Positions 1 to 64,000 of a stretch of 64,000 nucleotides of DNA are shown piece by piece. The translations under genes and the position numbers were made by a program. Within the stretch, counting starts at the first letter, position 1, and every line of letters starts with the position of its first letter. The notes under the pieces are model-generated. The model made no database searches. It saw only the letters and a list, made by a program, of their open reading frames with translations, and was not told the DNA's origin. Source of the stretch: Gari tellinella (Eukaryota > Mollusca > Bivalvia > Cardiida > Psammobiidae). The stretch is taken from the NCBI GenBank assembly GCA_922989275.2, contig OV277870.1, positions 58,925,079 to 58,989,078 of the forward strand, given 5' to 3'.

Positions 1-2892
1 AGAATAACTTCTGTGTAGCCTCTTGGACTCGTGCAGAAAACTCTTTTCAGACGATTTTTGGTCAGGCTTTCCAATGTTTTCTTCATTGGGTGGTCTGGTA
101 GATGTTGGTACTTACTGGCTTGGACAAGTGCTTTGGTGTCTCTCCTCTTGACCAGCGGTTGGATATTAGTTAGATCCTCCATTGCCTTGATTGGTGTTGA
201 CTTCATCGCTCCAGTGATAAGCCGTAGAGCCTGGTTCTGGACCTTTTCAAGCCTCTGTTGATTTGTCTTGGCTGTGGTCATCCAAGCTGAGGAACCATAC
301 TCCAGGACAGGCCTGATAGTGCCGAGGTATACTGTTCTAAGTATCTTCTCCTGGGATCGCCAATTTGTGCCTGCAAGCTTCCTCAAAATTGCAAGCTTCT
401 TTCGTGCCTTTGCTTCAGCAGTGGCGAGGTGAGCTTTCCATGTGAGCCTTTTGTCGAAAGTCACACCAAGGTATGTTGCTTCGTCCACTTTTTCAAGAGA
501 GATGCCACTAATCTTGATGGTACCAGATGCCTGCTTTGGTGACAAGGTGAATAGCGTGGTACATGATTTTTCTGTGTTGACTTGAACACACCACTCATCT
601 GCCCAGGTGGTCAGTCTGTCGGCTGCTTCTTGCATCCTGTAGTGGGCAGTTGATGCATATTCCTCTGAGCACCAAAGGACAAGGTCGTCTGCGTAGAGGG
701 CTGCTTTCACTCCTCTCGGAAGTTCTGCAACCAGATCGTTGATAAAGAGGAGAAAGAGTGTAGGAGACAGAACTCCTCCTTGTGGTACACCATGTCTCTG
801 TAGGAATTTCTGACTCTTTAAACCATCAACGTTGACCTTCGCTCTCCGGTTGAAGAGATAAGATTTCAACCACTTGTACATTGTGCCTCCCACACCATGT
901 CGTTGTAGCTTGACCAGAAGACCATCCGTCAACACCTTGTCAAATGCGCGTTGGAGGTCCACCCATGTAACAAGAGTGACCTTTTTTTCTTGGAAAGCAT
1001 TTTCTATTTTCTGGGCAAGGTATGTCGTTTGGTCCTCAGTAGAGCGAAACATCCTAAAGCCAGCCTGCTGATGAGCCAAGAGGTTGTTTGTCTCCAGATA
1101 CCACCTCATACGTTGGTTGATGATGCTCTCCATGGTTTTTCCAACTGCACTGGTGAGGCTGATTGGACGGTAACTTGCAGCTTTCCTCTTGTTCTTTCCA
1201 CGTTTGAGGATAGGTGTCATTACCGCTTCCTTCCAAATTTGGGGAAGTCTGCCTTCCTTCCAGCTCAGGTTGAAAATATCCAGTAGGGTTTTTGTAGCAT
1301 GGGACCCAAGGTGGGTACGCATCTCATTTGTTATGTGGTCTGGTCCAGGCGACTTCTTGGCCTTGAGCTTTTTTAGTTTTTAGGGCTATATTCAGCTCAT
1401 GGGGTGTGAGGCATGTCTCCATCACCTCCTCCTTTGACCTGTCTTTCCTTCTCTCTCTCTCTCCTCTCTCCGAACATCTCTCCATCTTTCTCTATTGATC
1501 TGGATGTTGCTCACTTCTTCGTAGTTCTTAGCAAACTTATTTGCAGCCTGTTTTCCAGTCAATAGAGAATCTCCATCTTCCACAGTTGTTTTGCCACGTT
1601 CTCGTCCTCCTTCATCATTCAGTTGCCTGGTAAGTTTCCAGAGTTTAGATCCGTCCTTCTCTAGATTCAGGGACGCGGTTTTTTCTTGCCAACTTGCTCT
1701 TCTAGCTTGGATCTTTGCTCTGACAAACTTGGCTCTTGTTTTCTGTAGATGATCATGTCTTTCCTGAGAGGGACGAGTCTCAGCTTCCCTTCTTGCTTCA
1801 GATAGCTCTTCCTGAAGGGCCTCCAAATCTTCATTCCAGTATGGCTTGTAGTCTCTCCTGGCACCTCGTGGAATACACTTGTGTGCTGCCTTAAGAAGGG
1901 CTGCATTGAAGTCTTTGGTAACATTGTCAATATATCTACCATCAACCCTTATATCTCTACAGAGATCGTTGGTGATTTCTCTGTAGGAGCTCCAGTCAGC
2001 TTTCTTGTAGTTCCAGCGTGGTAGACTCGGTTCCTGTACTGTATTGTACTGTAAGGTGAGGTGAACAGGGCGATGATCACTTCCCCCAAGTTGTTCCCCT
2101 ACCTCCCTGGTGATATGCTGGTGGACATTATCTGTGCAGAAACCAAGATCAGGAGTTGATGTGGTGTGCCACCGCCTGGAGTAAAAAGTAGGTTGGTCTT
2201 CAGGGTCATTAATCAGCACCAGATTATGGTCATCTTGCCAAGTCTCAACCTCTTCTCCCCGCCTGTCTAGTTGGTCGTATCCCCAGCTCTGTGAATGACT
2301 GTTGAAGTCTCCAATTACCAAAAAGTTGGACTCTTGCATTGGAATGGTGTCTAGGGACAGAGATTTATCATTTGGAGAGTAGAAGTTGATAACTTTGAGC
2401 TCCTGATCTTTCAGCTGAAGGCTCAACACCTGAGTCATCCATCCGACTGGTGGTTTGTGAGGCTGCTATGTTGTTTCTCACCAGTGTCAGGATGCCTCCC
2501 TTGCTTCTTCCTAATCTATCACAGCGAAAACACTGATATCCTCTCACCTTGAAGGATTTGCCTTCAGAGAGGTGAGTCTCTTGTATGCAGCAGACCTGGA
2601 TGTCCATTTTAAACAGGATATTTTCCAACTCTGTCTTTTTCTTGAAGACTCCTTCAGCATTCCAATGCATGACTTTGAAAAGTCGTGTTGGATTATTTCG
2701 TGCTTTTGTGTGGCCAGTCGATGTCCTCCCTCGTCTCCTGGCTCTAAGCCGAGGTGGGTATCCTCCAGTAGTGTTGGGTGGACTCTGTCGAGGCTCAGAG
2801 CCCGGCACTGCTTCTCCCTGGAGAGATCTCAGAGAACCAGCACCATCATGACTTCGTCTAGTTGAACGTGTAGACATTTGGTGTGGATGCAT
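1..2892 (-). pseudogene. LINE ORF2 (APE endonuclease + reverse transcriptase), frameshifted, I/Jockey-like
   Basis: Non-LTR retrotransposon polyprotein read right to left. The endonuclease starts near 2690 (KVMHWNAEG, then QETHL), and continues in a second frame from about 2438 with GDFNSHSQSWG and GSDHRPVHLTL, the usual APE catalytic blocks. The reverse transcriptase follows: KKSPGPD near 1340, SYRPISLTSAVGK, WVDLQRAFDKV, PQGGVLSPTLFLLFIND and YADD at 684-695. Its frame stays open to base 1, so the C-terminus and 3' end lie outside the window. Breaks: the reading frame changes between about 2368 and 2438, again near 1422-1450 in a GA-rich run, and again near 1375-1385 in an A run. The I/Jockey group is judged from motif style only; no RNase H is visible here. 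An inactive copy unless these are sequencing errors. Confidence 0.9.
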
Positions 2893-3650
2893 GGTACCAT
2901 GGTTTGTTAGAGAGCGCCAAACTGGCCTGGTACATCTGACTTCAGCCCTCTAGGTTTTCTGTTGGGGTTACCCCTCCCTTAGCTCATGGCCAAAGGACCT
3001 ACCCTAGGAGCATAGGGGAGGTTTCTGTCAGGGTTACCTCACCCTTAGCTTCTGGTCAAAGGACCTACCCTGGAAGCACAGGGGCTATTTACCCATAGCT
3101 GGGGGTCTGTTCATGGGCATCAGGACATATCCACACACCGGTGGGCCTTACATGCCGCATGTCTTGGGGCAGACCTCCTCCGAGTCCCTCATAGTTTAGG
3201 CTGGGGCCGCAAGGTACCCAGTTACCGTGTGTTGCCACGAGGAGGCACTATGTAGGGCTTGACTATGAGAGGCTGTCTGAACTACACAAGAGCTATGTAG
3301 TGAGCAGGGAAGACTGACGCAATCGGCTTTCTTTTCACCACATGCATGGCTAGCCAGAGACGCATCAATAGACCATTTAACTCACAAAAGGGTAGATCAC
3401 CTGCTATTGATTGGGGTCCAAACTGTTTGTTAGCAAACCGTCTATCGAGTCACGGTGTAGTAAGTATAGGATTATGCCTTATTCTGTTACATGTAACTGT
3501 TGCTAAAGTCAGCGGGGCTATTTGATTGTTGTAGTACAATTAACAAGTTACAATTATGTAGGTCCCGCGGGTGTGGGATGGATAGGGTAGATGACTGCTA
3601 CCACGGGGCTGTGTTCATTCTGTAGATTTTGATTTAATCATATTGTATTG
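2893..3650 (-). other. Probable 5' region of the LINE, with a tandem duplication
   Basis: Upstream of the endonuclease on the element's strand. A segment of about 65 bp is repeated imperfectly at 2964-3031 and 3032-3092 (shared words GGGTTACC, CCCTTAGCT, AAAGGACCTACCCT). No gag-like or zinc-knuckle ORF1 was seen. The left boundary of the element is not marked by a duplication I can see. Confidence 0.4.
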
Positions 3651-4013
3651 CATATATCAGATATCATATAGATTCTGTAGAGTAGTAGTAATCTTTATTT
3701 ACATCTTATCGTTATACATACATTTTAAAATATTATCATACATTTTGTAAAACTCATACATTGTATAATGCCACTCCTTCTTGGAGTTATAAGAGATGAT
3801 TAAACAATATCACATGCATCATCTAAGAGTCACTGTACATACATAATAAAACAGTTAAGACTGTAAAAACAATGCTTACCAAAAGCTAATACCCACTGCG
3901 CTAAAATAGTTTCAAAGGCTGACAGACAAAACAATTGTATAATTGCACAACATTTAAAGAATGCTCTTAAGAACGTACACATGTTGTTTTTTAAAAAGCA
4001 AAGGGGGAATGTA
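3651..4013. other. AT-rich spacer, nothing recognised
   Basis: No motif, long ORF or inverted repeat stands out. Confidence 0.5.
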
Positions 4014-4264
4014 TACAGTGGAGAATCTGTTATTCTTTCCCGATAAACGCGTTTACGCTAAAACTATTTTTTCTTTTACAAACAGTTTGGAGCCAGATTA
4101 GACGCCGGGTAACACGGCGTCTGATCTGGCTCCAAACTGTTTGCCACCAATATAAACATGAGTTATCAGAATTGTCCCAAAATTGTTCTTTTCTACGTGT
4201 TATTACTTTGCGTTTGCGTTTCGTTTGCGTTTAAACGGGAAAGAATAACAGATTCTCCACTGTA
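4014..4264 (+). mobile_element. Family A MITE, full copy
   Basis: 251 bp bounded by TACAGTGGAG and CTCCACTGTA, with 28-bp terminal inverted repeats through TTCTTTCCC. TA dinucleotide ends plus CAGTG suggest a Tc1/mariner-type non-autonomous element. The central HP1 hairpin has arms GGAGCCAGAT and GACGCCGGGTAA. Both hairpin arms here carry the AGATCAG form, so the stem is nearly perfect. The sequence has no transposase. Confidence 0.92.
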
Positions 4265-4553
4265 GCATTGATATTACAGACATAAAAAATAGAAAGCATA
4301 ACAACAATAAATAGCTGGTAATAATTACATTGTAAGTCGTTATTTACACTGTAAAAACTGACGGTGCTGTAAAATAGAGAAACGGGTTTTGGCACAAGTA
4401 CGAATCATATCTGGGTTTGAAAACAGAAAACAAAACTTATCATAACCACACAAAGTATGGAACGTTGGATTAAGATTATGCGCCCTTGTAAGCAAACTTG
4501 TCTTATATCTACATAAATGGGACAGTTCAATATAACATGTACCTCGTTTTCAA

Positions 4554-4676
4554 CACAGGGCCCCGACACGATTGCTCTTTGAGAGAAAAAAAATCGTCAG
4601 AAGGTATATAAAGAGTCTCTATATATACCTTCTGACGATTTTTTCTCTCAAAAAGCAATCGTGTCGGGGCCCTGTG
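4554..4676. repeat. Long near-perfect palindrome
   Basis: Arms of about 55 bp (CACAGGGCCCCGACACGAT outermost, CAGAAGGTATATA innermost) around a short spacer AAAGAGTCTC. Differences between arms are one-base indels in A/T runs. Not matched elsewhere in the window. Confidence 0.85.
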
Positions 4677-5439
4677 ATTTTCAATGGAACCATCATCACA
4701 AAAGCAACACATCCTAGACCTCTCTGGCAAACCCTCATAACGACCAGTTTCAATTCTAATAAAGGCGACGCCCAGTCGAAATTTACAAAACGCCAAAACA
4801 ATGTCGGGGTGGCAATAACACTTTACAATACTGTTCTGTGATAATCAGTTTTAAATAATTTATATACATGTACTCTTAATTTGTTACGACCATTGTCAGA
4901 GGGATCCACAGTTTTGTTTATCCTGTTGGACCATTTGTTAACATATGTATTAGATATCTTACATGTATCCTCAACATCATTTGCGAACGAACGAGATATA
5001 GCGTTAGTCAAACTAGAAATCATTTGAAAATCATTAGCGTCGTACCTTTTGACATTAAACCCAGTTCCTACATGAGTTACCAGCCTTTCTATATGCCCAA
5101 AGTGACACTCGTAGATATTATGGGTCTAATTTTGAGTTCTGGGATTGTACCGTCGACCAGTGCCTGCCTGATGGATCTTGATTGAAAACAGCTTGCGGGG
5201 GGGTCTGTGGTATAATTCTTGGACAGCTGTCACCATATTTATTCATGCCACATTTAACTCATTTTAAAATATTGATAAATTATTTTATATAATCTTGGTA
5301 ATTACATTGAAAGAATTTCCCTTGTTCGGAATTTGTTTCCACGCAAATCCATAAGGTATCTTGTTTATTTTTAGATCTAAACGTAGTTATATGTCTTTTC
5401 TCGCTTTGTATGTACATTAATAAATTTTATGTAATTTCA

Positions 5440-5544
5440 TGTGAAGCGGTTTTAAACGCACAACCCCTGTGTGAAAAGAGCGCTATATAAATCAGGTATA
5501 ATAATAATAATAACAATAATAATAATAATCATAATAATAATAAT
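5440..5544 (+). repeat. Retroposon-like 3' tail and (AAT)n microsatellite
   Basis: GCGCTATATAAAT followed by an AAT/ATA repeat at 5498-5544. This word before a trinucleotide tail is common at 3' ends of invertebrate SINE/LINE copies; the body was not identified. Confidence 0.5.
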
Positions 5545-5639
5545 TTACAATATAAAATTATATAAATGACCATTTGAATACTGGAAAATATTTCCGAAAA
5601 ATAGTGATTCAAAAATAAAGTTTTGATCTAGATCAGAGG

Positions 5640-5870
5640 TGGACTTACTCGGGGTATTTTTTGTTTCTCCACTGAAAAAAATAGCTTCACTTTATACAGC
5701 CATGCGTATTTGCCATATGAAATATTTTCTTAATGTTAGCAGGTGGTAGCTAAAAGCATGTTGAAAGTAAAGCCGAATGCGCCTTAAGGCGCATTCAGCT
5801 TTACTTTTAAGCTGCTTTAAGTGTTCACCTGTCATGAAAACTAGAAACATGCTACTAGATGAAGGGTCCA
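5640..5870 (-). mobile_element. Family C MITE, degraded
   Basis: The HP2 core (AAAGTAAAGCCGAATGCGCC and its inverse) is at 5763-5815, flanked by C-type words (CACTTTATACAGCCATG, AAACTAGAAACATGCTA). TTAA ends are lost. Confidence 0.7.
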
Positions 5871-6296
5871 GACGCCATAAGTATAAAGCAGACGAAATGT
5901 ATTCACTGTAACGTTGTTGTCACATTATTTCACTCCTGAAATAGATCGAAGTTTCTAGAAGTTCGAGGTTAAATTTGTATCAAAATATCACGTGCGTTAT
6001 ATAACATTTATCCTGCCGAATATTTCGTCTGCTTCTGTTTTTGAAATTGTCATCTGAGAACTTTTAAATTAAGGTTTTTGCATCATTTCTAGATCGAAGA
6101 AACTTAAAAGTGAGTATCAAACAGTTTTAATCCAGATCAGACGCCGCGTGACAACGTTCTAGTCGTGATCGGCAAGACAAAGTTTAATTGTTTTGTGTAT
6201 CCAACGATAGGTTCAAATCGTTTGAACGTGCGTGTCTCTTATCTAGAACACGGAAACATCAATGTTGAAATTACCTGTATCTGTTCTTATTTAACT

Positions 6297-6618
6297 ACAG
6301 TGGATAAAACGTTTTTCAGTACTAATTAACGCGTTCATGCTGACAATAATTCCTCTCCAAACAGTTTCGAACCAGATCAGATGCTGGGTAACTCCGCGCT
6401 GTTTGCTCTTAGATTGAAATAAATTATGTAGACACCTGACGAGACGTTGCGTAACCTGCTTGCTATATATATAGCAAGCAGGTTACGCAACGTCTCGTCA
6501 GGTGTCTACATAAATATAGCAAGCAGGTTACGCAACGTCCATAATCTATTTCAATATATATATTTTAGCATATATACACGTTTATAGGGAAAGAATGATG
6601 TTTTCTCCCACTGCTCTA
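6297..6618 (+). mobile_element. Family A2 relic carrying a palindromic insert
   Basis: Left end CAGTGGATAAAACG near 6297, hairpin half CAAACAGTTTCGAACC, right end GGGAAAGAATGATGTTTTCTCC. The right hairpin arm is replaced by the palindrome at 6424-6539. Confidence 0.65.
6424..6539. repeat. Palindrome with a third partial arm
   Basis: Arms GTAGACACCTGACGAGACG and GCGTAACCTGCTTGCTATA invert at 6472. After the right arm the terminal word TATAGCAAGCAGGTTACGCA occurs once more (6515-6537), so one segment is present three times. Confidence 0.8.
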
Positions 6619-6756
6619 TACTGTTTACATCGACGTTTTAATACAAAAGTGGAAACGAAAGGGGTGGAGAAGCTTGTTACATTTAGGAATGTCTTTTTTT
6701 GTAATCGACGATATTTCACTTTTTGCAAACATAATCTATAGTAAGCATGCTTTTTA

Positions 6757-8137
6757 GCTCACCTGAGCTAGCTCAGGATGAGCTTTTGCAATCCTTGAAT
6801 GTCCGGCGTCCGTCGTGCGTCGTCAACAATTTTAGTGTTTACACTCTAGAGGCCACAATATTTATCCAATCTTTCTCAAACTTGCTCAGATGGTATTTTG
6901 CCAAAAGAATTCGGATGAGTTCGATTATGGTTGAAATCAGACAAATAGGTCATGAATTATATACCTTTGAACTGCTGAAAATGCCATATTTAACAGTGTT
7001 TACACTCTAGAGGCCACAGTATTTATCCAATCTTTCTAAAACTTGCCCAGATGGTATATGACCATAAGAGTTCAGATGAGTTCGATTTTGGTTGAAATCG
7101 GACAAATAGATCAAAAGTTATCTTCCTTTGAATTGCTGAAAATGCCATATTTAACGATGTTTACACTCTAAAGGCCACAGTATTTATCCAATCTTTCTTA
7201 AACTTGCCCAGATTGTATACATGACCATAAGAGTTCGGATTAGTTCGATTTTGGTTGGAATCGGACAAATAGATCGAGAGTTATTTACCTTTGAATTGCT
7301 GAAAATGCCATATTTAACAGTGTTTACACTCTAGAGGCCACAATTTTAATCCAATCTATCTCAAACCTGCTCAGATTGTAAATGACTATAAGAGTTCAAG
7401 TGAGTTTGATTATGGCTTAAATCAGACTAATAGGTCGAGAGTTATCCACCTTTGAATTGCTGAAAATGCCATATTTAACGATGTTTACACTCTAGAAGTC
7501 ACAAATTTTATTCAATCTTTCTCAAACTTACTCAGATTGTATATTACCATAAGACTTCGCATGAGTTCAATTATGGTTGTAATCGGATTAATAGGTCAAA
7601 AGTTATCGACCTTTGAATTGCTGAAATTGATATATTTAACAGTGTTTACGCTCTAGAGGCCACAATATTTATCCAAGCTCTCTCAAACTTGCCAATATTG
7701 TATATGGCCATAGAGTTTCATATGAGGTTGATTATGGTTGGAATCGGACAAATAGATCAAGAGATATCTACCTTTGAATTGCTGAAAATGCCATATTTTA
7801 CAGCGTTTACACTCTTGCAACTACAGTTTTCAATGGATTTTGATTATACTTGTACACAAAGGATGTAGCTATATGTTCTGGAGAGAGAGCAATTATTGTT
7901 GAAATGTAATCATTGTGGCAATAGTTATCTGCCCTTGATATACTTTGAAATGCTAGAAAAAGGCTTCATTTCAGTATTGTTTAGGCTCTAGTTATCTGCC
8001 TTTGATGTACTCTTCTATACTACAGTAGGTCGACAAACTTGAATGGATTTAGAATAAAACGGGTGAAATTCAAAGGTAAAGCTATCAGGCTTCATTACAA
8101 ATGGTGAGCGATATCAGGGCCTTCAGGCCCTCTTGTA
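6757..8137 (+). repeat. 161-bp tandem repeat inside a TCACCTGAGC repeat element
   Basis: Begins AGCTCACCTGAGCTAGCTCA, then GTCCGGCGTCCGTCG, and ends GATATCAGGGCCTTCAGG. Units start at 6835, 6996, 7157, 7320, 7481, 7642 and 7803, so the period is 161 bp. Each unit has TTTACACTCTAGAGGCCACA and TTTGAATTGCTGAAAATGCC. Elements with this start, CCGTC-rich head and ACTCTAGAGGCCA units are widespread in bivalve genomes as I know them. Not coding. Confidence 0.9.
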
Positions 8138-8274
8138 TAATGTACCGGCACTCGACATAACGGAATTTTCCGCATCCTAGACAAAAAACAATTGGGAACA
8201 AAAATAGTATCGTTATTGTTATTGTTTTAATTTGATACAAACTCGTTTAAATGTATCAGGAACTTTCTATATTG

Positions 8275-8768
8275 TTTGCTCACCTGAGCAAAACTCATAG
8301 TTAGCTTTTGTGGTCCTTGGGTCGTTCTTTGTCAACGGTTTTAGTGTTTACACCCTATTTATCCATTTTTTCTCAAATTTGCTCAAAATTTATATTCATG
8401 AACAAAAGTTCTCGTACGTTCTTATCTCTTCAAATTTGAATGGATTTGGGTTAAACACAATTATTGTTAACTACAGTGGAGAATCTGTTATTCTTTCCCG
8501 TTTAAACGCAAACGTACGCAAACGCAAAACACTAAAACGTAGAAAAGAACAACTTTTGGACAATTCTAATATTTCATGTTTATCTTGGTGGCAAACAGTT
8601 TGGAGCCTGGTTACCCGACGTCTGATCTGGCTTCAAACTGTTTGCACTACAAATAATAGTTTTAGCGTAAACGCGTTTATTGGGAAAGAATAACAGATTC
8701 TCCGCTGTATATCAGGTTCAATTACCAAGGATGAGCGATATTAATGCATTCAGTGCTCTCTTGTTTTT
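8275..8768 (+). repeat. Second, shorter TCACCTGAGC element, interrupted by family A
   Basis: Starts GCTCACCTGAGC and ends GATGAGCGATATTAATGCATTCAGTGCTCTC, the same order as the neighbouring longer copy, with only one unit. An A copy splits it at 8472-8709. Confidence 0.75.
8472..8709 (-). mobile_element. Family A MITE nested in the TCACCTGAGC element
   Basis: Full ends TACAGTGG and GCTGTA, HP1 partly deleted on its left arm (GAGCCTGGTTACCC). Flanks rejoin as AACTATATCAGGTTC, parallel to GCTATCAGGCTTC in the intact repeat near 8085. Confidence 0.9.
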
Positions 8769-8781
8769 ATCCTACATTAGT

Positions 8782-8999
8782 AATTAAAAAATAGATACGG
8801 TTGTTTATTTATTTATAATACTATGTCATACCGTAGATATTCAATACTATAGATACGAGCTTATTAATAATGATGCCTTTATGATATGGTATTGTTTGTT
8901 TATACTCTTCTCGTTATCCTATGTATATATCGCCAATGTTATGGCAACAGACATGTATATGTTATGCAAAATAAATATATTTAATTTAATTGAATTGAA
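8782..8999 (+). mobile_element. Short retroposon insertion with 21-bp target duplication
   Basis: The 21-bp word TTGTTTTTATC / CTACATTAGT occurs at 8761-8781 and again at 9000-9020. The 218 bp between them end in ATATTTAATTTAATTGAATTG, an AT-rich tail. Long duplication plus tail fits target-primed reverse transcription of a truncated LINE or SINE. No coding motif is visible. Confidence 0.8.
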
Positions 9000-9292
9000 T
9001 TGTTTTTATCCTACATTAGTTGTAGCATTCCCTTAGTCAACGCAAATATTCTTAGCCGATGCACATATACTTATATTACACGTACACCATTGAGGCAAGA
9101 TCGGAGATTTCCTAAATAAGGCCTCTGTTCAGGTTCTGCGCTGTTTGTAACTTTGCATTAAATGTTACAAAAATCTCTCAAAATAGTCAAAAACGGACTA
9201 AACGTTACTGGTCTATTTGAAGTCCTATGGGTTTGGTTAAAGACAATTTCAAATATTGAAGAAAGAAATCAGTATAACAACAAAGTCATTTA

Positions 9293-9525
9293 ACCCCTTT
9301 ACATGTACCCCATAGTCTGTTTCTAGTTTTGAAGATAGTTGGCCACTTAAAGCAAATTGAACAAAAGCAGAATATTCATGTGAGTTCTGCTTTACTTTTA
9401 ACCTGCTGTACGCTGCAATCTGCTACATGTGCATGAAGGATACAAAACGGATTATTGTGATGCATATTCCTCTCTGTTTAAAATATAACTATTTTCTTCA
9501 GAGGAGGAATTAAATTTAGGCATAA
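9293..9525 (+). mobile_element. Family C MITE, degraded
   Basis: AACCCCTTTACATGTACCCC at the left, a diverged HP2 with GCAGAATATTCATGTGAGTT in the loop, and ATTTTCTTCAGAGGAGGAA at the right. Confidence 0.7.
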
Positions 9526-9555
9526 ATTAAGATCATGCACCAATACAGTCTTTGT

Positions 9556-9804
9556 TACAGTGGAGAATCTGTTATTCTTTCCCAATAAACGCGTTTATGC
9601 TAAAACTATTTTTTTCATTGCAAACAGTTGGAGCCAGATCAGACGCCGGGTAACCCGGCGTCTGATCAGGCTCCAAACTGTTTGCCACCAAGATAAACAA
9701 GAATTATCAGAATTGTCCAAAAGTTATTATTTTCTACGTTTTAGATATTTGCGTTTGCGTACGTTTGCGTTTAAACGGGAAAGAATAACAGATTCTCCAC
9801 TGTA
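9556..9804 (+). mobile_element. Family A MITE, full copy
   Basis: Standard ends. One base is missing in the left hairpin arm (CAGTTGGAGCC). Both strands are open by chance through most of it. Confidence 0.92.
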
Positions 9805-9819
9805 CCTCTTTCCTCCCTA

Positions 9820-10055
9820 AAAGCTCAAATGGACAATTTTAGTTTTCAATTTAGTCTAGTACATTTTTACTTTTTAGAGTCGATATTTACAATATATATC
9901 AAACAGTGTTGACCCTAATCAGGGGGCTCCTTAAGGAGCCCTCTGACCAGGGCCTACACTGTTTGCATAAAGACAAGTGTACCCCTCACAGGTATCCTGT
10001 TTGCAAATGACGCATATATGCATGACTAGGATTCAAAGAGTTAAGAGAGTTGACA
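9820..10055 (+). mobile_element. Family G element with hairpin
   Basis: Hairpin 9900-9965 shares the outer AACAGTGTTGACCCT / CTACACTGTTTG arms of HP1, but the core is GGGGGCTCC / GGAGCCC instead of GACGCCG. Followed by TGACGCATATATGCATGACTA, a second short palindrome, and AGAGTTAAG, possibly the TTAA end. Confidence 0.6.
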
Positions 10056-10143
10056 TTTAAAAATGAAATATTTTGTTTTCAGTTGTGTCCTTGACAGTTT
10101 GTTTGTATTGATTTTCCGCGCATTACCTATCTTTTAAATGTTT

Positions 10144-10393
10144 TACAGTGGAGATAACGTTATTCTTTCCCAATAAACGCGTTTACGCTAAAACTATTAT
10201 TTCCAATGCAAACAGTTTGGAGCCAGATCAGACACCGGTTTACCCGGCGTCTGATCAGGCTTCAAACTTTTTGCCACTCAGATTTAAATAGATAGTCAGA
10301 ATTGCCGAAAAGTTGTCATTTTCTCCATTTTACTGCGATGCGTTTGCGTTTCATTTGCGTTTAAACGGGAAAGAATAACGTTTTCTCTAAGTA
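10144..10393 (+). mobile_element. Family A2 MITE
   Basis: Ends TACAGTGGAGATAACG and CGTTTTCTCTAAGTA; the last TIR bases have drifted. HP1 is present at about 10210-10272. Confidence 0.88.
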
Positions 10394-10399
10394 CATGTA

Positions 10400-10645
10400 G
10401 TACTGTAACTCATTCAGCTCGGAAAACGTAAATGAATAATTCCAGTTGCCAAGAAAGTCTGGTCCAATTCTGACTAATAAGGGTTAAAATTCACCATATA
10501 TTTCAAAATTACAAATAATGCAAACTAACATCAGAGGGCTGCTTCACTGTTTGAATAGGACAAGTGTGCCATTTACAAGTACACTGTCAGCCAGAACGAG
10601 TATACTAGTCGTTAGGATTCAATGAGTAAATAGCACCGGCTTTAA
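10400..10645 (+). mobile_element. Family G element, degraded
   Basis: Left word ACTCATTCAGCTCGG with GAATAATTCCAGTTGCC, a collapsed hairpin (ATCAGAGGGCTGCTTCACTG), then ACGAGTATACTAGTCGTTAGG and ATTCAATGAGTAAA. Confidence 0.6.
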
Positions 10646-10825
10646 TTTAAATCTAAGGCATTTTGACGTCGACAAGTCTTTTTAAAATGCCGACAATTCA
10701 TTAAAATCTTATTAGTAGAGAGTTTCGAAACTGTCGATCCGAACTATTCTCGGAGTATAATCAGAATCTAAACCGTTTATAATGAAAAGTTTATTTTTGG
10801 TAAAATTTTCGTTGGGGTAAGTGGA

Positions 10826-10839
10826 GGGGGGGGGGGGGG
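10826..10839 (+). repeat. G14 homopolymer
   Basis: Fourteen consecutive G. Similar runs occur at 24509-24522 (interrupted), 38883-38902 (C) and 44767-44780. Length is unreliable in most assemblies. Confidence 0.9.
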
Positions 10840-10905
10840 TAATGGGGTTGAGGAGTAATGTTTCCTCCCTACACTGTAAACCCAAGTGTTCCAAGATAGA
10901 ACATG

Positions 10906-11155
10906 TACAGTGGAGAATCTGTTATTCTTTCCCAATAAACGCGTTTACGCTAAAACTATTATTTGCAGTGCAAACAGTTTGGAGCCAGATCAGACGCCGG
11001 GTAACCCGGCGTCTGATCAGGCTCCAAACTGTTTGCCACCAATATAAACATGACTTATCAGAATTGTCCAAAAACTGTTCTTTTCTACGTTTTAGTACTT
11101 TGCGTTTGCGTACGTTTGCGTTTAAACGGGAAAGAATAACAGATTCTCCACTGTA
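10906..11155 (+). mobile_element. Family A MITE, full copy, near consensus
   Basis: 250 bp, both 28-bp TIRs intact. HP1 shows the usual single A/A mismatch next to GATCAG that gives the stem a polarity. Confidence 0.94.
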
Positions 11156-11159
11156 TTGA

Positions 11160-12310
11160 ACGCCTATTTGAAACAGATATTGCACGCGTCATGACGCGTC
11201 CATGTGTTCAGCAAGTGTTTAAGATTTAATGGTAGTGGTCCTAAACTGAACAACTAATGAACACATTTGGTGTTCAATGTTTTAATGGACGCAACAGATA
11301 TTGCACACTTTTTAACATGCTCATCGAAAAAGTGTTAAAAAGACAGAATATACATAGAACATCATGTATTCAGATTTCAAATGTCTACTTTAACATAAGG
11401 TGTTCAGCTATGAATGCCTACTGAGAACATAAGTGTTCAGTGTTAGTTTTAATTACGTAGATTATAAGGTGTTCAGGTTAATCGAGGTAGATCTAGAATA
11501 GGCCTATCAAAATTGTGCGATTGAAGCAAAATCGAAATCTATTTAGAATTAGATCTAGATCTAGAAATCTACTTACCAGATTTACCCCTCCTTGTAAAAG
11601 TCTTTGCATTTAATTCGCTTTATTCCTTGTATGGCGCCTTTGTTTATTGTTTCCCGAACGGCCGAATAATTGTGCAGTTACGTAGACAATCACATTATGA
11701 AAGGAATTATACAACAAGCATCTAAGACCAGAAACTATATTAAATCTACTGTACATTCTGGTGCCGTTAACCCAACTCTGACATCCATCCATCTGGCCTC
11801 CTCCGTTCTTGAGTGAATGAGTTCCGTTTCGACAGATTCACAGAATAATAATCCAAGATGTATCCTCCAACACCAAGTTACGGTCCGTTGTCTTAAACAA
11901 GGTTATTCAGCATATTCCTTAGAAATATTCACGGCGCGATTCACGAAACAATATGGCGTCTTCGCCTTCATGTTAAAATCAAACTAATGACATCATATTA
12001 AATTAAATAAAGTGACGTCATTTGAGTTATGACGTCATACATATTTTCCAAATGAACATCAATCGTTGAACGGTATGCGTGGAACAAATGTTCTAGCCTA
12101 ACAAAAAAGGTGCTAATTTTGAATTTTCTCATTTAATCGCGTTGGATATTCACGTAAAACTAAAGTTTTATCAAATAAGATTCAGACAAGTTGAAAAAAT
12201 CTACTATAAATGAATTAAATTGCATCCATGAACACTAGGGTCAAAACCCATGAATGCTATAGTGTTAAACTTTGAACACTGTAGCTTTTAACTATGAACA
12301 CTTGGTTATG
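11160..12310. mobile_element. Possible DNA transposon with GTGTTCA subterminal repeats
   Basis: GTGTTCA is repeated on the left side (11204, 11270, 11400, 11433, 11469; one inverted at 11258). Its inverse TGAACAC is on the right (12230, 12273, 12295). GATATTGCAC also repeats at 11178 and 11297. Clusters pointing toward each other resemble subterminal repeats of a non-autonomous element; ends and duplication were not found, and no ORF is worth reporting. Confidence 0.4.
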
Positions 12311-12413
12311 TAATATTCTAGATGTAGTAGATTTAGGGTAAGGGTTGAACGTATATATAAAATATTTGAATGTATTGTGTTCATTTTTTGAATGCGTTCA
12401 CTGTCCGGAGGTT

Positions 12414-12785
12414 TACAGTATACAACGGCCCCAACAACGATTCCCTCCTTACAACAATGATTGCCGCTGTTCCCAAAACAAGATAAATTTTGTCTAACGC
12501 TTTCACTGCTGCAATATCGTCTGCTTTAAACTGTCGTATGCTCTCAAAGTTATATGCATTTGACATTTTGAGAGAAGAAACATAAATGCGATTTTACAAA
12601 CAGTTGAACCCAGATCAGACGCCGCAATATACGTCTTTTCTGGGTTCAAACTGTTTGCAAATGTAAACCATGTCATATTCCGCACTCGAAGTTTATTAAT
12701 TGTCCCTCCCTATAACAACCCACTCCGAACAACACACAATACCTATGTCTCCCAATGAGTTTTGTTGTAGAGAGGGATCACTGTA
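12414..12785 (+). mobile_element. Family B MITE
   Basis: Left end is eroded (TACAGTATACAACGGCCCC); right end GAGAGGGATCACTGTA is intact. Inside: ATATCGTCTGCTTTAAACTG (the GTCGTCTGC-box segment) and an HP1 whose core reads CGCAATATACG, with arms GAACCCAGATC / CTGGGTTC. Confidence 0.85.
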
Positions 12786-12796
12786 TTCGTTCTCTT

Positions 12797-13001
12797 TAGC
12801 CCTTTACCCCATAGATTCACCTTTTAGCGGATATGATTTAGTCCTCCGCTGAAGTAGATAGTTCCAATTTAATCAGTCATTAATATATAGAATAGGGAAT
12901 ATTTTCTATACTCTAGAACATGGAAGCTTAAAGCAGGCTTCAAGTAAAGCAGAATGCGCCTTAACTCTCAACCCGCTTTTACTGATACTATAGAAATAGG
13001 C
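12797..13001 (-). mobile_element. Family C MITE, right part lost at an A insertion
   Basis: Starts CCCTTTACCCCATAG, contains the GCTTAAAGCAGGCTTCAAGT arm of HP2 with its partner mostly deleted, and stops at GAAATAGGC where family A begins. Confidence 0.75.
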
Positions 13002-13251
13002 TACAGTGGAGAATCTGTTATTCTCTCCCGATAAACGCGTTTACGCTAAAACTATTTTTTCTTTTACAAACAGTTTGGAGCCAGATCAGACGCCGGGTAA
13101 CCCGGCGTCTGATCAGGCTCCAAACTGTTTGCCCCCAAGATAAACATGAAATATCAGAATTGTCCAAAAGTTGTTCTTTGCTACGTTTTAGTGCTTTGCG
13201 TTTGCGTACGTTTGCGTTTAAACGGGAAAGAATAACAGATTCTCCACTGTA
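13002..13251 (+). mobile_element. Family A MITE, full copy
   Basis: Intact ends and HP1. Its left flank is the truncated C element; no C sequence resumes on the right. Confidence 0.92.
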
Positions 13252-13319
13252 ACATATAACAAGAACTGTGACGCAATAAGTGACAAATCCCCTTAACTAT
13301 TATCTGACTGATGTGGCGT

Positions 13320-13660
13320 GCAAAGCTTTTGACAATCTTTTCTATTATTCAGATCAATAGTCAAGGCCACCGTGATCTCAATTACATGTAGGTATTGGAC
13401 ACTTCGCCATCTCCATATTTACAAAGTAAGCATGCACCGGACAAGTTTTCTATTGTTGATATCAATGGTTATGGTCAAGGTAACCTGAACATGATTTAAG
13501 ACTCTCTGTCATCCCAAGATGAACATACACACAAACTTTGGTTTACCTAGCTGAAGTTTTGTTATAAATATGCTCCGGACAAAAGGTATACGAACAACCG
13601 GACAGACGGACGAAAAGACGGACGGACGAACTGATACACACAGTATAATCAATATATATA
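13320..13660 (+). repeat. Degenerate interspersed repeat with CGGACGGA tail
   Basis: Two related segments (TTTTCTATTATTCAGATCAAT; TTTTCTATTGTTGATATCAA) with GTCAAGG..ACC spacing, then GACAGACGGACGAAAAGACG. The GACGGACG tract is typical of the tail of bivalve repeats related to the TCACCTGAGC element. Confidence 0.5.
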
Positions 13661-13869
13661 AGGTCAGTCTTTGGAAGCATAAACATATTCCTCATTTGTC
13701 CTTGAAGGTTGTTTACATGTACTGTGTGGCCTTTCTGTTCATAACCTTTCACAAGCTTAATTGAGCCGGATTAAAAAATAGATTGAAGACATTTTGACTG
13801 GGAAAATATTGAACTGAGTGACACTAAAAGTTGGTCTAGGTCGAAAACCGATTGTTTTTGTACATCAAC

Positions 13870-13994
13870 CACAGTGGGTAAGATAATATTCTGTCCCGTT
13901 TAATATTAACTAAAGGCAAATGCATCGTTAAACAATTAATGTAGAGAATGGCAAGTTCTTGAAATTGTCGGCGTTTTATAAAGCTTCAAACTGT
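13870..13994 (-). mobile_element. Family A-like relic
   Basis: ACAGTGGGTAAGATAATATT then CCCGTTTAATATTAAC, the left half of an old reversed copy ending near AAGCTTCAAACTGTT, the hairpin arm. Confidence 0.5.
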
Positions 13995-14000
13995 TACATG

Positions 14001-14250
14001 TACAGTGGAGATTCTGTTATTCTTTCCCAATAAACGCGTTTACGCTAAAACTATTATTTGCAGTGCAAACAGTTTGGAGTCAGATCAGACGCCGGGTAAC
14101 CCGGCGTCTGATCAGGCTCCAAACTGTTCGACACCAAGATAAACATGAAATATCAGAATTGTCCAAAAGTTGTTCTTTTCTACGTTTTAGTGCTTTGCGT
14201 TTGCGTACGTTTGCGTTTAAACGGGAAAGAATAACAGATTCTCCACTGTA
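14001..14250 (+). mobile_element. Family A MITE, first of a close pair
   Basis: Intact copy; left hairpin arm GGAGTCAGATC, right arm GGCTCCAAACTGTTCG. Separated from the next copy by 19 bp. Confidence 0.93.
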
Positions 14251-14269
14251 ACAATGAACATACATGTTT

Positions 14270-14519
14270 TACAGTGGAGAATCTGTTATTCTTTCCCGAT
14301 AAACGCGTTTACGCTAAAACTATTTTTTCTTTTACAAACAGTTTGGAGCCAGATCAGACGCCGGGTAACCCGGCGTCTGATCTGGCTCCAAACTGTTTGC
14401 CACCAATATAAACATGAGTTATCAGAATTGTCCAAAAGTTGTTCTTTTCTACATTTTAGTGCTTTGCGTTTGCGTACGTTTGCGTTTAAACGGGAAAGAA
14501 TAACAGATTCTCCACTGTA
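14270..14519 (+). mobile_element. Family A MITE, second of a close pair
   Basis: Same orientation as its neighbour. The spacer CAATGAACATACATGTTT before it recurs after it (14526-14543), so element plus spacer form an imperfect tandem duplication or two insertions in a repeated target. Confidence 0.93.
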
Positions 14520-14544
14520 CATGTAGCAATGAACATACATGTTT

Positions 14545-14589
14545 TAGCACATGCGTTTTCTTGTGAAAGAGTAACGTATTCTCCCTGTA
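14545..14589 (+). mobile_element. Solo right end of an A2-like element
   Basis: GAAAGAGTAACGTATTCTCC then CTGTA, without the rest of the element. Confidence 0.6.
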
Positions 14590-14612
14590 CCTTCCTACAT
14601 TGTTGCGGTGTT

Positions 14613-14840
14613 GGGGCTTAATTGTCATAGGGAATGTCTGTGTTTATCTGACCGAGATTATCCCCTCTGCCGAAAACTAAAAGGAAGGTAGGATGGTGTT
14701 TTTGATCCCATGCGCAGCCTTGCAACTTTTGAGATTTCTGTAATCATCATCTCATCTCATTTCATCATCCCTCATCATTTATCGGCGCTATATGACCTAT
14801 TTTGTGTCACAGTGTCGTAAAAACCAAACTCATACATCCA
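14613..14840 (+). mobile_element. Retroposon-like repeat Q, copy 1
   Basis: GGGGCTTAATTGTCATAG, ACTAAAAGGAAGG, TTTTGATCCCATGCGC, ATCATCTCATCTC and GACCTATTTTGTGTCACAGT appear in the same order as at 61901-62180. Q ends in the GTGTCACAGTGTCGTAAAA word followed by ATCC repeats, which resembles a retroposon tail. Confidence 0.6.
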
Positions 14841-14962
14841 TCCATCCATCCCTGTAAAGAGACTGAAACCGTGACCTTCAAAATTGGCCTAAAATGTTTT
14901 TGTAAGTGGATGCTAAGAGACTACATAAACATTTTATGATTTATATGGGAAAAGGGTTTATG

Positions 14963-15078
14963 TTAAAAAAAAAAACACCCAACATTTGAAACAAAAATAT
15001 CGAGCTCGGTCCGGATTCGAACCCTAGCTGAGAAGGCAAAAATTAGCCAACGCTCTTACCACAGTCCTGAACATTCTT
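14963..15078 (-). ncRNA. tRNA-derived pol III unit (SINE head or tRNA relic)
   Basis: On the minus strand a box A-like GTGGTAAGAGCGTTGG (15051-15064 region) and a box B GGTTCGAATCCGG (15011-15023) are spaced as in tRNA. A T11-T12 run at 14963-14975 could end transcription. The acceptor and T stems do not pair well, so this is not a functional tRNA gene by eye. Confidence 0.5.
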
Positions 15079-15780
15079 ATTCGATTGTCTTTTTTATCCT
15101 ATTTGAAAGGAAAGTAGTGAAGGTCAACACAAGATCTACCCCGTCAAGTGTAGGGAGCCTCCTTTGGTTCGCACCTTACGAATACCGATGTCTGGAAGAG
15201 TTTATTACCGCCCCCCATCACCATATTAGATATTAGTTAAAATAAGTTAAATTATAAAAACCACGTGACAGTAATTACTTGTATTCTTTTGTTGTACCTC
15301 ATATATTCTATGTTATGTAGAATTCGAGAAAATAAAGTTCTGTTCTGACAGGCGATGGGAAAAATCTAAAAAAATAACTGACATTCAGTATTTATTTTCG
15401 AAGAAGTTAGTATACCCATCATTATTAATAGAACAATATTCCTGATAGGGAATTAAAATAGTATCAATATATAAACTGCTTTTTTCTAATAGTTCGACAA
15501 CTAAGGGCTTTTTTCGAAATATTAGAAAAGAGCACTTTATATATTAATATATTAATACACTATTTTTCTTAATACCTTATGCACGATAATGGCACACGTT
15601 TGATTTTAAATGAATGTTTTGTATTTGTTTTGCAAATACACAATATGGTTTTCCGTCTCTTTAACCTAATTATTCCTGAATATTGCTTTCAGCTCTCCCT
15701 GTATACTTGATGGAAGATACAAGGGCGATCTAAAGACACTGCACTGTGTGTCCATACAGCAGATCATTTTATAAAATTAT
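15079..15780. other. AT-rich spacer with one imperfect palindrome
   Basis: Arms ATATAAACTGCTTTTTTCTA and TTAGAAAAGAGCACTTTATA at 15467-15547. Nothing else recognised. Confidence 0.5.
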
Positions 15781-15787
15781 ATAATTG

Positions 15788-15854
15788 CAAACGGTGCAGA
15801 CTCTGGTGGGACGCCGCGTTAAGCGGCGTCTCATCAGAATCTGCACTGTTTGCT
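15788..15854. repeat. HP1 hairpin, H-type
   Basis: GCAAACGGTGCAGACTCTGG through GACGCCGCG, loop TTAA, and back to GCACTGTTTGC. The surrounding element is not delimited. Confidence 0.8.
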
Positions 15855-15986
15855 AATGCTACTTTTGTGGATGATAGGCTTATATATAGGGTAACGTGTG
15901 TATGATGAAAATGTTTCATGTTTGTCCTTGAAAGATGTTTTTATTGATTAACCGCACTATGCTTGTCGTAGACGTAAATATGTCTA

Positions 15987-16239
15987 TACAGTAGAGACAA
16001 AAATGTTCTTTCCCAATAAACGCGTTTTTTGATAAAATAATTATATCAAGCGCACACAGTTTGGAGCGATATCAGACGCCGGGTAACCCGGCGTCTGATC
16101 AACCTCCAAACTGTTTGCCACTAAGATTTAAAAAAAAAATCATGAGAAATTTACAAATAAAGAAAACCATTGTTAAGCGTCTGTGTTTCGTTTCGTTTGT
16201 TTCGTTTTAAAGGAAAAGAATAACACCTTCTCCATTGTA
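15987..16239 (+). mobile_element. Family A2 MITE, diverged
   Basis: TACAGTAGAGACAAAAATG at left, CCTTCTCCATTGTA at right; HP1 core GACGCCGGGTAACCCGGCG intact while the outer arms have drifted. Confidence 0.8.
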
Positions 16240-16299
16240 TACTGATACAGGTTAATGACATTTTAACTGAGGATACGTTGATCCCAGTGGCACAGCGTG

Positions 16300-16549
16300 T
16301 ACAGTGGAGACTCTGTTATTCTTTCCCGTTTAAACGCAAACGTACGCAAACGCAAAGCACTAAAACGTAGAAAAGAACAACTTTTGGACAATTCTGATAT
16401 TTCATGTTTATCCTGGTGGCAAACAGTTTGGAGCCTGATCAGACGCCGGGTTACCCGGCGTCTGATCTGGCTCCAAACTGTTTGTAAAAGAAAAACTAGT
16501 TTTAGCGTAAACGCGTTTATCGGGAAAGAATAACAGATTCTCCACTGTA
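16300..16549 (-). mobile_element. Family A MITE, full copy
   Basis: Left TIR reads GGAGACTCTGTTATTC (one change). HP1 intact. Confidence 0.93.
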
Positions 16550-16655
16550 CACTCAGGAAGATGTTATTGTTTCCCCTAATAGACGCGTTTTTGCGACAAC
16601 TATTATTCCCATTGCAAACAGTTCGGAGCCTGATCAGACGCCGGGCAATCCTAGG
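16546..16655 (+). mobile_element. A-like left half, truncated
   Basis: TGTACACTCAGGAAGATGTT, TAGACGCGTTTTTGCGACAA, then the left hairpin arm to GACGCCGGGCAA, where it stops. It abuts the preceding A copy at the shared TGTA. Confidence 0.7.
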
Positions 16656-16984
16656 ATCTGGGTTATTATTTTTTATTTTTTTTAAAAATTGTAATAAAAG
16701 AATAAATTTGGTACATCTTATTGTTGTTTGTTTGGTTTGTTTTCTTTGCAGACGATAATCACACAAGCAGAGGAAAGACAACATGTCGAGTTAATTAATT
16801 CACTGAGCCCTAGCGACGAGAATTCACGTCTTTAACAAACAGTTTTACTGTAAATACTACACATGTCCTATGCAAACAGTTTAGACGCAGACCACAAGGC
16901 TTCCGAAGGAACCCTCGCCATGGGTACATTCTATACGCTGATTGCCATTTTGTAATACCTTGTAAAAACAACCCTAAATAGTCA
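16656..16984. other. Spacer with a decayed hairpin fragment
   Basis: GCAAACAGTTTAGACGCAGACC near 16872 is a half HP1. Otherwise AT-rich with no recognised element. Confidence 0.5.
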
Positions 16985-17200
16985 AAATTGGACTATTCTT
17001 GATTGGAAACTGGACTCGTCCATTTGAAGTTTCAGTGCTGAATTAGTTAAGCTTAATGACTACTGAAAATTACTATAGCAAACAGTGTAGACCCTGTTGA
17101 GACGCCGCGTAACGCGGTGTCTCATCAGTGTCTACACTGTTAGCTATTTCATATGCACTATATCTGTATGGTCAAAGAGTGCAATGTCGTTAGATCACCC
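16985..17200 (+). mobile_element. Family H fragment with HP1 hairpin
   Basis: TCAAAATTGGACTATT, TCGTCCATTTGAAGTTTCAG and the hairpin 17081-17150 (AAACAGTGTAGACCCTGTTG / CATCAGTGTCTACACTGTT, core GCGTAACGC). The TTGGA..CCATTTGAAGT words recur near 9195 and 27440. Confidence 0.55.
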
Positions 17201-17700
17201 TTGTATATTTATAATGAACTATTCCAGTAAGCGTATTGGGAGAGTTTATTGCAATATACAGGGATAAACGGGATAATATAACAGTGATGCTGAGCCACTT
17301 GCAATCGATCTAGCGACAACAGCTTTTAGCAATCAGGTTACGTGATGTTACATGCGTCCATTAATATGCTACTGCATAGCCTGCATGCTTAGGTACTGTC
17401 GTCTACCGTTTAGGCTCTCGAAATGAGCTTTCTTATTACTTTAATTTGAACAAATGCAAAATCTAAACAAGTGTTTAAACATCTTGAACTCTGCTCAGAC
17501 GAGTAAAGTCGCATCCGATCAACATCCAAGCTGCTTTGCAAAACACACGACAAGGCGTGCATAGCATTTAAAGTTAAATGACTCACATGCTTAAATATCT
17601 AGGTCATATGAGAGCAGACGGGTTTTTGTTTAAGTTATTTTTTTATCTTAAGCCTGCTGTTGTAATATCTGCTTTACCCATGCATATAATGCTTAACCCC
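17201..17700. other. Unassigned sequence
   Basis: Weak C-like words near 17625-17690 (TTTTTATCTTAAGCCTGCTG) but no structure I can delimit. Confidence 0.4.
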
Positions 17701-17724
17701 GGGTGCAGTATTTATTTGCAATTG

Positions 17725-17789
17725 CAAACTGTTTGAACCCTGATCAGACACCGCGTAACGCGGCGTCTGATCAGGATCCAAGCTGTTTG
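17725..17789. repeat. HP1 hairpin, D-type
   Basis: CAAACTGTTTGAACCCTGAT, core CACCGCGTAACGCGGCG, return CAGGATCCAAGCTGTTTG. Short flanks CAATTG repeat on both sides (17720, 17790). Confidence 0.8.
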
Positions 17790-18062
17790 ACAATTGTTTT
17801 CAATATTTCTGAAGTGAAAATCCTTAAAAGTTAAATTTGGGAAATAAAAGCAGTCGACAATTGTTTAAAATTGACGATTTTGCCTCAGGTAAAATTTTGC
17901 GATTGCAATGCCTTCATTATGTACATTGTATGTAAATATGCATCTTAATAATTATGAAGAAAAGGAGGTTTTATTTTTGTCAAAGTCAGACACCGCCATG
18001 CTTTGTGACCCATCTAGGTCAAATTGTTACGGTGTTCTTGCAAAAGATTGTCAAACTAGGCA

Positions 18063-18314
18063 TACAGTGCACAGAAGAAACGATGTTATTATTTCCGAAA
18101 CGCATTTATGCTAAAACACTTATTTCCCTTGCAAACCGTTTGGAGCCAGACCAGACGCCGGATGACCCGGCGTCTGATCAGACTCCAGACTGTTTGCTAC
18201 TCAGATTAAAGTCGTTAGAAATATTTAAAAAGTGTATTTTTCTACAGTTTAGTGCATTGCGTTTGCGTTTTGTGTGATCAAACAGAAAAACAGAAAAAAC
18301 CCGTCTCTATTGTA
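18063..18314 (+). mobile_element. Family A2 MITE, diverged
   Basis: TACAGTGCACAGAAGAAACG to GTCTCTATTGTA. HP1 arms GGAGCCAGACC / CAGACTCCAGACTG. It ends exactly where the foldback element R begins. Confidence 0.8.
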
Positions 18315-19632
18315 TATGTATAGGTTAGACCATGGTTGCAAGCGAATAAACGATATAGTTCGAGGGGGCGTAGCCCCCGAGAACTATGTCGTTTATTCTT
18401 ACGCAACCATGGTCTAACCTATTTAGCACTGGCTTGGGCTCGAGGAAAACAAGAAAACCATTCGTTTCTGATTACTGTTTAGACGAAAAAGTCATTTTGT
18501 TTGTAATATTTTACTTAAATTGAAAGGTTATTTCAAATGATAAGTTTGAGACATTAAGCATGCTTTAACACCAACATAAATAACGCTTATTGAAGCTCTA
18601 TATGTAAGCACAATTCATTAGTAATTGTCTTTAAAGTCTAGGTCTCACTGTACATAATAAAACGTCATGAAGCGTGTGCAGTTCACCTCTGACCTCAGCT
18701 GTTTTTAGAATTGTGACATCAAATTGCCTTGAGATGACGGAAGCGAGGGATAAGTGAACAGTTTGTTAGTTATTCCATGGTTTGTTGAAATAAACGATAT
18801 ATTCACAGGTTTTTTAGGCATCTGATTGGCCGAGAGCTCCAAGCCATGTGCTAAATTATTTTAGCACATACATGTAGCTTGGAGCTCTCGGCCAATTAGA
18901 TGCCTAAAAAAACTGCGAATATGTCGTTTATTGAACAAAACCATGAAATAACTAACACACTGTTCACTTATTCCTTGCTTCCGTCATCTCAAGGCAATAT
19001 GACGTCACAACCCTAGCAATCCTCCGAGCAAGCCACCGCGAAAACCTTTTGCCTGCACTGTAAGGCTTAACGATAATTAATCGGAATAAACACCAGATCA
19101 AGGATTTAAACTAAAGCAATACGGTAATTTCACAGTATCTATAAAAGATCTAGATCTACCCCATCCCTCTGGACCTATATATATGCATTGTTTCAGCTGT
19201 AGGTGTAAAAACCGGGATATGAATGTCTTGATTGGCTTTACTAAACAGCTGAGATCAGAGGGGAACTGCAAAAGCTTGATGACATCATATTATGTACAGT
19301 GATATCTAAACTTTAAAGGCCATTAATAATGAATTGTGCTTACATATAGAGCTTCAATAAGCCTTATTTATGTTGGTGTTGAAGCATGCATAATGTCTCA
19401 AGCTACACAATGAAATAACCTTTCAATTTAAGTAAAATATTACAAAAGAAATGTCTTTTTCGTCTAAAACAAAAAGCAGAAACGAAGGGTCTTCTTGTTT
19501 TCCTCGAGCCCAAGCCAGTGCTAAATAGGTTAGACCATGGTTGCGCGCGAAAAAACGACATAGTTCTCGGGGGCTACGCCCCCTCGAACTATATCGTTTA
19601 TTCGCTTGCAACCATGGTCTAACCTATACATA
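18315..19632. mobile_element. Foldback element R with hairpin ends
   Basis: A 1.3-kb inverted repeat. Outer arms of about 400 bp pair over their length: TATGTATAGGTTAGACCATG at 18315 with its inverse at 19613-19632; GGCTTGGGCTCGAGG with CCTCGAGCCCAAGCC; AAGCACAATTCATTA with its inverse at 19340. Each end is itself a hairpin of about 100 bp (18321-18421 and 19527-19628) closing at GGGGGCGTAGCCCCC. A further palindrome lies at 18711-19008, and about 225 bp of single-copy sequence separates it from the right arm. No transposase ORF. Resembles foldback-type elements in architecture; class unknown. Confidence 0.85.
18711..19008. repeat. Central palindrome of element R
   Basis: TGCCTTGAGATGACGGAAGC pairs with its inverse near 18980, AGGCATCTGATTGGCCGAGA with its inverse near 18897; centre GTGCTAAATTATTTTAGCAC. 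It shares CCATGGTT and AATAAACGATATA with the outer terminal hairpins, so it looks like a diverged relative nested inside. Confidence 0.8.
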
Positions 19633-19785
19633 ATTACAGTGTTTGACGTTGATAAGAGACGGCAATGTAACATGAAAGCAATACTTTCATTTGATATGCA
19701 TGTAGACGATAATTAAAAGTTTGTGTGAACTATTGGACTAGAAACTGTGCCATTTTCTGGTTGGGTTCAGTTTTATACCAATACA

Positions 19786-20025
19786 TACAGTGGAGAATTT
19801 GTAATTCTTTCCCGTTTAAACGCAAATGTACGCAAACGCAAAGCACTAAAACGTAGAAAAGAACAACTTTTTGACAATTCTGATAATTCTTGTTTATCTT
19901 GGTGGCAAACAGTTTGGAGCCTGATCAGACGCCGGGTTACCCGGCGTCTGATCTGGCTCCAAACTGTTTGCACTGTTTTAGCGTAAACGTGTTTATTGGG
20001 AAAGAATAACAGATTCTCCACTGTA
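19786..20025 (-). mobile_element. Family A MITE
   Basis: Intact ends (one TIR change, GGAGAATTTGTAATTC). About 12 bp missing in the right arm after TTTGCACTG. Confidence 0.92.
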
Positions 20026-20061
20026 CATGCCCCTATTGCTTACTTTAGAAAGATGCATCAT

Positions 20062-20240
20062 TAACTCATTCACTGCCAATGGTGACAACTTTAAAGGGGA
20101 CCGTGTAAGCAATTTGGATCCAAACTGTGTTACACTCGTATCCATATTGTCTTTACTCAAAACAGCCCTAAATCTTGAAACAAATATTGAAGGCGACACT
20201 ACATGTATCTATACAAACGATAGTTTGGCGGTGCGGTTAA
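20062..20240 (+). mobile_element. D-like relic
   Basis: TTAACTCATTCACTGCCAAT to TTTGGCGGTGCGGTTAA, TTAA-type ends with only half a hairpin (TTGGATCCAAACTG). Shares its right TTAA with the next element. Confidence 0.5.
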
Positions 20241-20577
20241 CCCTTTCATGGTCAAATTATTCGGGAGATTTTTACCCCTTCACCGCTTTATTGTCGTCTG
20301 CTTCTATTTTGTTGTCTGCAATGTCGTTTCAAAGTTAAAAAATAAGGCAGTATGACTGAACGAATTTCAAAACGAGTGTCAAACAGTTCGGATCCTGATG
20401 AGGCGGCGTCTGGTCAGGGTTAAAACTGTTTGCCTCTAATTAGTTTAAAATAACGTCAGTTATACTGCCTTTAATCTAACTTTGAAATGAAATTGCAGAC
20501 AACAATATTGAAGCAGACGACAATGTGGCAGTGAAGGGGTAAACCACTCACGATAAATTTGATCACGAAAGGGTTAA
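20237..20577. mobile_element. Family D MITE
   Basis: 341 bp with TTAACCCTTTCATGGTCAAA and its inverse ending GAAAGGGTTAA. A second inverted pair lies inside (TACCCCTTCACCGC / GCAGTGAAGGGGTAA). Contains GTCGTCTGC boxes on both sides and HP1 at 20379-20434 with the core shortened to GAGGCGGCGTC. TTAA ends suggest a piggyBac-type non-autonomous element. Confidence 0.88.
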
Positions 20578-20623
20578 ACCAAATTTGATATTACAAAGAA
20601 TCTTTATAACAGTCAACACTGTG

Positions 20624-21122
20624 TTAACCCTTTACCTGATCGCCTATTTCTAGTATTGAAGATAGGTGACTACTCAAAGCAGGTTGAAAGTAAAGCAGAA
20701 TGCGCCTTAAAGCGCATTCTGCTTTACTTTCAGCCCGCTTTAAGCTATCATTTGCTAGAATGTAGAAAATATTCCCTATAATATATATTCATGACTGATT
20801 AAATTGGAACTATTTTCTTCAGCTGAGTAATAAATCATATTCGCTAAAAGGCGCTTACAGTAGAGAATGTGTTATTCTTTCCCAATAAACGCGTATACGC
20901 TTAAACGTTTATTTCCAATGCAAACAGTTTGGAGCCAGATCAGACGGGTAACCCGGCGTCTGATCAGGCTCCAAACTGTTTGCCACCAAGATAAACATTA
21001 ATTGTGAGAAATATCTAAAAATTGACATTTTCTACGTTTTAGTGCTATGCGTTTGCGTATACATTTGCGTTTAAACGGGAAAGAATAACAGATTCTCCAC
21101 TGTATATGGGGGAAAGGGTTAA
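20624..21122. mobile_element. Family C MITE split by a family A insertion
   Basis: TTAACCCTTTACCTGATCG at left, GGGGGAAAGGGTTAA at right. HP2 at about 20675-20751 is near-perfect (AAAGTAAAGCAGAATGCGCC, centre TTAAAG). Removing 20856-21104 and one TA restores the C right end (GGCGCT-TA-TATGGGGG). Confidence 0.93.
20856..21104 (+). mobile_element. Family A MITE nested in family C
   Basis: TACAGTAGAGAATGTGTTAT to CTCCACTGTA. Both flanks are family C, so the TA duplication can be read directly. Confidence 0.94.
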
Positions 21123-21292
21123 GCAACCAATCAACGAACAAGAGTAGTTTTCAAATAGCTGTTGCCCTGCACTTAACAGTCGCTTGCCATTTTAGTTCAC
21201 GAACCATCAAAATGCACCACGTATCACTTGCACGGCATTGTTATAACATTGTACATGTACAATCGCGTCTTTTAAGGCGACTTGGTAGGGTG

Positions 21293-21513
21293 TACAGTGG
21301 AGAAAACGTTATTCCCAATAAACGCGTTTACGTTAAAACAATTATCTCCATTGCAAATAGTTTGGAGCCAGATCAGACGCCTGGTAACCCGGCGTCTGAT
21401 CAGGCTCCAAACTGTTTGCCACTCAGATTAAAATAGATATAGATATTATTTTCTACATTTTAGTGTTTTGCGTTTGCGTTTAAACGGGAAAGAATAACGT
21501 TTTCTCCACTGTA
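21293..21513 (+). mobile_element. Family A2 MITE
   Basis: TACAGTGGAGAAAACGTTAT, HP1 with core GCCTGGTAACCCGGC, right end CGTTTTCTCCACTGTA. About 30 bp shorter than A in the right arm. Confidence 0.9.
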
Positions 21514-22249
21514 TGCCTGAGAACCTGGCGATCCGGATCCAATCCCAGTTCTGATCGAGTATGCTTGTTTAATTAAGAACAACTGATTAAATATGAAAGG
21601 AAGCTCAAATAACAAGGAACCAAAATGCACCTAAATATATATGTGGGAAGGTCTAGACTGAGTTAGGAACTCGACAAAATGCATTACAAAGGGGAAAACA
21701 TACTTGATAGAATGAAACATTCAAAGTAGTGTATTGCACGTAGCCGAGCATTGAACCTTGAATAAATATAAGTTCATGAGTCGACCTATTTGCACAATCG
21801 AGCCAATATAATGTATACAAATGTAGCTACTTAAATCGAACTACCGCGTATTTATACAGTTGATTTTCGACGCATATATCTATCCGTATTTCAAAGCTCA
21901 AACGTGGCTAAACCACGTTTGAGCTTTGAAATATGGGTATGTTCGATTTAAGTTACATGTAATTGGAGTTATCAATGTTCGACTGTTCAAGGAATACTTA
22001 TTTTACAAACTATTTTAACTACACCTGTTTGCCTTAAGCTGTTTTGAAACGAAACGGCGCCTGTTTGGTTTGATATAGTTTCCTCAAGCTGAAGGAATAT
22101 TTACTTTATTTCCTTTTATAACGCCACACTTTAAACGATAAGTCACGAAAATATATAATAAGCTATTGGTTGGGCCGCTTTAAGTGACAATCTCCCTCTA
22201 TAACTACCACTAAAGAGAAGGCTAATTGATTGTATTAAAAACATGTGAC
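21514..22249. other. Spacer with a 45-bp palindrome
   Basis: Perfect arms ATTTCAAAGCTCAAACGTGG and inverse at 21888-21932, loop CTAAA. An outer pair CTTAAATCGAAC (21831) / GTTCGATTTAAG (21943) suggests a small decayed inverted-repeat element. No gene. Confidence 0.6.
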
Positions 22250-22346
22250 AACTTACAGCAAGGTGAAAGTTAAACTTCACCACCTTTACTTTAAACTTAG
22301 TTTAAGAAGAAGAAAAACGGGAAAGAATAACAGATTCTCCACTGTA
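22250..22346 (+). mobile_element. HP2 fragment fused to a solo A terminus
   Basis: CAGCAAGGTGAAAGTTAAAC / CTTTACTTTAAAC (HP2, M-type), then ACGGGAAAGAATAACAGATT to CTCCACTGTA, an intact A right end without its body. Confidence 0.65.
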
Positions 22347-22349
22347 CCT

Positions 22350-22960
22350 ACATGATTAGCCCACACTCTGGAGTATTGTTTTGGCGAATCCTGATGAACG
22401 TGAGAAATGTCCATACCATTCTTCTTCTTTACTGTACCCGGTAGTGGCAAGCTCTTCGTAAGGGCGAATCAGTGAATAAGCTTTGAAAGCGCAGCTACAC
22501 ATTTTGTGAAGTTCGTGCCAAAGCCCTTATTCATTTTGTTATAGATCCTAGGTACTTGAAGGTTGTTAACTTGTTACTGTCTCTAGTCTTTGTTAATTGA
22601 AGTCTATGTTATCTTATCTTCAAGACCCTCTTGGTTGTTAAACATGATGTTGATCATCTCATCACTTGTCTGCTTCCAAAGTTCAGTGGATGGTTGGTTG
22701 TGGTATTGCATTAAATCATTGGGTTCCTGCAGAAATCCTGTCAGTCCATCTCTATCGTATGCAAAATGCAGATTTGTGATTAGTTCTTCCTCAAAGGATG
22801 GCAGTTCCAACATGTTCGTCCAATGTCTCAAATATGATTCGCTCCAAGAAGAAGTTGAAAAGAGTTGGTGACAGAAAGTAACCCTGCCTAACTCCAACTG
22901 TGGTTCTGAACTATTCACATAAGTTCCAACTACTGAGCATAGCGTTACAAGGTTTCTCAC
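22350..22960 (-). pseudogene. LINE reverse transcriptase fragment, decayed
   Basis: On the minus strand RQGYFLSPTLFNFFLER (near 22890) precedes LITNLHFAYDRDGLTG (near 22765), where active relatives have FADD; the second Asp-flanking residues are altered (FAYD). LETVTS..TFKYLGSI follows near 22560. The order QG..SPTLFN, FADD, YLGS is that of the RT palm. At least two frame changes and stops interrupt it. The short open frame on this strand at 22604-22960 is a piece of this relic. Confidence 0.75.
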
Positions 22961-23138
22961 TGATGTATGTATTACATGTAGTAATAGAGATTTATAAAAA
23001 CGACAATTATATTTTCAAGAACCTGGCCCTTTTTTCACATTCTATTGCTTTGAGTTTCAACGAGAAAGAAAAACGACTTCCCAAATATTTGTTTATTTCA
23101 GTTTCTTAAAGTCGAACTTTCATGTAAGGACTAGACAT

Positions 23139-23495
23139 TACAGCGTTCCCTCTCTACAACGGCCCTCCCAACAACGATTCCTTCCTTATGTAAAACGACA
23201 TTTGCCACAGTTCCCTAAACAAGACAATTATGTCTAACGCTTTTACTTCTGCAATATCATCTGCTTAAAATTGTCGTCTGCTGTTTTTCTAAAAGTAACA
23301 TAATTGACAGAATTTTTTTTAATGACGAGTGACAAACAGCTTGAATCCAGATCAGACACCGCTTTACGCGGCGTCTGGTCTGGATTTAAGCTGTTTGCAA
23401 GTGTAGTCAATTTCCCTACCTATAACGACTCCCTCTGAACAACGCACACAATGCTTGTCTCCCATTGGATGTTGTTGTAGAGAGGGAACGCTGTA
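23139..23495 (+). mobile_element. Family B MITE, first of a tandem pair
   Basis: TACAGCGTTCCCTCTCTACA to GAGAGGGAACGCTGTA, a clean TIR pair. HP1 at 23335-23399 has arms AGCTTGAATCCAGATC / CTGGATTTAAGCTG and core CCGCTTTACGCGG. The TIR start CAGTG/CAGCG with TA resembles mariner-type MITEs. Confidence 0.93.
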
Positions 23496-23863
23496 CTGTT
23501 ATCCCTTCCTACAACGACACTCCGAAAATAATTCCCTCCTTACAACAACGGTTGTCGATATTCCCCAAACAAAAATAATGATCTGTATAACGCTTTCTTT
23601 GATGCAATATCGTCCGCTAAACATTGTCGTTTGCTTTTTTTCTTTCTCAAAGTTAGGAAACATAAAAACAAGAGAAAAGAGATTGAACCACAATCAGACG
23701 CCGCGTAACGCGGCGTCTAATCTGGATTCAAACTGTTTGCAAATGTAAGCTAAGTCATGTTTAGCACTCTAAGGGTATTAATTTCCCCTCCCTATAACAA
23801 CTCCCTTCGAACAACACAAACATCGTTGTCTACCATTAGGTGTTGTTGAAATGGAACATTGTA
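23494..23863 (+). mobile_element. Family B MITE, second of a tandem pair
   Basis: Starts TACTGTTATCCCTTCCTACA, sharing the TA of its neighbour, and ends GAACATTGTA. The outer left hairpin arm is lost (GAGATTGAACCACAATC) while the core and right arm remain. Confidence 0.88.
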
Positions 23864-24211
23864 TAGCCATTTCATGCGGTAAAAGACACGCGTCCGAGTC
23901 TATTTTCTAGAACAGTATAATAGTTATATAATTGAACTATCTCTAAGGTTATTAACATAGCTCTTGCCACGTGTCGACCTCTATCACAAATAATTCGCTT
24001 TTGAAGTCAACATTTTACAGTTATGTGTATTTTAGACCATTTCATTGACTAATGCATCGTCTGCCTTCTAGATTTTGTGTGCAATAATTTTTCAAACTTA
24101 ACAAAAAATACTGTTTGACTTAGAAGTATAATTCAGTTTGACTCTAGATCAGTTGCGGCGTTTGATTCAGAATATGAATATCTCGGCAGCAACTAATAAT
24201 TCTTAGAACAC

Positions 24212-24529
24212 TACAGTGCCCCCTCTCTACAACGACACCCAATGGGAGACACATGCTGTGTGTGTTGTTCGGAAGGAATCAAAACTTGGCTTACGTTTGC
24301 AAACAGCTTGAATCCAGATAAGACACTCGTCATTAAATTTGTTTTCCAATCAAAACGTCCACTTATATATGTAACTTTGAGAGATAACAGCAGACAACAA
24401 TTTTTAGCAGACCATATTGCAGCAGTAAAAGCGTCAAACATAATTGACCTGTTTAGGGAACTGCGGCAAGGGTCGTTGTTAGGATGGAGTCGTCGTTTAG
24501 GGGGGGCGGGGGGGGGGGGGGGCACTGTA
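24212..24529 (-). mobile_element. Family B MITE with poly-G interruption
   Basis: TACAGTGCCCCCTCTCTACA at left; at the right GGAGTCGTCGTTTAGG runs into a G tract before GCACTGTA. One hairpin arm only (CAAACAGCTTGAATCC). Confidence 0.85.
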
Positions 24530-24782
24530 TATCATTTAGAACAATATAACGCACCAACAACATTCATATAGCGTGAATTGTTTAAATGTAAAATTGCGTT
24601 TTCTAAAATGTATATGAAGATTTACTTACAACGGTTTTGATGAATTACAACCGCCGTAGGTCAAATATTTTCTTGGAAAGGAAACAAACATTACTTACAA
24701 ACATCTGCAAGGCAAAACCCAGTTTGGTCGACCGCAGTACCACCCACCATGAGCGAGATTCTGTTGAAAGACAGAATGATGC

Positions 24783-24977
24783 TTAACCCTTTACCCTATA
24801 GCCTGTTTCGAGTTTTAAAAATAGGTGACTACTTAAAGCAGGTTGCCTTAAGTTACCACCTGCTAGAATTAAGAAAATATTCCTTCTGATACATATTCAT
24901 GACTGTATAGATTTTAAGTATTTTCTTCCGCGGAGGATTGAATGCGCTAAAAGGCGCTTCTATAAGGTAAAGGGTTG
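24783..24977. mobile_element. Family C MITE lacking its hairpin
   Basis: TTAACCCTTTACCCTATAG to AAGGTAAAGGGTTG. The HP2 core is deleted, leaving AAAGCAGGTTGCCTTAAG. Confidence 0.85.
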
Positions 24978-25119
24978 AAACAAATGCAGAACACTTACTT
25001 ACCGCGTTAAGATGTCCGTTGTCAACTTTTGTGGTTTTTAAGCCTCGTGATTTAATTACTATGTATTTCAACTAATACCCGTGTTCTATTGCACGATAAT
25101 GCACTGTTCAAATTTCCAA

Positions 25120-25320
25120 ATTAATTCTAGAATATTCAGCGTTAATTTAACACTAAATTCAAAAATGGTAAACAATGCAGATACTGATCAGAGGGTTCAG
25201 GGGCCTTCTGATCAGGGTATTCACTGTTTGCATAGGATAAGAACTCTTCACATGTACACAACGTTTGTTTGTGACGAGTATACTCGTCACTAGCGTTGAA
25301 TGTGGTTAAAGCACGGAAAA
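25120..25320 (+). mobile_element. Family G element
   Basis: Hairpin GCAGATACTGATCAGAGGG / CTTCTGATCAGGGTATTC, then GACGAGTATACTCGTC, a perfect short palindrome, and GTTGAATGTGGTTAA at the right. Confidence 0.6.
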
Positions 25321-25616
25321 TTAACCTATTCGGTGCTGTCGTAAGGAACGGATAAGTGGTGATAATTTTAAGATTTCGAAAGAAATATTTTGTATAAAGA
25401 CGAATGAAAATACACGATATGGGTTGGTGTTTAGAATTTGAAATACTCCATTTGTCGGAAGCTATTTTGTAAATGTAATTAAAAAGGGCAGAACGGAGAA
25501 GGAAAATGGATGCATGCTAACCGGGGCTGGGGTGTTACATTTGTGCTTAAGGTAGTGCGTCATTCATGGGAACAGGACACTGTCGGTCAATGGATGTACT
25601 AAATGTATAACACATT

Positions 25617-25857
25617 AGGGGCCCGTTTAATAAAACTTTGTACGACAAAATTAATGTTGTCGTAAAACAGATTACAAAAATCTCAATTATTATTTATTTC
25701 TCCATCTAATCCTGTCTTGTTACATCTCTTTGGAATCGTCTTTTCAAGACGATTCCAAAAAGATGTCACACGACAGGATTAGATAGAGAAATCAGAAATG
25801 TATAATAAAGTTTTCACTTACGATCGTTTTTGTCGTACGATGTTTTATGAGAAGGGT
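25617..25857. mobile_element. Inverted-repeat element J, copy 1
   Basis: GGGGCCCGTTTAATAAAACT to GTTTTATGAGAAGGG. A central palindrome GGAATCGTCTTTTCAAGACG is nested in longer arms (CTAATCCTGTCTTGT). About 85 percent like the copy at 28202. Confidence 0.85.
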
Positions 25858-25933
25858 CGTCAGTTGACGAGAAGGGTAGATCGCCTAACGTAGAGTACCG
25901 ACATTGACCCTAGTCACCCTACCCCATTACGAT

Positions 25934-26173
25934 TACAGTGGAGAATCTGTTATTCTTTCCCAATAAACGCGTTTACGCTAAGACTATTATTTGCAGGGCA
26001 AACAGTTTGAAGCCAGATCAGACGCCGGGTGACCCGGCGTCTGATCAGGCTCCAAACTGTTTGCCACCAAGATAAACATGAACTATCAGAATTGTCCAAA
26101 AGTTGTACTTTTCTACGTTTTAGTGCTTTGCGTTTGCGTTTAAACGGGAAAGAATAACAGAATATCCATTGTA
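25934..26173 (+). mobile_element. Family A MITE, right arm shortened
   Basis: The GCGTACGTTTGC repeat unit near the right TIR is missing one period, and the end reads AGAATATCCATTGTA. Confidence 0.9.
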
Positions 26174-26189
26174 CAGCATGACATTTCAC

Positions 26190-26546
26190 TACAGCGTTCC
26201 CTCTCTACAACGACACCCAATCGGAGACAAAAATATATTGTGTTCGTTGTTCGGAGGGAGTCGTTATAGGGAGGGGAATTGACTAACATTTGCTAACAGC
26301 TTGCAGACGCAGTGTCTGATCTGGATTCAAGCTGTTTGTCACTCGTCATTATATTTATTCATTTATTCTGTCAAAATCTCCACTTATATGTAACTTTGAG
26401 AAAAAACAGCAGACGACAATTTTAAGCAGACGATATTGCAGCAGTAAAAGCGTTAGACATAATTGTCCCGTTTAGGGAACTGCGACAAGGGTCACTGTAA
26501 GGAGGGAGTGGTTGTTGGGAGGGCCGTTGTAGGGAGAAGCACTGTA
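26190..26546 (-). mobile_element. Family B MITE
   Basis: TACAGCGTTCCCTCTCTACA to GGGAGAAGCACTGTA. Left hairpin arm and core shortened to AGACGCAGTGTCTGATC. GTCGTCTGC box inverted near 26410 (GCAGACGACAATTTTAAGC). Confidence 0.9.
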
Positions 26547-27149
26547 TTTTACAGCCTATTGCAGGTGAATAACTTTCAGTCAAATTAAGGGATTTCTCCA
26601 AATAGTCCTTCAACACAGTTAGATGCGGGTTGCTTGCACTTTTTGATAATAGATTTATGCAGGAAGGGATAAAACGACACTTAAATAAAGTGGTTTGGAG
26701 GACTTGAAAAACAATTGACTGCTTAAAACAGGATTACAATTATGATTAGATTAGGAGGTTTTCATCCTGCATGAAGTGTGATTAATTAATCTTCTAAAAT
26801 GTTAACAATACCGGTATATTAACCCTTCTTATGCTGCATATTCAGATATGCATGTTAATGTGTTACTACGCCAATATCTGCCCATTAGGTTATTTACATT
26901 AGCTAATACATTGTACAAGGATATTTTTCCTGAAGAATTTAAATAGATTCTATAATAACACGGAATAGACCCCCTCATCATACAGCTCCTTGTCTGGGTC
27001 CATATCGTTTGGAAAACTATGAATATATTATGAAATAGCAAGAAAAAGTAAATAGAAACCTACTTTTATAATTTCCAAGAAGTTGCACATATCTTAAACT
27101 TATCGGATATCGCAGCAGTTTCCTGACCGTACATGTACGTCAAATGCGA
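26547..27149. other. Unassigned AT-rich sequence
   Basis: No repeat family, hairpin or coding motif recognised. Confidence 0.5.
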
Positions 27150-27365
27150 TTAACCCTTGCATTGCCAAATTGATTGTGAGGTTTTACCACTTCAACCCCA
27201 GATTGTCGTATGCTTCAATAGTATTGTCTGCAATATTGTTTCAAAGTCAGATTTTAGATAATACGACTAACGAAATTCCGAAACGAGTTTCAAACGATTT
27301 GAATCCTGATCAGATGCTGCGTAGCGCGACGACTGGTAAGGATCCAAACTGTTTGCAAAGCGCCA
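27150..27365 (+). mobile_element. Family D MITE, right end lost
   Basis: TTAACCCTTGCATTGCCAAA, GTATTGTCTGCAATATTG, then HP1 at 27289-27358 (GATTTGAATCCTGATCAG, decayed core, GGATCCAAACTGTTTG). Confidence 0.75.
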
Positions 27366-27726
27366 TTTGGCCTTCAATGCTAGATATGATCAGGATCTGC
27401 ATTGTTTGTTATATTTCAATTTATTGACAACCCTGAATTATCAACAATTGGAAACTCGAGTTGTCCATATGAAGTTTCAGGGAAGAAAGTGTTCAGCTAA
27501 GTTTGGGTATGCATTATTTTGCATGCATGTGAGATCTATACTCATTTGCGCCCAGTGGATTCTTGATTATATTGTGGATGAGTCCTTTTTATCTAAAAGG
27601 TACCTGGTATAATTTTCATTTCCGTTTTGTTTTACATTGAAATTTCTACCAGCAAACAGAGTAGATTCTGACCAGACGCCGCATAATGCGTCTGATCAGA
27701 GTCTACACTGTTTGCCGATGTCCCTT
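27366..27726 (+). mobile_element. H fragment followed by a family F relic
   Basis: GGATCTGCATTGTTTG and CATATGAAGTTTCAGGG belong to H. From about 27540 CGCCCAGTGGATTCTTGATT, ACATTGAAATTTCTACCAGC and the HP1 at 27653-27714 (GAGTAGATTCTG / CAGAGTCTACACTG, core GCATAATGC) match family F; F ends are lost. Confidence 0.65.
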
Positions 27727-27976
27727 TTATCCCTTTCCCTCATAGAAGCGCCTTTTAGCGCATTCAGTTTATTCCTCTGAAGAAAAATAGTTCCAATTTA
27801 TACAGTCATGAACATGTATCATAAGAAATATTTTCTTTATTCTAGCAGATGAAAGCTTAAAGCAGGTTGAAAGTAAAGCAGAATGCGCCTTAAGGCGCAT
27901 TCTGCTTTACTTCCAACCTGCTTTAAGCAGTCACCTATTTTCAAAACTAGGAACTGGCTATGGGGGAAAGGGTTAT
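27727..27976 (-). mobile_element. Family C MITE
   Basis: ATCCCTTTCCCTCATAG to GGGGAAAGGGTTAT; the TTAA has mutated at both ends. HP2 is a near-perfect 70-bp palindrome centred on GCCTTAAGGC near 27894. Confidence 0.88.
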
Positions 27977-28201
27977 AGAACGCTAGGCACAAAATGAGTA
28001 AAACCGCTTTGTCAAGAATAAGATTTGATATTTCTAGAGACGATTAACAGTTACTGTTTTATGGAGATTGGAAATGTTATATAATACAGACAGATCCTAT
28101 AATATTTCTGTATATTCGTATCGATATACTAAAAACTCAAATGTACATGTATATAACGACTGACAAGCGACAATGTTATCATACATGTATGTTACAAACA
28201 A

Positions 28202-28444
28202 GGGCCCCGTTTCATAAAACATTTTACGACAAATGTTGTCGTAAGTCAGATTATAAAACTCTCAATTATTATTTATTTCTCCATCTAATCCTGTCTTGTG
28301 ATATCTATTTGGAATCGTCTTGAAAAGACGATTCCAAAAAGATGTCACAAGACAGGATTAGATAGAGAAATCACAAATTAAATGTATTTTAAAGTTTTGA
28401 CTTACGACAACATTTGTCGTAAGAAGTTTTATGAAACGGGCCCC
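28202..28444. mobile_element. Inverted-repeat element J, copy 2
   Basis: GGGCCCCGTTTCATAAAAC and inverse GTTTTATGAAACGGGCCCC, better preserved than copy 1. ACGACAAATGTTGTCGTAAG near each end forms subterminal palindromes. Confidence 0.9.
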
Positions 28445-28513
28445 TGAACAATAAGGGTTTGGCTAAGTACTTGAGCTGTAGTGATAACATCGTCACATTG
28501 AAGCTACACAAGT

Positions 28514-28983
28514 CGAGAAGATGATTTTATTTCCCAAATAAACGCGTTTATGCTAAAACAGTGTTGTCAATTGCTTAACCCAGATCATACACCGGGTGAC
28601 CTGGCTTCTTAATTTCCAAACTGTTTGTCAACCCGATTAAAGTAAAGAATGTATTTTGTCCAAACGTTATGATTTTTCTTTATATTTTCATATCACGTTT
28701 GCGTTTAGATTCGTTTAACTCTTTCACTGGCAAAATTGTCGTGAAACGTTTACCCCTTCACCGTTTCATTGTCGTGTGCTTCAATTTTGTTGTCTGCAAT
28801 GTCGTTCCAAAGTTAAAAAAATAAGGCGATATGACTGAAGAAATTTCAAAACGAGTGTCAAACAGTTTGTATCCTGACCAGACGCCGCGTTACGCGGCGT
28901 CTGGCCAGGATCCAAACTGTTTGCAAGCGCGCTTTTAAGCGTCATTGAGAGTGAAAGGGAAAGTATAGCATCTTCTACACTGT
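28514..28983 (+). mobile_element. A-like relic split by a family D insertion
   Basis: CCCAAATAAACGCGTTTATG, CACCGGGTGACC, CGTTTGCGTTTAGATTCG at left; GGGAAAGTATAGCATCTTCT to CACTGTG at right of the D copy. Confidence 0.7.
28715..28957 (+). mobile_element. Family D MITE nested in the A-like relic
   Basis: TTAACTCTTTCACTGGCAAA to GAGAGTGAAAGGG; the right TTAA is missing. HP1 at 28859-28923 is complete: GTATCCTGACCAGACGCCG, core GCGTTACGC, return CGTCTGGCCAGGATCC. This is a good reference copy for the D interior. Confidence 0.88.
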
Positions 28984-29005
28984 GAATGAGAGATACAGGT
29001 AATGC

Positions 29006-29512
29006 AGTGCAGTGCCCCTTCTTCATAATGGCCGTCTGAACAACGATTTCCTCGTTACAACAACGCTTACCGTCATTCCCTTACAAGACAATTACAGTGG
29101 AGAATCTGTTATTCTTTCCCGTTATAACGCAAACGTACGCAAACGCTAAGTACTAAAACGTAGAAAAGTTCTTGGACAATTCTGATAATTTATGTTTATG
29201 TTTGTAAAAGAAAAACTAGTTTTAGCGTAAACGCGTTTATCGGGAAAGAATAACAGATTCCCCACTGTATGTATTTCATTGCTGCAATATATCGTCTGCA
29301 TAAATTGTCGTCTACATTTTTCTATAAGTCACATAATTGACATTTTGACGAACAAAAAGTACTGACAAGTGACAAACAGCTTGAACCTAGATCCTCTGGT
29401 TTCAAGCTTTTTGCAAAAATCAGCAATTTTCTCTCCCGTTAACAACTCCCTCCGAACAAGGAACACCATCTTCGTCACTCATTGGATGTTGCTGTAGAGA
29501 GGGGTCACTGTA
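29006..29512 (+). mobile_element. Family B MITE split by a family A insertion
   Basis: GCAGTGCCCCTTCTTCATAA to GAGAGGGGTCACTGTA. Its hairpin is reduced to CTTGAACCTAGATCCTCTGG. Removing the A copy restores GACAAT-TA-TGTATTTC, matching GACAATTATGTC in other B copies. Confidence 0.88.
29093..29269 (-). mobile_element. Family A MITE without its hairpin, nested in B
   Basis: Both TIRs are present, but HP1 is gone: TTTATGTTTATG joins directly to TTTGTAAAAGAAAAAC. 177 bp instead of 250. Confidence 0.92.
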
Positions 29513-29705
29513 GCATAATAACCAGCTAAAACCGACCAGTTCAAAAGATTCTTTGCCGCATCAAAAGGGAGCTTGTTATTGATGGTACAGTCGCTTTTAC
29601 CACCATCCGAAACTGAATATGGACATTCCAGTTTTCAAATGAGGTATAATCCAAATGTGACTATTTAAGTTGTTTTGTTTTACTATACATTGCAAAATGG
29701 ACCAA

Positions 29706-30575
29706 GAAAATATCTTTAAAAAGATATTCAGCGGAATGAGTGGTGGCTGTAGATGGATGTGCAAAATTGTATAAAATTGGGGTTTTCAAAGAATTGTGAT
29801 TTCTTGGATTGAAAAGCAAAAAATACAAGTATACAATGGAAACAGTAACTTTTATCTAAACTATACGAGATAACTCTGACTAAAAAACTATCATGTAAAG
29901 AAATGCAAAACAATAATTTAACCCATATCCTAGCTACTGGTAGGAGATCACCAGATGAATCTATTGTTCTATATATCAAACTTCATTCATAGAGTTTCTT
30001 GAAACAAACTATAACTATAAATTAACTTTCGCTCTGAGTCATGGAAATCAAGTCAGAATATAAATTAAGTACTGTGCATGCTCATACAGATACTGTAGTA
30101 TAGTATGTAACAGCAGTCTGCTGTAAATTCTCTTACACTTCATTCTTGTAAATAAATGATGAAACAACATAATTGTGTTTAACTCACTTGAGGACATTTA
30201 TTATATTGCTATCAATGTATAGTAAATGTACAAATATTTAACAATAAAAACAAATTGGTAGTAAACCATAACAAAACACCTAGCTACCTCTATCTATCTA
30301 TAAAAAGACATAAGATGTCATTTCTTAAAATAGAAGCATGATGTCATCAGCACTGTAGTAAACAGTCTGCAATGTCCAGTCTGTGTCTCGGAATTTTACA
30401 CCCCAAAAATTCATATCTAGTGAATCGGTAATTGTACTTAGACCAGCCTGGCTGCTAATCCAATCAGACAGACAATTCAGTTTCAACAGGTGCTCTCAAA
30501 CCTAAATTTCTGATCAAATATGATTGGTTGAAAATGTTGGTCTAAATAGATACCATGCAGCTCCGCTGAAAAAAT
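29706..30575 (-). mobile_element. Helentron-like non-autonomous element K, copy 1
   Basis: On the minus strand it begins in a T run with TTCAGCGGAGCTGCATGG and ends CATTCCGCTGAA followed by the hairpin AATATCTTTTTAAAGATATT. Paired GCGGA subterminal repeats, a hairpin just inside the 3' end, and T-rich insertion points are features described for Helentron-associated elements; the class is inferred. A second copy is at 54945-55905. No Rep/helicase coding. Confidence 0.6.
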
Positions 30576-30690
30576 GCATTCTGATAAGAGGGCCCCTATT
30601 GGCGCCTCTGGTCTGAATATACATTGTTTGCATAATCTAAGTGTACTCTTCATAGGTACAATGTGTCTCATTACTAGGGCTCTATAGATT
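30576..30690 (+). mobile_element. Family G fragment
   Basis: CTGATAAGAGGGCCCCTATT, GCCTCTGGTCTGAATATACA and TGTTTGCATAATCTAAGTG match the right half of G at 25180-25280. It lies directly against K. Confidence 0.5.
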
Positions 30691-30902
30691 AACCCTTAGC
30701 CTGCCACTCACGACTATAGCTCCATATGCAAACAGCTTGGATCCGGATGAGACGCCGAGTAACTCGGCGTCTCATCCGGATCCAAGCTGTTTGACACTCG
30801 GACAACATTTTCAGCAATTTTGAGCAACTTTGAAGCACTTTGAAACTTGAAGCAGACGAGAAATATAGCAGACGACAATTTATTTGGCGGGCTAAGGGTT
30901 AA
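30689..30902 (+). mobile_element. Family E MITE, copy 1
   Basis: 214 bp, TTAACCCTTAGCC and GGCTAAGGGTTAA ends. Perfect HP1: GCTTGGATCCGGATGAGACG, core GAGTAACTC, exact return. Right half has GAAGCAGACGAGAAATATAG and AGCAGACGACAATTTA (inverted GTCGTCTGC boxes). The hairpin is perfect and the TTAA intact, so it is young. Confidence 0.95.
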
Positions 30903-30940
30903 AGGGATTAACTAGGCTATCGAGTCTACGGAAAACGCGA

Positions 30941-31000
30941 TTAACCCTTAGCCCGCTAAATAAATGGAGCTATAGTCGTGAGTGGCAGGCTAAGGGTTAA
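30941..31000 (-). mobile_element. 60-bp internal-deletion derivative of family E
   Basis: TTAA ends on both sides, only terminal 23 and 37 bp kept, inverted relative to copy 1 which lies 38 bp away. It carries the CCACTCACG and GCTCCAT variants found in copy 1 but not in the copy at 31586. Confidence 0.93.
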
Positions 31001-31249
31001 AACCGATCAGTGCAAAGAAATCCTTCCCAGACGGAGTTTTGTTTTACATCATCAAATTATCGTAAGATATAAGTAAAAAACGAACAGTGAACCAAAATAT
31101 TCATTGCAGTCCACTTTTGGGGGAAGTCAGCATGCTTTCGGGATTTTGACAGTTTAGTTAGATGGGCTGCAGGAATGCAAACACCCCTAAATCGTGGACA
31201 GTACTAAAATGTAAAGTACATTATGGTTCACTGCTCGTTGTTTACCTTT

Positions 31250-31512
31250 TTTACATGTATACCCCGTCATCATTCCATTGTCGTCTGCTTCAATGTTGTC
31301 GTTTGCAAGATCGTTTCTAAGTAAGAGTCAATGTAGTATGACTTAAAGCATATCGATACAAGTGTCAAACAGTTTGGATCCTGATCAGACGCCGCCTATC
31401 ATATATGCAAAAAAACCAAATAGTTTTCATGTTACGCTGCGTCTGCCCAGGATCCAAACTGTATACAAAACACCTTTTGGCGGCATTGCCAATGAAAGGT
31501 TTAAGGGGTTAA
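31250..31512 (+). mobile_element. Family D MITE with an insert in the hairpin loop
   Basis: CATTGTCGTCTGCTTCAATG, GTTTGGATCCTGATCAGACG, then about 37 bp (CTATCATATATGC..TTTTCATG) before TTACGCTGCGTCTGCCCAGG. Right end GAAAGGTTTAAGG is blurred. Confidence 0.75.
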
Positions 31513-31585
31513 AAGGCATACTGCTCTGTTTGTTTATTGTATTAACCGACATTTAAAACAATCCTTAATAATAATAACAACCCTT

Positions 31586-31799
31586 TTAACCCTTAGCCTG
31601 CCAGTCACGACTATAGCTGCATATGCAAACAGCTTGGATCCGGATGAGACGCCGAGTAACTCGGCGTCTCATCCGGATCCAAGCTGTTTGACACTCGGAA
31701 AACATTTTCAGCAATTTTGAGCAACTTTGAAGCACTTTGAAACTTGAAGCAGACGAGAAATGTAGCAGACGACAATTTATTTGGCGGGCTAAGGGTTAA
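31586..31799 (+). mobile_element. Family E MITE, copy 2
   Basis: 214 bp; I count four substitutions against copy 1 (98 percent identity). Clean TTAA on both sides. Confidence 0.95.
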
Positions 31800-31922
31800 T
31801 AGTCTAAAAGGTATATTAAATTTAACATTGATATCTAATGTTAGGGCTCATAATATTGTGAATATTTTATGCAATTTCACTGTGGAGAAAATAACAACAA
31901 CAAAGATATGATAACATTTATT

Positions 31923-31994
31923 GTCAAAACAATTTTGATCCCGATTAGACGCCGAGTATTTCGGCTTTAGATCAGGATCTAAACTATTTAGCAC
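31923..31994. repeat. HP1 hairpin, decayed
   Basis: CAATTTTGATCCCGATTAGA, core GAGTATTTC, return GATCAGGATCTAAACTATTT. Confidence 0.65.
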
Positions 31995-32231
31995 TAACAT
32001 ATTTGACATTTCTTTGACTGTTACAACAACCAAATCAACGAACAAGTAGAAAAAGATCCGTGCAAAAGTGCAACAAACCTCTTCAATTCTCATTAGAGGA
32101 TAAGTAGCTCTTCCTAAAATATACTGACCCAGAAAGCCGGGTTGATGCAATGCCATGGTTCGGAACGATGTTAAATTTCACCAAACGTATATTTATATAA
32201 CTCTTTTATACAATGGTTCTATCTATACAAT

Positions 32232-32385
32232 GTAAACTCTGAAAATCCGGACCTCAAGAAACCGGAATTCTCTGAAATAACCGGACTACTTTAAACCAGA
32301 ATTCTCTGAAAACTTGACTACTATTAACCGGAATTCTATGAAAATCTGACTATTATAAAATGAAAACCGGACAATTTACTCGGTC
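32232..32385 (+). repeat. Short imperfect tandem repeat
   Basis: Four or so degenerate units of 35-45 bp built on CCGGAATTCTCTGAAA and CCGGACTACT. Confidence 0.7.
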
Positions 32386-32533
32386 TTAAACACAAAATTC
32401 ATACAGTTAATGTTCTCTATTACGACCACTGCAATGAATGCTAATTGACTGTATAGAAGACAGACAGCAGCTTAAAGAAAAGTCAAAAACCTTTCCACAA
32501 CATGTCTGAAACGCAAAAATTTAGTGGTCGATA

Positions 32534-32715
32534 TACAGTGAAACCTCTCTATTACGACCACTAAATTGTCTTAATTATTAGATGTACACGACATGTGACT
32601 GCTTAAAGCAAGGTAACAGTAAAACAGAAAGCTCCTTTACTTTAAGCTATCACCCCTTTCTTTTATACAATCAGGAAGAATTGCTTTGTGGTCGTTATAG
32701 CGAGGTTTTATTGTA
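32534..32715 (+). mobile_element. Family M MITE with HP2 core
   Basis: TACAGTGAAACCTCTCTATT to GCGAGGTTTTATTGTA, GGTCGT inside both ends, TA-bounded (mariner-type ends). The centre has GCTTAAAGCAAGGTAACAG, AGAAAGCTCC and CTTTACTTTAAGC, the HP2 arms otherwise seen in TTAA family C. A related half copy lies just upstream near 32410. Confidence 0.82.
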
Positions 32716-32784
32716 GATGACTTTTATTGTATTCTACATGCCTAGTTGCTAACCAATACTTCCGCAAACAGGTGTACATGTACT

Positions 32785-33034
32785 TACAGTGGAGAATCTG
32801 TTATTCTTTCCCGTTTAAACGCAAACGTACGCAAACGCAAAGCACTAAAACGTAGAAAAGAACAACTTTTGAACAATTCTGATATTTCATGTTTATCATG
32901 GTGGCAAACAGTTTGGAGCCTGATCAGACGCCGGGTTACCCGGCGTCTGATCTGGCTCCAAACTGTTTGTAAAAGAAAAAATAGTTTTAGCGTAAAGGCG
33001 TTTATCGGGAAAGAATAACAGATTCTCCACTGTA
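32785..33034 (-). mobile_element. Family A MITE, full copy
   Basis: 250 bp, intact TIRs and HP1 with TAAAAGAAAAAATAG next to the right arm (same variant as 4014, 13002, 14270, 39267 and 51377). Confidence 0.94.
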
Positions 33035-33404
33035 GCTCATTAATTACAGGACTGGTTGGTGCTAAATATATGGCAATATTAACGCAGAACGCTTATTGAT
33101 AGGAGCTTTTTGTATTACTATTGCCCTGCCTTAAGAAATCACCTGTTTTAATTACTGGTCATTTGAATTATTTTAATGGGCTGAAAAGCCGTTATAATCA
33201 TGTAACCTCTCTTAATGGAACATTTTTCCCGGTCCGTCGGAGGTTCATTTGGAAATAACACATTCCTATTGAAAGTGCCATACAACATCAAAGTACCATA
33301 ACCAGGTTCTGTTTTAGTAAAGACAGGTGACTGCTTTTTGCATGGCAGATAAAGCAGATATCCCCTAGAGCTATGCTATGTACTTACCTATTTACATGTA
33401 AATA
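33035..33404. other. Unassigned sequence
   Basis: A weak CCTCTCTTAATGG / GGTTCATT word resembles a terminus (33210-33255) but no partner was found. Confidence 0.4.
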
Positions 33405-33553
33405 TACTAGTGTTCCCTCCCTACAACGACCCTCCAAGCAACGACTCCCTCCTAACAACAACCCTTGCCGCAGTTCCCTTAACAGGACAAAAATGTATAA
33501 CGCTTTTACTGCTGCAATATCGTCTCCTTGAAATTGCTGTCTGCTATTTTTTC

Positions 33554-33806
33554 TTAACCCTTTCCCCAATAGAAGCGCCTTTTAGCGGATATGATTTATT
33601 CATCCGCTGAAGAAAATAGTTCCAATTTAATCAGTAATGAATATGTATTATAAGGAATATTTTCTATATTATAGCACATGATAGCTTAAAGCAGGCTGAA
33701 AGTAAAGCAGAATGCGCCCTAAGGCGCATTCTACTTTACTTTCAACCTGCTTTAAGTAGTCACCTATCTTTAATACTATAAATAGGCTATCAGGTAAAGG
33801 GTTAAA
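33554..33806 (-). mobile_element. Family C MITE nested in B (first)
   Basis: TTAACCCTTTCCCCAATAG to GGTAAAGGGTTAA, HP2 intact. Flanks rejoin as TTTTTTC-TTAA-AGTTACAT, matching TTTTTCTCAAAGTTACAT in B. Confidence 0.94.
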
Positions 33807-33901
33807 GTTACATAAAGTTGACATTTTTGATAGAATAAATATAATGACGAGTGACAAACAGTTTGAATCCAGATCAGACGCCACATTACACATCCCTCCC
33901 T

Positions 33902-34153
33902 GTAACCCTTTACCTTATAGAAGCGACTTTTAGCGCATTCATTTTATTCATCCGCCAAAGAAAATAGTTCCATTTTATACTGTCATGAATATGTACCATA
34001 AGAAATATTTTCTATATCCTAGCAGATAGTAACTTAAAGCAGGCTGAAAGTAAATCAGAATGCGCCATATGGCGCATTCTGCTTTACTTTCAACCTGCTT
34101 TAATAGGGCACATATCTTAACTACTAGAAACAGGCTATGGGGTAATGGGTTAA
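33902..34153 (-). mobile_element. Family C MITE nested in B (second)
   Basis: GTAACCCTTTACCTTATAG to GGTAATGGGTTAA. Flanks rejoin as CCCTCCCTG-TTAA-CGACTC, matching CCTATAACGACTCC in B. HP2 core GCGCCATATGGCGC. Confidence 0.93.
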
Positions 34154-34254
34154 CGACTCACTCCGAACAACACACATAATCTGTGACTCCCTTTGGGTGT
34201 CGTTATGGAGAGGGAGCACTGTAAGTTTAGTCATTTTTTGATTATTTAACGTTC

Positions 34255-34413
34255 ATTTTATACTGCAAAACTGCAAAAACAGTGTAGACCCTGATCAGAA
34301 AGCTCCTGTGGGTCAACACAGTTTGCAAATGACAAGTGTATTCTTCGTAAATAGATAATATTTGTAAATGACGAGTTTACTCGTCGCTAGTGTCCAATGT
34401 ATTAATCGAGGAA
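34255..34413 (+). mobile_element. Family G element, shortened
   Basis: ACAGTGTAGACCCTGATCAG, GTCAACACAGTTTGC, then GACGAGTTTACTCGTC and TGTCCAATGTATTAA. Confidence 0.6.
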
Positions 34414-34508
34414 AGGGCTGGGTCAAAGTTGGCAACCAGTATATCAACATTGTATTCTATGAATCTGTGTGAATGAAATATAAATGCCTTAAGTATTTAG
34501 CCTTAGGT

Positions 34509-34736
34509 TACAATGGAATAAAACGGTATTCATTCCCATTAAACGCGTTTACGTTAAACTGCTATTTCCAATGCAAACAGTTGGAGCCCGATGTCTGATC
34601 AGGCTCCAAACTGTTTGCCACTCAGATTAAAATTAATAATCAGGATTGTCAAAAAGACATTTTTCTCCATTTTATTGAAATGCGTTTGCGTTTCGTTTGC
34701 GTTTATACGGGAAAGAATAACGTTTTCTCCACTATA
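34509..34736 (+). mobile_element. Family A2 MITE, left hairpin arm deleted
   Basis: TACAATGGAATAAAACGG to CGTTTTCTCCACTATA; CAGTTGGAGCCCGATGTCTG shows loss of the HP1 core. Confidence 0.88.
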
Positions 34737-34771
34737 GTTTCAATACAGTGAATACGGACTGTCAAACCGTT

Positions 34772-35008
34772 TTAACCCTTTCCCAAATAGAAGCGCCTTT
34801 TAGCGGATATGATTTATTCATCCGCTGAAGAAAATAGTTCCAATTTAATCATTAATGAATATGCATTAAATAGGGAATATTTTCTATATTATAGCACATG
34901 ATAGCTTAAAGCAGGCTGAAAGTAAAGCAGAATGCGCCTTACTTTCAACCTGCTTTAAGTAGTCACATATCTTAAGTACTAGAAATAGGCTATCAGGTAA
35001 ACGGTTAA
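34772..35008 (-). mobile_element. Family C MITE, half hairpin deleted
   Basis: TTAACCCTTTCCCAAATAG to GGTAAACGGTTAA. GAATGCGCC joins TTACTTTCAACC, removing the inner right arm of HP2. Confidence 0.9.
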
Positions 35009-35296
35009 CGAATCATGTTAGCTGGCACTTTCCCATTGTTTTGTCTGGTTTCGTGTTGGTGAACATCTATTATTATGACGTTTTTTTTGCAGAAGCACAT
35101 GTACATGTTTTATGAAAAGGTCACATGATCAGTATGACTCGGAGGAAAAAAACCTGATGAAATTGCATGACCATAAAACATGTTTTCTGAAATAAGCAAG
35201 TTTTAGGCAAGCATTTGCGTGACGCTTAAAATGTCAATGAAAGAAAAGGTATCGGTTATTAGAAACAGTGAAGAACAAGGTCAGCCATCACGCTTT

Positions 35297-35546
35297 TACA
35301 GTGGAGAATCTGTTATTCTTTCCCAATAAACGCGTTTACGCTAAAACTATTATTTGCAGTGCAAACAGTTTGGAGCCAGATCAGACGCCGGGTAACCCGG
35401 CGTCTGATCAGGCTCCAAACTGTTTGCCACCAAGATAAACATGAATTATCAGAATTGTCCAAAAGTTGTACTTTTCTACGTTTTAGTGCTTTGCGTTTGC
35501 GTACGTTTGCGTTTAAACGGGAAAGAATAACAGATTCTCCACTGTA
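35297..35546 (+). mobile_element. Family A MITE, full copy
   Basis: Consensus-like, 250 bp, both TIRs and HP1 intact. Confidence 0.94.
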
Positions 35547-35741
35547 ACATTGCAAACAATGAACACGATGCGCCTGACATGGGCCATCACGGTTTGCAAC
35601 ATCAATATCACATGTGTATGAATAAAACTTACAAAGTGTATAACGTACTTTAACATATCCAATTTCAGATTTTTAGGTTTCGGCTCAATTATAAATGTTT
35701 GTCCCAAACCGATATCCTAGATTTGCATCCAATGTACGTAA

Positions 35742-35980
35742 TTAGCCCTTTCGGCATCGAAGTCGCATAAAGTCAATTTGCAAACAGTGTGAACCCTGAT
35801 CAGACGCCGCGTAACGCGGCGTCTGATCTAGGATCCAAACTGTTTGACACTCCTATCGATAATTCTGAAGTCAAACAACCTTAAATCTAACATTCTTGCA
35901 GACAATAATACGGAAGCAGACGACAATAAAGCGGTGAAGGGGTAAAACTCTGGAGAAAAAATTGGCGCCGAAAGGGTTAG
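35742..35980. mobile_element. Family D-like MITE with TTAG ends
   Basis: TTAGCCCTTTCGGC and GCCGAAAGGGTTAG ends. HP1 at 35781-35846 (GTGTGAACCCTGATCAGACG, core GCGTAACGC). GCAGACGACAATAAAGCGG and GTGAAGGGGTAAA at right as in 20237-20577. Confidence 0.82.
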
Positions 35981-36183
35981 GCTCTTGTTGATGTAATATC
36001 ATGCATACATATAGTGTACACTGTAAGGAGGCACATGTCTTGGAGGGATCAGTGTCATAGATCTTGACATCCTGTTGAATTCAGTTACACAACCCATTGA
36101 GGCGTCAGCAAGTCTTAAGTAAGATATCACATGTACATGCACTTTTATCAATTCCAAAATTTTGCTTATACAGTTTGCTTATA

Positions 36184-36313
36184 CGCGGCGTCTGATCTGG
36201 ATTCAAGCTGTTTGCAAATGTAATTAATTCCCTTTCCTATAACGACTCCCTCCGAACAACGTGCACAATTTTCTTTCTCCCATTGGATATCGTTTTAGAG
36301 AGGGAACGCTGTA
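36184..36313 (+). mobile_element. Right half of a family B MITE
   Basis: Starts in the HP1 core (GCGGCGTCTGATCTGGATTC) and runs to GAGAGGGAACGCTGTA. Confidence 0.85.
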
Positions 36314-36409
36314 TAAATAATACGTGACACCAGTCCCTCGAAATTTAAACAAACGTTGACAAGAACATTTTCGTTCTAAGAAAATAGCTTTTCTCTATTA
36401 CTTATCTAT

Positions 36410-36612
36410 TTAACCCATTACTCCATAAATAGGCATTTGTTCGTCAATTTATTCCTAAAATGAAGAAAATCTTTTTACTTTATACAGTCATGAGTATATA
36501 TCATAAGAAATATTTTCGGTCAACTGAAAGCAGGATAAACTAAAGCGGAATGCGCAATATGAATTGATGTGGTTACCTGTCTTCAAAACTAGAAACATAC
36601 TATGGGTCAAGG
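36410..36612 (-). mobile_element. Family C MITE, decayed
   Basis: TTTAACCCATTACTCCATA, CTTTATACAGTCATGAGTAT, CTAAAGCGGAATGCGCAATA; right end unclear. Confidence 0.65.
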
Positions 36613-37499
36613 AAGCTATATTCCTGCCCTTGCCATTCATTTTGCTTGGCTGTTTCGAACAAAAACAGGTGGAAAAAAAGAAAATAGGAAATATGACCAA
36701 ACATAGGGCAACAGAAATTATTATAAGAACAAATATATTTAAGATACTCTTAATTTGTTCAAACGGAAGTTATTTAAGGTTGTTTAGCGAAAACGTAAAG
36801 GGGTTTTTGATATGCAAAGCACATGCTTCTTGAAGAATAATACCGGAAGTACGTACAAACACAATACATGTATCCATCACAGAGAGTATTTGTTCGTTCC
36901 TCATATGTGAACCGGTAGTGACAGAGAACGATAAACACAAACTATAGAGTCTGGCACCCATTTTCAGCCAAATCAGAGAACCAAACAAAATCAAATTTTA
37001 ACTCGATTTAATGATTAAAGGTTTGGGATTTCAAGAGTTTCGGCTTATTCATTACCTAGGAAATAAGTCGGCTATCATAATTGCCTAACGGAACGAAATT
37101 AATATAAGAAAAACCTCAAACTTTTCCAGCCTTGTATTTGACTCAAAAAGTAGGTTGAACACTGGTTTATTTCGAAACGTCTGACAATTAAAAAGCCACA
37201 TTCGATCACTAAGCTTCCTAATCTTAGGCTTTTTAATCGTTAAAACGCTTTGAAATCAGCCATAACTAATTGCGAAGTGTCTAGAAGTTCAGTCCATAGA
37301 TATCTTAAAATAGACTGTTTATTCTAAGATATTTACAGGTTCAACCTTTCTGTTTCCATAGACAGACATTGGAAATGTCACAAAGGTCATTGACCTTATC
37401 CATTTAACTACAACTTGATCGACAAAACTGGATCAAGGCTAGGTGACGAAAAATCGGCATCGTTTAAGAACTCAAACTATACCAGCTTTATCTGCAAAT
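36613..37499. other. Unassigned sequence
   Basis: Nearly 0.9 kb without a recognised repeat. Short open frames on both strands lack motifs and compositional support. The longest stretch in the middle of the window that no family explains. Confidence 0.5.
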
Positions 37500-37850
37500 T
37501 TAGTAGCCCTTAATCCTTTCAAAGGCTAGTTTTATCGTCTGCTTTAAACCTCTTACAAACAAAATATCGTCTGCATTGGTAGTGTCGTCTGCAAAACGTC
37601 AGCTTTAGGGCTGGTTTGATGCCGATACGATTGTCAAATTGTGCGTGTGTGTGTGTGTTTGTTATGGTATGACTGTGTGTGTGTTCTGCTTGAGAGGTGG
37701 GTGTATTGTTTGTGTTGCGTTTCCTGCTTGAGTCTTTCGTATTTATTTGGATCCTGATCAGATGCCGCGTTACGCAACGTCTGATTAGGATCGAAACTGT
37801 TGACAAAGTCGTCGTTTGACGCCGTTGGCATTGAAATAGTTAATATGAAT
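37500..37850 (-). mobile_element. Family D-like relic with GT repeat
   Basis: CTTTCAAAGGCTAGTTTTAT, AATATCGTCTGCATTGG, hairpin GGATCCTGATCAGATGCCG / CGTCTGATTAGGATCG (37748-37799), and GCCGTTGGCATTGAAATAG. A (GT)n tract at 37641-37660 and GTGTGTGTG near 37675 lie between the box segment and the hairpin. Confidence 0.6.
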
Positions 37851-37884
37851 GTTGAAAGTCGTTTTGAAAATGAGTTAGACTACA

Positions 37885-38570
37885 GTAAGAAACTATCACT
37901 TCAGACCTGAAATGGACTCCACACATAAACAGTATCAGCGGCAAGGCAAATGGCACCATCAGTTTCTTGAAAAGAAATCTCAACATTAGTAACAGACATA
38001 TTAAGGAGAAGGCCTACAAATCACTTGTTACGCCGTCTCTAGGATATACCTGTTCGGCCTGGGATCCGCATCTTAAGAAAGATATCGACAGACTTGAGAA
38101 AGTTCAGAGACGAGGGGCTCGATACGTGCTCAATCCATATCAAACAGATCCTCAGTGTCTGAAATGATTGACCATCTAGAGTGGAAACTGTTGGCAGAAA
38201 GGAGAAGAACAGCAAGACTGTGTATGTTCTATAAGCTGGCAAATGGCACTGTGAACATTGACACTAGTGCGAAACTCACACCCTAATACCACAGACAGTC
38301 GCGATCGTTCAATGAAAGAGCATACCAGCTGCCAATCTGTCGGACGAATGTCAGGAGTAATATTTCTATCCGCGAACGACACGGGAGTGGAACACCTTGC
38401 CCACGAGTATCGTGCTTTCGCAGAGCCTGGATTCCTTCAAGGCTCACCTTTCAGCAAAAATAGGCTGCAATGCGTTTCATGCGCACATCCTGAAAACGGC
38501 AGAACAATCAACTATTTGATGGGGGCCGTATCGTGGTAGAAATGGTAGAAGTAGAAATTTAAGTTGGTTT
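37885..38570 (+). pseudogene. Jockey-like LINE reverse transcriptase, C-terminal fragment
   Basis: Reading frame from about 37885 gives SDLKWTPHINSISGKANG, then RRNLNISNRHIKEKAYKSL, RPS-like LVTPSLGYTCSAWDPH and KDIDRLEKVQRRGARYVLN. This is the conserved tail after the RT palm in jockey-type elements. A frame change near 38165 moves to DHLEWKLLAERRRTARLCMF and YKLANGTVNID; a stop at TP* follows, with scattered later matches (SFNERAYQLPICRTN, SLDSF-like). 5'-truncated and inactive. Confidence 0.88.
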
Positions 38571-38751
38571 TTGTTTGACCATGCTTGAAATTTGGAAATA
38601 GGCGGTAATTAAAGCAAGATTGTATTAATTGTAAAGTTTTATTTAAATTGGTAGGTACATGTACAGTATAGATCTAATATATACTTTGCCTTAATATCAA
38701 TTATAAATTTTAAAAAATCCATGTCACCGCCATATGCGATTGAAGGCGACT

Positions 38752-38827
38752 TTACAAACAGTTTGGATCCTGATCATACGCCCCGTTACGCGGCATCTGA
38801 CAAGGTTTTAAAATTTAAACTGTTTGA
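38752..38827. repeat. HP1 hairpin, D-type, decayed
   Basis: CAAACAGTTTGGATCCTGAT, core CCCCGTTACGCGGCATC, return ending AAACTGTTTG with a TTTAAAA insert. Confidence 0.75.
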
Positions 38828-38882
38828 TGTTGTAAACATATCTCCTGTATGGAGACACTGAATTGAGCAAAGCATTAGATTG

Positions 38883-38902
38883 CCCCCCCCCCCCCCCCCC
38901 CC
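38883..38902 (+). repeat. C20 homopolymer
   Basis: Twenty C, then TCCCCCACACACACATCC. On the minus strand this makes a fictitious glycine run. Confidence 0.9.
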
Positions 38903-39070
38903 TCCCCCACACACACATCCAGCCATGAAATCTACCCAAATGTATTCTTTGTAAAATACTTGCTTTCTAAGCAGCATGAAAAATAAAGCAGAATGTCCAT
39001 TAAGCATTAAGTAGTTTCAAGACAATATTATTTGCTACTTGATAGTGTATTAAGTTTCCGTTTGCCTTTT

Positions 39071-39180
39071 GTTTAACCCATTACCCCATAAATACGCATT
39101 TTACTTCTTTAATTTATTTCTCCACTGAAAAAATAGTTCCACTTTATTCAGTCATGAATATGCCACAAAAGAAACAAGAC
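39071..39180 (-). mobile_element. Left part of a family C MITE
   Basis: TTTAACCCATTACCCCATAA, TTATTTCTCCACTGAAAAAA, TATTCAGTCATGAATATGCC; the hairpin and right half are missing. Confidence 0.7.
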
Positions 39181-39266
39181 AAACACTTATGCAAGCATTT
39201 GGATCACCGCAAAATGTGTGTACAAGGAAGGTTTTATAAGACACAATATTAAAACGCCATTGCACG

Positions 39267-39516
39267 TACAGTGGAGAATCTGTTATTCTTTCCCGATAAA
39301 CGCGTTTACGCTAAAACTACTTTTTCTTTTACAAACAGTTTGGAGCCAGATCAGACGCCGGGTAACCCGGCGTCTGATCAGGCTCCAAACTGTTTGCCAC
39401 CAGGATAAACATGAAATATCAGAATTGTCCAAAACTTGTTCTTTTCTACGTTTTAGTGTTTTGCGTTTGCGTACGTTTGCGTTTAAGCGGGAAAGAATAA
39501 CAGATTCTCCACTGTA
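39267..39516 (+). mobile_element. Family A MITE, full copy
   Basis: Intact TIRs; variant TTTTTCTTTTACAAACAG at the left hairpin junction. Confidence 0.94.
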
Positions 39517-40129
39517 CTCAACTCAACTTTATTCACACCAAACTGCAAAATCCGATTTTTGTTAAGTCGCTTACAATTGATAATGTACTAATACTAATTT
39601 TATCACAACGCAATCTTAAAATGTAGAGATACGATTGAATGGTAAAAATAAGATAACGGGCATGACAAGAAACATGTAGAATCGTAAGCCTTTGAAACTA
39701 AGTACAATCCGGAAAGTATATTAGTGGTATGTCTTATAATATAAGATTGTACCAGGACCGTCTAATATACGTTCCCGCTAAAACTGATAAATGCAACTGT
39801 TATTTCAATGTGAAAAAGCTCTTCACCTGGAGTGCTACTAATTTTTCAAGAGGCAATCTTACTATAGATATACTGTTTACCAGTATTACTAATCCAATAT
39901 CCAATATGTGCTATAGATTTGCTGTAGCACATTTAATAGAAACTGCTCTGCTTCCCTTTTTACTTAGGAAAATGACCGAATTGAAACAAATGATTGTTTA
40001 CACATTTGGTTAAACTTGGTCATTGTCGCTGATCAAGTGTTGTAGAAACCTTTCGCTGCCCCTAGTACATGGGTACTTTTGTAAACACATACCAATATAA
40101 TCGCCGCCTTCTGGGCGGTGATGATTAAT
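39517..40129. other. Unassigned sequence with a 94-codon open frame
   Basis: The frame at 39729-40013 (+) contains no motif I recognise and sits in ordinary AT-rich sequence. CTCAACTTTATTCACACC at 39522 resembles the reversed tail of a retroposon. A short palindrome ATCGCCGCCTTCTGGGCGGTGAT is at 40098-40121. Confidence 0.35.
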
Positions 40130-40293
40130 TTCTACAACCTAACAGATGATAGCATAAAGCAGGTTGAAAATAAAGCAAAATGTGCCTTCAGGCACATTCT
40201 GCTTTACTTTCAACCTACTTTAAGTACGGTAGTCACCTGTTTTTTAAAAAACTACATGTAGAAACAAGATACATGTATGGGTTAATAGGTTAA
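40130..40293. mobile_element. Family C MITE, partial
   Basis: HP2 arms GCATAAAGCAGGTTGAAAAT and inverse around GTGCCTTCAGGCAC; right end GGGTTAATAGGTTAA has a doubled terminus. Confidence 0.75.
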
Positions 40294-40614
40294 ATAATAA
40301 GTAATAACGTTCATTGTAGCATGCTATAGAAGGTGTTCGACATGTAAACGGTCATACAGTACAGAGTACAACACAAGTATTTTTGAAGGCCACCTGTGAT
40401 AAGATAGCGTGGGGCGATGTACTCTTGTAGGAATGTCACCCCACCAGATATATATAACGTTTTAAAACTAGAAAAAGATTTATGCTAGAAAATGTGTCAA
40501 GTAGAACAGATAACCGACTCTTGCGATAAACGTCCTCCTTCATGAGTCCTAGCTTCTTTTCAGTATATACAGAGGTGAAGACATATATATAGGATATGTC
40601 ATGAGTCGATGTTA

Positions 40615-40720
40615 AAGACAAGCTGGTCTCAAACGAGTCTAGAATTGACTTGTTATTAAGCGAGCCTTGGTGAGCTTAATAACGTTTCTTTTCTAGACGA
40701 GTTTGAGATCAACTTGTCTT
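40615..40720. repeat. Imperfect palindrome
   Basis: AAGACAAGCTGGTCTCAAAC pairs with the inverse at 40701-40720 and GTTATTAAGC with GCTTAATAAC; spacer GAGCCTTGGTGA. Confidence 0.8.
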
Positions 40721-40906
40721 AAATATCGAAGAGTGACAGATTATTTTTCTCACATAACCTAAAGCAATAGAATTTTTTTTAATCCCAATGACGTAATAAC
40801 GCGCCTTAATAAATAGTGACGTTGGAGTGACGTCATCATAGTGATCTCACACATGTTTGAGACAAGGATGTTCGTGATCGTTGTTCGCTATAGAACACAG
40901 GGGTAG

Positions 40907-41163
40907 TTACATGTATGTGAGAAGTTATGTTTTCCCAATAAACGCGTTTACGCTAAAACTTTTATTTCCATATGCAAACAGTTTGGAGCCACACCAGACG
41001 CCGGTTAACCCGATGTCTGATCAGACTTTTAATTATGTGCAGCCTAGATATAAATAATATGTCTTAATTGTCAATACTTTGTTATTTTCAACAATTTATT
41101 TCAACGCGTTTGCGTTTCGATGACATGTCATGCACGGGGAAGAATAACGTTTTCTCCACTGTA
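40907..41163 (+). mobile_element. Family A2 MITE, left end worn
   Basis: TTACATGTATGTGAGAAG replaces the left TIR; CCCAATAAACGCGTTTACGC, a decayed HP1 and CGTTTTCTCCACTGTA follow. Confidence 0.82.
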
Positions 41164-41167
41164 AGAC

Positions 41168-41245
41168 AGGTTATGGGCTAAAGCAGACTGAAGATAAAGC
41201 ATAAAGCTTATGCAGGGGCTTTCTGCTTTATTTTCTGCTTCCGAG
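41168..41245. repeat. HP2-type hairpin fragment
   Basis: GGGCTAAAGCAGACTGAAGA / TCTGCTTTATTTTCTGCTT with a 22-bp loop rich in GCTT. Confidence 0.6.
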
Positions 41246-41299
41246 TATCCGACTTTAATAGATATAGGGAATCTACGGATACAAACGCAGTGCAGTGGT

Positions 41300-41543
41300 T
41301 ACAGTCGAGAATCTGTTATTCTTTCGCGTTTAAACGAAACGAAACGCAAACGCAAAACACTAAAATGTAGAAAACTTTTGGACAATTCTGACTATTCATG
41401 TTTATCTTGGTGGCAAACAGTTAGGAGCCTGATCAGACGCCGGGTTACCCGGCGTCTGATCTTGCTCCAATCTGTTTGCAATAGAAATAATAGTATTAGC
41501 GTAAACGCGTTTATTGGGAAAGAATAACAGATTCTCCACTGTA
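41300..41543 (-). mobile_element. Family A MITE
   Basis: TACAGTCGAGAATCTGTTAT to CTCCACTGTA; 6 bp shorter than consensus (GAAAACTTTTGG). Confidence 0.92.
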
Positions 41544-41544
41544 G

Positions 41545-41735
41545 CGCATCCTTTTCTCACATTGCGGTACATGTAGCGAGTTCGATTCCGGGTTTAGACA
41601 GTATGTGAGAGGGAATGTATACATTGGTCGCTTGGCCGGACAAGTTCGTTTTCTCCCGGACTCCACGGCTTCCTCCAACAACAACGACTATACACGCCAC
41701 CATTCGAGTCATCGAGGGTAATTTATATTAAGTTG
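41545..41735 (+). mobile_element. SINE-like retroposon fragment
   Basis: A box B-like GAGTTCGATTCCGGG at 41578 is followed by TTCGTTTTCTCCCGGACTCC and ACGGCTTCCTCC, a block found in many invertebrate tRNA-derived retroposons. Box A is not clear and no tail or duplication was seen. Confidence 0.5.
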
Positions 41736-42143
41736 TTATAACTTGCTACGCAATCTATGTAAAAGAGGTAACGTTTAAAGCTTTTAAGTGGAGCAGAAAG
41801 CTCCTTCTGGATCTTTCTTATAAATGCGGTTTCAGCAATTTCGACAATAAATAGTTTCACAGCCAAGACTCTCTCCGGCATATTACTGGTTGTCGTTTGA
41901 GCACTAGACTTGTGTTACTCGGTGGAAACTCAAGCATGGGCACTTGAAGGCTATATTAGGCACGTATCACGGAGGCATCGCCAAGTGGGAACAATTAACC
42001 TACAAACAATTTTCCTTAAATAGTCTTCGAATCCCATTATAAGTAACCTATTAGTAACCGAGATCCAAGGCCTAGGAGCCAATGCGACCCCATAAACTAA
42101 AGTGTGCTTAGGAACTGGCCTTGAGATTAAACTCTGATAGCCA

Positions 42144-42878
42144 TACAGTAGAGCACTGCTTAGAGCACCGACTCTCGATTAAAGTCTGACAACTATATGG
42201 TACAGACCGTCTTTCGTTTAAAGTCTGACAACCATACAGTGGAGAAAATGTTATTCTTTCGCAATAAACGCGTTTACGCTAAAACTATTATTTCTATTAC
42301 AAACATTTTGGAGCCAGATCAGACGCCGGGAAACCCGGCGTCAGATCTGGCTCCAAACTGTTTGCCACCAAGATAACTATCAGAGTTGTTCAAAAGTTGT
42401 ACTTTTCTACATTTTAGTGTTTTGCGTTTGCATTTCGTTTGCGTTTAAACGGTAAAGAATAACGCTTTCTCCACTGTACAGTAGAGCATGGCTTAGAGCA
42501 CCGTCTCTCGTTTTAAGTCTGATAACCACACAGAAGAGCAGTGCTTAGAGCACCGTCTCTCTTTTTAAGTCTGATAACCATACAGTAGAGCACTGCGTAG
42601 AGCACCGACTCTCGTTTTAAGTCTGATAACCATACAGTAGAGCACTGCTTAGAGCACCGTCTCTCGTTTTAAGTCTGATAACCATACAGTAATGCACTGC
42701 TTAGAGCACCGTCTCTCGTTTTAAGTCTGATAACCATACAGTAGAGCACTGCTTAGAGCACCGTCTCTCGTTTTAAGTCTGATAACCATACAGTAGAGCA
42801 CTGCTTAGAGCACCGTCTCTCGTTTTAAGTCTGATAACCATACAGTAGAGCACTGCTTAGAGCACCGACTCTCTGTTT
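42144..42878 (+). repeat. 52-bp minisatellite, interrupted by an A2 MITE
   Basis: Unit TACAGTAGAGCACTGCTTAG / AGCACCGTCTCTCGTTTTAA / GTCTGATAACCA. GCTTAGAG recurs at 42491, 42543, 42595, 42647, 42699, 42751, 42803 and 42855, exactly 52 bp apart. Two more diverged units lie left of the A2 insertion. Inner units differ by 0-2 bases, so the array is recently homogenised. Confidence 0.95.
42235..42478 (+). mobile_element. Family A2 MITE nested in the minisatellite
   Basis: TACAGTGGAGAAAATGTTAT to CTTTCTCCACTGTA. Flanks rejoin as AACCA-TA-CAGTAGAGCATGG, the exact minisatellite unit, proving TA target duplication. Confidence 0.95.
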
Positions 42879-42890
42879 TATTTCAGTCAA

Positions 42891-43253
42891 TACAGTGTTC
42901 CCTCCCTACAACGTCCCTCCCAACAACAATTCCCTCCTGTTTGCCGCTGTTCCCCAAACAAAACAAATACGTCTAATACCCATTGCTGCGATATCGTCTG
43001 CATAAAATTGTCGTCTGCTATTCTTCTCTCAAAGTTACATATTAGTAGACATTTTGTCAGAAGAAATATGATGACGAGTGACAAACAGCTTGAATCTAGA
43101 TCAGACGCCGCGTAACGCGGCGTCTGATCTTGATTCAAGCTGTTTGCAAATGGAAGCCAAGTCTTGATTTTCACTCCCCTATAACAACTCCCTCCTAACA
43201 ACACAAACACTATTTGTCTCCCATTGAATGATGTTGTAGAGAGAGAGCACTGA
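42891..43253 (+). mobile_element. Family B MITE
   Basis: TACAGTGTTCCCTCCCTACA to GAGAGAGAGCACTGA (last base changed). Perfect HP1 core at 43082-43146 (GAATCTAGATCAGACGCCG, GCGTAACGC), arms nearly perfect. Confidence 0.93.
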
Positions 43254-43316
43254 CTTAGGAGACCATCTGTAACAGGTTTCAGCTTCCTGCAACATAACAC
43301 TTTTGTTTTCCATCTA

Positions 43317-43556
43317 TACAGATGAGAAGACGTTGTTATTTCCCGTTTAAACAACAACAAAAAAACACAATGCACTGCAGTAAAATGTAGAAATTACAAA
43401 ATGACAGTTTTGTTAATAGTCCGACGATTTATTCTTACATGTATCTCCGTGACATACAAGGTTACCCGGCCTGTGATCTGGCTCCAAACTGTAATTGAAG
43501 TAACAGTAAAAGCGTAAACGCATTTATTGGGAAGGAATAACGTCTTTTCTGTTGCA
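43317..43556 (-). mobile_element. Family A2 MITE, decayed
   Basis: TACAGATGAGAAGACGTTG, CCCGTTTAAACAACAAC, half hairpin GGTTACCCGGCCTGTGATCT, right end ACGTCTTTTCTGTTGCA. Confidence 0.75.
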
Positions 43557-44073
43557 GTTACATGTCGTGTTTTCTTGAATCCGTTTTCACTACATGATAA
43601 TATACCAGTTGCCTGTATTTGCTCACCATGATAAAAATGTTCTCACTAACCTTTCACAATGACCTACTGTATATGTACAGAAACCATACCTATGTAAGCA
43701 GCTTTGAACCACAGGTTTTCGGCGCGAAAGCTATGAACCCCGATTTTGACAAATGATGGCTTATTATTTACATTTAACATGCAGTTTTGTTCAAAGAAAA
43801 TTAGCTCACAGCCCAAGCAAGACACGAGCACAAGGTTCGATAGGCACCGTGTGCAGAATCATTCGTCCACCTTAAATTTTGGACTTGTTCGTCATTTAGC
43901 GATTAACAAGTGCATTTGCGACCATGCATAACACCATGGCACGGGTAATTAATAGAAAATGAAATATATAATAAATATACCTTTTGAATTATCGGTAAAT
44001 GAGCATTTCTGTTACGGAATAAATTTCTAGATAACTTTCGTTTTCAAGTTTTGGTTGACAAACGGATATGATC
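43557..44073. other. Unassigned sequence
   Basis: Contains a short open frame without motifs (43746-43931). No repeat family recognised. Confidence 0.4.
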
Positions 44074-44306
44074 ATTGGTCGTATTCGAATCATCGAGTTT
44101 TTTGTCAACGAAAACTGGGCGGAGCAAATGCGCGAAGATTTACTGATGACAACGATTTTGACCCGACTCGAATAGAAATTGTGGTCAACGATTTGATTGT
44201 TTGACAATATTTTGTCAACGGAAAACATCAAGTGGTGATTCGAATAGAACTTGTTGACAACTATTCCAACTAACGCGATAGTTGTCCTGATTCGAATACG
44301 ACCAAT
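44074..44306. mobile_element. Inverted-repeat element N
   Basis: 233 bp with 19-bp perfect TIRs ATTGGTCGTATTCGAATCA. TTGTCAACG and GATTCGAATAGAA repeat inside in both orientations, giving a mostly self-complementary element. Flanking duplication not evident. Confidence 0.82.
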
Positions 44307-44978
44307 TGAGGCGCTTGACTTTTGCGTCATTTCCTGCTTTGAAGCTGGTTCTCGGTTTCGCTAGAATGATAATAGTTTGTCTGGGCAACCAGTCGTTTGT
44401 TTGGGAAAATTTCGCGTGGACGAATGTTTCCGTATAAGGGGTCTCCCTACTTTTCGAGTCCCCATGCGCGTGTTCGCCGATTGCTTTGAATTGTTTACCA
44501 ATTATCGTCAAAGAAAGCTGTTTGCTGTATACAATGAGCCATCATTTGTCCAGATCGACCAAGATTTGACGAAATGACAGGGTTGGGAACTTAAGGGTTG
44601 CTTCTGCAAGGCGCTTTTTCATGGCAGCCTTTACTATTTTACTTATAAATTAGCAAAAGAATTTTTTTTTTAAATCTCATGAAACTTCAGGAAATGTTCT
44701 TTTATGATGATTATTGAATGTATGGATAGATTTTAGGGTATTTTATCCACGTTTGGTGGTGGTGGAGGGGGGGGGGGGGGTAGCAGCTGGGGGTATTGTC
44801 ATAGCCTACGGGCCGAATGCCTATGCTTTGAACCAGCTTTGAGGCCATAATTCTGTCAACAGCAGGTTTGCATCTAAAAGCAGAGTAAAAGACTACTGAG
44901 CTATCTCACAAACCACTCATATTGAACGCCGATATAACAGAGTTATTGAAAAATGCCAAGAACTTTGAGTGGTGTTAT
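44307..44978. other. Unassigned sequence with a G14 run
   Basis: G14 at 44767-44780 in GGTGGTGGTGGAG. No gene-like motif. Confidence 0.5.
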
Positions 44979-45231
44979 TTTAACCCTTTACCTGATAGGC
45001 TATTTCTAATATTGAAGATAGGTGACTACTTAAAGCAGGTTGAAAGTAAAGCAGAATGCGCCTTAAGGCGCATTCTGCTTTACTTTCAGCCTGCTTTAAG
45101 CTATCATGTGCTAGAATATAGAAAATGTTCCCTATAATATATATTCATGACTGATTAAATTGGATCTATTTTCTTCAGCGGAGGTATAAATCATATTCGC
45201 TAAAAGGTGCTTCTATGGGGGAAATGGTTAA
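44979..45231 (+). mobile_element. Family C MITE, full copy
   Basis: 253 bp with TTAA on both sides, TTAACCCTTTACCTGATAGG to GGGGGAAATGGTTAA, and a 74-bp near-perfect HP2 centred on GCCTTAAGGC near 45066. Best reference for the family. CCC..GGG ends at TTAA suggest piggyBac-type mobilisation. Confidence 0.95.
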
Positions 45232-45328
45232 CAAGCATTTATTGTTATACCATCTGTTGCTTCAATATCCGTATTTCAATGATATAATCCTGAACATAAT
45301 GATAAACTATAGCCCACGTTTATACAAC

Positions 45329-45476
45329 AGAGCTCCAGATTTAGGGGTGTATTTCAAAACCTAAAATCTTAATTTCTGGATAAATCCTATGCTGTCACCA
45401 TGTGTTTTGGTTTGGTGCTGAAATAAGTAAGAAAATGATGAATTTGTTCAGATCACTTCCTCTTATCTGGAGCCCT
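45329..45476 (+). mobile_element. Inverted-repeat element L, decayed copy
   Basis: AGAGCTCCAGATTTAGG at left; GGTTTGGTGCTGAAATAAGT and CTCTTATCTGGAGCCCT at right match the copy nested in K at 55077. Confidence 0.75.
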
Positions 45477-45499
45477 ATTATTCAAGGACCACTCAGCAG

Positions 45500-45857
45500 A
45501 AGCATTCGAATCTTTAAACAAGGAGAAAGTTCAACAGAAAGCTCCTAAAGAAATGCTGTGCTTTGCTTTCATCCTGTTTAACCAGGTACTAAAAATCGCC
45601 TTTTTACGACTTTTAGTTACATGTATTACTCCATTCGAAAGAAACAGTTTTACTTGAAGCAGTTTCACTTTAAACAGCCATATAATATGCACCAGAAATA
45701 GTTTCTACATAGTAGCAGATGGTAGTTTGAAGCAGTCTGAAGCAATTTGAAGAATTAAAGCCGTTTGCGCCTTAAAGAGCGTTATGCTTACTTTCAACCT
45801 GCTTTAAGCTGTCATCTGAATTCAAAACTAGAAACATGCTATGAGGTAAAGGGTTAA
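45500..45857 (+). mobile_element. HP2 fragment followed by a decayed family C MITE
   Basis: 45510-45595: AAACAAGGAGAAAGTTCAAC, AGAAAGCTCC, TTTGCTTTCATCCTG (M-type HP2). 45655-45857: CACTTTAAACAGCCATATAA, GCCGTTTGCGCCTTAAAG, and a clean right end GAGGTAAAGGGTTAA. Confidence 0.65.
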
Positions 45858-45904
45858 ATCAATCAGTTGTCTTCACCCACAGTAAAATGAGCCTCCTTTT
45901 ACAT

Positions 45905-46138
45905 TACAGTTGAGAATGTGTTATTCTTTCCCAATAAACGCGTTTACGCTAAATCTATTATTGCCCTTGCAAACAGTTTGGAGCCAGATCAGACGCCAGG
46001 TCACCCGGCGTCTGATCAGGCTCCAAACTGTTTGCATCCAAGATAAACATGAAATATCAGAATTGTCCAAAAGTTGTTCTTTTCTACGTTTTAGTGCTTT
46101 GCGTTTGCGTACGTTTGCGTTTAAACGTCTCCATTGTA
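45905..46138 (+). mobile_element. Family A MITE, left member of an inverted pair
   Basis: TACAGTTGAGAATGTGTTAT at left; the right TIR is shortened to GTTTAAACGTCTCCATTGTA. HP1 intact. Confidence 0.92.
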
Positions 46139-46140
46139 TG

Positions 46141-46390
46141 TACAGTGGAGAATCTGTTATTCTTTCCCGTTTAAACGCAAACGTACGCAAACGCAAAGCA
46201 CTAAAACGTAGAAAAGAACAACTTTTGGACAATTCTGATATTTCATGTTTATCTTGGTGGCAAACAGTTTTGAGCCTGATCAGACGCCGGCTTACCCGGC
46301 GTCTGATCTGGCTCCAAACTGTTTGCACTGCAAATAATAGTTTTAGCGTAAACGCGTTTATTGGGAAAGAATAACACATTCTCCACTGTA
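46141..46390 (-). mobile_element. Family A MITE, right member of an inverted pair
   Basis: Begins 2 bp after its neighbour in the opposite orientation, full length. Together they form an inverted repeat of about 480 bp. Confidence 0.93.
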
Positions 46391-46426
46391 AGTGGGTTTA
46401 TGTCGAGAATATGACTGTTTGACGAG

Positions 46427-46660
46427 TACAAGGGAGAAGAAAGAGGAACTATTTTATTCCCAGTAATGCATTTACGCTAACATTAGCATTTCCAATGAAA
46501 CAGTTTAGAGCCTGATCAAACGGATCAGGTTTTACACTGTTTGCCTCTCAGATTAAAATAGAAAGTCAGAATTGTAAAATTAAATATTTTTTTCACTTTA
46601 TTGCTATGCATTTGCGTTTCGTTTGCGTTTAAACTAAAAAGAATAACGTCTTCTCCCGTA
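46427..46660 (+). mobile_element. Family A2 MITE, diverged
   Basis: TACAAGGGAGAAGAAAGAGG to CGTCTTCTCCCGTA. The hairpin is shortened to AGAGCCTGATCAAACGGATC. Confidence 0.82.
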
Positions 46661-46685
46661 TAAGACGTTCCACAAATTCTATAGA

Positions 46686-47274
46686 TACAGTGCTCCCTCC
46701 CTACAACGGCCCTCCCAACAACGATTCCCTCCCCACAACGACACTTGCCGCCGTTCCCCAAACAATAAAGTATGTCCAACATTGTTTTAATGTCTGCAAA
46801 GTATTCTGCTTAACCCTTTACGTCATAGACTGTTTATAGTTTTGAAGACAGGTGACCACTTAAAGCAGGTTGAAAGTAAAGCAGAATGTGCCTTAAGGCA
46901 CATTCTGCTTTACTTTCAGCCTGCTTTAAGCTTCAAGCTGCTAGGCTATTTAAAATGTTTGTAATGGTAATTGTTCATGAGGGTATAAACTGGAACTATT
47001 TTCTTCAGCGGAATAAATTAAACACGCTAAAAGTCGCTTCTATAGGGGAAAGGGTTAAAATTGTCGTCTTCTGTTTTTCTCAAAGTCACGTATTGGACAT
47101 TTTGACAGAATAAAAAAGCGAATAGTGACAAACAGCTTGAATCACGCGGCGTCTGTTCAGGATTCAAGCTGTCTACAAGTGTGAGCCAATTTCTCTCCCC
47201 ATAACGACTCCCACCGAACAACGCACACAATTTGTGTCTACCATTGGATGTCTTTGTAGAGAGGGAGTGCTGTA
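46686..47274 (+). mobile_element. Family B MITE split by a family C insertion
   Basis: TACAGTGCTCCCTCCCTACA to GAGAGGGAGTGCTGTA. HP1 is shortened (AGCTTGAATCACGCGGCGTC). Removing the C copy and one TTAA gives TTCTGC-TTAA-AATTGTCGTC, the same site as CTGCTTTAATTTGTCGTC in the B copy at 60924. Confidence 0.95.
46810..47058 (+). mobile_element. Family C MITE nested in B
   Basis: TTAACCCTTTACGTCATAG to GGGGAAAGGGTTAA. HP2 with loop GTGCCTTAAGGCAC. The host context proves the TTAA duplication. Confidence 0.95.
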
Positions 47275-47471
47275 CTTCCATCATTCTTAGGTGAAGATGC
47301 CTATGTGTGAAGTGTCTTTCCTTTGAGGCATTGTTTTACTAGAAGCATGTGTGTGTGTGTGATTATGTAACATTGAAAACAATAACAACGACACACAACA
47401 GCAGGATGTTGCTTGAGCAAATGACAATTTGAACTACGTACGTCGGAATTCCAAACAGTATTATAATCATT

Positions 47472-47787
47472 GACGAGTTCAGTAAAGAAATCGATGGCCT
47501 TCGATTGCGAGTTGGCTACCGGTCTGAAATAAAGTGGAGAAAACGTAAACGCATTGCATTGAAATATAGAAAATGGCAACTTTTGACAAATCCGACTACC
47601 AGTTTTAATCTGAGTTGAAAACAGTTTGGAGATTGATCAGACGCCGGGTTACCCGGTGTCTGATCTGACTCCAAACTGTTTGCAATGAAAATAATAGATT
47701 TAGCGTAACCAGGGTGATATTCTCCACTGTACTATACCGGTAGCCAACTCGCAATCGATGGCCATCGATGTCTTTACTGAACTCGTC
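47472..47787. repeat. 52-bp inverted arms enclosing an A2 MITE
   Basis: Left arm 47472-47523 (GACGAGTTCAGTAAAGAAAT to GTTGGCTACCGGT) and right arm 47736-47787, its inverse with about three changes. The space between the arms is almost exactly the A2 element. Confidence 0.9.
47530..47731 (-). mobile_element. Family A2 MITE between inverted arms
   Basis: TAAAGTGGAGAAAACGTAAA to GATATTCTCCACTGTA; TTCTTTCCC is missing from both TIRs. HP1 core GGGTTACCC. Confidence 0.85.
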
Positions 47788-47961
47788 ACTGGACGGACTG
47801 TTGGAGAAGGGAAACCAAAAACAATTTAAAAGAAGATTTTGAAAGCCAGATTACGTTTTGCAAAAAAAAAAAAAAATTTACTCAAATGAACGCTAATGTG
47901 TGGCATTATGGTGCATATGGCATTAATTAAGTCTATCATGATCAAATTTAATCGTGAGATG

Positions 47962-48160
47962 TTTACCCTTTCACCGCCATATTGTCGTCTGCTTCAATAT
48001 TCCTGTCTGCAATGTCGTTTCAAGTTAGATTTAAGGCAGAATTACTGACATAATTTCAAAACAAGTGGCAAACAGATTTGATCCTGATCAGACGCCACGT
48101 CACAGAATCCAAACTGTTTGCAAATGCGCTTTATGACGTCATTAAGGGTGAAAGGGTTAA
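47962..48160 (+). mobile_element. Family D MITE
   Basis: TTACCCTTTCACCGCC to AAGGGTGAAAGGGTTAA. TATTGTCGTCTGCTTCAATA and CTGTCTGCAATGTCG boxes. HP1 core reduced to GACGCCACGTCACAG. Confidence 0.88.
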
Positions 48161-48690
48161 AAAGATGATCATTAAAAATCCTCAAGAAAAGATACTGAAT
48201 CTTGTAAAAAAAAAAAAGTTGTTGCCACTCGTTTGTTTCTACTCCGACTCTGTACGGAGTCGATCTTTGTATCAAACTTACTTACATATTTAATTCATTT
48301 AATAATGTCACACTTGTCTTTTTGCGGCCCTCTCACTTACACGTGCGCATTGAAATTTTGTCTGCTACACAATGAAGTGATTGTTTGTATTTACTGAAAA
48401 ATTCGCTTGAATCTGTCAAGCATTTTAGAAATTATGATGCCAGATGATGTGTAAATACAAATTTAGATTGGTTATTGCGATATACAAAAATGCGCGGGAA
48501 AAAGTTTTAAATACAATTTCATTCGAAATCCGATCAAGCATTACTTAAATCCAGAAATCAATTAACCGAAAAGTTATGACGAGGTGTTATAAAGTCAATT
48601 TTATTTTAGTATGTAAATTTGAATTCAAAAAGTGGGGAAATTACCCTTTTTAAGTATACATGTACCCCGCAAATACTGTAAAAAAGCACG
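48161..48690. other. Unassigned AT-rich sequence
   Basis: A short palindrome ACTCCGACTCTGTACGGAGT at 48240-48259; nothing else recognised. Confidence 0.5.
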
Positions 48691-48696
48691 GTCTGA

Positions 48697-49573
48697 CGTA
48701 CATTTCAATGTCGTCTGCTTCAAGTTTGTTGTCTGCAATGTCGTTTCAAAGTTAAAAAATGCAGTATGGCTGAATAAATTTCAAAACCAGTGTCAAACAG
48801 GTTGGATCCTGGTCAGAGGCCGTGTTATGCGATAGCGCTTTTATGCCTGGCGTCCACTAGAGTGCGGACAGGATTAGGAAGGGTTGCGGAATCAAAAATG
48901 GCATTTCGGCATAGCTTCCGCGTCTGGTACGAAGCAATGTCCGATTTTTTGCAATATTGTGAACCTCTGCCACCGGACTCTGCGTATTGTCTGCAGACAT
49001 ACTTGGGACAGTCCTAGGAATTAAAACAGGACAGACGCAGAATGTCCCCCGAACATGCCGATCGTAGTAGGACAAACGTAGCCACGTGATACTTTGCCCG
49101 CGTCGGTTCCTCGCACTCACTTATTCAGTACCGCACCGGCTTCGCACGTTCATGAAGGATTCGGGGTACCTTCCGCTTGTCTTCCGCTTGTCTTCCGCAT
49201 GTCTTCCTATCGACGCGCGAATATCTCTTTACCGCGGAAGCTTTCATGAGCGGTTACGGAAGAGCCGGAATGCTTCAGGAAAGGCCGGATGTCCTAGCGA
49301 TGTCGGCAGGACAATGCAGACTGGATACGGAAGGTGTCAGGAAGTTCATTTCCGCGTCCAAATTTTGCTCTCGACCAAAATTTCGACGCGGACAATTGTA
49401 CCCCTCCGGAAGGTGCGGAATCATGGGGAAGTGTTTAGGAATGATACGGACAATGAAAAGAAGCTTTCAAGAATACGAGGAAGGGTTGCGGAATCGCTAA
49501 ATTTGTATTCCGCGTCTTGTCCGCGCCCTAGTGGACGCCTGGTCTTAAGCGTCATTGAGAGCGAAAAAGTTAA
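48697..49573 (+). mobile_element. Family D MITE split by element O
   Basis: AATGTCGTCTGCTTCAAGTT, AATGTCGTTTCAAAGTTAAA, half hairpin GGTTGGATCCTGGTCAGAGG, then O, then AGCGTCATTGAGAGCGAAAA ending AGTTAA. The intact D at 28715 has GCGCTTTTAAGCGTCATTG at this point. Confidence 0.88.
48844..49544. mobile_element. Element O: 701-bp PIF/Harbinger-like MITE, GC-rich
   Basis: Ends TGCCTGGCGTCCACTAG and CTAGTGGACGCCTGGTC (inverted except three bases); inner TIR GTGCGGACA / TTGTCCGCGC. TTA flanks both sides (48841-48843, 49545-49547), and removal restores the D consensus exactly. A 3-bp TTA duplication points to PIF/Harbinger. The interior is unlike its surroundings: GC-rich, with TTCCGC/GCGGAA repeated many times (CTTCCGCTTGTCTTCCGC at 49168). 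The open frame across 49086-49697 leaves the element and has no family motif, so I do not call a gene. Confidence 0.82.
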
Positions 49574-49648
49574 AGTCGATTATGCTAACAGTTTGAGGCC
49601 GCAACAGACTCTAAATTTAATTAATTCGTTTCGAAATTGTTTCAGTGA

Positions 49649-50098
49649 TACAGTAGAGAAGATGATATTCTTTCCCAATAAACGATTTTGTGCTTAACCC
49701 ATTTTATGCGGGATACACGTTTAGGTGTACCTTTAGGCAAACATTGTGGGGCCTGATCTGAGATCAAAACTGTTTGCAGCTAAGTCAATACTCTATCAGA
49801 AACTGCTGAAATATTTTGCAAATATTTGAGTTATACCCGCTGCAGACGACATTTTAAAATGGCCGCCAAATATTACCCAGCATACAATGGGTTAAACAAT
49901 TACAATTATTTCCACTGCAAACTGTCTTGAGCCTTGTCAGACACCGGGTTATCCGGTGTCCGATCAGGTTCGAAACGGTTTAACACTCAGATTAAAATTA
50001 CAAATGTTAAACAGTTGTACTTCTTTTTCCTTTTTATTACATTGTGTTTGCGTTTCGGTTGCGTTTAGACGGGAAAGAATAACGTATTCTTTACTTTA
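49649..50098 (+). mobile_element. Family A2 MITE split by element P
   Basis: TACAGTAGAGAAGATGATAT, CCCAATAAACGATTTTG, [P], ATTATTTCCACTGCAAACTG, HP1 with core CACCGGGTTATCCGGTG, right end ACGTATTCTTTACTTTA. Confidence 0.82.
49694..49895. mobile_element. Element P: 202-bp TTAA MITE nested in A2
   Basis: TTAACCCATTTTATGC and AATGGGTTAA ends. Contains GCAGACGACATTTTAAAATG (inverted GTCGTCTGC box) and a rudimentary HP1 (GGGGCCTGATCTGAGATCAA, AACTGTTTGCAG). Flanks rejoin as GTGC-TTAA-ACAATTA, matching GCTAAAACTATTA in A. Confidence 0.85.
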
Positions 50099-50161
50099 CT
50101 GCCTGGGGTCTAACCTTGAAACATTTGTGCTGACAATATAAATCAGGTGATACTGTACATG

Positions 50162-50404
50162 TACAACGGAGATGTTATTCCTTCCCGTTTAAACGCAAAT
50201 AAACGCAAACGCATTGCCGTAAATATTGAAAATATAATTGTCTTGAAGTTGCTACCGATTTATTTTATCTCAGTGGCAAACAGTCTGGAGCCTAATCAGA
50301 CGCCGGGTAACCCGGCGTCTAATCTGTCTCCAAACTGTTTGAAACTGACATGATAGATAGAGTATAAACGCGTTTATTTGGAAAAAAAATACAACTCCAT
50401 TGTA
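50162..50404 (-). mobile_element. Family A2 MITE
   Basis: TACAACGGAGATGTTATTCC to ACAACTCCATTGTA. HP1 core intact, arms TCTGGAGCCTAATC / AATCTGTCTCCAAACTG. Confidence 0.82.
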
Positions 50405-50706
50405 GTACGGCGCTTGAAGAGTTAAAACGAATAATTAATTTTACGATGAAAAGGTTCAAACGTAACGTAAGACATAATTAAAATTTAGTTACTTGTTTAG
50501 ATCTAGATGAAATCATATTAACTTACACCGTATTCAAATATAACATTTAACAATTTGTTGGGTTTTTTTTTTCTGATAAAGCATTTACCCAGCTTTATTC
50601 AAAAGCAGACGATAGAAAAGTACAGTTGTATTGTATCTAAATTATTCAGGACAGGATGATGACCTTTGCCTCTTTCACGCCATTGGCCAATTTGTGGTAA
50701 CTGTTA
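50405..50706. other. Unassigned AT-rich sequence
   Basis: No recognised element. Confidence 0.45.
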
Positions 50707-50771
50707 CAAACAGATTGGATCCAGATGAGACGCCGAGTAACTCGGCGTCTCATCTGGATCCAAACTGTTTG
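50707..50771. repeat. HP1 hairpin, E-type
   Basis: CAAACAGATTGGATCCAGAT, GAGACGCCGAGTAACTCGGC, perfect return. Downstream GCAGACTACACAAAGTTTGC and AGACGACAATTGTA keep the E/D box segment, but TTAA ends are not seen. Confidence 0.85.
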
Positions 50772-51171
50772 GTACTGTGATGATGATTCCTGAAAGAAAA
50801 TATAGAAAAATCCTCTCTAAGAAGTGTTGCAGACTACACAAAGTTTGCAGACGACAATTGTATATATGCTTAAAGGCTAACCGACTTCTTATCAAGGTTG
50901 TCTTACACGATATATACCATAGCTGGCCCATGTCAATATGTCCTCCACGATCAAAACGTACTATTGGTTCTTTATGGCGGTTTCATATAATAGGATGTCC
51001 TTGAGTATTAACAGAAGAATAATCAAAACAAAACTTAATATCGGTTTTTAAAAGCAGTAACAAATCTAGATTTCAGAAGATTGAGTCCCGAGATGCATAT
51101 TCTATAAAAAACAAAAACAACCAAGGAATCGTTAACTTTGAATTTAAAATTATCCCAATCCCACATTAAGA

Positions 51172-51361
51172 CACATAAACCAGACTGAAAGTAAAGCAGA
51201 ATGCGCATTACGGTGCATTCTGCCTTAACTTCAGTCTGCTTTAAGCTACTATATCGCGAGGATATAGAAACTATTCTTTTGTTGCATACAATGTATTTTA
51301 GACTGTATAACGCGGAAATATTATAAGTCATAAAATGCATAATTATTGGATAATAGGTTAA
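51172..51361 (+). mobile_element. Family C MITE, decayed
   Basis: HP2 arms ACTGAAAGTAAAGCAGAATG / CATTCTGCCTTAACTTCAGT; right end GGATAATAGGTTAA. Confidence 0.75.
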
Positions 51362-51376
51362 TAATGGCTGGCTAGA

Positions 51377-51626
51377 TACAGTGGAGAATCTGTTATTCTT
51401 TCCCGATAAACGCGTTTACGCTAAAACTATTTTTTCTTTTACAAACAGTTTGGAGCCAGATCAGACGCCGGGTAACCCGGCGTCTGATCAGGCTCCAAAC
51501 TGTTTGCCACCAAGATAAACATGAAATATCAGAAGTGTCCAAAAGTTGTTCTTTTCTACGTTTTAGTGCTTTGCGTTTGCGTACGTTTACGTTTAAACGG
51601 GAAAGAATAACAGATTCTCCACTGTA
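51377..51626 (+). mobile_element. Family A MITE, full copy
   Basis: Intact ends and HP1; one change in the right arm (GCGTACGTTTACG). Confidence 0.94.
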
Positions 51627-51921
51627 AGGTATGGGTCCATGGAACTCGCAACTTTTCAACAAACGAGTCCCTGGTAAATTTAATCAGTATGGGAGCTTTC
51701 TGTTTTACGTTCGCCTTTCTTTAAAAGCCGTTACATGTACCTTTCTTTATGCAGTCACGTAGCTTTCTTTAATGGCCACAGAGAGGTTTTTCTGCACATT
51801 TTGTAACGTAGAAAATTCTTCAGCAGGGGCCCTCATATCAAGGTCTGCTTTATTAATCTATGTTCTGTTTGCAATCATTTGTTAAAATCAGCCATAAATA
51901 TGTAAAAATGACCTTGACTTA

Positions 51922-52150
51922 TTAACCTATTTGTGCCCACGATCCCATATATGGGACAAAGGCAAACAGTATAGACTCTAATCAGACGCCGCATTATGTG
52001 GCGTCTGATCAGAGTCTACACTGTTTGCCGATAGGAATTTCAATATAAAACAGAATGAAAATGAAAAATTTGACCAGGCATCCCTTTGATAAAAAATGGA
52101 CTAATCCAATATATAAGCATGGAAAATTCCACTGGGCACAAATGGTTAAA
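51922..52150 (-). mobile_element. Family F MITE, copy 1
   Basis: 229 bp, TTAACCTATTTGTGCCCACG to GGGCACAAATGGTTAA. HP1 variant at 51963-52029: CAGTATAGACTCTAATCAG, core GCATTATGT, return CAGAGTCTACACTG. Reverse of the copy at 56408. Confidence 0.92.
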
Positions 52151-52752
52151 GATATTCGAATCTCAGGGGTGAATGAAGTACGTGTTACAAAGAATAGTTG
52201 TGCAGATTTTACAATCATGTTTTAACTAAAAGTTCTATGATAGGTTTTACCTGATGTTGAGAGATTACTATCCTTACTTACATGTAAGTGGTTTCTGTTT
52301 TATCTTTAGCTAACATTTTGAAATCTGAAAAAAAAAAAAACAGAGTCTAATTTGATGGTTAATTTTTCTACTGAATGTCAAGGTTACTATTGTTTTGTAT
52401 ACAAAATTTGTCATATAAACTTTTCTTTTTTTAAATGGGTGCTATGCAGGCGCCCTTAATTTTAAACACGTACATATTAGTATAGGGAAAAAGGTCTTAT
52501 GTTAAACATGCATTTTAAAGAAACATTCTAACCCAACTCTATTAAATCTTTTCCGTATTTAACTATGTTTTATGGTTGATTTTAACAATATATTGCAGAG
52601 GAATCTAGTCATGATCTTCACTATTTTCACAGTAAAAGTGTACTCTTAATAGCTACACCATTTCATTATGACGATTGCATGCGTCAGAGTCGTAACCAAG
52701 GCTGAATGTATTTCATGTAAGGTAGCTTTTTGGTTACATGTTATAAAGACAA
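52151..52752. other. Unassigned AT-rich sequence
   Basis: No recognised element. Confidence 0.45.
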
Positions 52753-53131
52753 GTGACTTTCAACTTCGGCGGGAGATTCAGGCGCCAAAGTTTTTACCCG
52801 AGGTTACCACTACAGTGGAGAAAACGTTTTTATTTCCCATTTAAGTACAAACGAAACGCAAACGCAATACACTTCTATGTAGAAAATAACAACTTTTTTG
52901 ACAATTCTGACTATTGAATTTAAGCTGAATGGAAAACAGTTTGAAGCCAGATCAGACGCCGGGTTTCCCGGCGTCTGATCTGGCTTCAAACTGTTTGTAC
53001 AGGAAATTATAGTTTTAGCGGAAACTCATTTATTGGGGAATTATAACGTTTTCCCCATTGTAAAAAGACTAGAGAACTTTTAACTGGCAGGAGCTTTAGG
53101 CGCCAAAGTGTTCACCCGAAGTTACCCCTAC
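52753..53131 (+). repeat. 58-bp direct repeats flanking an A2 MITE
   Basis: Left copy 52753-52811 and right copy 53073-53131 share GGCGCCAAAGT, TTCACCCGA-like and GTTACC blocks (about 75 percent). The A2 element is between them. Confidence 0.75.
52811..53062 (-). mobile_element. Family A2 MITE
   Basis: TACAGTGGAGAAAACGTTTT to CGTTTTCCCCATTGTA. HP1 arms TTGAAGCCAGATC / GATCTGGCTTCAA with core GGGTTTCCC are perfectly paired although both arms differ from other copies (GAAGCC instead of GGAGCC). Confidence 0.92.
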
Positions 53132-53594
53132 CCGTGGTAGGATGACCTGAGGATGGGTCAGTTCAACCTCAGGACAAAGGTCAAAACGTTATGCGCGAAG
53201 ATGACCCCGAAGGTTACAAAAAGTTGAACCTTTATGGTGTACAATAAGACATGTTGTTTGTTCTAGAACCAGTATATCCGCTGTCCAAGTAAAATGAAAT
53301 AGAAAGGATTTGGATGTAAAGTCACACATAATTCGAACAGAGTGTAATATACGCAAAAATGATAAACAGCGACATTTTACTGCCAAGGACTGCCATTGTT
53401 TTGTAAATAGACGATCTCTTGGGTATTATTAAACGTCAGTTCGGACAGTCTCTGCAATTTTCCTAACAGATGGTCAGTTGAACTCGATTTCGGGTCATTG
53501 GACGACCCTGAAATGACCGTGCCCGTGATACCGATTACGCATGCTCCACAAAAGTGGAAATTCCGCCAAGAGTTCGCAACCCTTAAACTCTTTA
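53132..53594. other. Unassigned sequence
   Basis: No recognised element; short open frames lack motifs. Confidence 0.4.
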
Positions 53595-53844
53595 TACAGT
53601 GGAGAATGTGTTATTATTTCCCAATACACGCGTTTACGCTAAAACTATTATTTGCAGTGCAAACAGTTTGGAGCCAGGTCAGACGCCGGGTAACCCGGCG
53701 TCTGATCAGGCTCCAAACTGTTTGCCACCAAGATAAACATGAAATATCAGAATTGTCCAAAAGTTGTTCTTTTCTACGTTTTAGTGCTTTGCGTTTGCGT
53801 ACGTTTGCGTTTAAACGGGAAAGAATAACAGATTCTCCACTGTA
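53595..53844 (+). mobile_element. Family A MITE, full copy
   Basis: Left TIR variant GAGAATGTGTTATTATTTCC, otherwise consensus. Confidence 0.93.
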
Positions 53845-53970
53845 CCCAGGGTAATGTCCACTTTTGAATTACCCGCTGCATGTATTTCTCAAATTTAGAT
53901 TTGAGGTAATTTGACGGAAAGTACAAAGTTGTGAGTGTCAAAACGTCTGGATCCTGATCAGACGTCGGGG

Positions 53971-54294
53971 TACAATGGAGAAGGCGTTTTCTTTCCCATT
54001 TTAACGAAACTAAATATATACTTATACAGTGGAGAATCTGTTATTCTTTCCCGTTTAAACGCAAACGTACGAAAACGCAAAGCACTAAAACGTAGAAAAG
54101 AACAACTTTTGGACAATTCTGATGTTTCATGTTTATCTTGGTGGCAAACAGTTTGGAGCCTGATCAGACGCCGGGTTACCCGGCGTCTGATCTGGCTCCA
54201 AACTGTTTGCACTGCAATTAATAGTTTTAGCGTAAACGCGTTTATTGGGAAAGAATAACAGATTCTCCACTGTATGTGAGTGGCAAACAGTTTG
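53971..54294 (-). mobile_element. Older A2-like MITE split by a family A copy
   Basis: TACAATGGAGAAGGCGTTTT, CCCATTTTAACGAAACTAAA at left; GAGTGGCAAACAGTTTGCAA at right, where HP1 is collapsed to CAAACAGTTTG. A D-type hairpin arm (GGATCCTGATCAGACG) precedes it at 53948. Confidence 0.75.
54025..54274 (-). mobile_element. Family A MITE nested in the older A2
   Basis: Full length, intact ends and HP1. Confidence 0.94.
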
Positions 54295-54886
54295 CAATAC
54301 AAACTCGCATATTAACAACTACATGTACATGTATGAATATTGTAATATACCAATCGTTGGAATAATTATAAGATTCACAACAGTAGAGTATAATTTTATT
54401 TGAGTCTCTTCATGGTTACACAGTTTAAAACATCATCATATACAAATATATACATTAACCATGCTGTTCATTACTGAATTATATTTATGAAGACAACAAA
54501 ATATACAAATAACAGATAAGTTCATATATGAGCATTTTATGCCAATTATCTTATGTTTTTTCAGACTTCAGAAAGAAATATGATATAATGAAATATTACT
54601 ATGTTAAACCAAGCATGTTTAAATTTGTAGAAATGCTCAAAACTGAGGATTATAACACTTTTTTTCAATCTTGCTTAATATCTTAAAGCTGCTTTCTCTT
54701 TTCGTTGTAACTTGACCCATAACACGTAAGTCATCCTCTACACATATTTGCCTAGCACTACTTAATTTAACATGACTGTTTCATTGTTATATCTTTACAT
54801 ACGATATGAATATATTATATGCTGTATATTATATTACATGTATATATGATGATTTCCTATTTACATGTACAAGTCAATAAGATATA
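54295..54886. other. Unassigned AT-rich sequence
   Basis: No recognised element. Confidence 0.45.
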
Positions 54887-54944
54887 TACAGTGGAGAATC
54901 TGTTATTCTTTCCCGATAAACGCGTTTACGCTAAAACTATTTTT

Positions 54945-55905
54945 TCGGCGGAGCTGTCTGTTATCTATTTAGTCACACATTTCTATTTAGACAAACATTT
55001 GAACCAATCATATTTGATCAGAAATTTAGAATTAAGAGCACCTGTTGAAACTGACTTGTCTGATTGGATAGTAGCCAGGGCTCCAGATAAGAGAATTATT
55101 TCAAAACTTAAAAACTTTATTTGTGCATTAAACCCTATGGTGTCCAACTCATATGAATTGTCTCTTCGAGACGATAAAAATGAGTGGTAACACCATAGGG
55201 TTTGGTGCTGAAATGAGTGAGAAAATGTTAGATTTGTTCAATTTACTCCCCTCTTATCTGGAGCCCTGAAACAGTAGCCTAGCTGTTTATGCACTGATGT
55301 GAGTGTAAAATTAGACACAGCCAGTGTGTAATACTGAGCTTCTATTTTAAGATATGCTAGCAGAATCTGATGTGTATTTATAGATAGACAGTGGCAGCTA
55401 GGTATTTTGTTTAATAATGGTTTACTTCCAATTTATTTTAATTGTTAACTATTAATTTTGTACAAATTGACCATACATTGATAGCAATATAATAAATGGC
55501 CTCAAGTGAGTTAAACACAATTGTGTTGTTTCATCATTTATTTACAAGAGTGAGGTGTTATAGACCTTGTAAAGCAGGGCAGACTGTTCTGTATGGGCCT
55601 GCACAGTTTATCTAGTTATAGTTTGTTTCAAGAAACTCCCCATGAATGAAGTTTGATATACAGAACAATATAATTTAATCTGAGGATCTCCTACCAGAAG
55701 CTAGGATATGTTTTGCATTTCTGTACATTTATAGTTTTTTAGTCAGAGTTATGCTATATCGTTGAATGTGTATTTTTTGCTTTTCAATCCAAGATATTAC
55801 AATTCTTTGAAAACCTCCAATTTCGTACAATTTTGCACACCCATCAACAGCATGAATTTCACCAACCATTCCGCCGAATATCTTTTTTAAAGATATTTCT
55901 TGTTT
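54945..55905 (+). mobile_element. Helentron-like element K, copy 2, nested in A
   Basis: TTTTTTCGGCGGAGCTG at left; CATTCCGCCGAATATC then TTTTTTAAAGATATTTCTTG at right. The insertion point is the T run of family A. Shared blocks with 29706-30575 (reversed) include AACCAATCATATTTGATCAG and TGATAGCAATATAATAAATG. It carries element L and no coding region. Confidence 0.65.
55077..55267. mobile_element. Inverted-repeat element L nested in K
   Basis: AGGGCTCCAGATAAGAG and inverse; an inner palindrome AAACCCTATGGTGT / ACACCATAGGGTTT. The other K copy lacks it. AGTAGCC occurs at 55070 and 55273, a possible duplication if the right end extends 5 bp. Confidence 0.85.
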
Positions 55906-56096
55906 CTTTTACAAACAGTTTGGAACCAGATCAGACGCCGTATAACCCGGCGTCTGATCAGGCTCCAAACTGTTTGCCACCAAGATAAACATGAAATATC
56001 AGAATTGTCCAAAAGTTTTTATTTTCTACGTTTTAGTGCTTTGCGTTTGCGTACGTTTGCGTTTAAACGGGAAAGAATAACAGATTCTCCACTGTA

Positions 56097-56407
56097 TGCT
56101 CTGTTCTGTTCATATCACCTTTTGCAAATAGCTGGGCGCAGATCAGACGCTAGACTACCCGGCTCTATTCATGCAAGCTCAAAAATGTGCCATCCTGATT
56201 AAAATCATTAAATTATATTGTTAGACAGTTGTCATGTTCGCAAAATATCTACATAGTGTATTCACTATATAACACTTAAATATTTTAGCATTTTGTACAA
56301 TTGTACATGTGCACTACGTACAGTAGATGTATTTAGGATTTTTATGTACTTGTATACTTATGTTGAGGACCTCGTTGAAACAAGATTTCATCAAATGATG
56401 TCTCTCG
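56097..56407. other. Spacer with an A-like scrap
   Basis: AGCTGGGCGCAGATCAGACGC near 56132 is half of an HP1; nothing else identified. Confidence 0.45.
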
Positions 56408-56636
56408 TTAACCCATTTATACCCAGTGGATTCTTCCATGTTGATATATTGGATTAGTCCATATTTTATCAAAGCGATGCCTGGGCAAAATTTTCATTTT
56501 CATTTTGCTTTATATTGAAATTCCTATCAGCAAACAGTGTAGACTCTGATCAGACGCCGCATTATGCGGCGTCTGATCAGAGTCTACACTGTTTGACTAT
56601 GTTCCATATATGGGATCGTGGGCACAAATGGTTTAA
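56408..56636 (+). mobile_element. Family F MITE, copy 2
   Basis: TTAACCCATTTATACCCAGT to GGGCACAAATGGTTTAA. Perfect HP1 variant at 56531-56595: CAGTGTAGACTCTGATCAG, core GCATTATGC, exact return. Confidence 0.93.
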
Positions 56637-56751
56637 ATGATTTTTTTATTATTAGTATTACAATTATTAATATCAAGACACAGCCTTGACGTAAATCACA
56701 TGAGTTTTCCGAATTGTAGTAATGTTTAATATTTGAGGTACGTTGGCCCAA

Positions 56752-57000
56752 TACAGTGGAGAATGTGTTATTCTTTCCCAATAAACGCGTTTACGCTAAA
56801 ACTATTATTTACAGTGCAAACAGTTTGGAGCCAGATCAGACGCCGGGTAACCCGGCGTCTGATCAGGCTCCAAACTGTTTGCCACCAAGATAAACATGAA
56901 TTATCAGAATTGTCCAAAAGTTGTACTTTTCTACGTTTTGTGCTTTGCGTTTGCGTACGTTTGCGTTTAAACGGGAAAGAATAACAGATTCTCCACTGTA
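56752..57000 (+). mobile_element. Family A MITE, full copy
   Basis: Intact ends and HP1. Confidence 0.94.
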
Positions 57001-57179
57001 CATAGCCATTATATAACCCATCAGTCGTCAGCTGTGCTTATATAAACGTATCGACATTAGACCTTTCAAAACTGTGTCACACTAAGGTTGTATTTATATA
57101 AGCCGGACTTTATTGACCTACTACATGTAGTACATACTTAAGGCAGAGTTCAATGCATGGGTTAATTTAGTATTCATTG

Positions 57180-57416
57180 TACAGTAGAGAAAGGTGTAAT
57201 ACGTTCTGATAAACGCGTTAATGTTAAAACTACTGAGTCCATTGCAACCAGTTTGGAGCCAGATCAGACGCCGGATAACCCCGCGTCTGACCAGGCTCCA
57301 AACTGTTTGCCACTCAAATTTAAATGAAAAAACAAACCATTAGAATTGTTAAAGAGTTAACATTTTTCTACATTTTATTGCATTCCGCTTGTGTTTCGTT
57401 TCGTTTCATATAACTC
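57180..57416 (+). mobile_element. Family A2 MITE, right end lost
   Basis: TACAGTAGAGAAAGGTGTAA, HP1 with core GGATAACCCC, then TTTCGTTTCGTTTCATATAA without the final TIR. Confidence 0.8.
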
Positions 57417-57566
57417 GGAAACTCTAGTGAGTATTTGTACAAACAGTTTCGTTCTTGGTTACGCGGCGTTTCATCAGGGCCACTGTGGTCCTCTTTTTAA
57501 AAGATATCTTTTTGCAAAATATAAATAGGAAACAATAACGCAATAGAAACGTTTAAACTATGTATA

Positions 57567-58270
57567 TGTCACGGGGTCAGCCGTTCCATGGTTTGTCAAT
57601 GTTCATGTTTCTATGTTATATGTCTTTTATATGTGTCATACTCATGTGTAGATCCTTCATCTTCATTTAGATCCTTCATTCTCATGTAGATCTTTCATAT
57701 TCATGTTTAGATCCTTCATTTTCATGTAGACCCTTTCATTTTCATATGTAGATCCGCCCATGCTCACATTCATTTAGCTCACCCCATAGTCATGTAGATC
57801 CGCCCATGCTCATATAGGTATATCTAGATTCATGGTCATATACTTACTAACCAATCATTTACTTTCAAGTTCAACTAACCCTTAACCTTTTCGTATAAAA
57901 TAGCCACACCAACTTGCACGTGCGCACTTTGAATTATAAAGATCGTTACTCACGTACGTCTTGAGTTTGAATTGTATGCGCCTCAAATTATTTTCAGGTA
58001 AAGTGACTGTTTTATTACTTTAACATATTGATAAGAGCTATTATTTCATTCATCTATTCATGTATGTTCGTCGCATTTTCATAATATTTCTGTATCTTCT
58101 ATGTATTAATTGGCACTTTGAATTATAAAGATCGTTACTCACGTACGTCTTGAGTTTGAATTGTATGCGCCTCAAATTATTTTCAGGCGCTACAAAGGTC
58201 CCTTTTGTGCCAGACCCCTATTAGTCGAACCCCGGACAGAGACAGAGTTATGCATCTTTGCCCGGCGACA
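57567..58270 (+). repeat. 5' LTR
   Basis: TGTCACGGGGTCAGCCG to GCCCGGCGACA. Differs from the 3' LTR only at 58190 (C versus A). Contains a series of TAGATCCTTCATTTTCATG-like units at 57645-57800 and a 75-bp duplication at 57924-57998 and 58113-58187. Confidence 0.96.
57894..57903 (+). promoter_or_regulatory. Putative LTR TATA box
   Basis: TATAAAATAG in the 5' LTR. Transcription would start about 30 bp on, close to the first copy of the 75-bp duplication. The same box is in the 3' LTR at 59935-59944. Confidence 0.55.
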
Positions 58271-58290
58271 TTTTGGTGGCCAGTGTGAAT
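58271..58290 (+). other. Primer-binding-site region
   Basis: TTTTGGTGGCCAGTGTGAAT directly after the 5' LTR, where the tRNA primer pairs. I did not match it to a tRNA. Confidence 0.4.
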
Positions 58291-58291
58291 T

Positions 58292-58738
58292 TTGGGCGAT
58301 GGTCATAAGAGACGGTATGACCTTCGGGTAAGAGAGACCAAGTTGGAACCGGGTGACAAGGTCTTGGTGCGAAAAGTAGGTCTTCAGGGTAAGAACAAGC
58401 TTGCAGACAGGTGGGACAAGGAAGTTTATGTGGTCATCAGTCAACCTAACCCGGATGTCCCAGTTTTCCATGTCAGGCCTGAGCATAGGAGATGTGCCCC
58501 TAAGACCCTACACAGAAACCTGTTGCTACCAATTATGGGGTTGCCAGCTTCAGCTCGTGTTGAACCCAAGAGACCAGTGGCATCTCCAGTGGCATCTCCG
58601 GTGGCATCTGTGAACACCATTGCTCTGGATCCTGAACCTCCCGTGCAGAAGTATGTCATACCTCAAAGGCGGTTAAACCCGTATGCTTCTGCATTCCGTT
58701 CACGTCATTGGCAGACTTCCAGGATAAAGGCATTTTAG
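58292..58738 (+). CDS. Integrase C-terminal remnant (Ty3/gypsy pol)
   Basis: 148 codons. RYDLRVRETKLEPGDKVLVR, GKNKLADRWDKEVYVV, PDVPVFHVRPE and TLHRNLLLPI form the chromo-like/GPY-type tail that follows the integrase core in gypsy elements; binding the element's cDNA or chromatin is its usual role. The catalytic DDE core is missing, so this cannot integrate DNA. The Met lies 21 bp after the LTR and is probably fortuitous. A SPVASPVASPVAS repeat follows near residue 92-105. The frame is intact, probably because the copy is young. Confidence 0.75.
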   Translation: MGDGHKRRYDLRVRETKLEPGDKVLVRKVGLQGKNKLADRWDKEVYVVISQPNPDVPVFHVRPEHRRCAPKTLHRNLLLPIMGLPASARVEPKRPVASPVASPVASVNTIALDPEPPVQKYVIPQRRLNPYASAFRSRHWQTSRIKAF

Positions 58739-59593
58739 AAGAATGAAATCAGATTGAAAGTTCTATAGTGTGCAGTACACACTTTAGTTTATAATATAAT
58801 TCAGCTGTTGATAGTTCTCTAGTGTGCAGTACACACTTAGATTTTATAGTTCTGTTGAGAACTACAGAATTTTTTTTTATCTACTGTTATTTTATAGCTC
58901 ACAACTAGATTAGAGTTTTGAGATTTGTTTCTGATTTCTTTGAATCAGACACATATAGATGTATTGCCTGTATATTATTAAGCATGTTTAGGTAATTGAT
59001 TTAGTGTTCAGTTATGTAGTTGTTTGCTTTACAGCTTACTTTACCCTATAGCAGTTAGCTCAACAGTTTTGCAGTTTAAGCTTACAGCTTATTTTGCAGT
59101 TTAGCAGTTTAAGCTTTACAGTTTACTTTGCAGTTTGATAGTTTAAGCTTAACAGTATACCTTACAGTTTTGCAGTTGGCTTAGTAGCTTACTTTAGAGT
59201 TTAGCAGCTTGCTTATCATATTACTTTGTAGTTTATCCAAGACTTAAGATGCAGTGAATAGACATAAGTTTGATGGATACTTAAGCCTAACAGCTTCTTT
59301 TTCCAGTGTGTATTGTTTTTCTATAGTCTCATATATTTATTGGTGTAGTTTTATTCTACAAAAGTATATTCTTAAGCTGGCACTAAGTTGATGTCTTTGA
59401 ATTGCATTGTTTGAAGATTTATTTTGGAATGGTTTTTGACTTTGTCATCTTCAATTGGATGAGGTTGCGGATTGCAAGTCGTTCATGTTTGTGTTGCACT
59501 TAATGGTGAACAAATATTTGACGGCAGTTGGCCTTAGGCCTCTTGATTGAAATGCATTCATATGTTTTTTTAAATGTCGGGACGACATTTCCC
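58739..59593 (+). other. Non-coding internal region of the LTR element
   Basis: AGTTCTATAGTGTGCAGTAC and AGTTCTCTAGTGTGCAGTAC repeat at 58759 and 58813 around the palindrome GTGTGCAGTACACAC. At 59030-59225 CAGTTTAGCAGTTTAAGCTT-like words repeat many times. No ORF. Confidence 0.6.
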
Positions 59594-59607
59594 GAAGAGG
59601 GGGAGGA
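59594..59607 (+). other. Polypurine tract
   Basis: GAAGAGGGGGAGGA immediately before the 3' LTR, the plus-strand priming site of LTR elements. Confidence 0.88.
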
Positions 59608-60310
59608 TGTCACGGGGTCAGCCGTTCCATGGTTTGTCAATGTTCATGTTTCTATGTTATATGTCTTTTATATGTGTCATACTCATGTGTAGATCCTTCA
59701 TCTTCATTTAGATCCTTCATTCTCATGTAGATCTTTCATATTCATGTTTAGATCCTTCATTTTCATGTAGACCCTTTCATTTTCATATGTAGATCCGCCC
59801 ATGCTCACATTCATTTAGCTCACCCCATAGTCATGTAGATCCGCCCATGCTCATATAGGTATATCTAGATTCATGGTCATATACTTACTAACCAATCATT
59901 TACTTTCAAGTTCAACTAACCCTTAACCTTTTCGTATAAAATAGCCACACCAACTTGCACGTGCGCACTTTGAATTATAAAGATCGTTACTCACGTACGT
60001 CTTGAGTTTGAATTGTATGCGCCTCAAATTATTTTCAGGTAAAGTGACTGTTTTATTACTTTAACATATTGATAAGAGCTATTATTTCATTCATCTATTC
60101 ATGTATGTTCGTCGCATTTTCATAATATTTCTGTATCTTCTATGTATTAATTGGCACTTTGAATTATAAAGATCGTTACTCACGTACGTCTTGAGTTTGA
60201 ATTGTATGCGCCTCAAATTATTTTCAGGCGATACAAAGGTCCCTTTTGTGCCAGACCCCTATTAGTCGAACCCCGGACAGAGACAGAGTTATGCATCTTT
60301 GCCCGGCGAC

Positions 60311-60311
<1 letters not shown>
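59608..60311 (+). repeat. 3' LTR
   Basis: Same length as the 5' LTR; base 60231 is A where the 5' LTR has C. Confidence 0.96.
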
Positions 60312-60348
<37 letters not shown>

Positions 60349-60420
60349 GAGACTTTATTTAACGAGAGAACTCATTTTGTAAAGCCCAATCTTCCATGAG
60401 GCCCTCAACATCTATACAAG
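60312..60420 (-). repeat. (TAA)n microsatellite and retroposon tail
   Basis: (TAA)12-13 to 60349, then GAGACTTTATTTAACGAGAG and TTTTGTAAAGCCCAATCTTC. Read on the minus strand this is a 3' end with a TTA tail. The LTR element landed at its edge. Confidence 0.6.
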
Positions 60421-60422
60421 TA

Positions 60423-60882
60423 CCACTATGGTAAAATCTCTCTTTCACGAACACTAAACAGAAGGCTTAATGAGTGCATAGCCCATGTGACAGCTTAAAG
60501 CAAGGTGACGGAAAAACAGAACTGTTTTACCGTCACCTTACTTTAAGCATAATGCAATGTGACAGTAAAACAGATCGCGCCTAAAAGGAGCTTTCTGTTT
60601 TACCGTCACGTTACTTTAAGCAGTCGCCTGTCGTTAACACCTACAGTGGAGAATCTGTTATTCTTTCCCGATAAACGCGTTTACGCTAAAACTATTCAGT
60701 TTTTCTTTTACAAACAGTTTGCCACCAAGATAGACATGAACTATCAGAATTGTCCAAAAGTTGTTCTTTTCTACGTTTTAGCGCTGTGCGTTTGCGTACG
60801 TTTGCGTTTAAACGGGAAAGAATAACAGATTCTCCACTGTAGCAGAAAACACAATGTTATGGTCGTAATAAAGAGACTTTAC
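60423..60882 (+). mobile_element. Family M MITE with two HP2 hairpins, split by family A
   Basis: Left ACTATGGTAAAATCTCTCTT, right TGGTCGTAATAAAGAGACTT to TTACAG, both blurred M ends. Two HP2-type hairpins follow each other: 60490-60548 (GCTTAAAGCAAGGTGACGG, loop ACTG) and 60552-60625 (AATGTGACAGTAAAACAG, centre CCTAAAAGG). Confidence 0.72.
60642..60841 (+). mobile_element. Family A MITE without its hairpin, nested in M
   Basis: Intact TIRs. TTTCTTTTACAAACAG joins TTTGCCACCAAGATAG, so HP1 has collapsed to the single word CAAACAGTTTG. 200 bp. Confidence 0.93.
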
Positions 60883-60923
60883 AGAATTCACTTCATTACA
60901 GACGCGAATTAGTATATTGGTTA

Positions 60924-61226
60924 TACAGTGCTCCCTCCCTACAACGGCCCTCCCAACAACGACTCCCTCCTTACAACGACCCTTGCCGCTGTTCCTAAAA
61001 CAAGACAGTTATGTCAAACCTTTTCATGGCTGCAATATCGTCTGCTTTAATTTGTCGTCTGCTGTTTTTATCTAAGTAACATAATTATTAGACATTTAAA
61101 CAAAAAATAACTTAATGACGAGTTACAAACAGCTTGAATCCAGATCCCTGCCTATAACGACTCTCTCCGAACACGAACACAATATTTGTCTCTCATTGGA
61201 TGTCGTTGTAGAGAGGGGGTGCTGTA
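60924..61226 (+). mobile_element. Family B MITE, hairpin lost
   Basis: TACAGTGCTCCCTCCCTACA to GAGAGGGGGTGCTGTA. Only AACAGCTTGAATCCAGATC of HP1 remains. ATATCGTCTGCTTTAATTTG and GTCGTCTGCTG boxes are intact. Confidence 0.93.
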
Positions 61227-61473
61227 CAGTGGAGAACACGTTATTCTTCCCGTTTAAACGCAAACGTACGCAAACGCAAAGCACTAAAACGTAGAAAAGA
61301 ACAACTTTTGGACGATTCTGGTATTTCATGTTTATCTTGGTGGCAAACAGTTTCGAGCCTGATCAGACGCCGGGTAACCCGGCGTCTGATCTGGCTCCAA
61401 ACTGTTTGCACTGGAAATAATAGTTTCAGCGTAAACGCGTTTATTGGGAAAGAATAACGTTTTCTCCACTGTA
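61225..61473 (-). mobile_element. Family A MITE with hybrid termini
   Basis: Shares its left TA with the preceding B. Left TIR GAGAACACGTTATTC, right AACGTTTTCTCCACTGTA (A2-like ends) with an A-like interior. Confidence 0.92.
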
Positions 61474-61647
61474 TATGGTTATAATAACTACTGTTATTGA
61501 TCTGTCGCTATGGTCATAATCAAGTACATGATGTGTACGTTGACCCCGTCAATACTATAATCTCGTCCGCTAGTACGATATAGCCCACCTTTAATGGTCA
61601 AATTAAGATTTACGTAATTCCAACGAGGGTTTAAAGGAGTTAGGGTT

Positions 61648-61712
61648 AAAACTGTTTGGATCTTAATCAGAATCCGAGTTACTCGGCGTCTGATCAGGAT
61701 CCAAACTGTTTT
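61648..61712. repeat. HP1 hairpin, D/E-type
   Basis: AAACTGTTTGGATCTTAATC, core GAGTTACTC, return CTGATCAGGATCCAAACTG. Surrounding element not delimited; TTAGGGTTAA precedes it. Confidence 0.78.
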
Positions 61713-61900
61713 TAAATTGTAGTGTACAGTCTGATTAAGGTGAGGGAGAGAGGTTAAGTGACGGATTGAAATACTGATATATTTATAGTTCAGCGTTTTA
61801 GTGAGTTCACACACGTGCGGATTCTTTATTGGATACTGTTTTAAAGCGGTCAGTAAAAAGTAATCTCCAAACATCGTTACAAGTACTAATGTATTTTTCT

Positions 61901-62185
61901 GGGGCTTAATTGTCACAGAGAATATTTTCTGTTGCCAAGAACTAGATCTAGTAATTATGTTTCGTTTGTCGTGTTTTTGTACCTCATGTTACTTATCTTA
62001 AATGTAATAAACTATAAAGAACTAAAAAGGAAGGCATGCCGGTGGTTTTGATCCCATGCGCTGTTTCGCAACGAATGAGAATAGACGAAATCTATCCCAG
62101 AAATAATCATCATCTCATCATCTCTCATCATTCATTGTCGCTATATTACCTATTTTGTGTCGCAGTGCCGTACATCTATCCTGAA
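61901..62185 (+). mobile_element. Retroposon-like repeat Q, copy 2
   Basis: GGGGCTTAATTGTCACAG, AACTAAAAAGGAAGG, TTTTGATCCCATGCGC, CATCATCTCATCATC, CTATTTTGTGTCGCAGTGCC, as at 14613. Confidence 0.6.
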
Positions 62186-62293
62186 ATAAGTTTGGTCAAG
62201 AAGACTCGTAAATGTATAACACTCAAAAGAAGTTCTATACATGTACATAGAAAAGTCACGCCCACTGCAAGAGGTTGTTTGTGAGTTATAGGT

Positions 62294-62544
62294 TACAGTT
62301 GAGGAACATTTTATTTTTACCATGCTGACGTAAACGAAACGTAAACGGAACGCAAACGCTTAGCAATTAGATAAGGGAAATGACAGCTTGTTGACAATTC
62401 TGACTATTTCATTTAATTTGAGTGGCAAACAGTTTGCAGCCTGATCAGACGCCGGGTTACCCGGCGTCTGATCTGGCTCCAAACTGTAATTGTTTCAGCA
62501 TATAAACGCGTTTATTTGGAAAGAATAATGTCTTCTCCACAATG
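62294..62544 (-). mobile_element. Family A2 MITE
   Basis: TACAGTTGAGGAACATTTTA to GTCTTCTCCACAATG; one hairpin arm cut at CAAACTGTAATTG. Confidence 0.82.
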
Positions 62545-62570
62545 CCGACTATTTTCCATGACAAGAATGA

Positions 62571-62820
62571 TACAGTAGAGAATGTGTTATTCTTTCCCAA
62601 TAAACGCGTTTACGCTAAAACTATTATTTGCAGTGCAAACAGTTTGGAGCCAGATCAGACGTCGGGTAACCCGGCGTCTGATCAGGCTCCAAACTGTTTG
62701 CCACCAAGATAAACATGAACTATCAGAATTGTCCAAAAGTTGTTCTGTTCTACGTTTTAGTGCTTTGCGTTTGCGTACGTTTGCGTTTCAACGGGAAAGA
62801 ATAACAGATTCTCCACTGTA
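62571..62820 (+). mobile_element. Family A MITE, full copy
   Basis: TACAGTAGAGAATGTGTTAT to CTCCACTGTA, HP1 intact. Confidence 0.93.
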
Positions 62821-62827
62821 TATTGCA

Positions 62828-63265
62828 GAAAACATTATTATTTCCACGTGTAAACGTAACTTTACGCCAATGCAGTACAATAAAATGTAAAAATGACAAA
62901 GAATAATATTTTCTGTATCAAGAATGTTACATTGGAGAAAACATTATTATTTCCACGTGTAAACGTAACTTTACGCCAATGCAGTACAATAAAATGTAAA
63001 AATGACAAAGAATAATATTTTCTGTATCAAGAATGTTACATTGGAGAAAACATTATTATTTCCACGTGTAAACGAAACTTTACGCCAATACAGTACAATA
63101 AAATGTAAAAATGACAAAGAATACTATTTTCTGCGACACGAATCATAAAGTGGGAAAGACGTTATCCTTTCTCGTTTAAACGAATTTAATGCAAACGAAA
63201 TGCAATAAAAATGTAAAAATGACAAAGAATAATATTTTCTGTGACAAGAAACTGACAGTGGGGAC
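62828..63265 (-). repeat. 109-bp tandem array built from an A2 terminus
   Basis: Units start at 62828, 62937, 63046, about 63154 and about 63258. Each begins GGAGAAAACATTATTATTTC and CACGTGTAAACG, i.e. the A2 left end, and ends AATGACAAAGAATAATATTT. The first three units differ by a few bases; later ones are diverged. Confidence 0.9.
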
Positions 63266-63512
63266 GACCTTTTCCCTTTTCGCAAAGCCAATGCAATCGA
63301 AAATGACAACCTTCTTGAAAATGTTGGTGATAAATTGACATCTGAGTAGCAAAGAGTATGGAGTCTTGCTGGAAAGTGGATTTAGCATAAGAATATTTTA
63401 TAAATCAATGATAGGCGCGTGTTACCAGACGTCTGATCAGGTTCTAAACCGATTGCAATTGTCTTAACCACTTCAATACAAGCGCGTTCATTAGGGAAAG
63501 ACGAATAAAGTT
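63251..63512 (-). mobile_element. A2-like relic at the end of the array
   Basis: GACAGTGGGGACGACCTTTT, GAGTAGCAAAGAGTATGGAG, CCAGACGTCTGATCAGGTTC, GCGCGTTCATTAGGGAAAG. The array seems to have grown from this element's left arm. Confidence 0.65.
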
Positions 63513-63691
63513 TTTGTTCACTTAATATTTATATACACTTTGCAGTATGTGTACACACTTTCATGAACTTGTTTGCTCTCTTTACCTAGCGGAAATATAG
63601 ATTATTATTAGTCTTTGACTGTCTGTTATAATTAAACCATCTGGAATTAAGGACAAACCCGTGATGCGATGCCACGTGTGTCATCATACAT

Positions 63692-63722
63692 ATGATAGAT
63701 AGATAAATATATATATATATAT
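63692..63722 (+). repeat. (GATA)n/(TA)n microsatellite
   Basis: GATAGATAGATAAATATATA followed by a TA run. Confidence 0.85.
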
Positions 63723-63769
63723 CTCACCTGAATCCGATACGTGAACAGACGAGACAGTGTTATTTTATA

Positions 63770-63925
63770 GTGTAAACGCGTTATTTTTCGCAGTTAAACA
63801 CTTCCGTCGCCGCAGTCATCTTAGCTCGAATGTGCCAAACAGTTTGGATCCAGATCAGACGCCGCGTTATCAGGATCCAAACTGTTTGGTACTCGTGTCG
63901 GTTTTTCTCAAGTCATGCTGCCTTA
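63770..63925. mobile_element. HP1-bearing fragment
   Basis: TAAACGCGTTATTTTTCGCA resembles an A arm, but the hairpin at 63836-63889 is D/B-like (GTTTGGATCCAGATCAGACG, core GCGTTA, one inner arm deleted). A hybrid or two overlapping relics. Confidence 0.55.
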
Positions 63926-64000
63926 AATCGTTCCTCCCTGAAACGTGAAATGGATAATTCCAGTTTCCATTTTAGTCTAGTCCATTTCTGACTTTAAAGG
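63926..64000 (+). mobile_element. Left end of a family G element
   Basis: TTAAATCGTTCCTCCC and GATAATTCCAGTTTCC match the start of G at 10400; cut by the window edge. Confidence 0.5.

Follow-up and report, generated by a model that had tools for sequence, protein, structure and literature searches.

HP1 and its carriers

A stretch of 64,000 nucleotides of Gari tellinella DNA (the window) raises the question of how one short hairpin, HP1, came to lie inside miniature DNA transposons (MITEs) with different termini and target rules. This co-occurrence had been claimed in an earlier note on the same DNA and was borne out here. All five examples cited there, from families A, B, D, E and F, were found in place. 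The carriers of HP1 are TTAA-ended, TA-ended and GGGGCCCG-ended elements, the last of which are named family K. We consider, with a probability of about 0.5, that HP1 is a hairpin module under constraint in small transposons, which spread by descent and by nesting or capture and may have a function.

The genome-wide pattern count of CAAACAG-N30-60-CTGTTTG gave 367,269 matches, compared with 1,004 for the reversed control. The arms (CAAACAG-N10-GATCAGA, both blocks at fixed spacing) gave 706,566 matches genome-wide and 23 in the control. The nhmmer search showed HP1 at 243 places (E < 1e-3) in 285,442 bases and at 0 places (E < 10) in the reversed sequence. This sample comprised the window, 20 stretches chosen by position and 7 loci retrieved for their HP1; the position-chosen stretches, 200 kb in all, hold 137 of the 243 places.

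The near-constant parts of HP1 are CAAACAG and GAT(C/G)AGA, and the rest of the stem varies. The invariant GACGCCG/CGGCGTC described earlier was not retained, as the stems of family G (GAGGGCTCC/GGAGCCCTC) and family K (GAGGACGCGC) differ. The window had no match in Rfam at gathering scores, and no tRNA was found in it. A protein search with an ORF spanning HP1 gave 14 candidates, none of them at E ≤ 10. Viral and prokaryote contigs, each searched with one exact HP1 pattern, gave 0 matches.

TTAA-ended elements

The following TTAA-type features were annotated in the window:

28715..28959, + strand, family D element, left end TTAACTCTTTCACTGGC, right end AGTGAAAGGG, right TTAA lost, HP1 at 28859-28923
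30689..30902, + strand, family E element, TTAACCCTTAGCC ends, HP1 at 30729-30793, short arm of 40 nt
31586..31799, + strand, second E element, HP1 at 31626-31690
30941..31000, + strand, 60-bp derivative of E that keeps both ends, without core or HP1
56408..56636, + strand, family F element, TTAA ends, HP1 at 56531-56595, short arm of 41 nt
9900..9965, no strand given, HP1 of a family G element, stem GGGGGCTCC/GGAGCCCTC, followed by the right end AGAGTTAA
20237..20577, no strand given, D-like TTAA element, long arms on both sides of a shortened HP1 (20380-20432)

Families D, E and F have TTAA and CYC-type (piggyBac-like) ends in common, with HP1 40–41 nt from one end, and are therefore probably one lineage. 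This contradicts their earlier treatment as independent carriers. The same ends and a similar layout were found in G, I, J, M and others; G, as defined in this analysis, is one more TTAA-ended carrier; the earlier note had placed neither its G nor its H by coordinates. Named copies of D, E, F, G and others have TTAA at both ends and inverted terminal repeats, as in piggyBac-type MITEs. Paired TTAA ends with inverted repeats surround 23 of 220 HP1 copies, compared with 6 of 250 control positions, the other HP1 of the 220 being A, B, decayed or unpaired copies. The short arm is 40 or 41 nt long in 12 of these 23, and 15 of 334 flanks, where 0.83 would be expected, have the end motif TTAACNC at a distance of 40–44 nt from HP1.

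Away from the ends, likeness among the TTAA short arms was only weak (51% vs. 43% shuffled, 21 pairs). The E long arms gave 0/3 on an arm profile of B, D and I, although these arms were part of its build set. The assignment to one lineage thus rests on end type and spacing. The decayed inner end of D resembled the outer D end weakly, with 62 of 2000 shuffles scoring as high. The B/D/I profile recovered 36/36 of its own members above 5 bits. At this threshold, the 60 nt on either side of HP1 scored 0/15 and 0/15 in G, 0/9 and 0/6 in F, and 0/58 and 0/64 in A. The claim that flanks differ between families was thus confirmed for A, F and G against this profile, and did not hold for the left flank of B and D, which fall into one flank group.

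Twelve piggyBac loci were fetched, of which three (L030, L032, L035) had recognisable paired ends, and HP1 was absent between them. Paired ends were not found in the other nine, and so no transposase was tied to HP1. In six of these nine (L029, L031, L036, L037, L039, L040), HP1-like stretches were seen on the 3′ side of the transposase frame. Those in L029 and L037 are part of a separate TTAA element, and those in L036 and L040 are weak (E 0.003). HP1 as part of autonomous piggyBac ends was rejected for the three loci with clear ends. Past its first 14 nt, the short end of E showed some likeness to the left end of L035 (3/1000 shuffles, 0.003); the same test gave 0.60 for E short vs. L035 right, and 0.54 and 0.96 for E long vs. 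L035 right and left, respectively.

TA-ended elements and family K

The family A and B features of the window are as follows:

10906..11155, + strand, family A element, TA-flanked (TA at both 10906 and 11155), CAGTGGAGAATCTGTTATTC terminal repeats, HP1 inside
10971..11035, no strand given, HP1 of this A element, 65 nt
60642..60841, + strand, A copy with HP1 collapsed to CAAACAGTTTG, a deletion product
42891..43252 (right end approximate), + strand, family B element, CAG[TC]G..CCCTCC ends without the right TA, enclosing remnants of a TTAA element
43082..43146, no strand given, HP1 of this B element
23139..23495, + strand, second B element, HP1 at 23333-23397
23503..23863, + strand, B copy, left end approximate, HP1 at 23675-23739, right end of TTAA type kept from the nested element (GGGTATTAA at 23773-23781)

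The listed A and B copies carry a TA target and inverted terminal repeats, as in Tc1/mariner-type MITEs. Of the 72 paired A copies sampled, 44 had the commonest (intact) spacing, and the A flanks match no other family.

Degraded TTAA-type ends flank HP1 on both sides within the TA element of family B, which points to nesting. To the left of HP1, B copies read (T)CTAACGCTTT.ACTGCTGCAATATCGTCTGC, and one left end (L022, beside 9445) reads TTTAACTCTTTTACTGCTGCA. To the right, two B copies of the window end in TTAA at a distance of 42 nt. The comparison of B with a single TTAA-ended copy, N (L024:6957), was matched by 0/2000 shuffles on the left and 1/2000 on the right. From these remnants, B looks like a composite, with an HP1-bearing TTAA element nested in a TA element.

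Family K is a further carrier, and its outer arms also occur in two elements of the window around another centre, which is another palindrome.

Stem covariation

The HP1 stem covaries between families, with 59 two-sided compensatory cells against 14.6 ± 3.0 in shuffles, a count from 19 distinct sequences. A second count gave 188 against 72.8. The CAAACAG and GAT.AGA blocks are nearly fixed while the stem covaries. The family HP1 consensuses were 79% alike (28 pairs) compared with 47% when shuffled, and the short arms of families were 45% alike compared with 41% (45 pairs). The arm profile and the consensus comparison together indicate that HP1 is conserved between carriers that are unrelated in their remaining sequence.

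Mutational correction of palindromes could give rise to such covariation without selection.

Origin and spread of HP1

We considered whether mutation alone keeps the palindrome. Within a quasi-palindrome, template switching transfers a change in one arm to the other and needs no selection; it would fit the nearly perfect consensus hairpins with their paired changes, and hairpin-guided deletions also hit HP1. The changes are unevenly placed. Positions 8–12, 14, 15, 17, 21, 26, 31 and 32 had 2 to 7 two-sided changes each, positions 1 and 20 had one each, and positions 2–7, 13, 18, 19 and 22–24 had none (19 sequences). Correction alone would not leave two sequence blocks unchanged, and we regard this explanation as unlikely. 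Descent of all carriers, end to end, from one element whose termini merely diverged was the case that the earlier note had set against its own reading. The common ends and layout of the TTAA group, and the similar ends and spacing of D, E and F in particular, agree with it. The ends of A (TA, CAGTGG), B (TA, CAG[CT]G..CCCTCC) and K (GGGGCCCG) are different, and the flanks of A do not match the arm profile. TTAA-type ends kept inside the TA ends of B speak against a single descent for the whole set, as do the K outer arms around another centre. Such a descent is distinctly improbable for all carriers together.

The earlier note also suggested that the hairpin itself moves. It might do so, for example, as single-stranded DNA without target duplication, and enter MITEs already in place at sites such as GAGTG|CA. 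HP1 does occur with three end types, and its edge bases are alike by eye (GTG before and CANNNG after in A, B, D, E and G; F does not fit). Target duplications at the HP1 edges were not above shuffles, as would be expected of single-strand movers. However, HP1 variants mostly track families: the nearest neighbour belonged to the same family in a proportion of 0.93 vs. 0.34 shuffled (121 of 167 copies tested), a test failed by families I (n = 5) and J (n = 2), with 0.0 and 0.12. Both flanks were unclustered in 36 of the 167 copies, and at least five of these have a TTAA end motif 38–50 nt away. Otherwise empty elements receiving HP1 had also been envisaged, and family A has no sizeable empty population. 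A copies without HP1 number 229, against 21,156 with it; among 100 listed of the 229 short-gap copies, 68 keep a remnant of 11–12 nt and two are nearly clean. Collapse of the CAAACAGTTTG type is among the commonest products, and the A copies without HP1 are mostly deletion products. In E, the core-less junction was found once, compared with 11,726 E places where the gap is of HP1 size. The 60-bp E element was tried as an ancestor without HP1 and rejected; its junction is unique genome-wide (≤2 mismatches), which makes deletion likelier. Neither A nor E thus offered clean empty sites or HP1-only insertions. HP1 showed no sign of moving alone, and we judge self-movement very unlikely.

Under the preferred reading of descent with nesting or capture, HP1 would be a non-autonomous hairpin module of long standing in miniature DNA transposons. 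It may be the ancestral inner part of a large TTAA-ended, piggyBac-like MITE group, often at a kept distance from one end. A TTAA element would then have inserted into a mariner-like element, and this composite, family B, would have been amplified, as its remnants suggest. HP1 may have entered A and K by uptake long ago, through nesting or copying, the donor ends having since been lost; TTAA remnants were not seen in A or K. We speculate that the palindrome and its two fixed blocks are kept because carriers of an intact hairpin spread better. The likeliest role would be that of a cis signal, folded or double-arm DNA read by a transposase or host factor.

A further idea, which we regard as unlikely, is that HP1 is a spreading signal independent of the transposase. 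The hairpin would be read by one common factor and repeatedly taken up by MITEs of unrelated transposases, so that the hairpin, and not the ends, would be the unit of success. If so, K, with similar outer arms around HP1 or another palindrome, would exemplify an exchange of modules. It has long been asked how MITEs attain copy numbers in the hundreds of thousands, and HP1, whose stem covaries while two blocks stay fixed, would offer a concrete cis element common to MITEs with different ends.

Comparison with known systems

A description of such a hairpin module did not emerge from searches of the open-licence literature, and neither HP1 words nor peptide words encoded by HP1-like DNA had a match in open-licence papers. 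PiggyBac-type MITEs have a TTAA target and CCCTTT.. ends. The HP1 carriers with TTAA at both ends and CYC-type terminal repeats resemble them; the three piggyBac loci with paired ends differ in having no HP1 between these ends. MADE1-like palindromic MITEs are hairpin-forming miniature elements, and the whole element is the hairpin, whereas HP1 is an inner part of larger elements whose ends are different. REPs are prokaryotic, unlike HP1, and are tied to a single-strand transposase. HP1 resembles bacterial REP sequences (PMC3733652) in that these, too, are short palindromes present in large numbers and bear a fixed tag at one end.

The closing comparison is with the highly conserved domains (HCDs) of SINEs. 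In the sections of PMC6887750 that concern them, HCDs are short conserved modules common to non-autonomous elements of different origin, and the V domain also lies inside a TA-flanked Tc1/mariner MITE, MER6, which is explained there as a SINE and mariner composite. Module exchange and host advantage were proposed for HCDs in the same sections (PMC6887750). HP1 is likewise common to carriers of different origin, a TA-flanked MITE among them. HCDs are parts of SINEs (class I), V being about 120 bp long (PMC6887750), whereas HP1 has 65 nt, forms a covarying palindrome and lies in MITEs of the DNA-transposon kind. Unlike HCDs, HP1 has TTAA-, TA- and GGGGCCCG-ended carriers and several hundred thousand places in one genome. 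HP1 would carry the idea of a shared conserved domain from SINEs over to DNA transposons.

Abundance of HP1 in the genome

The HP1 pattern, a 65-nt hairpin module running from CAAACAG to CTGTTTG inside MITE families with differing ends, is real and striking and not an artefact. The five examples cited in the earlier note (families A, B, D, E and F) were all located at their window positions. The searched genome, of which the window forms 64 kb, comprised 1,597,604,326 bases in 80 contigs. CAAACAG-N30-60-CTGTTTG, which is its own complement, occurred at 367,269 places (reversed control, 1,004), and CAAACAG-N10-GATCAGA occurred at 353,127 + 353,439 = 706,566 places (control, 6 + 17 = 23). At E<1e-3, the HP1 profile (77 HP1, both strands) detected 243 places in 285,442 bases; the reversed sequence gave no hit even at E<10. 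Because this sample includes the window and 7 loci fetched for their HP1, the fair density is that of the 20 position-chosen 10-kb stretches, which held 137 HP1 places, approximately 1 per 1.5 kb. With a covariance model, a search of 264 kb at E ≤ 0.01 yielded 383 matches summed over both strands.

Structure and constraint of HP1

The family consensuses of HP1 are near-perfect palindromes. In them, CAAACAG is followed by nine mostly variable positions, one that is often unpaired and then GAT(C/G)AGA; beyond this block the tip is both variable and paired, and the loop is short. Covariation was analyzed in an alignment (A1) of 20 chosen sequences, 19 of them distinct, from which the structure was also predicted. 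In A1, 93.1% of the stem cells were paired, and two-sided changes were found in 59 cells versus 14.6 ± 3.0 after shuffling (0 of 500 shuffles); slid controls gave 3 to 12. Two-sided changes numbered 188 versus 72.8 (at most 89) in 95 distinct 65-nt copies, and 36 versus 14 (at most 23) in 20 representatives under 80% identity. They were absent from A1 at positions 2–7, 13, 18, 19 and 22–24, occurred once each at positions 1 and 20, and four times at position 21. Position by position, therefore, pairing is held in part of the stem and the letters are held in two blocks. The module and this constraint pattern are established. We infer that the hairpin was under selection while the elements spread.

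TTAA-ended carriers

The flanks of 180 near-full HP1 copies clustered into few groups, and 106 of the 360 flanks were single. TTAA and CYC-type ends characterize carriers D, E, F, G, I, J and others. At 40–44 nt from HP1, 15 of 334 flanks carried the end motif TTAACNC, an enrichment over the 0.83 expected, and a paired TTAA end was present at 23 of 220 HP1, compared with 6 of 250 random positions. The short arms of these 23 measured 40 or 41 nt in 12, 49–50 nt in 3, 78 nt in 5 and other values in 3. This TTAA layout is established. The TTAA-ended carriers are probably one lineage with diverging ends, a claim that rests on spacing and end type because the short arms were 51% alike versus 43% when shuffled (21 pairs), a slight excess.

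D has a second, inner, decayed end, which is similar to the left remnant in B (0 of 2000 shuffles) and shows no clear similarity to the outer end of D (62 of 2000 shuffles). These comparisons suggest that ends of TTAA elements were also replaced from outside. An old chimeric copy (L009:5784-5848 and flanks) joins a TTAA-type D left half to a TA-type B right half, with the junction at HP1.

The TTAA element at window 49694-49895 carries a different hairpin type (GATCTCAGATCAGGCCCC arm) with a general build like that of HP1. A TTAA family of approximately 250 bp with TTAACCCATTACCCCATA.. ends was observed at L011:132-383 and 563-825 and at similar places in L008, L016, L017, L032 and L037. Most of the copies listed have no recognized HP1, and the family might serve as a control for what HP1 does.

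TA-ended carriers and family K

B, which has TA ends with CAG[CT]GTTCCCTCC, looks like a composite, and the reading of a TTAA element with HP1 nested in a TA element is well supported. Two window copies carry CTAACGCTTT(T/C)ACT.CTGCAATATC.TCTGC inside B, left of HP1, and a B left end in L022 holds TTTAACTCTTTTACTGCTGCA there. In two window copies, whose HP1 lie at 23675-23739 and 12597-12657, TTAA lies 42 nt right of HP1 and is followed by B's own CCCTCC sequence. Compared with a single TTAA-ended copy (N, L024:6957), the left remnant scored above all 2000 shuffles, and the score of the right arm was reached by 1 of 2000.

A ends in TA + CAGTGGAGAATCTG. Against a profile of the 60-nt HP1 flanks of the B/D/I group, no A flank scored over 5 bits (0/58 and 0/64). 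The F and G flanks and three E long arms also failed, the latter despite belonging to the build set. K is 242 bp long with GGGGCCCG ends, and has at least 40 copies at 94–100% identity (best 40 of 1,806 candidates scored). It holds the full HP1 template, with a stem that differs by paired changes. Two palindromic window elements (25618-25880 and 28197-28447) also have GGGGCCCG ends and share their outer arms with K; their central palindrome, TAATCCTGTC..GACAGGATTA, differs from HP1. No clear target duplication was found in four cleanly readable K copies. A and K may have taken up HP1 through lost nesting or copying.

A perfect 90-bp palindrome (window 6424-6513; overlapping 48-nt arms, 100% complementary) adjoins A-like sequence.

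Mobility of HP1

The suggestion that the hairpin itself moves was not borne out. In 167 copies, direct repeats flanking HP1 were no commoner than in shuffles; identical repeats were absent at 2 and 4–9 nt and present in 1.2% at 3 nt. HP1 variants sorted by family: for the 121 copies that belong to a named family (46 of the 167 do not), the share with a nearest neighbour in their own family was 0.93 versus 0.34 when shuffled, with I (0.0) and J (0.12) as exceptions. A copies with exact arms numbered 21,156 at a gap of 55–80 and 229 at a gap of 0–30 (controls 0). Among 100 listed of the 229, 2 were nearly clean and 68 retained a remnant of 11–12 nt, for example CAAACAGTTTG or CAAACTGTTTG. Remnants of this kind are the signature of a deletion that joined short repeats at the base of the hairpin, and HP1 deletion products are established. 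E with an HP1-sized gap occurred at 11,726 places, and a core-less E junction at 1 place.

Transposases

The piggyBac family PF13843 had 86 matches, many with open frames. Among 12 loci fetched, HP1 was absent inside the three with recognizable ends (L030, L032 and L035). Stretches resembling HP1 lay 3′ of the frame in six others, L031 and L039 among them; those in L029 and L037 are part of a separate TTAA element. In L032, a piggyBac with an open transposase frame (667-3369) is inserted in the TTAA of a G-type HP1 loop, splitting the hairpin into halves 637-671 and 3363-3400. Beyond the first 14 nt, the E short end resembles the L035 left end (0.003); no such resemblance to either end of L035 was seen for the E long end (0.54, 0.96). 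By eye, long open frames on the minus strand of window 1422-2949 resemble an endonuclease/reverse-transcriptase retroelement.

Comparison with known systems

The pattern described in the earlier note is real, but its interpretation there holds only in part, and a new kind of mobile hairpin is not established. According to PMC10294476, from which the word "hairpin" is absent, MITEs make up a considerable share of bivalve genomes and were left without finer classification. Of the published cases consulted, the closest is the SINE V domain found within MER6, a mariner MITE (PMC6887750); like HP1, this domain is a module common to elements of different origin. HP1 fits best as a variant on an established theme, that of conserved modules carried by non-autonomous elements.
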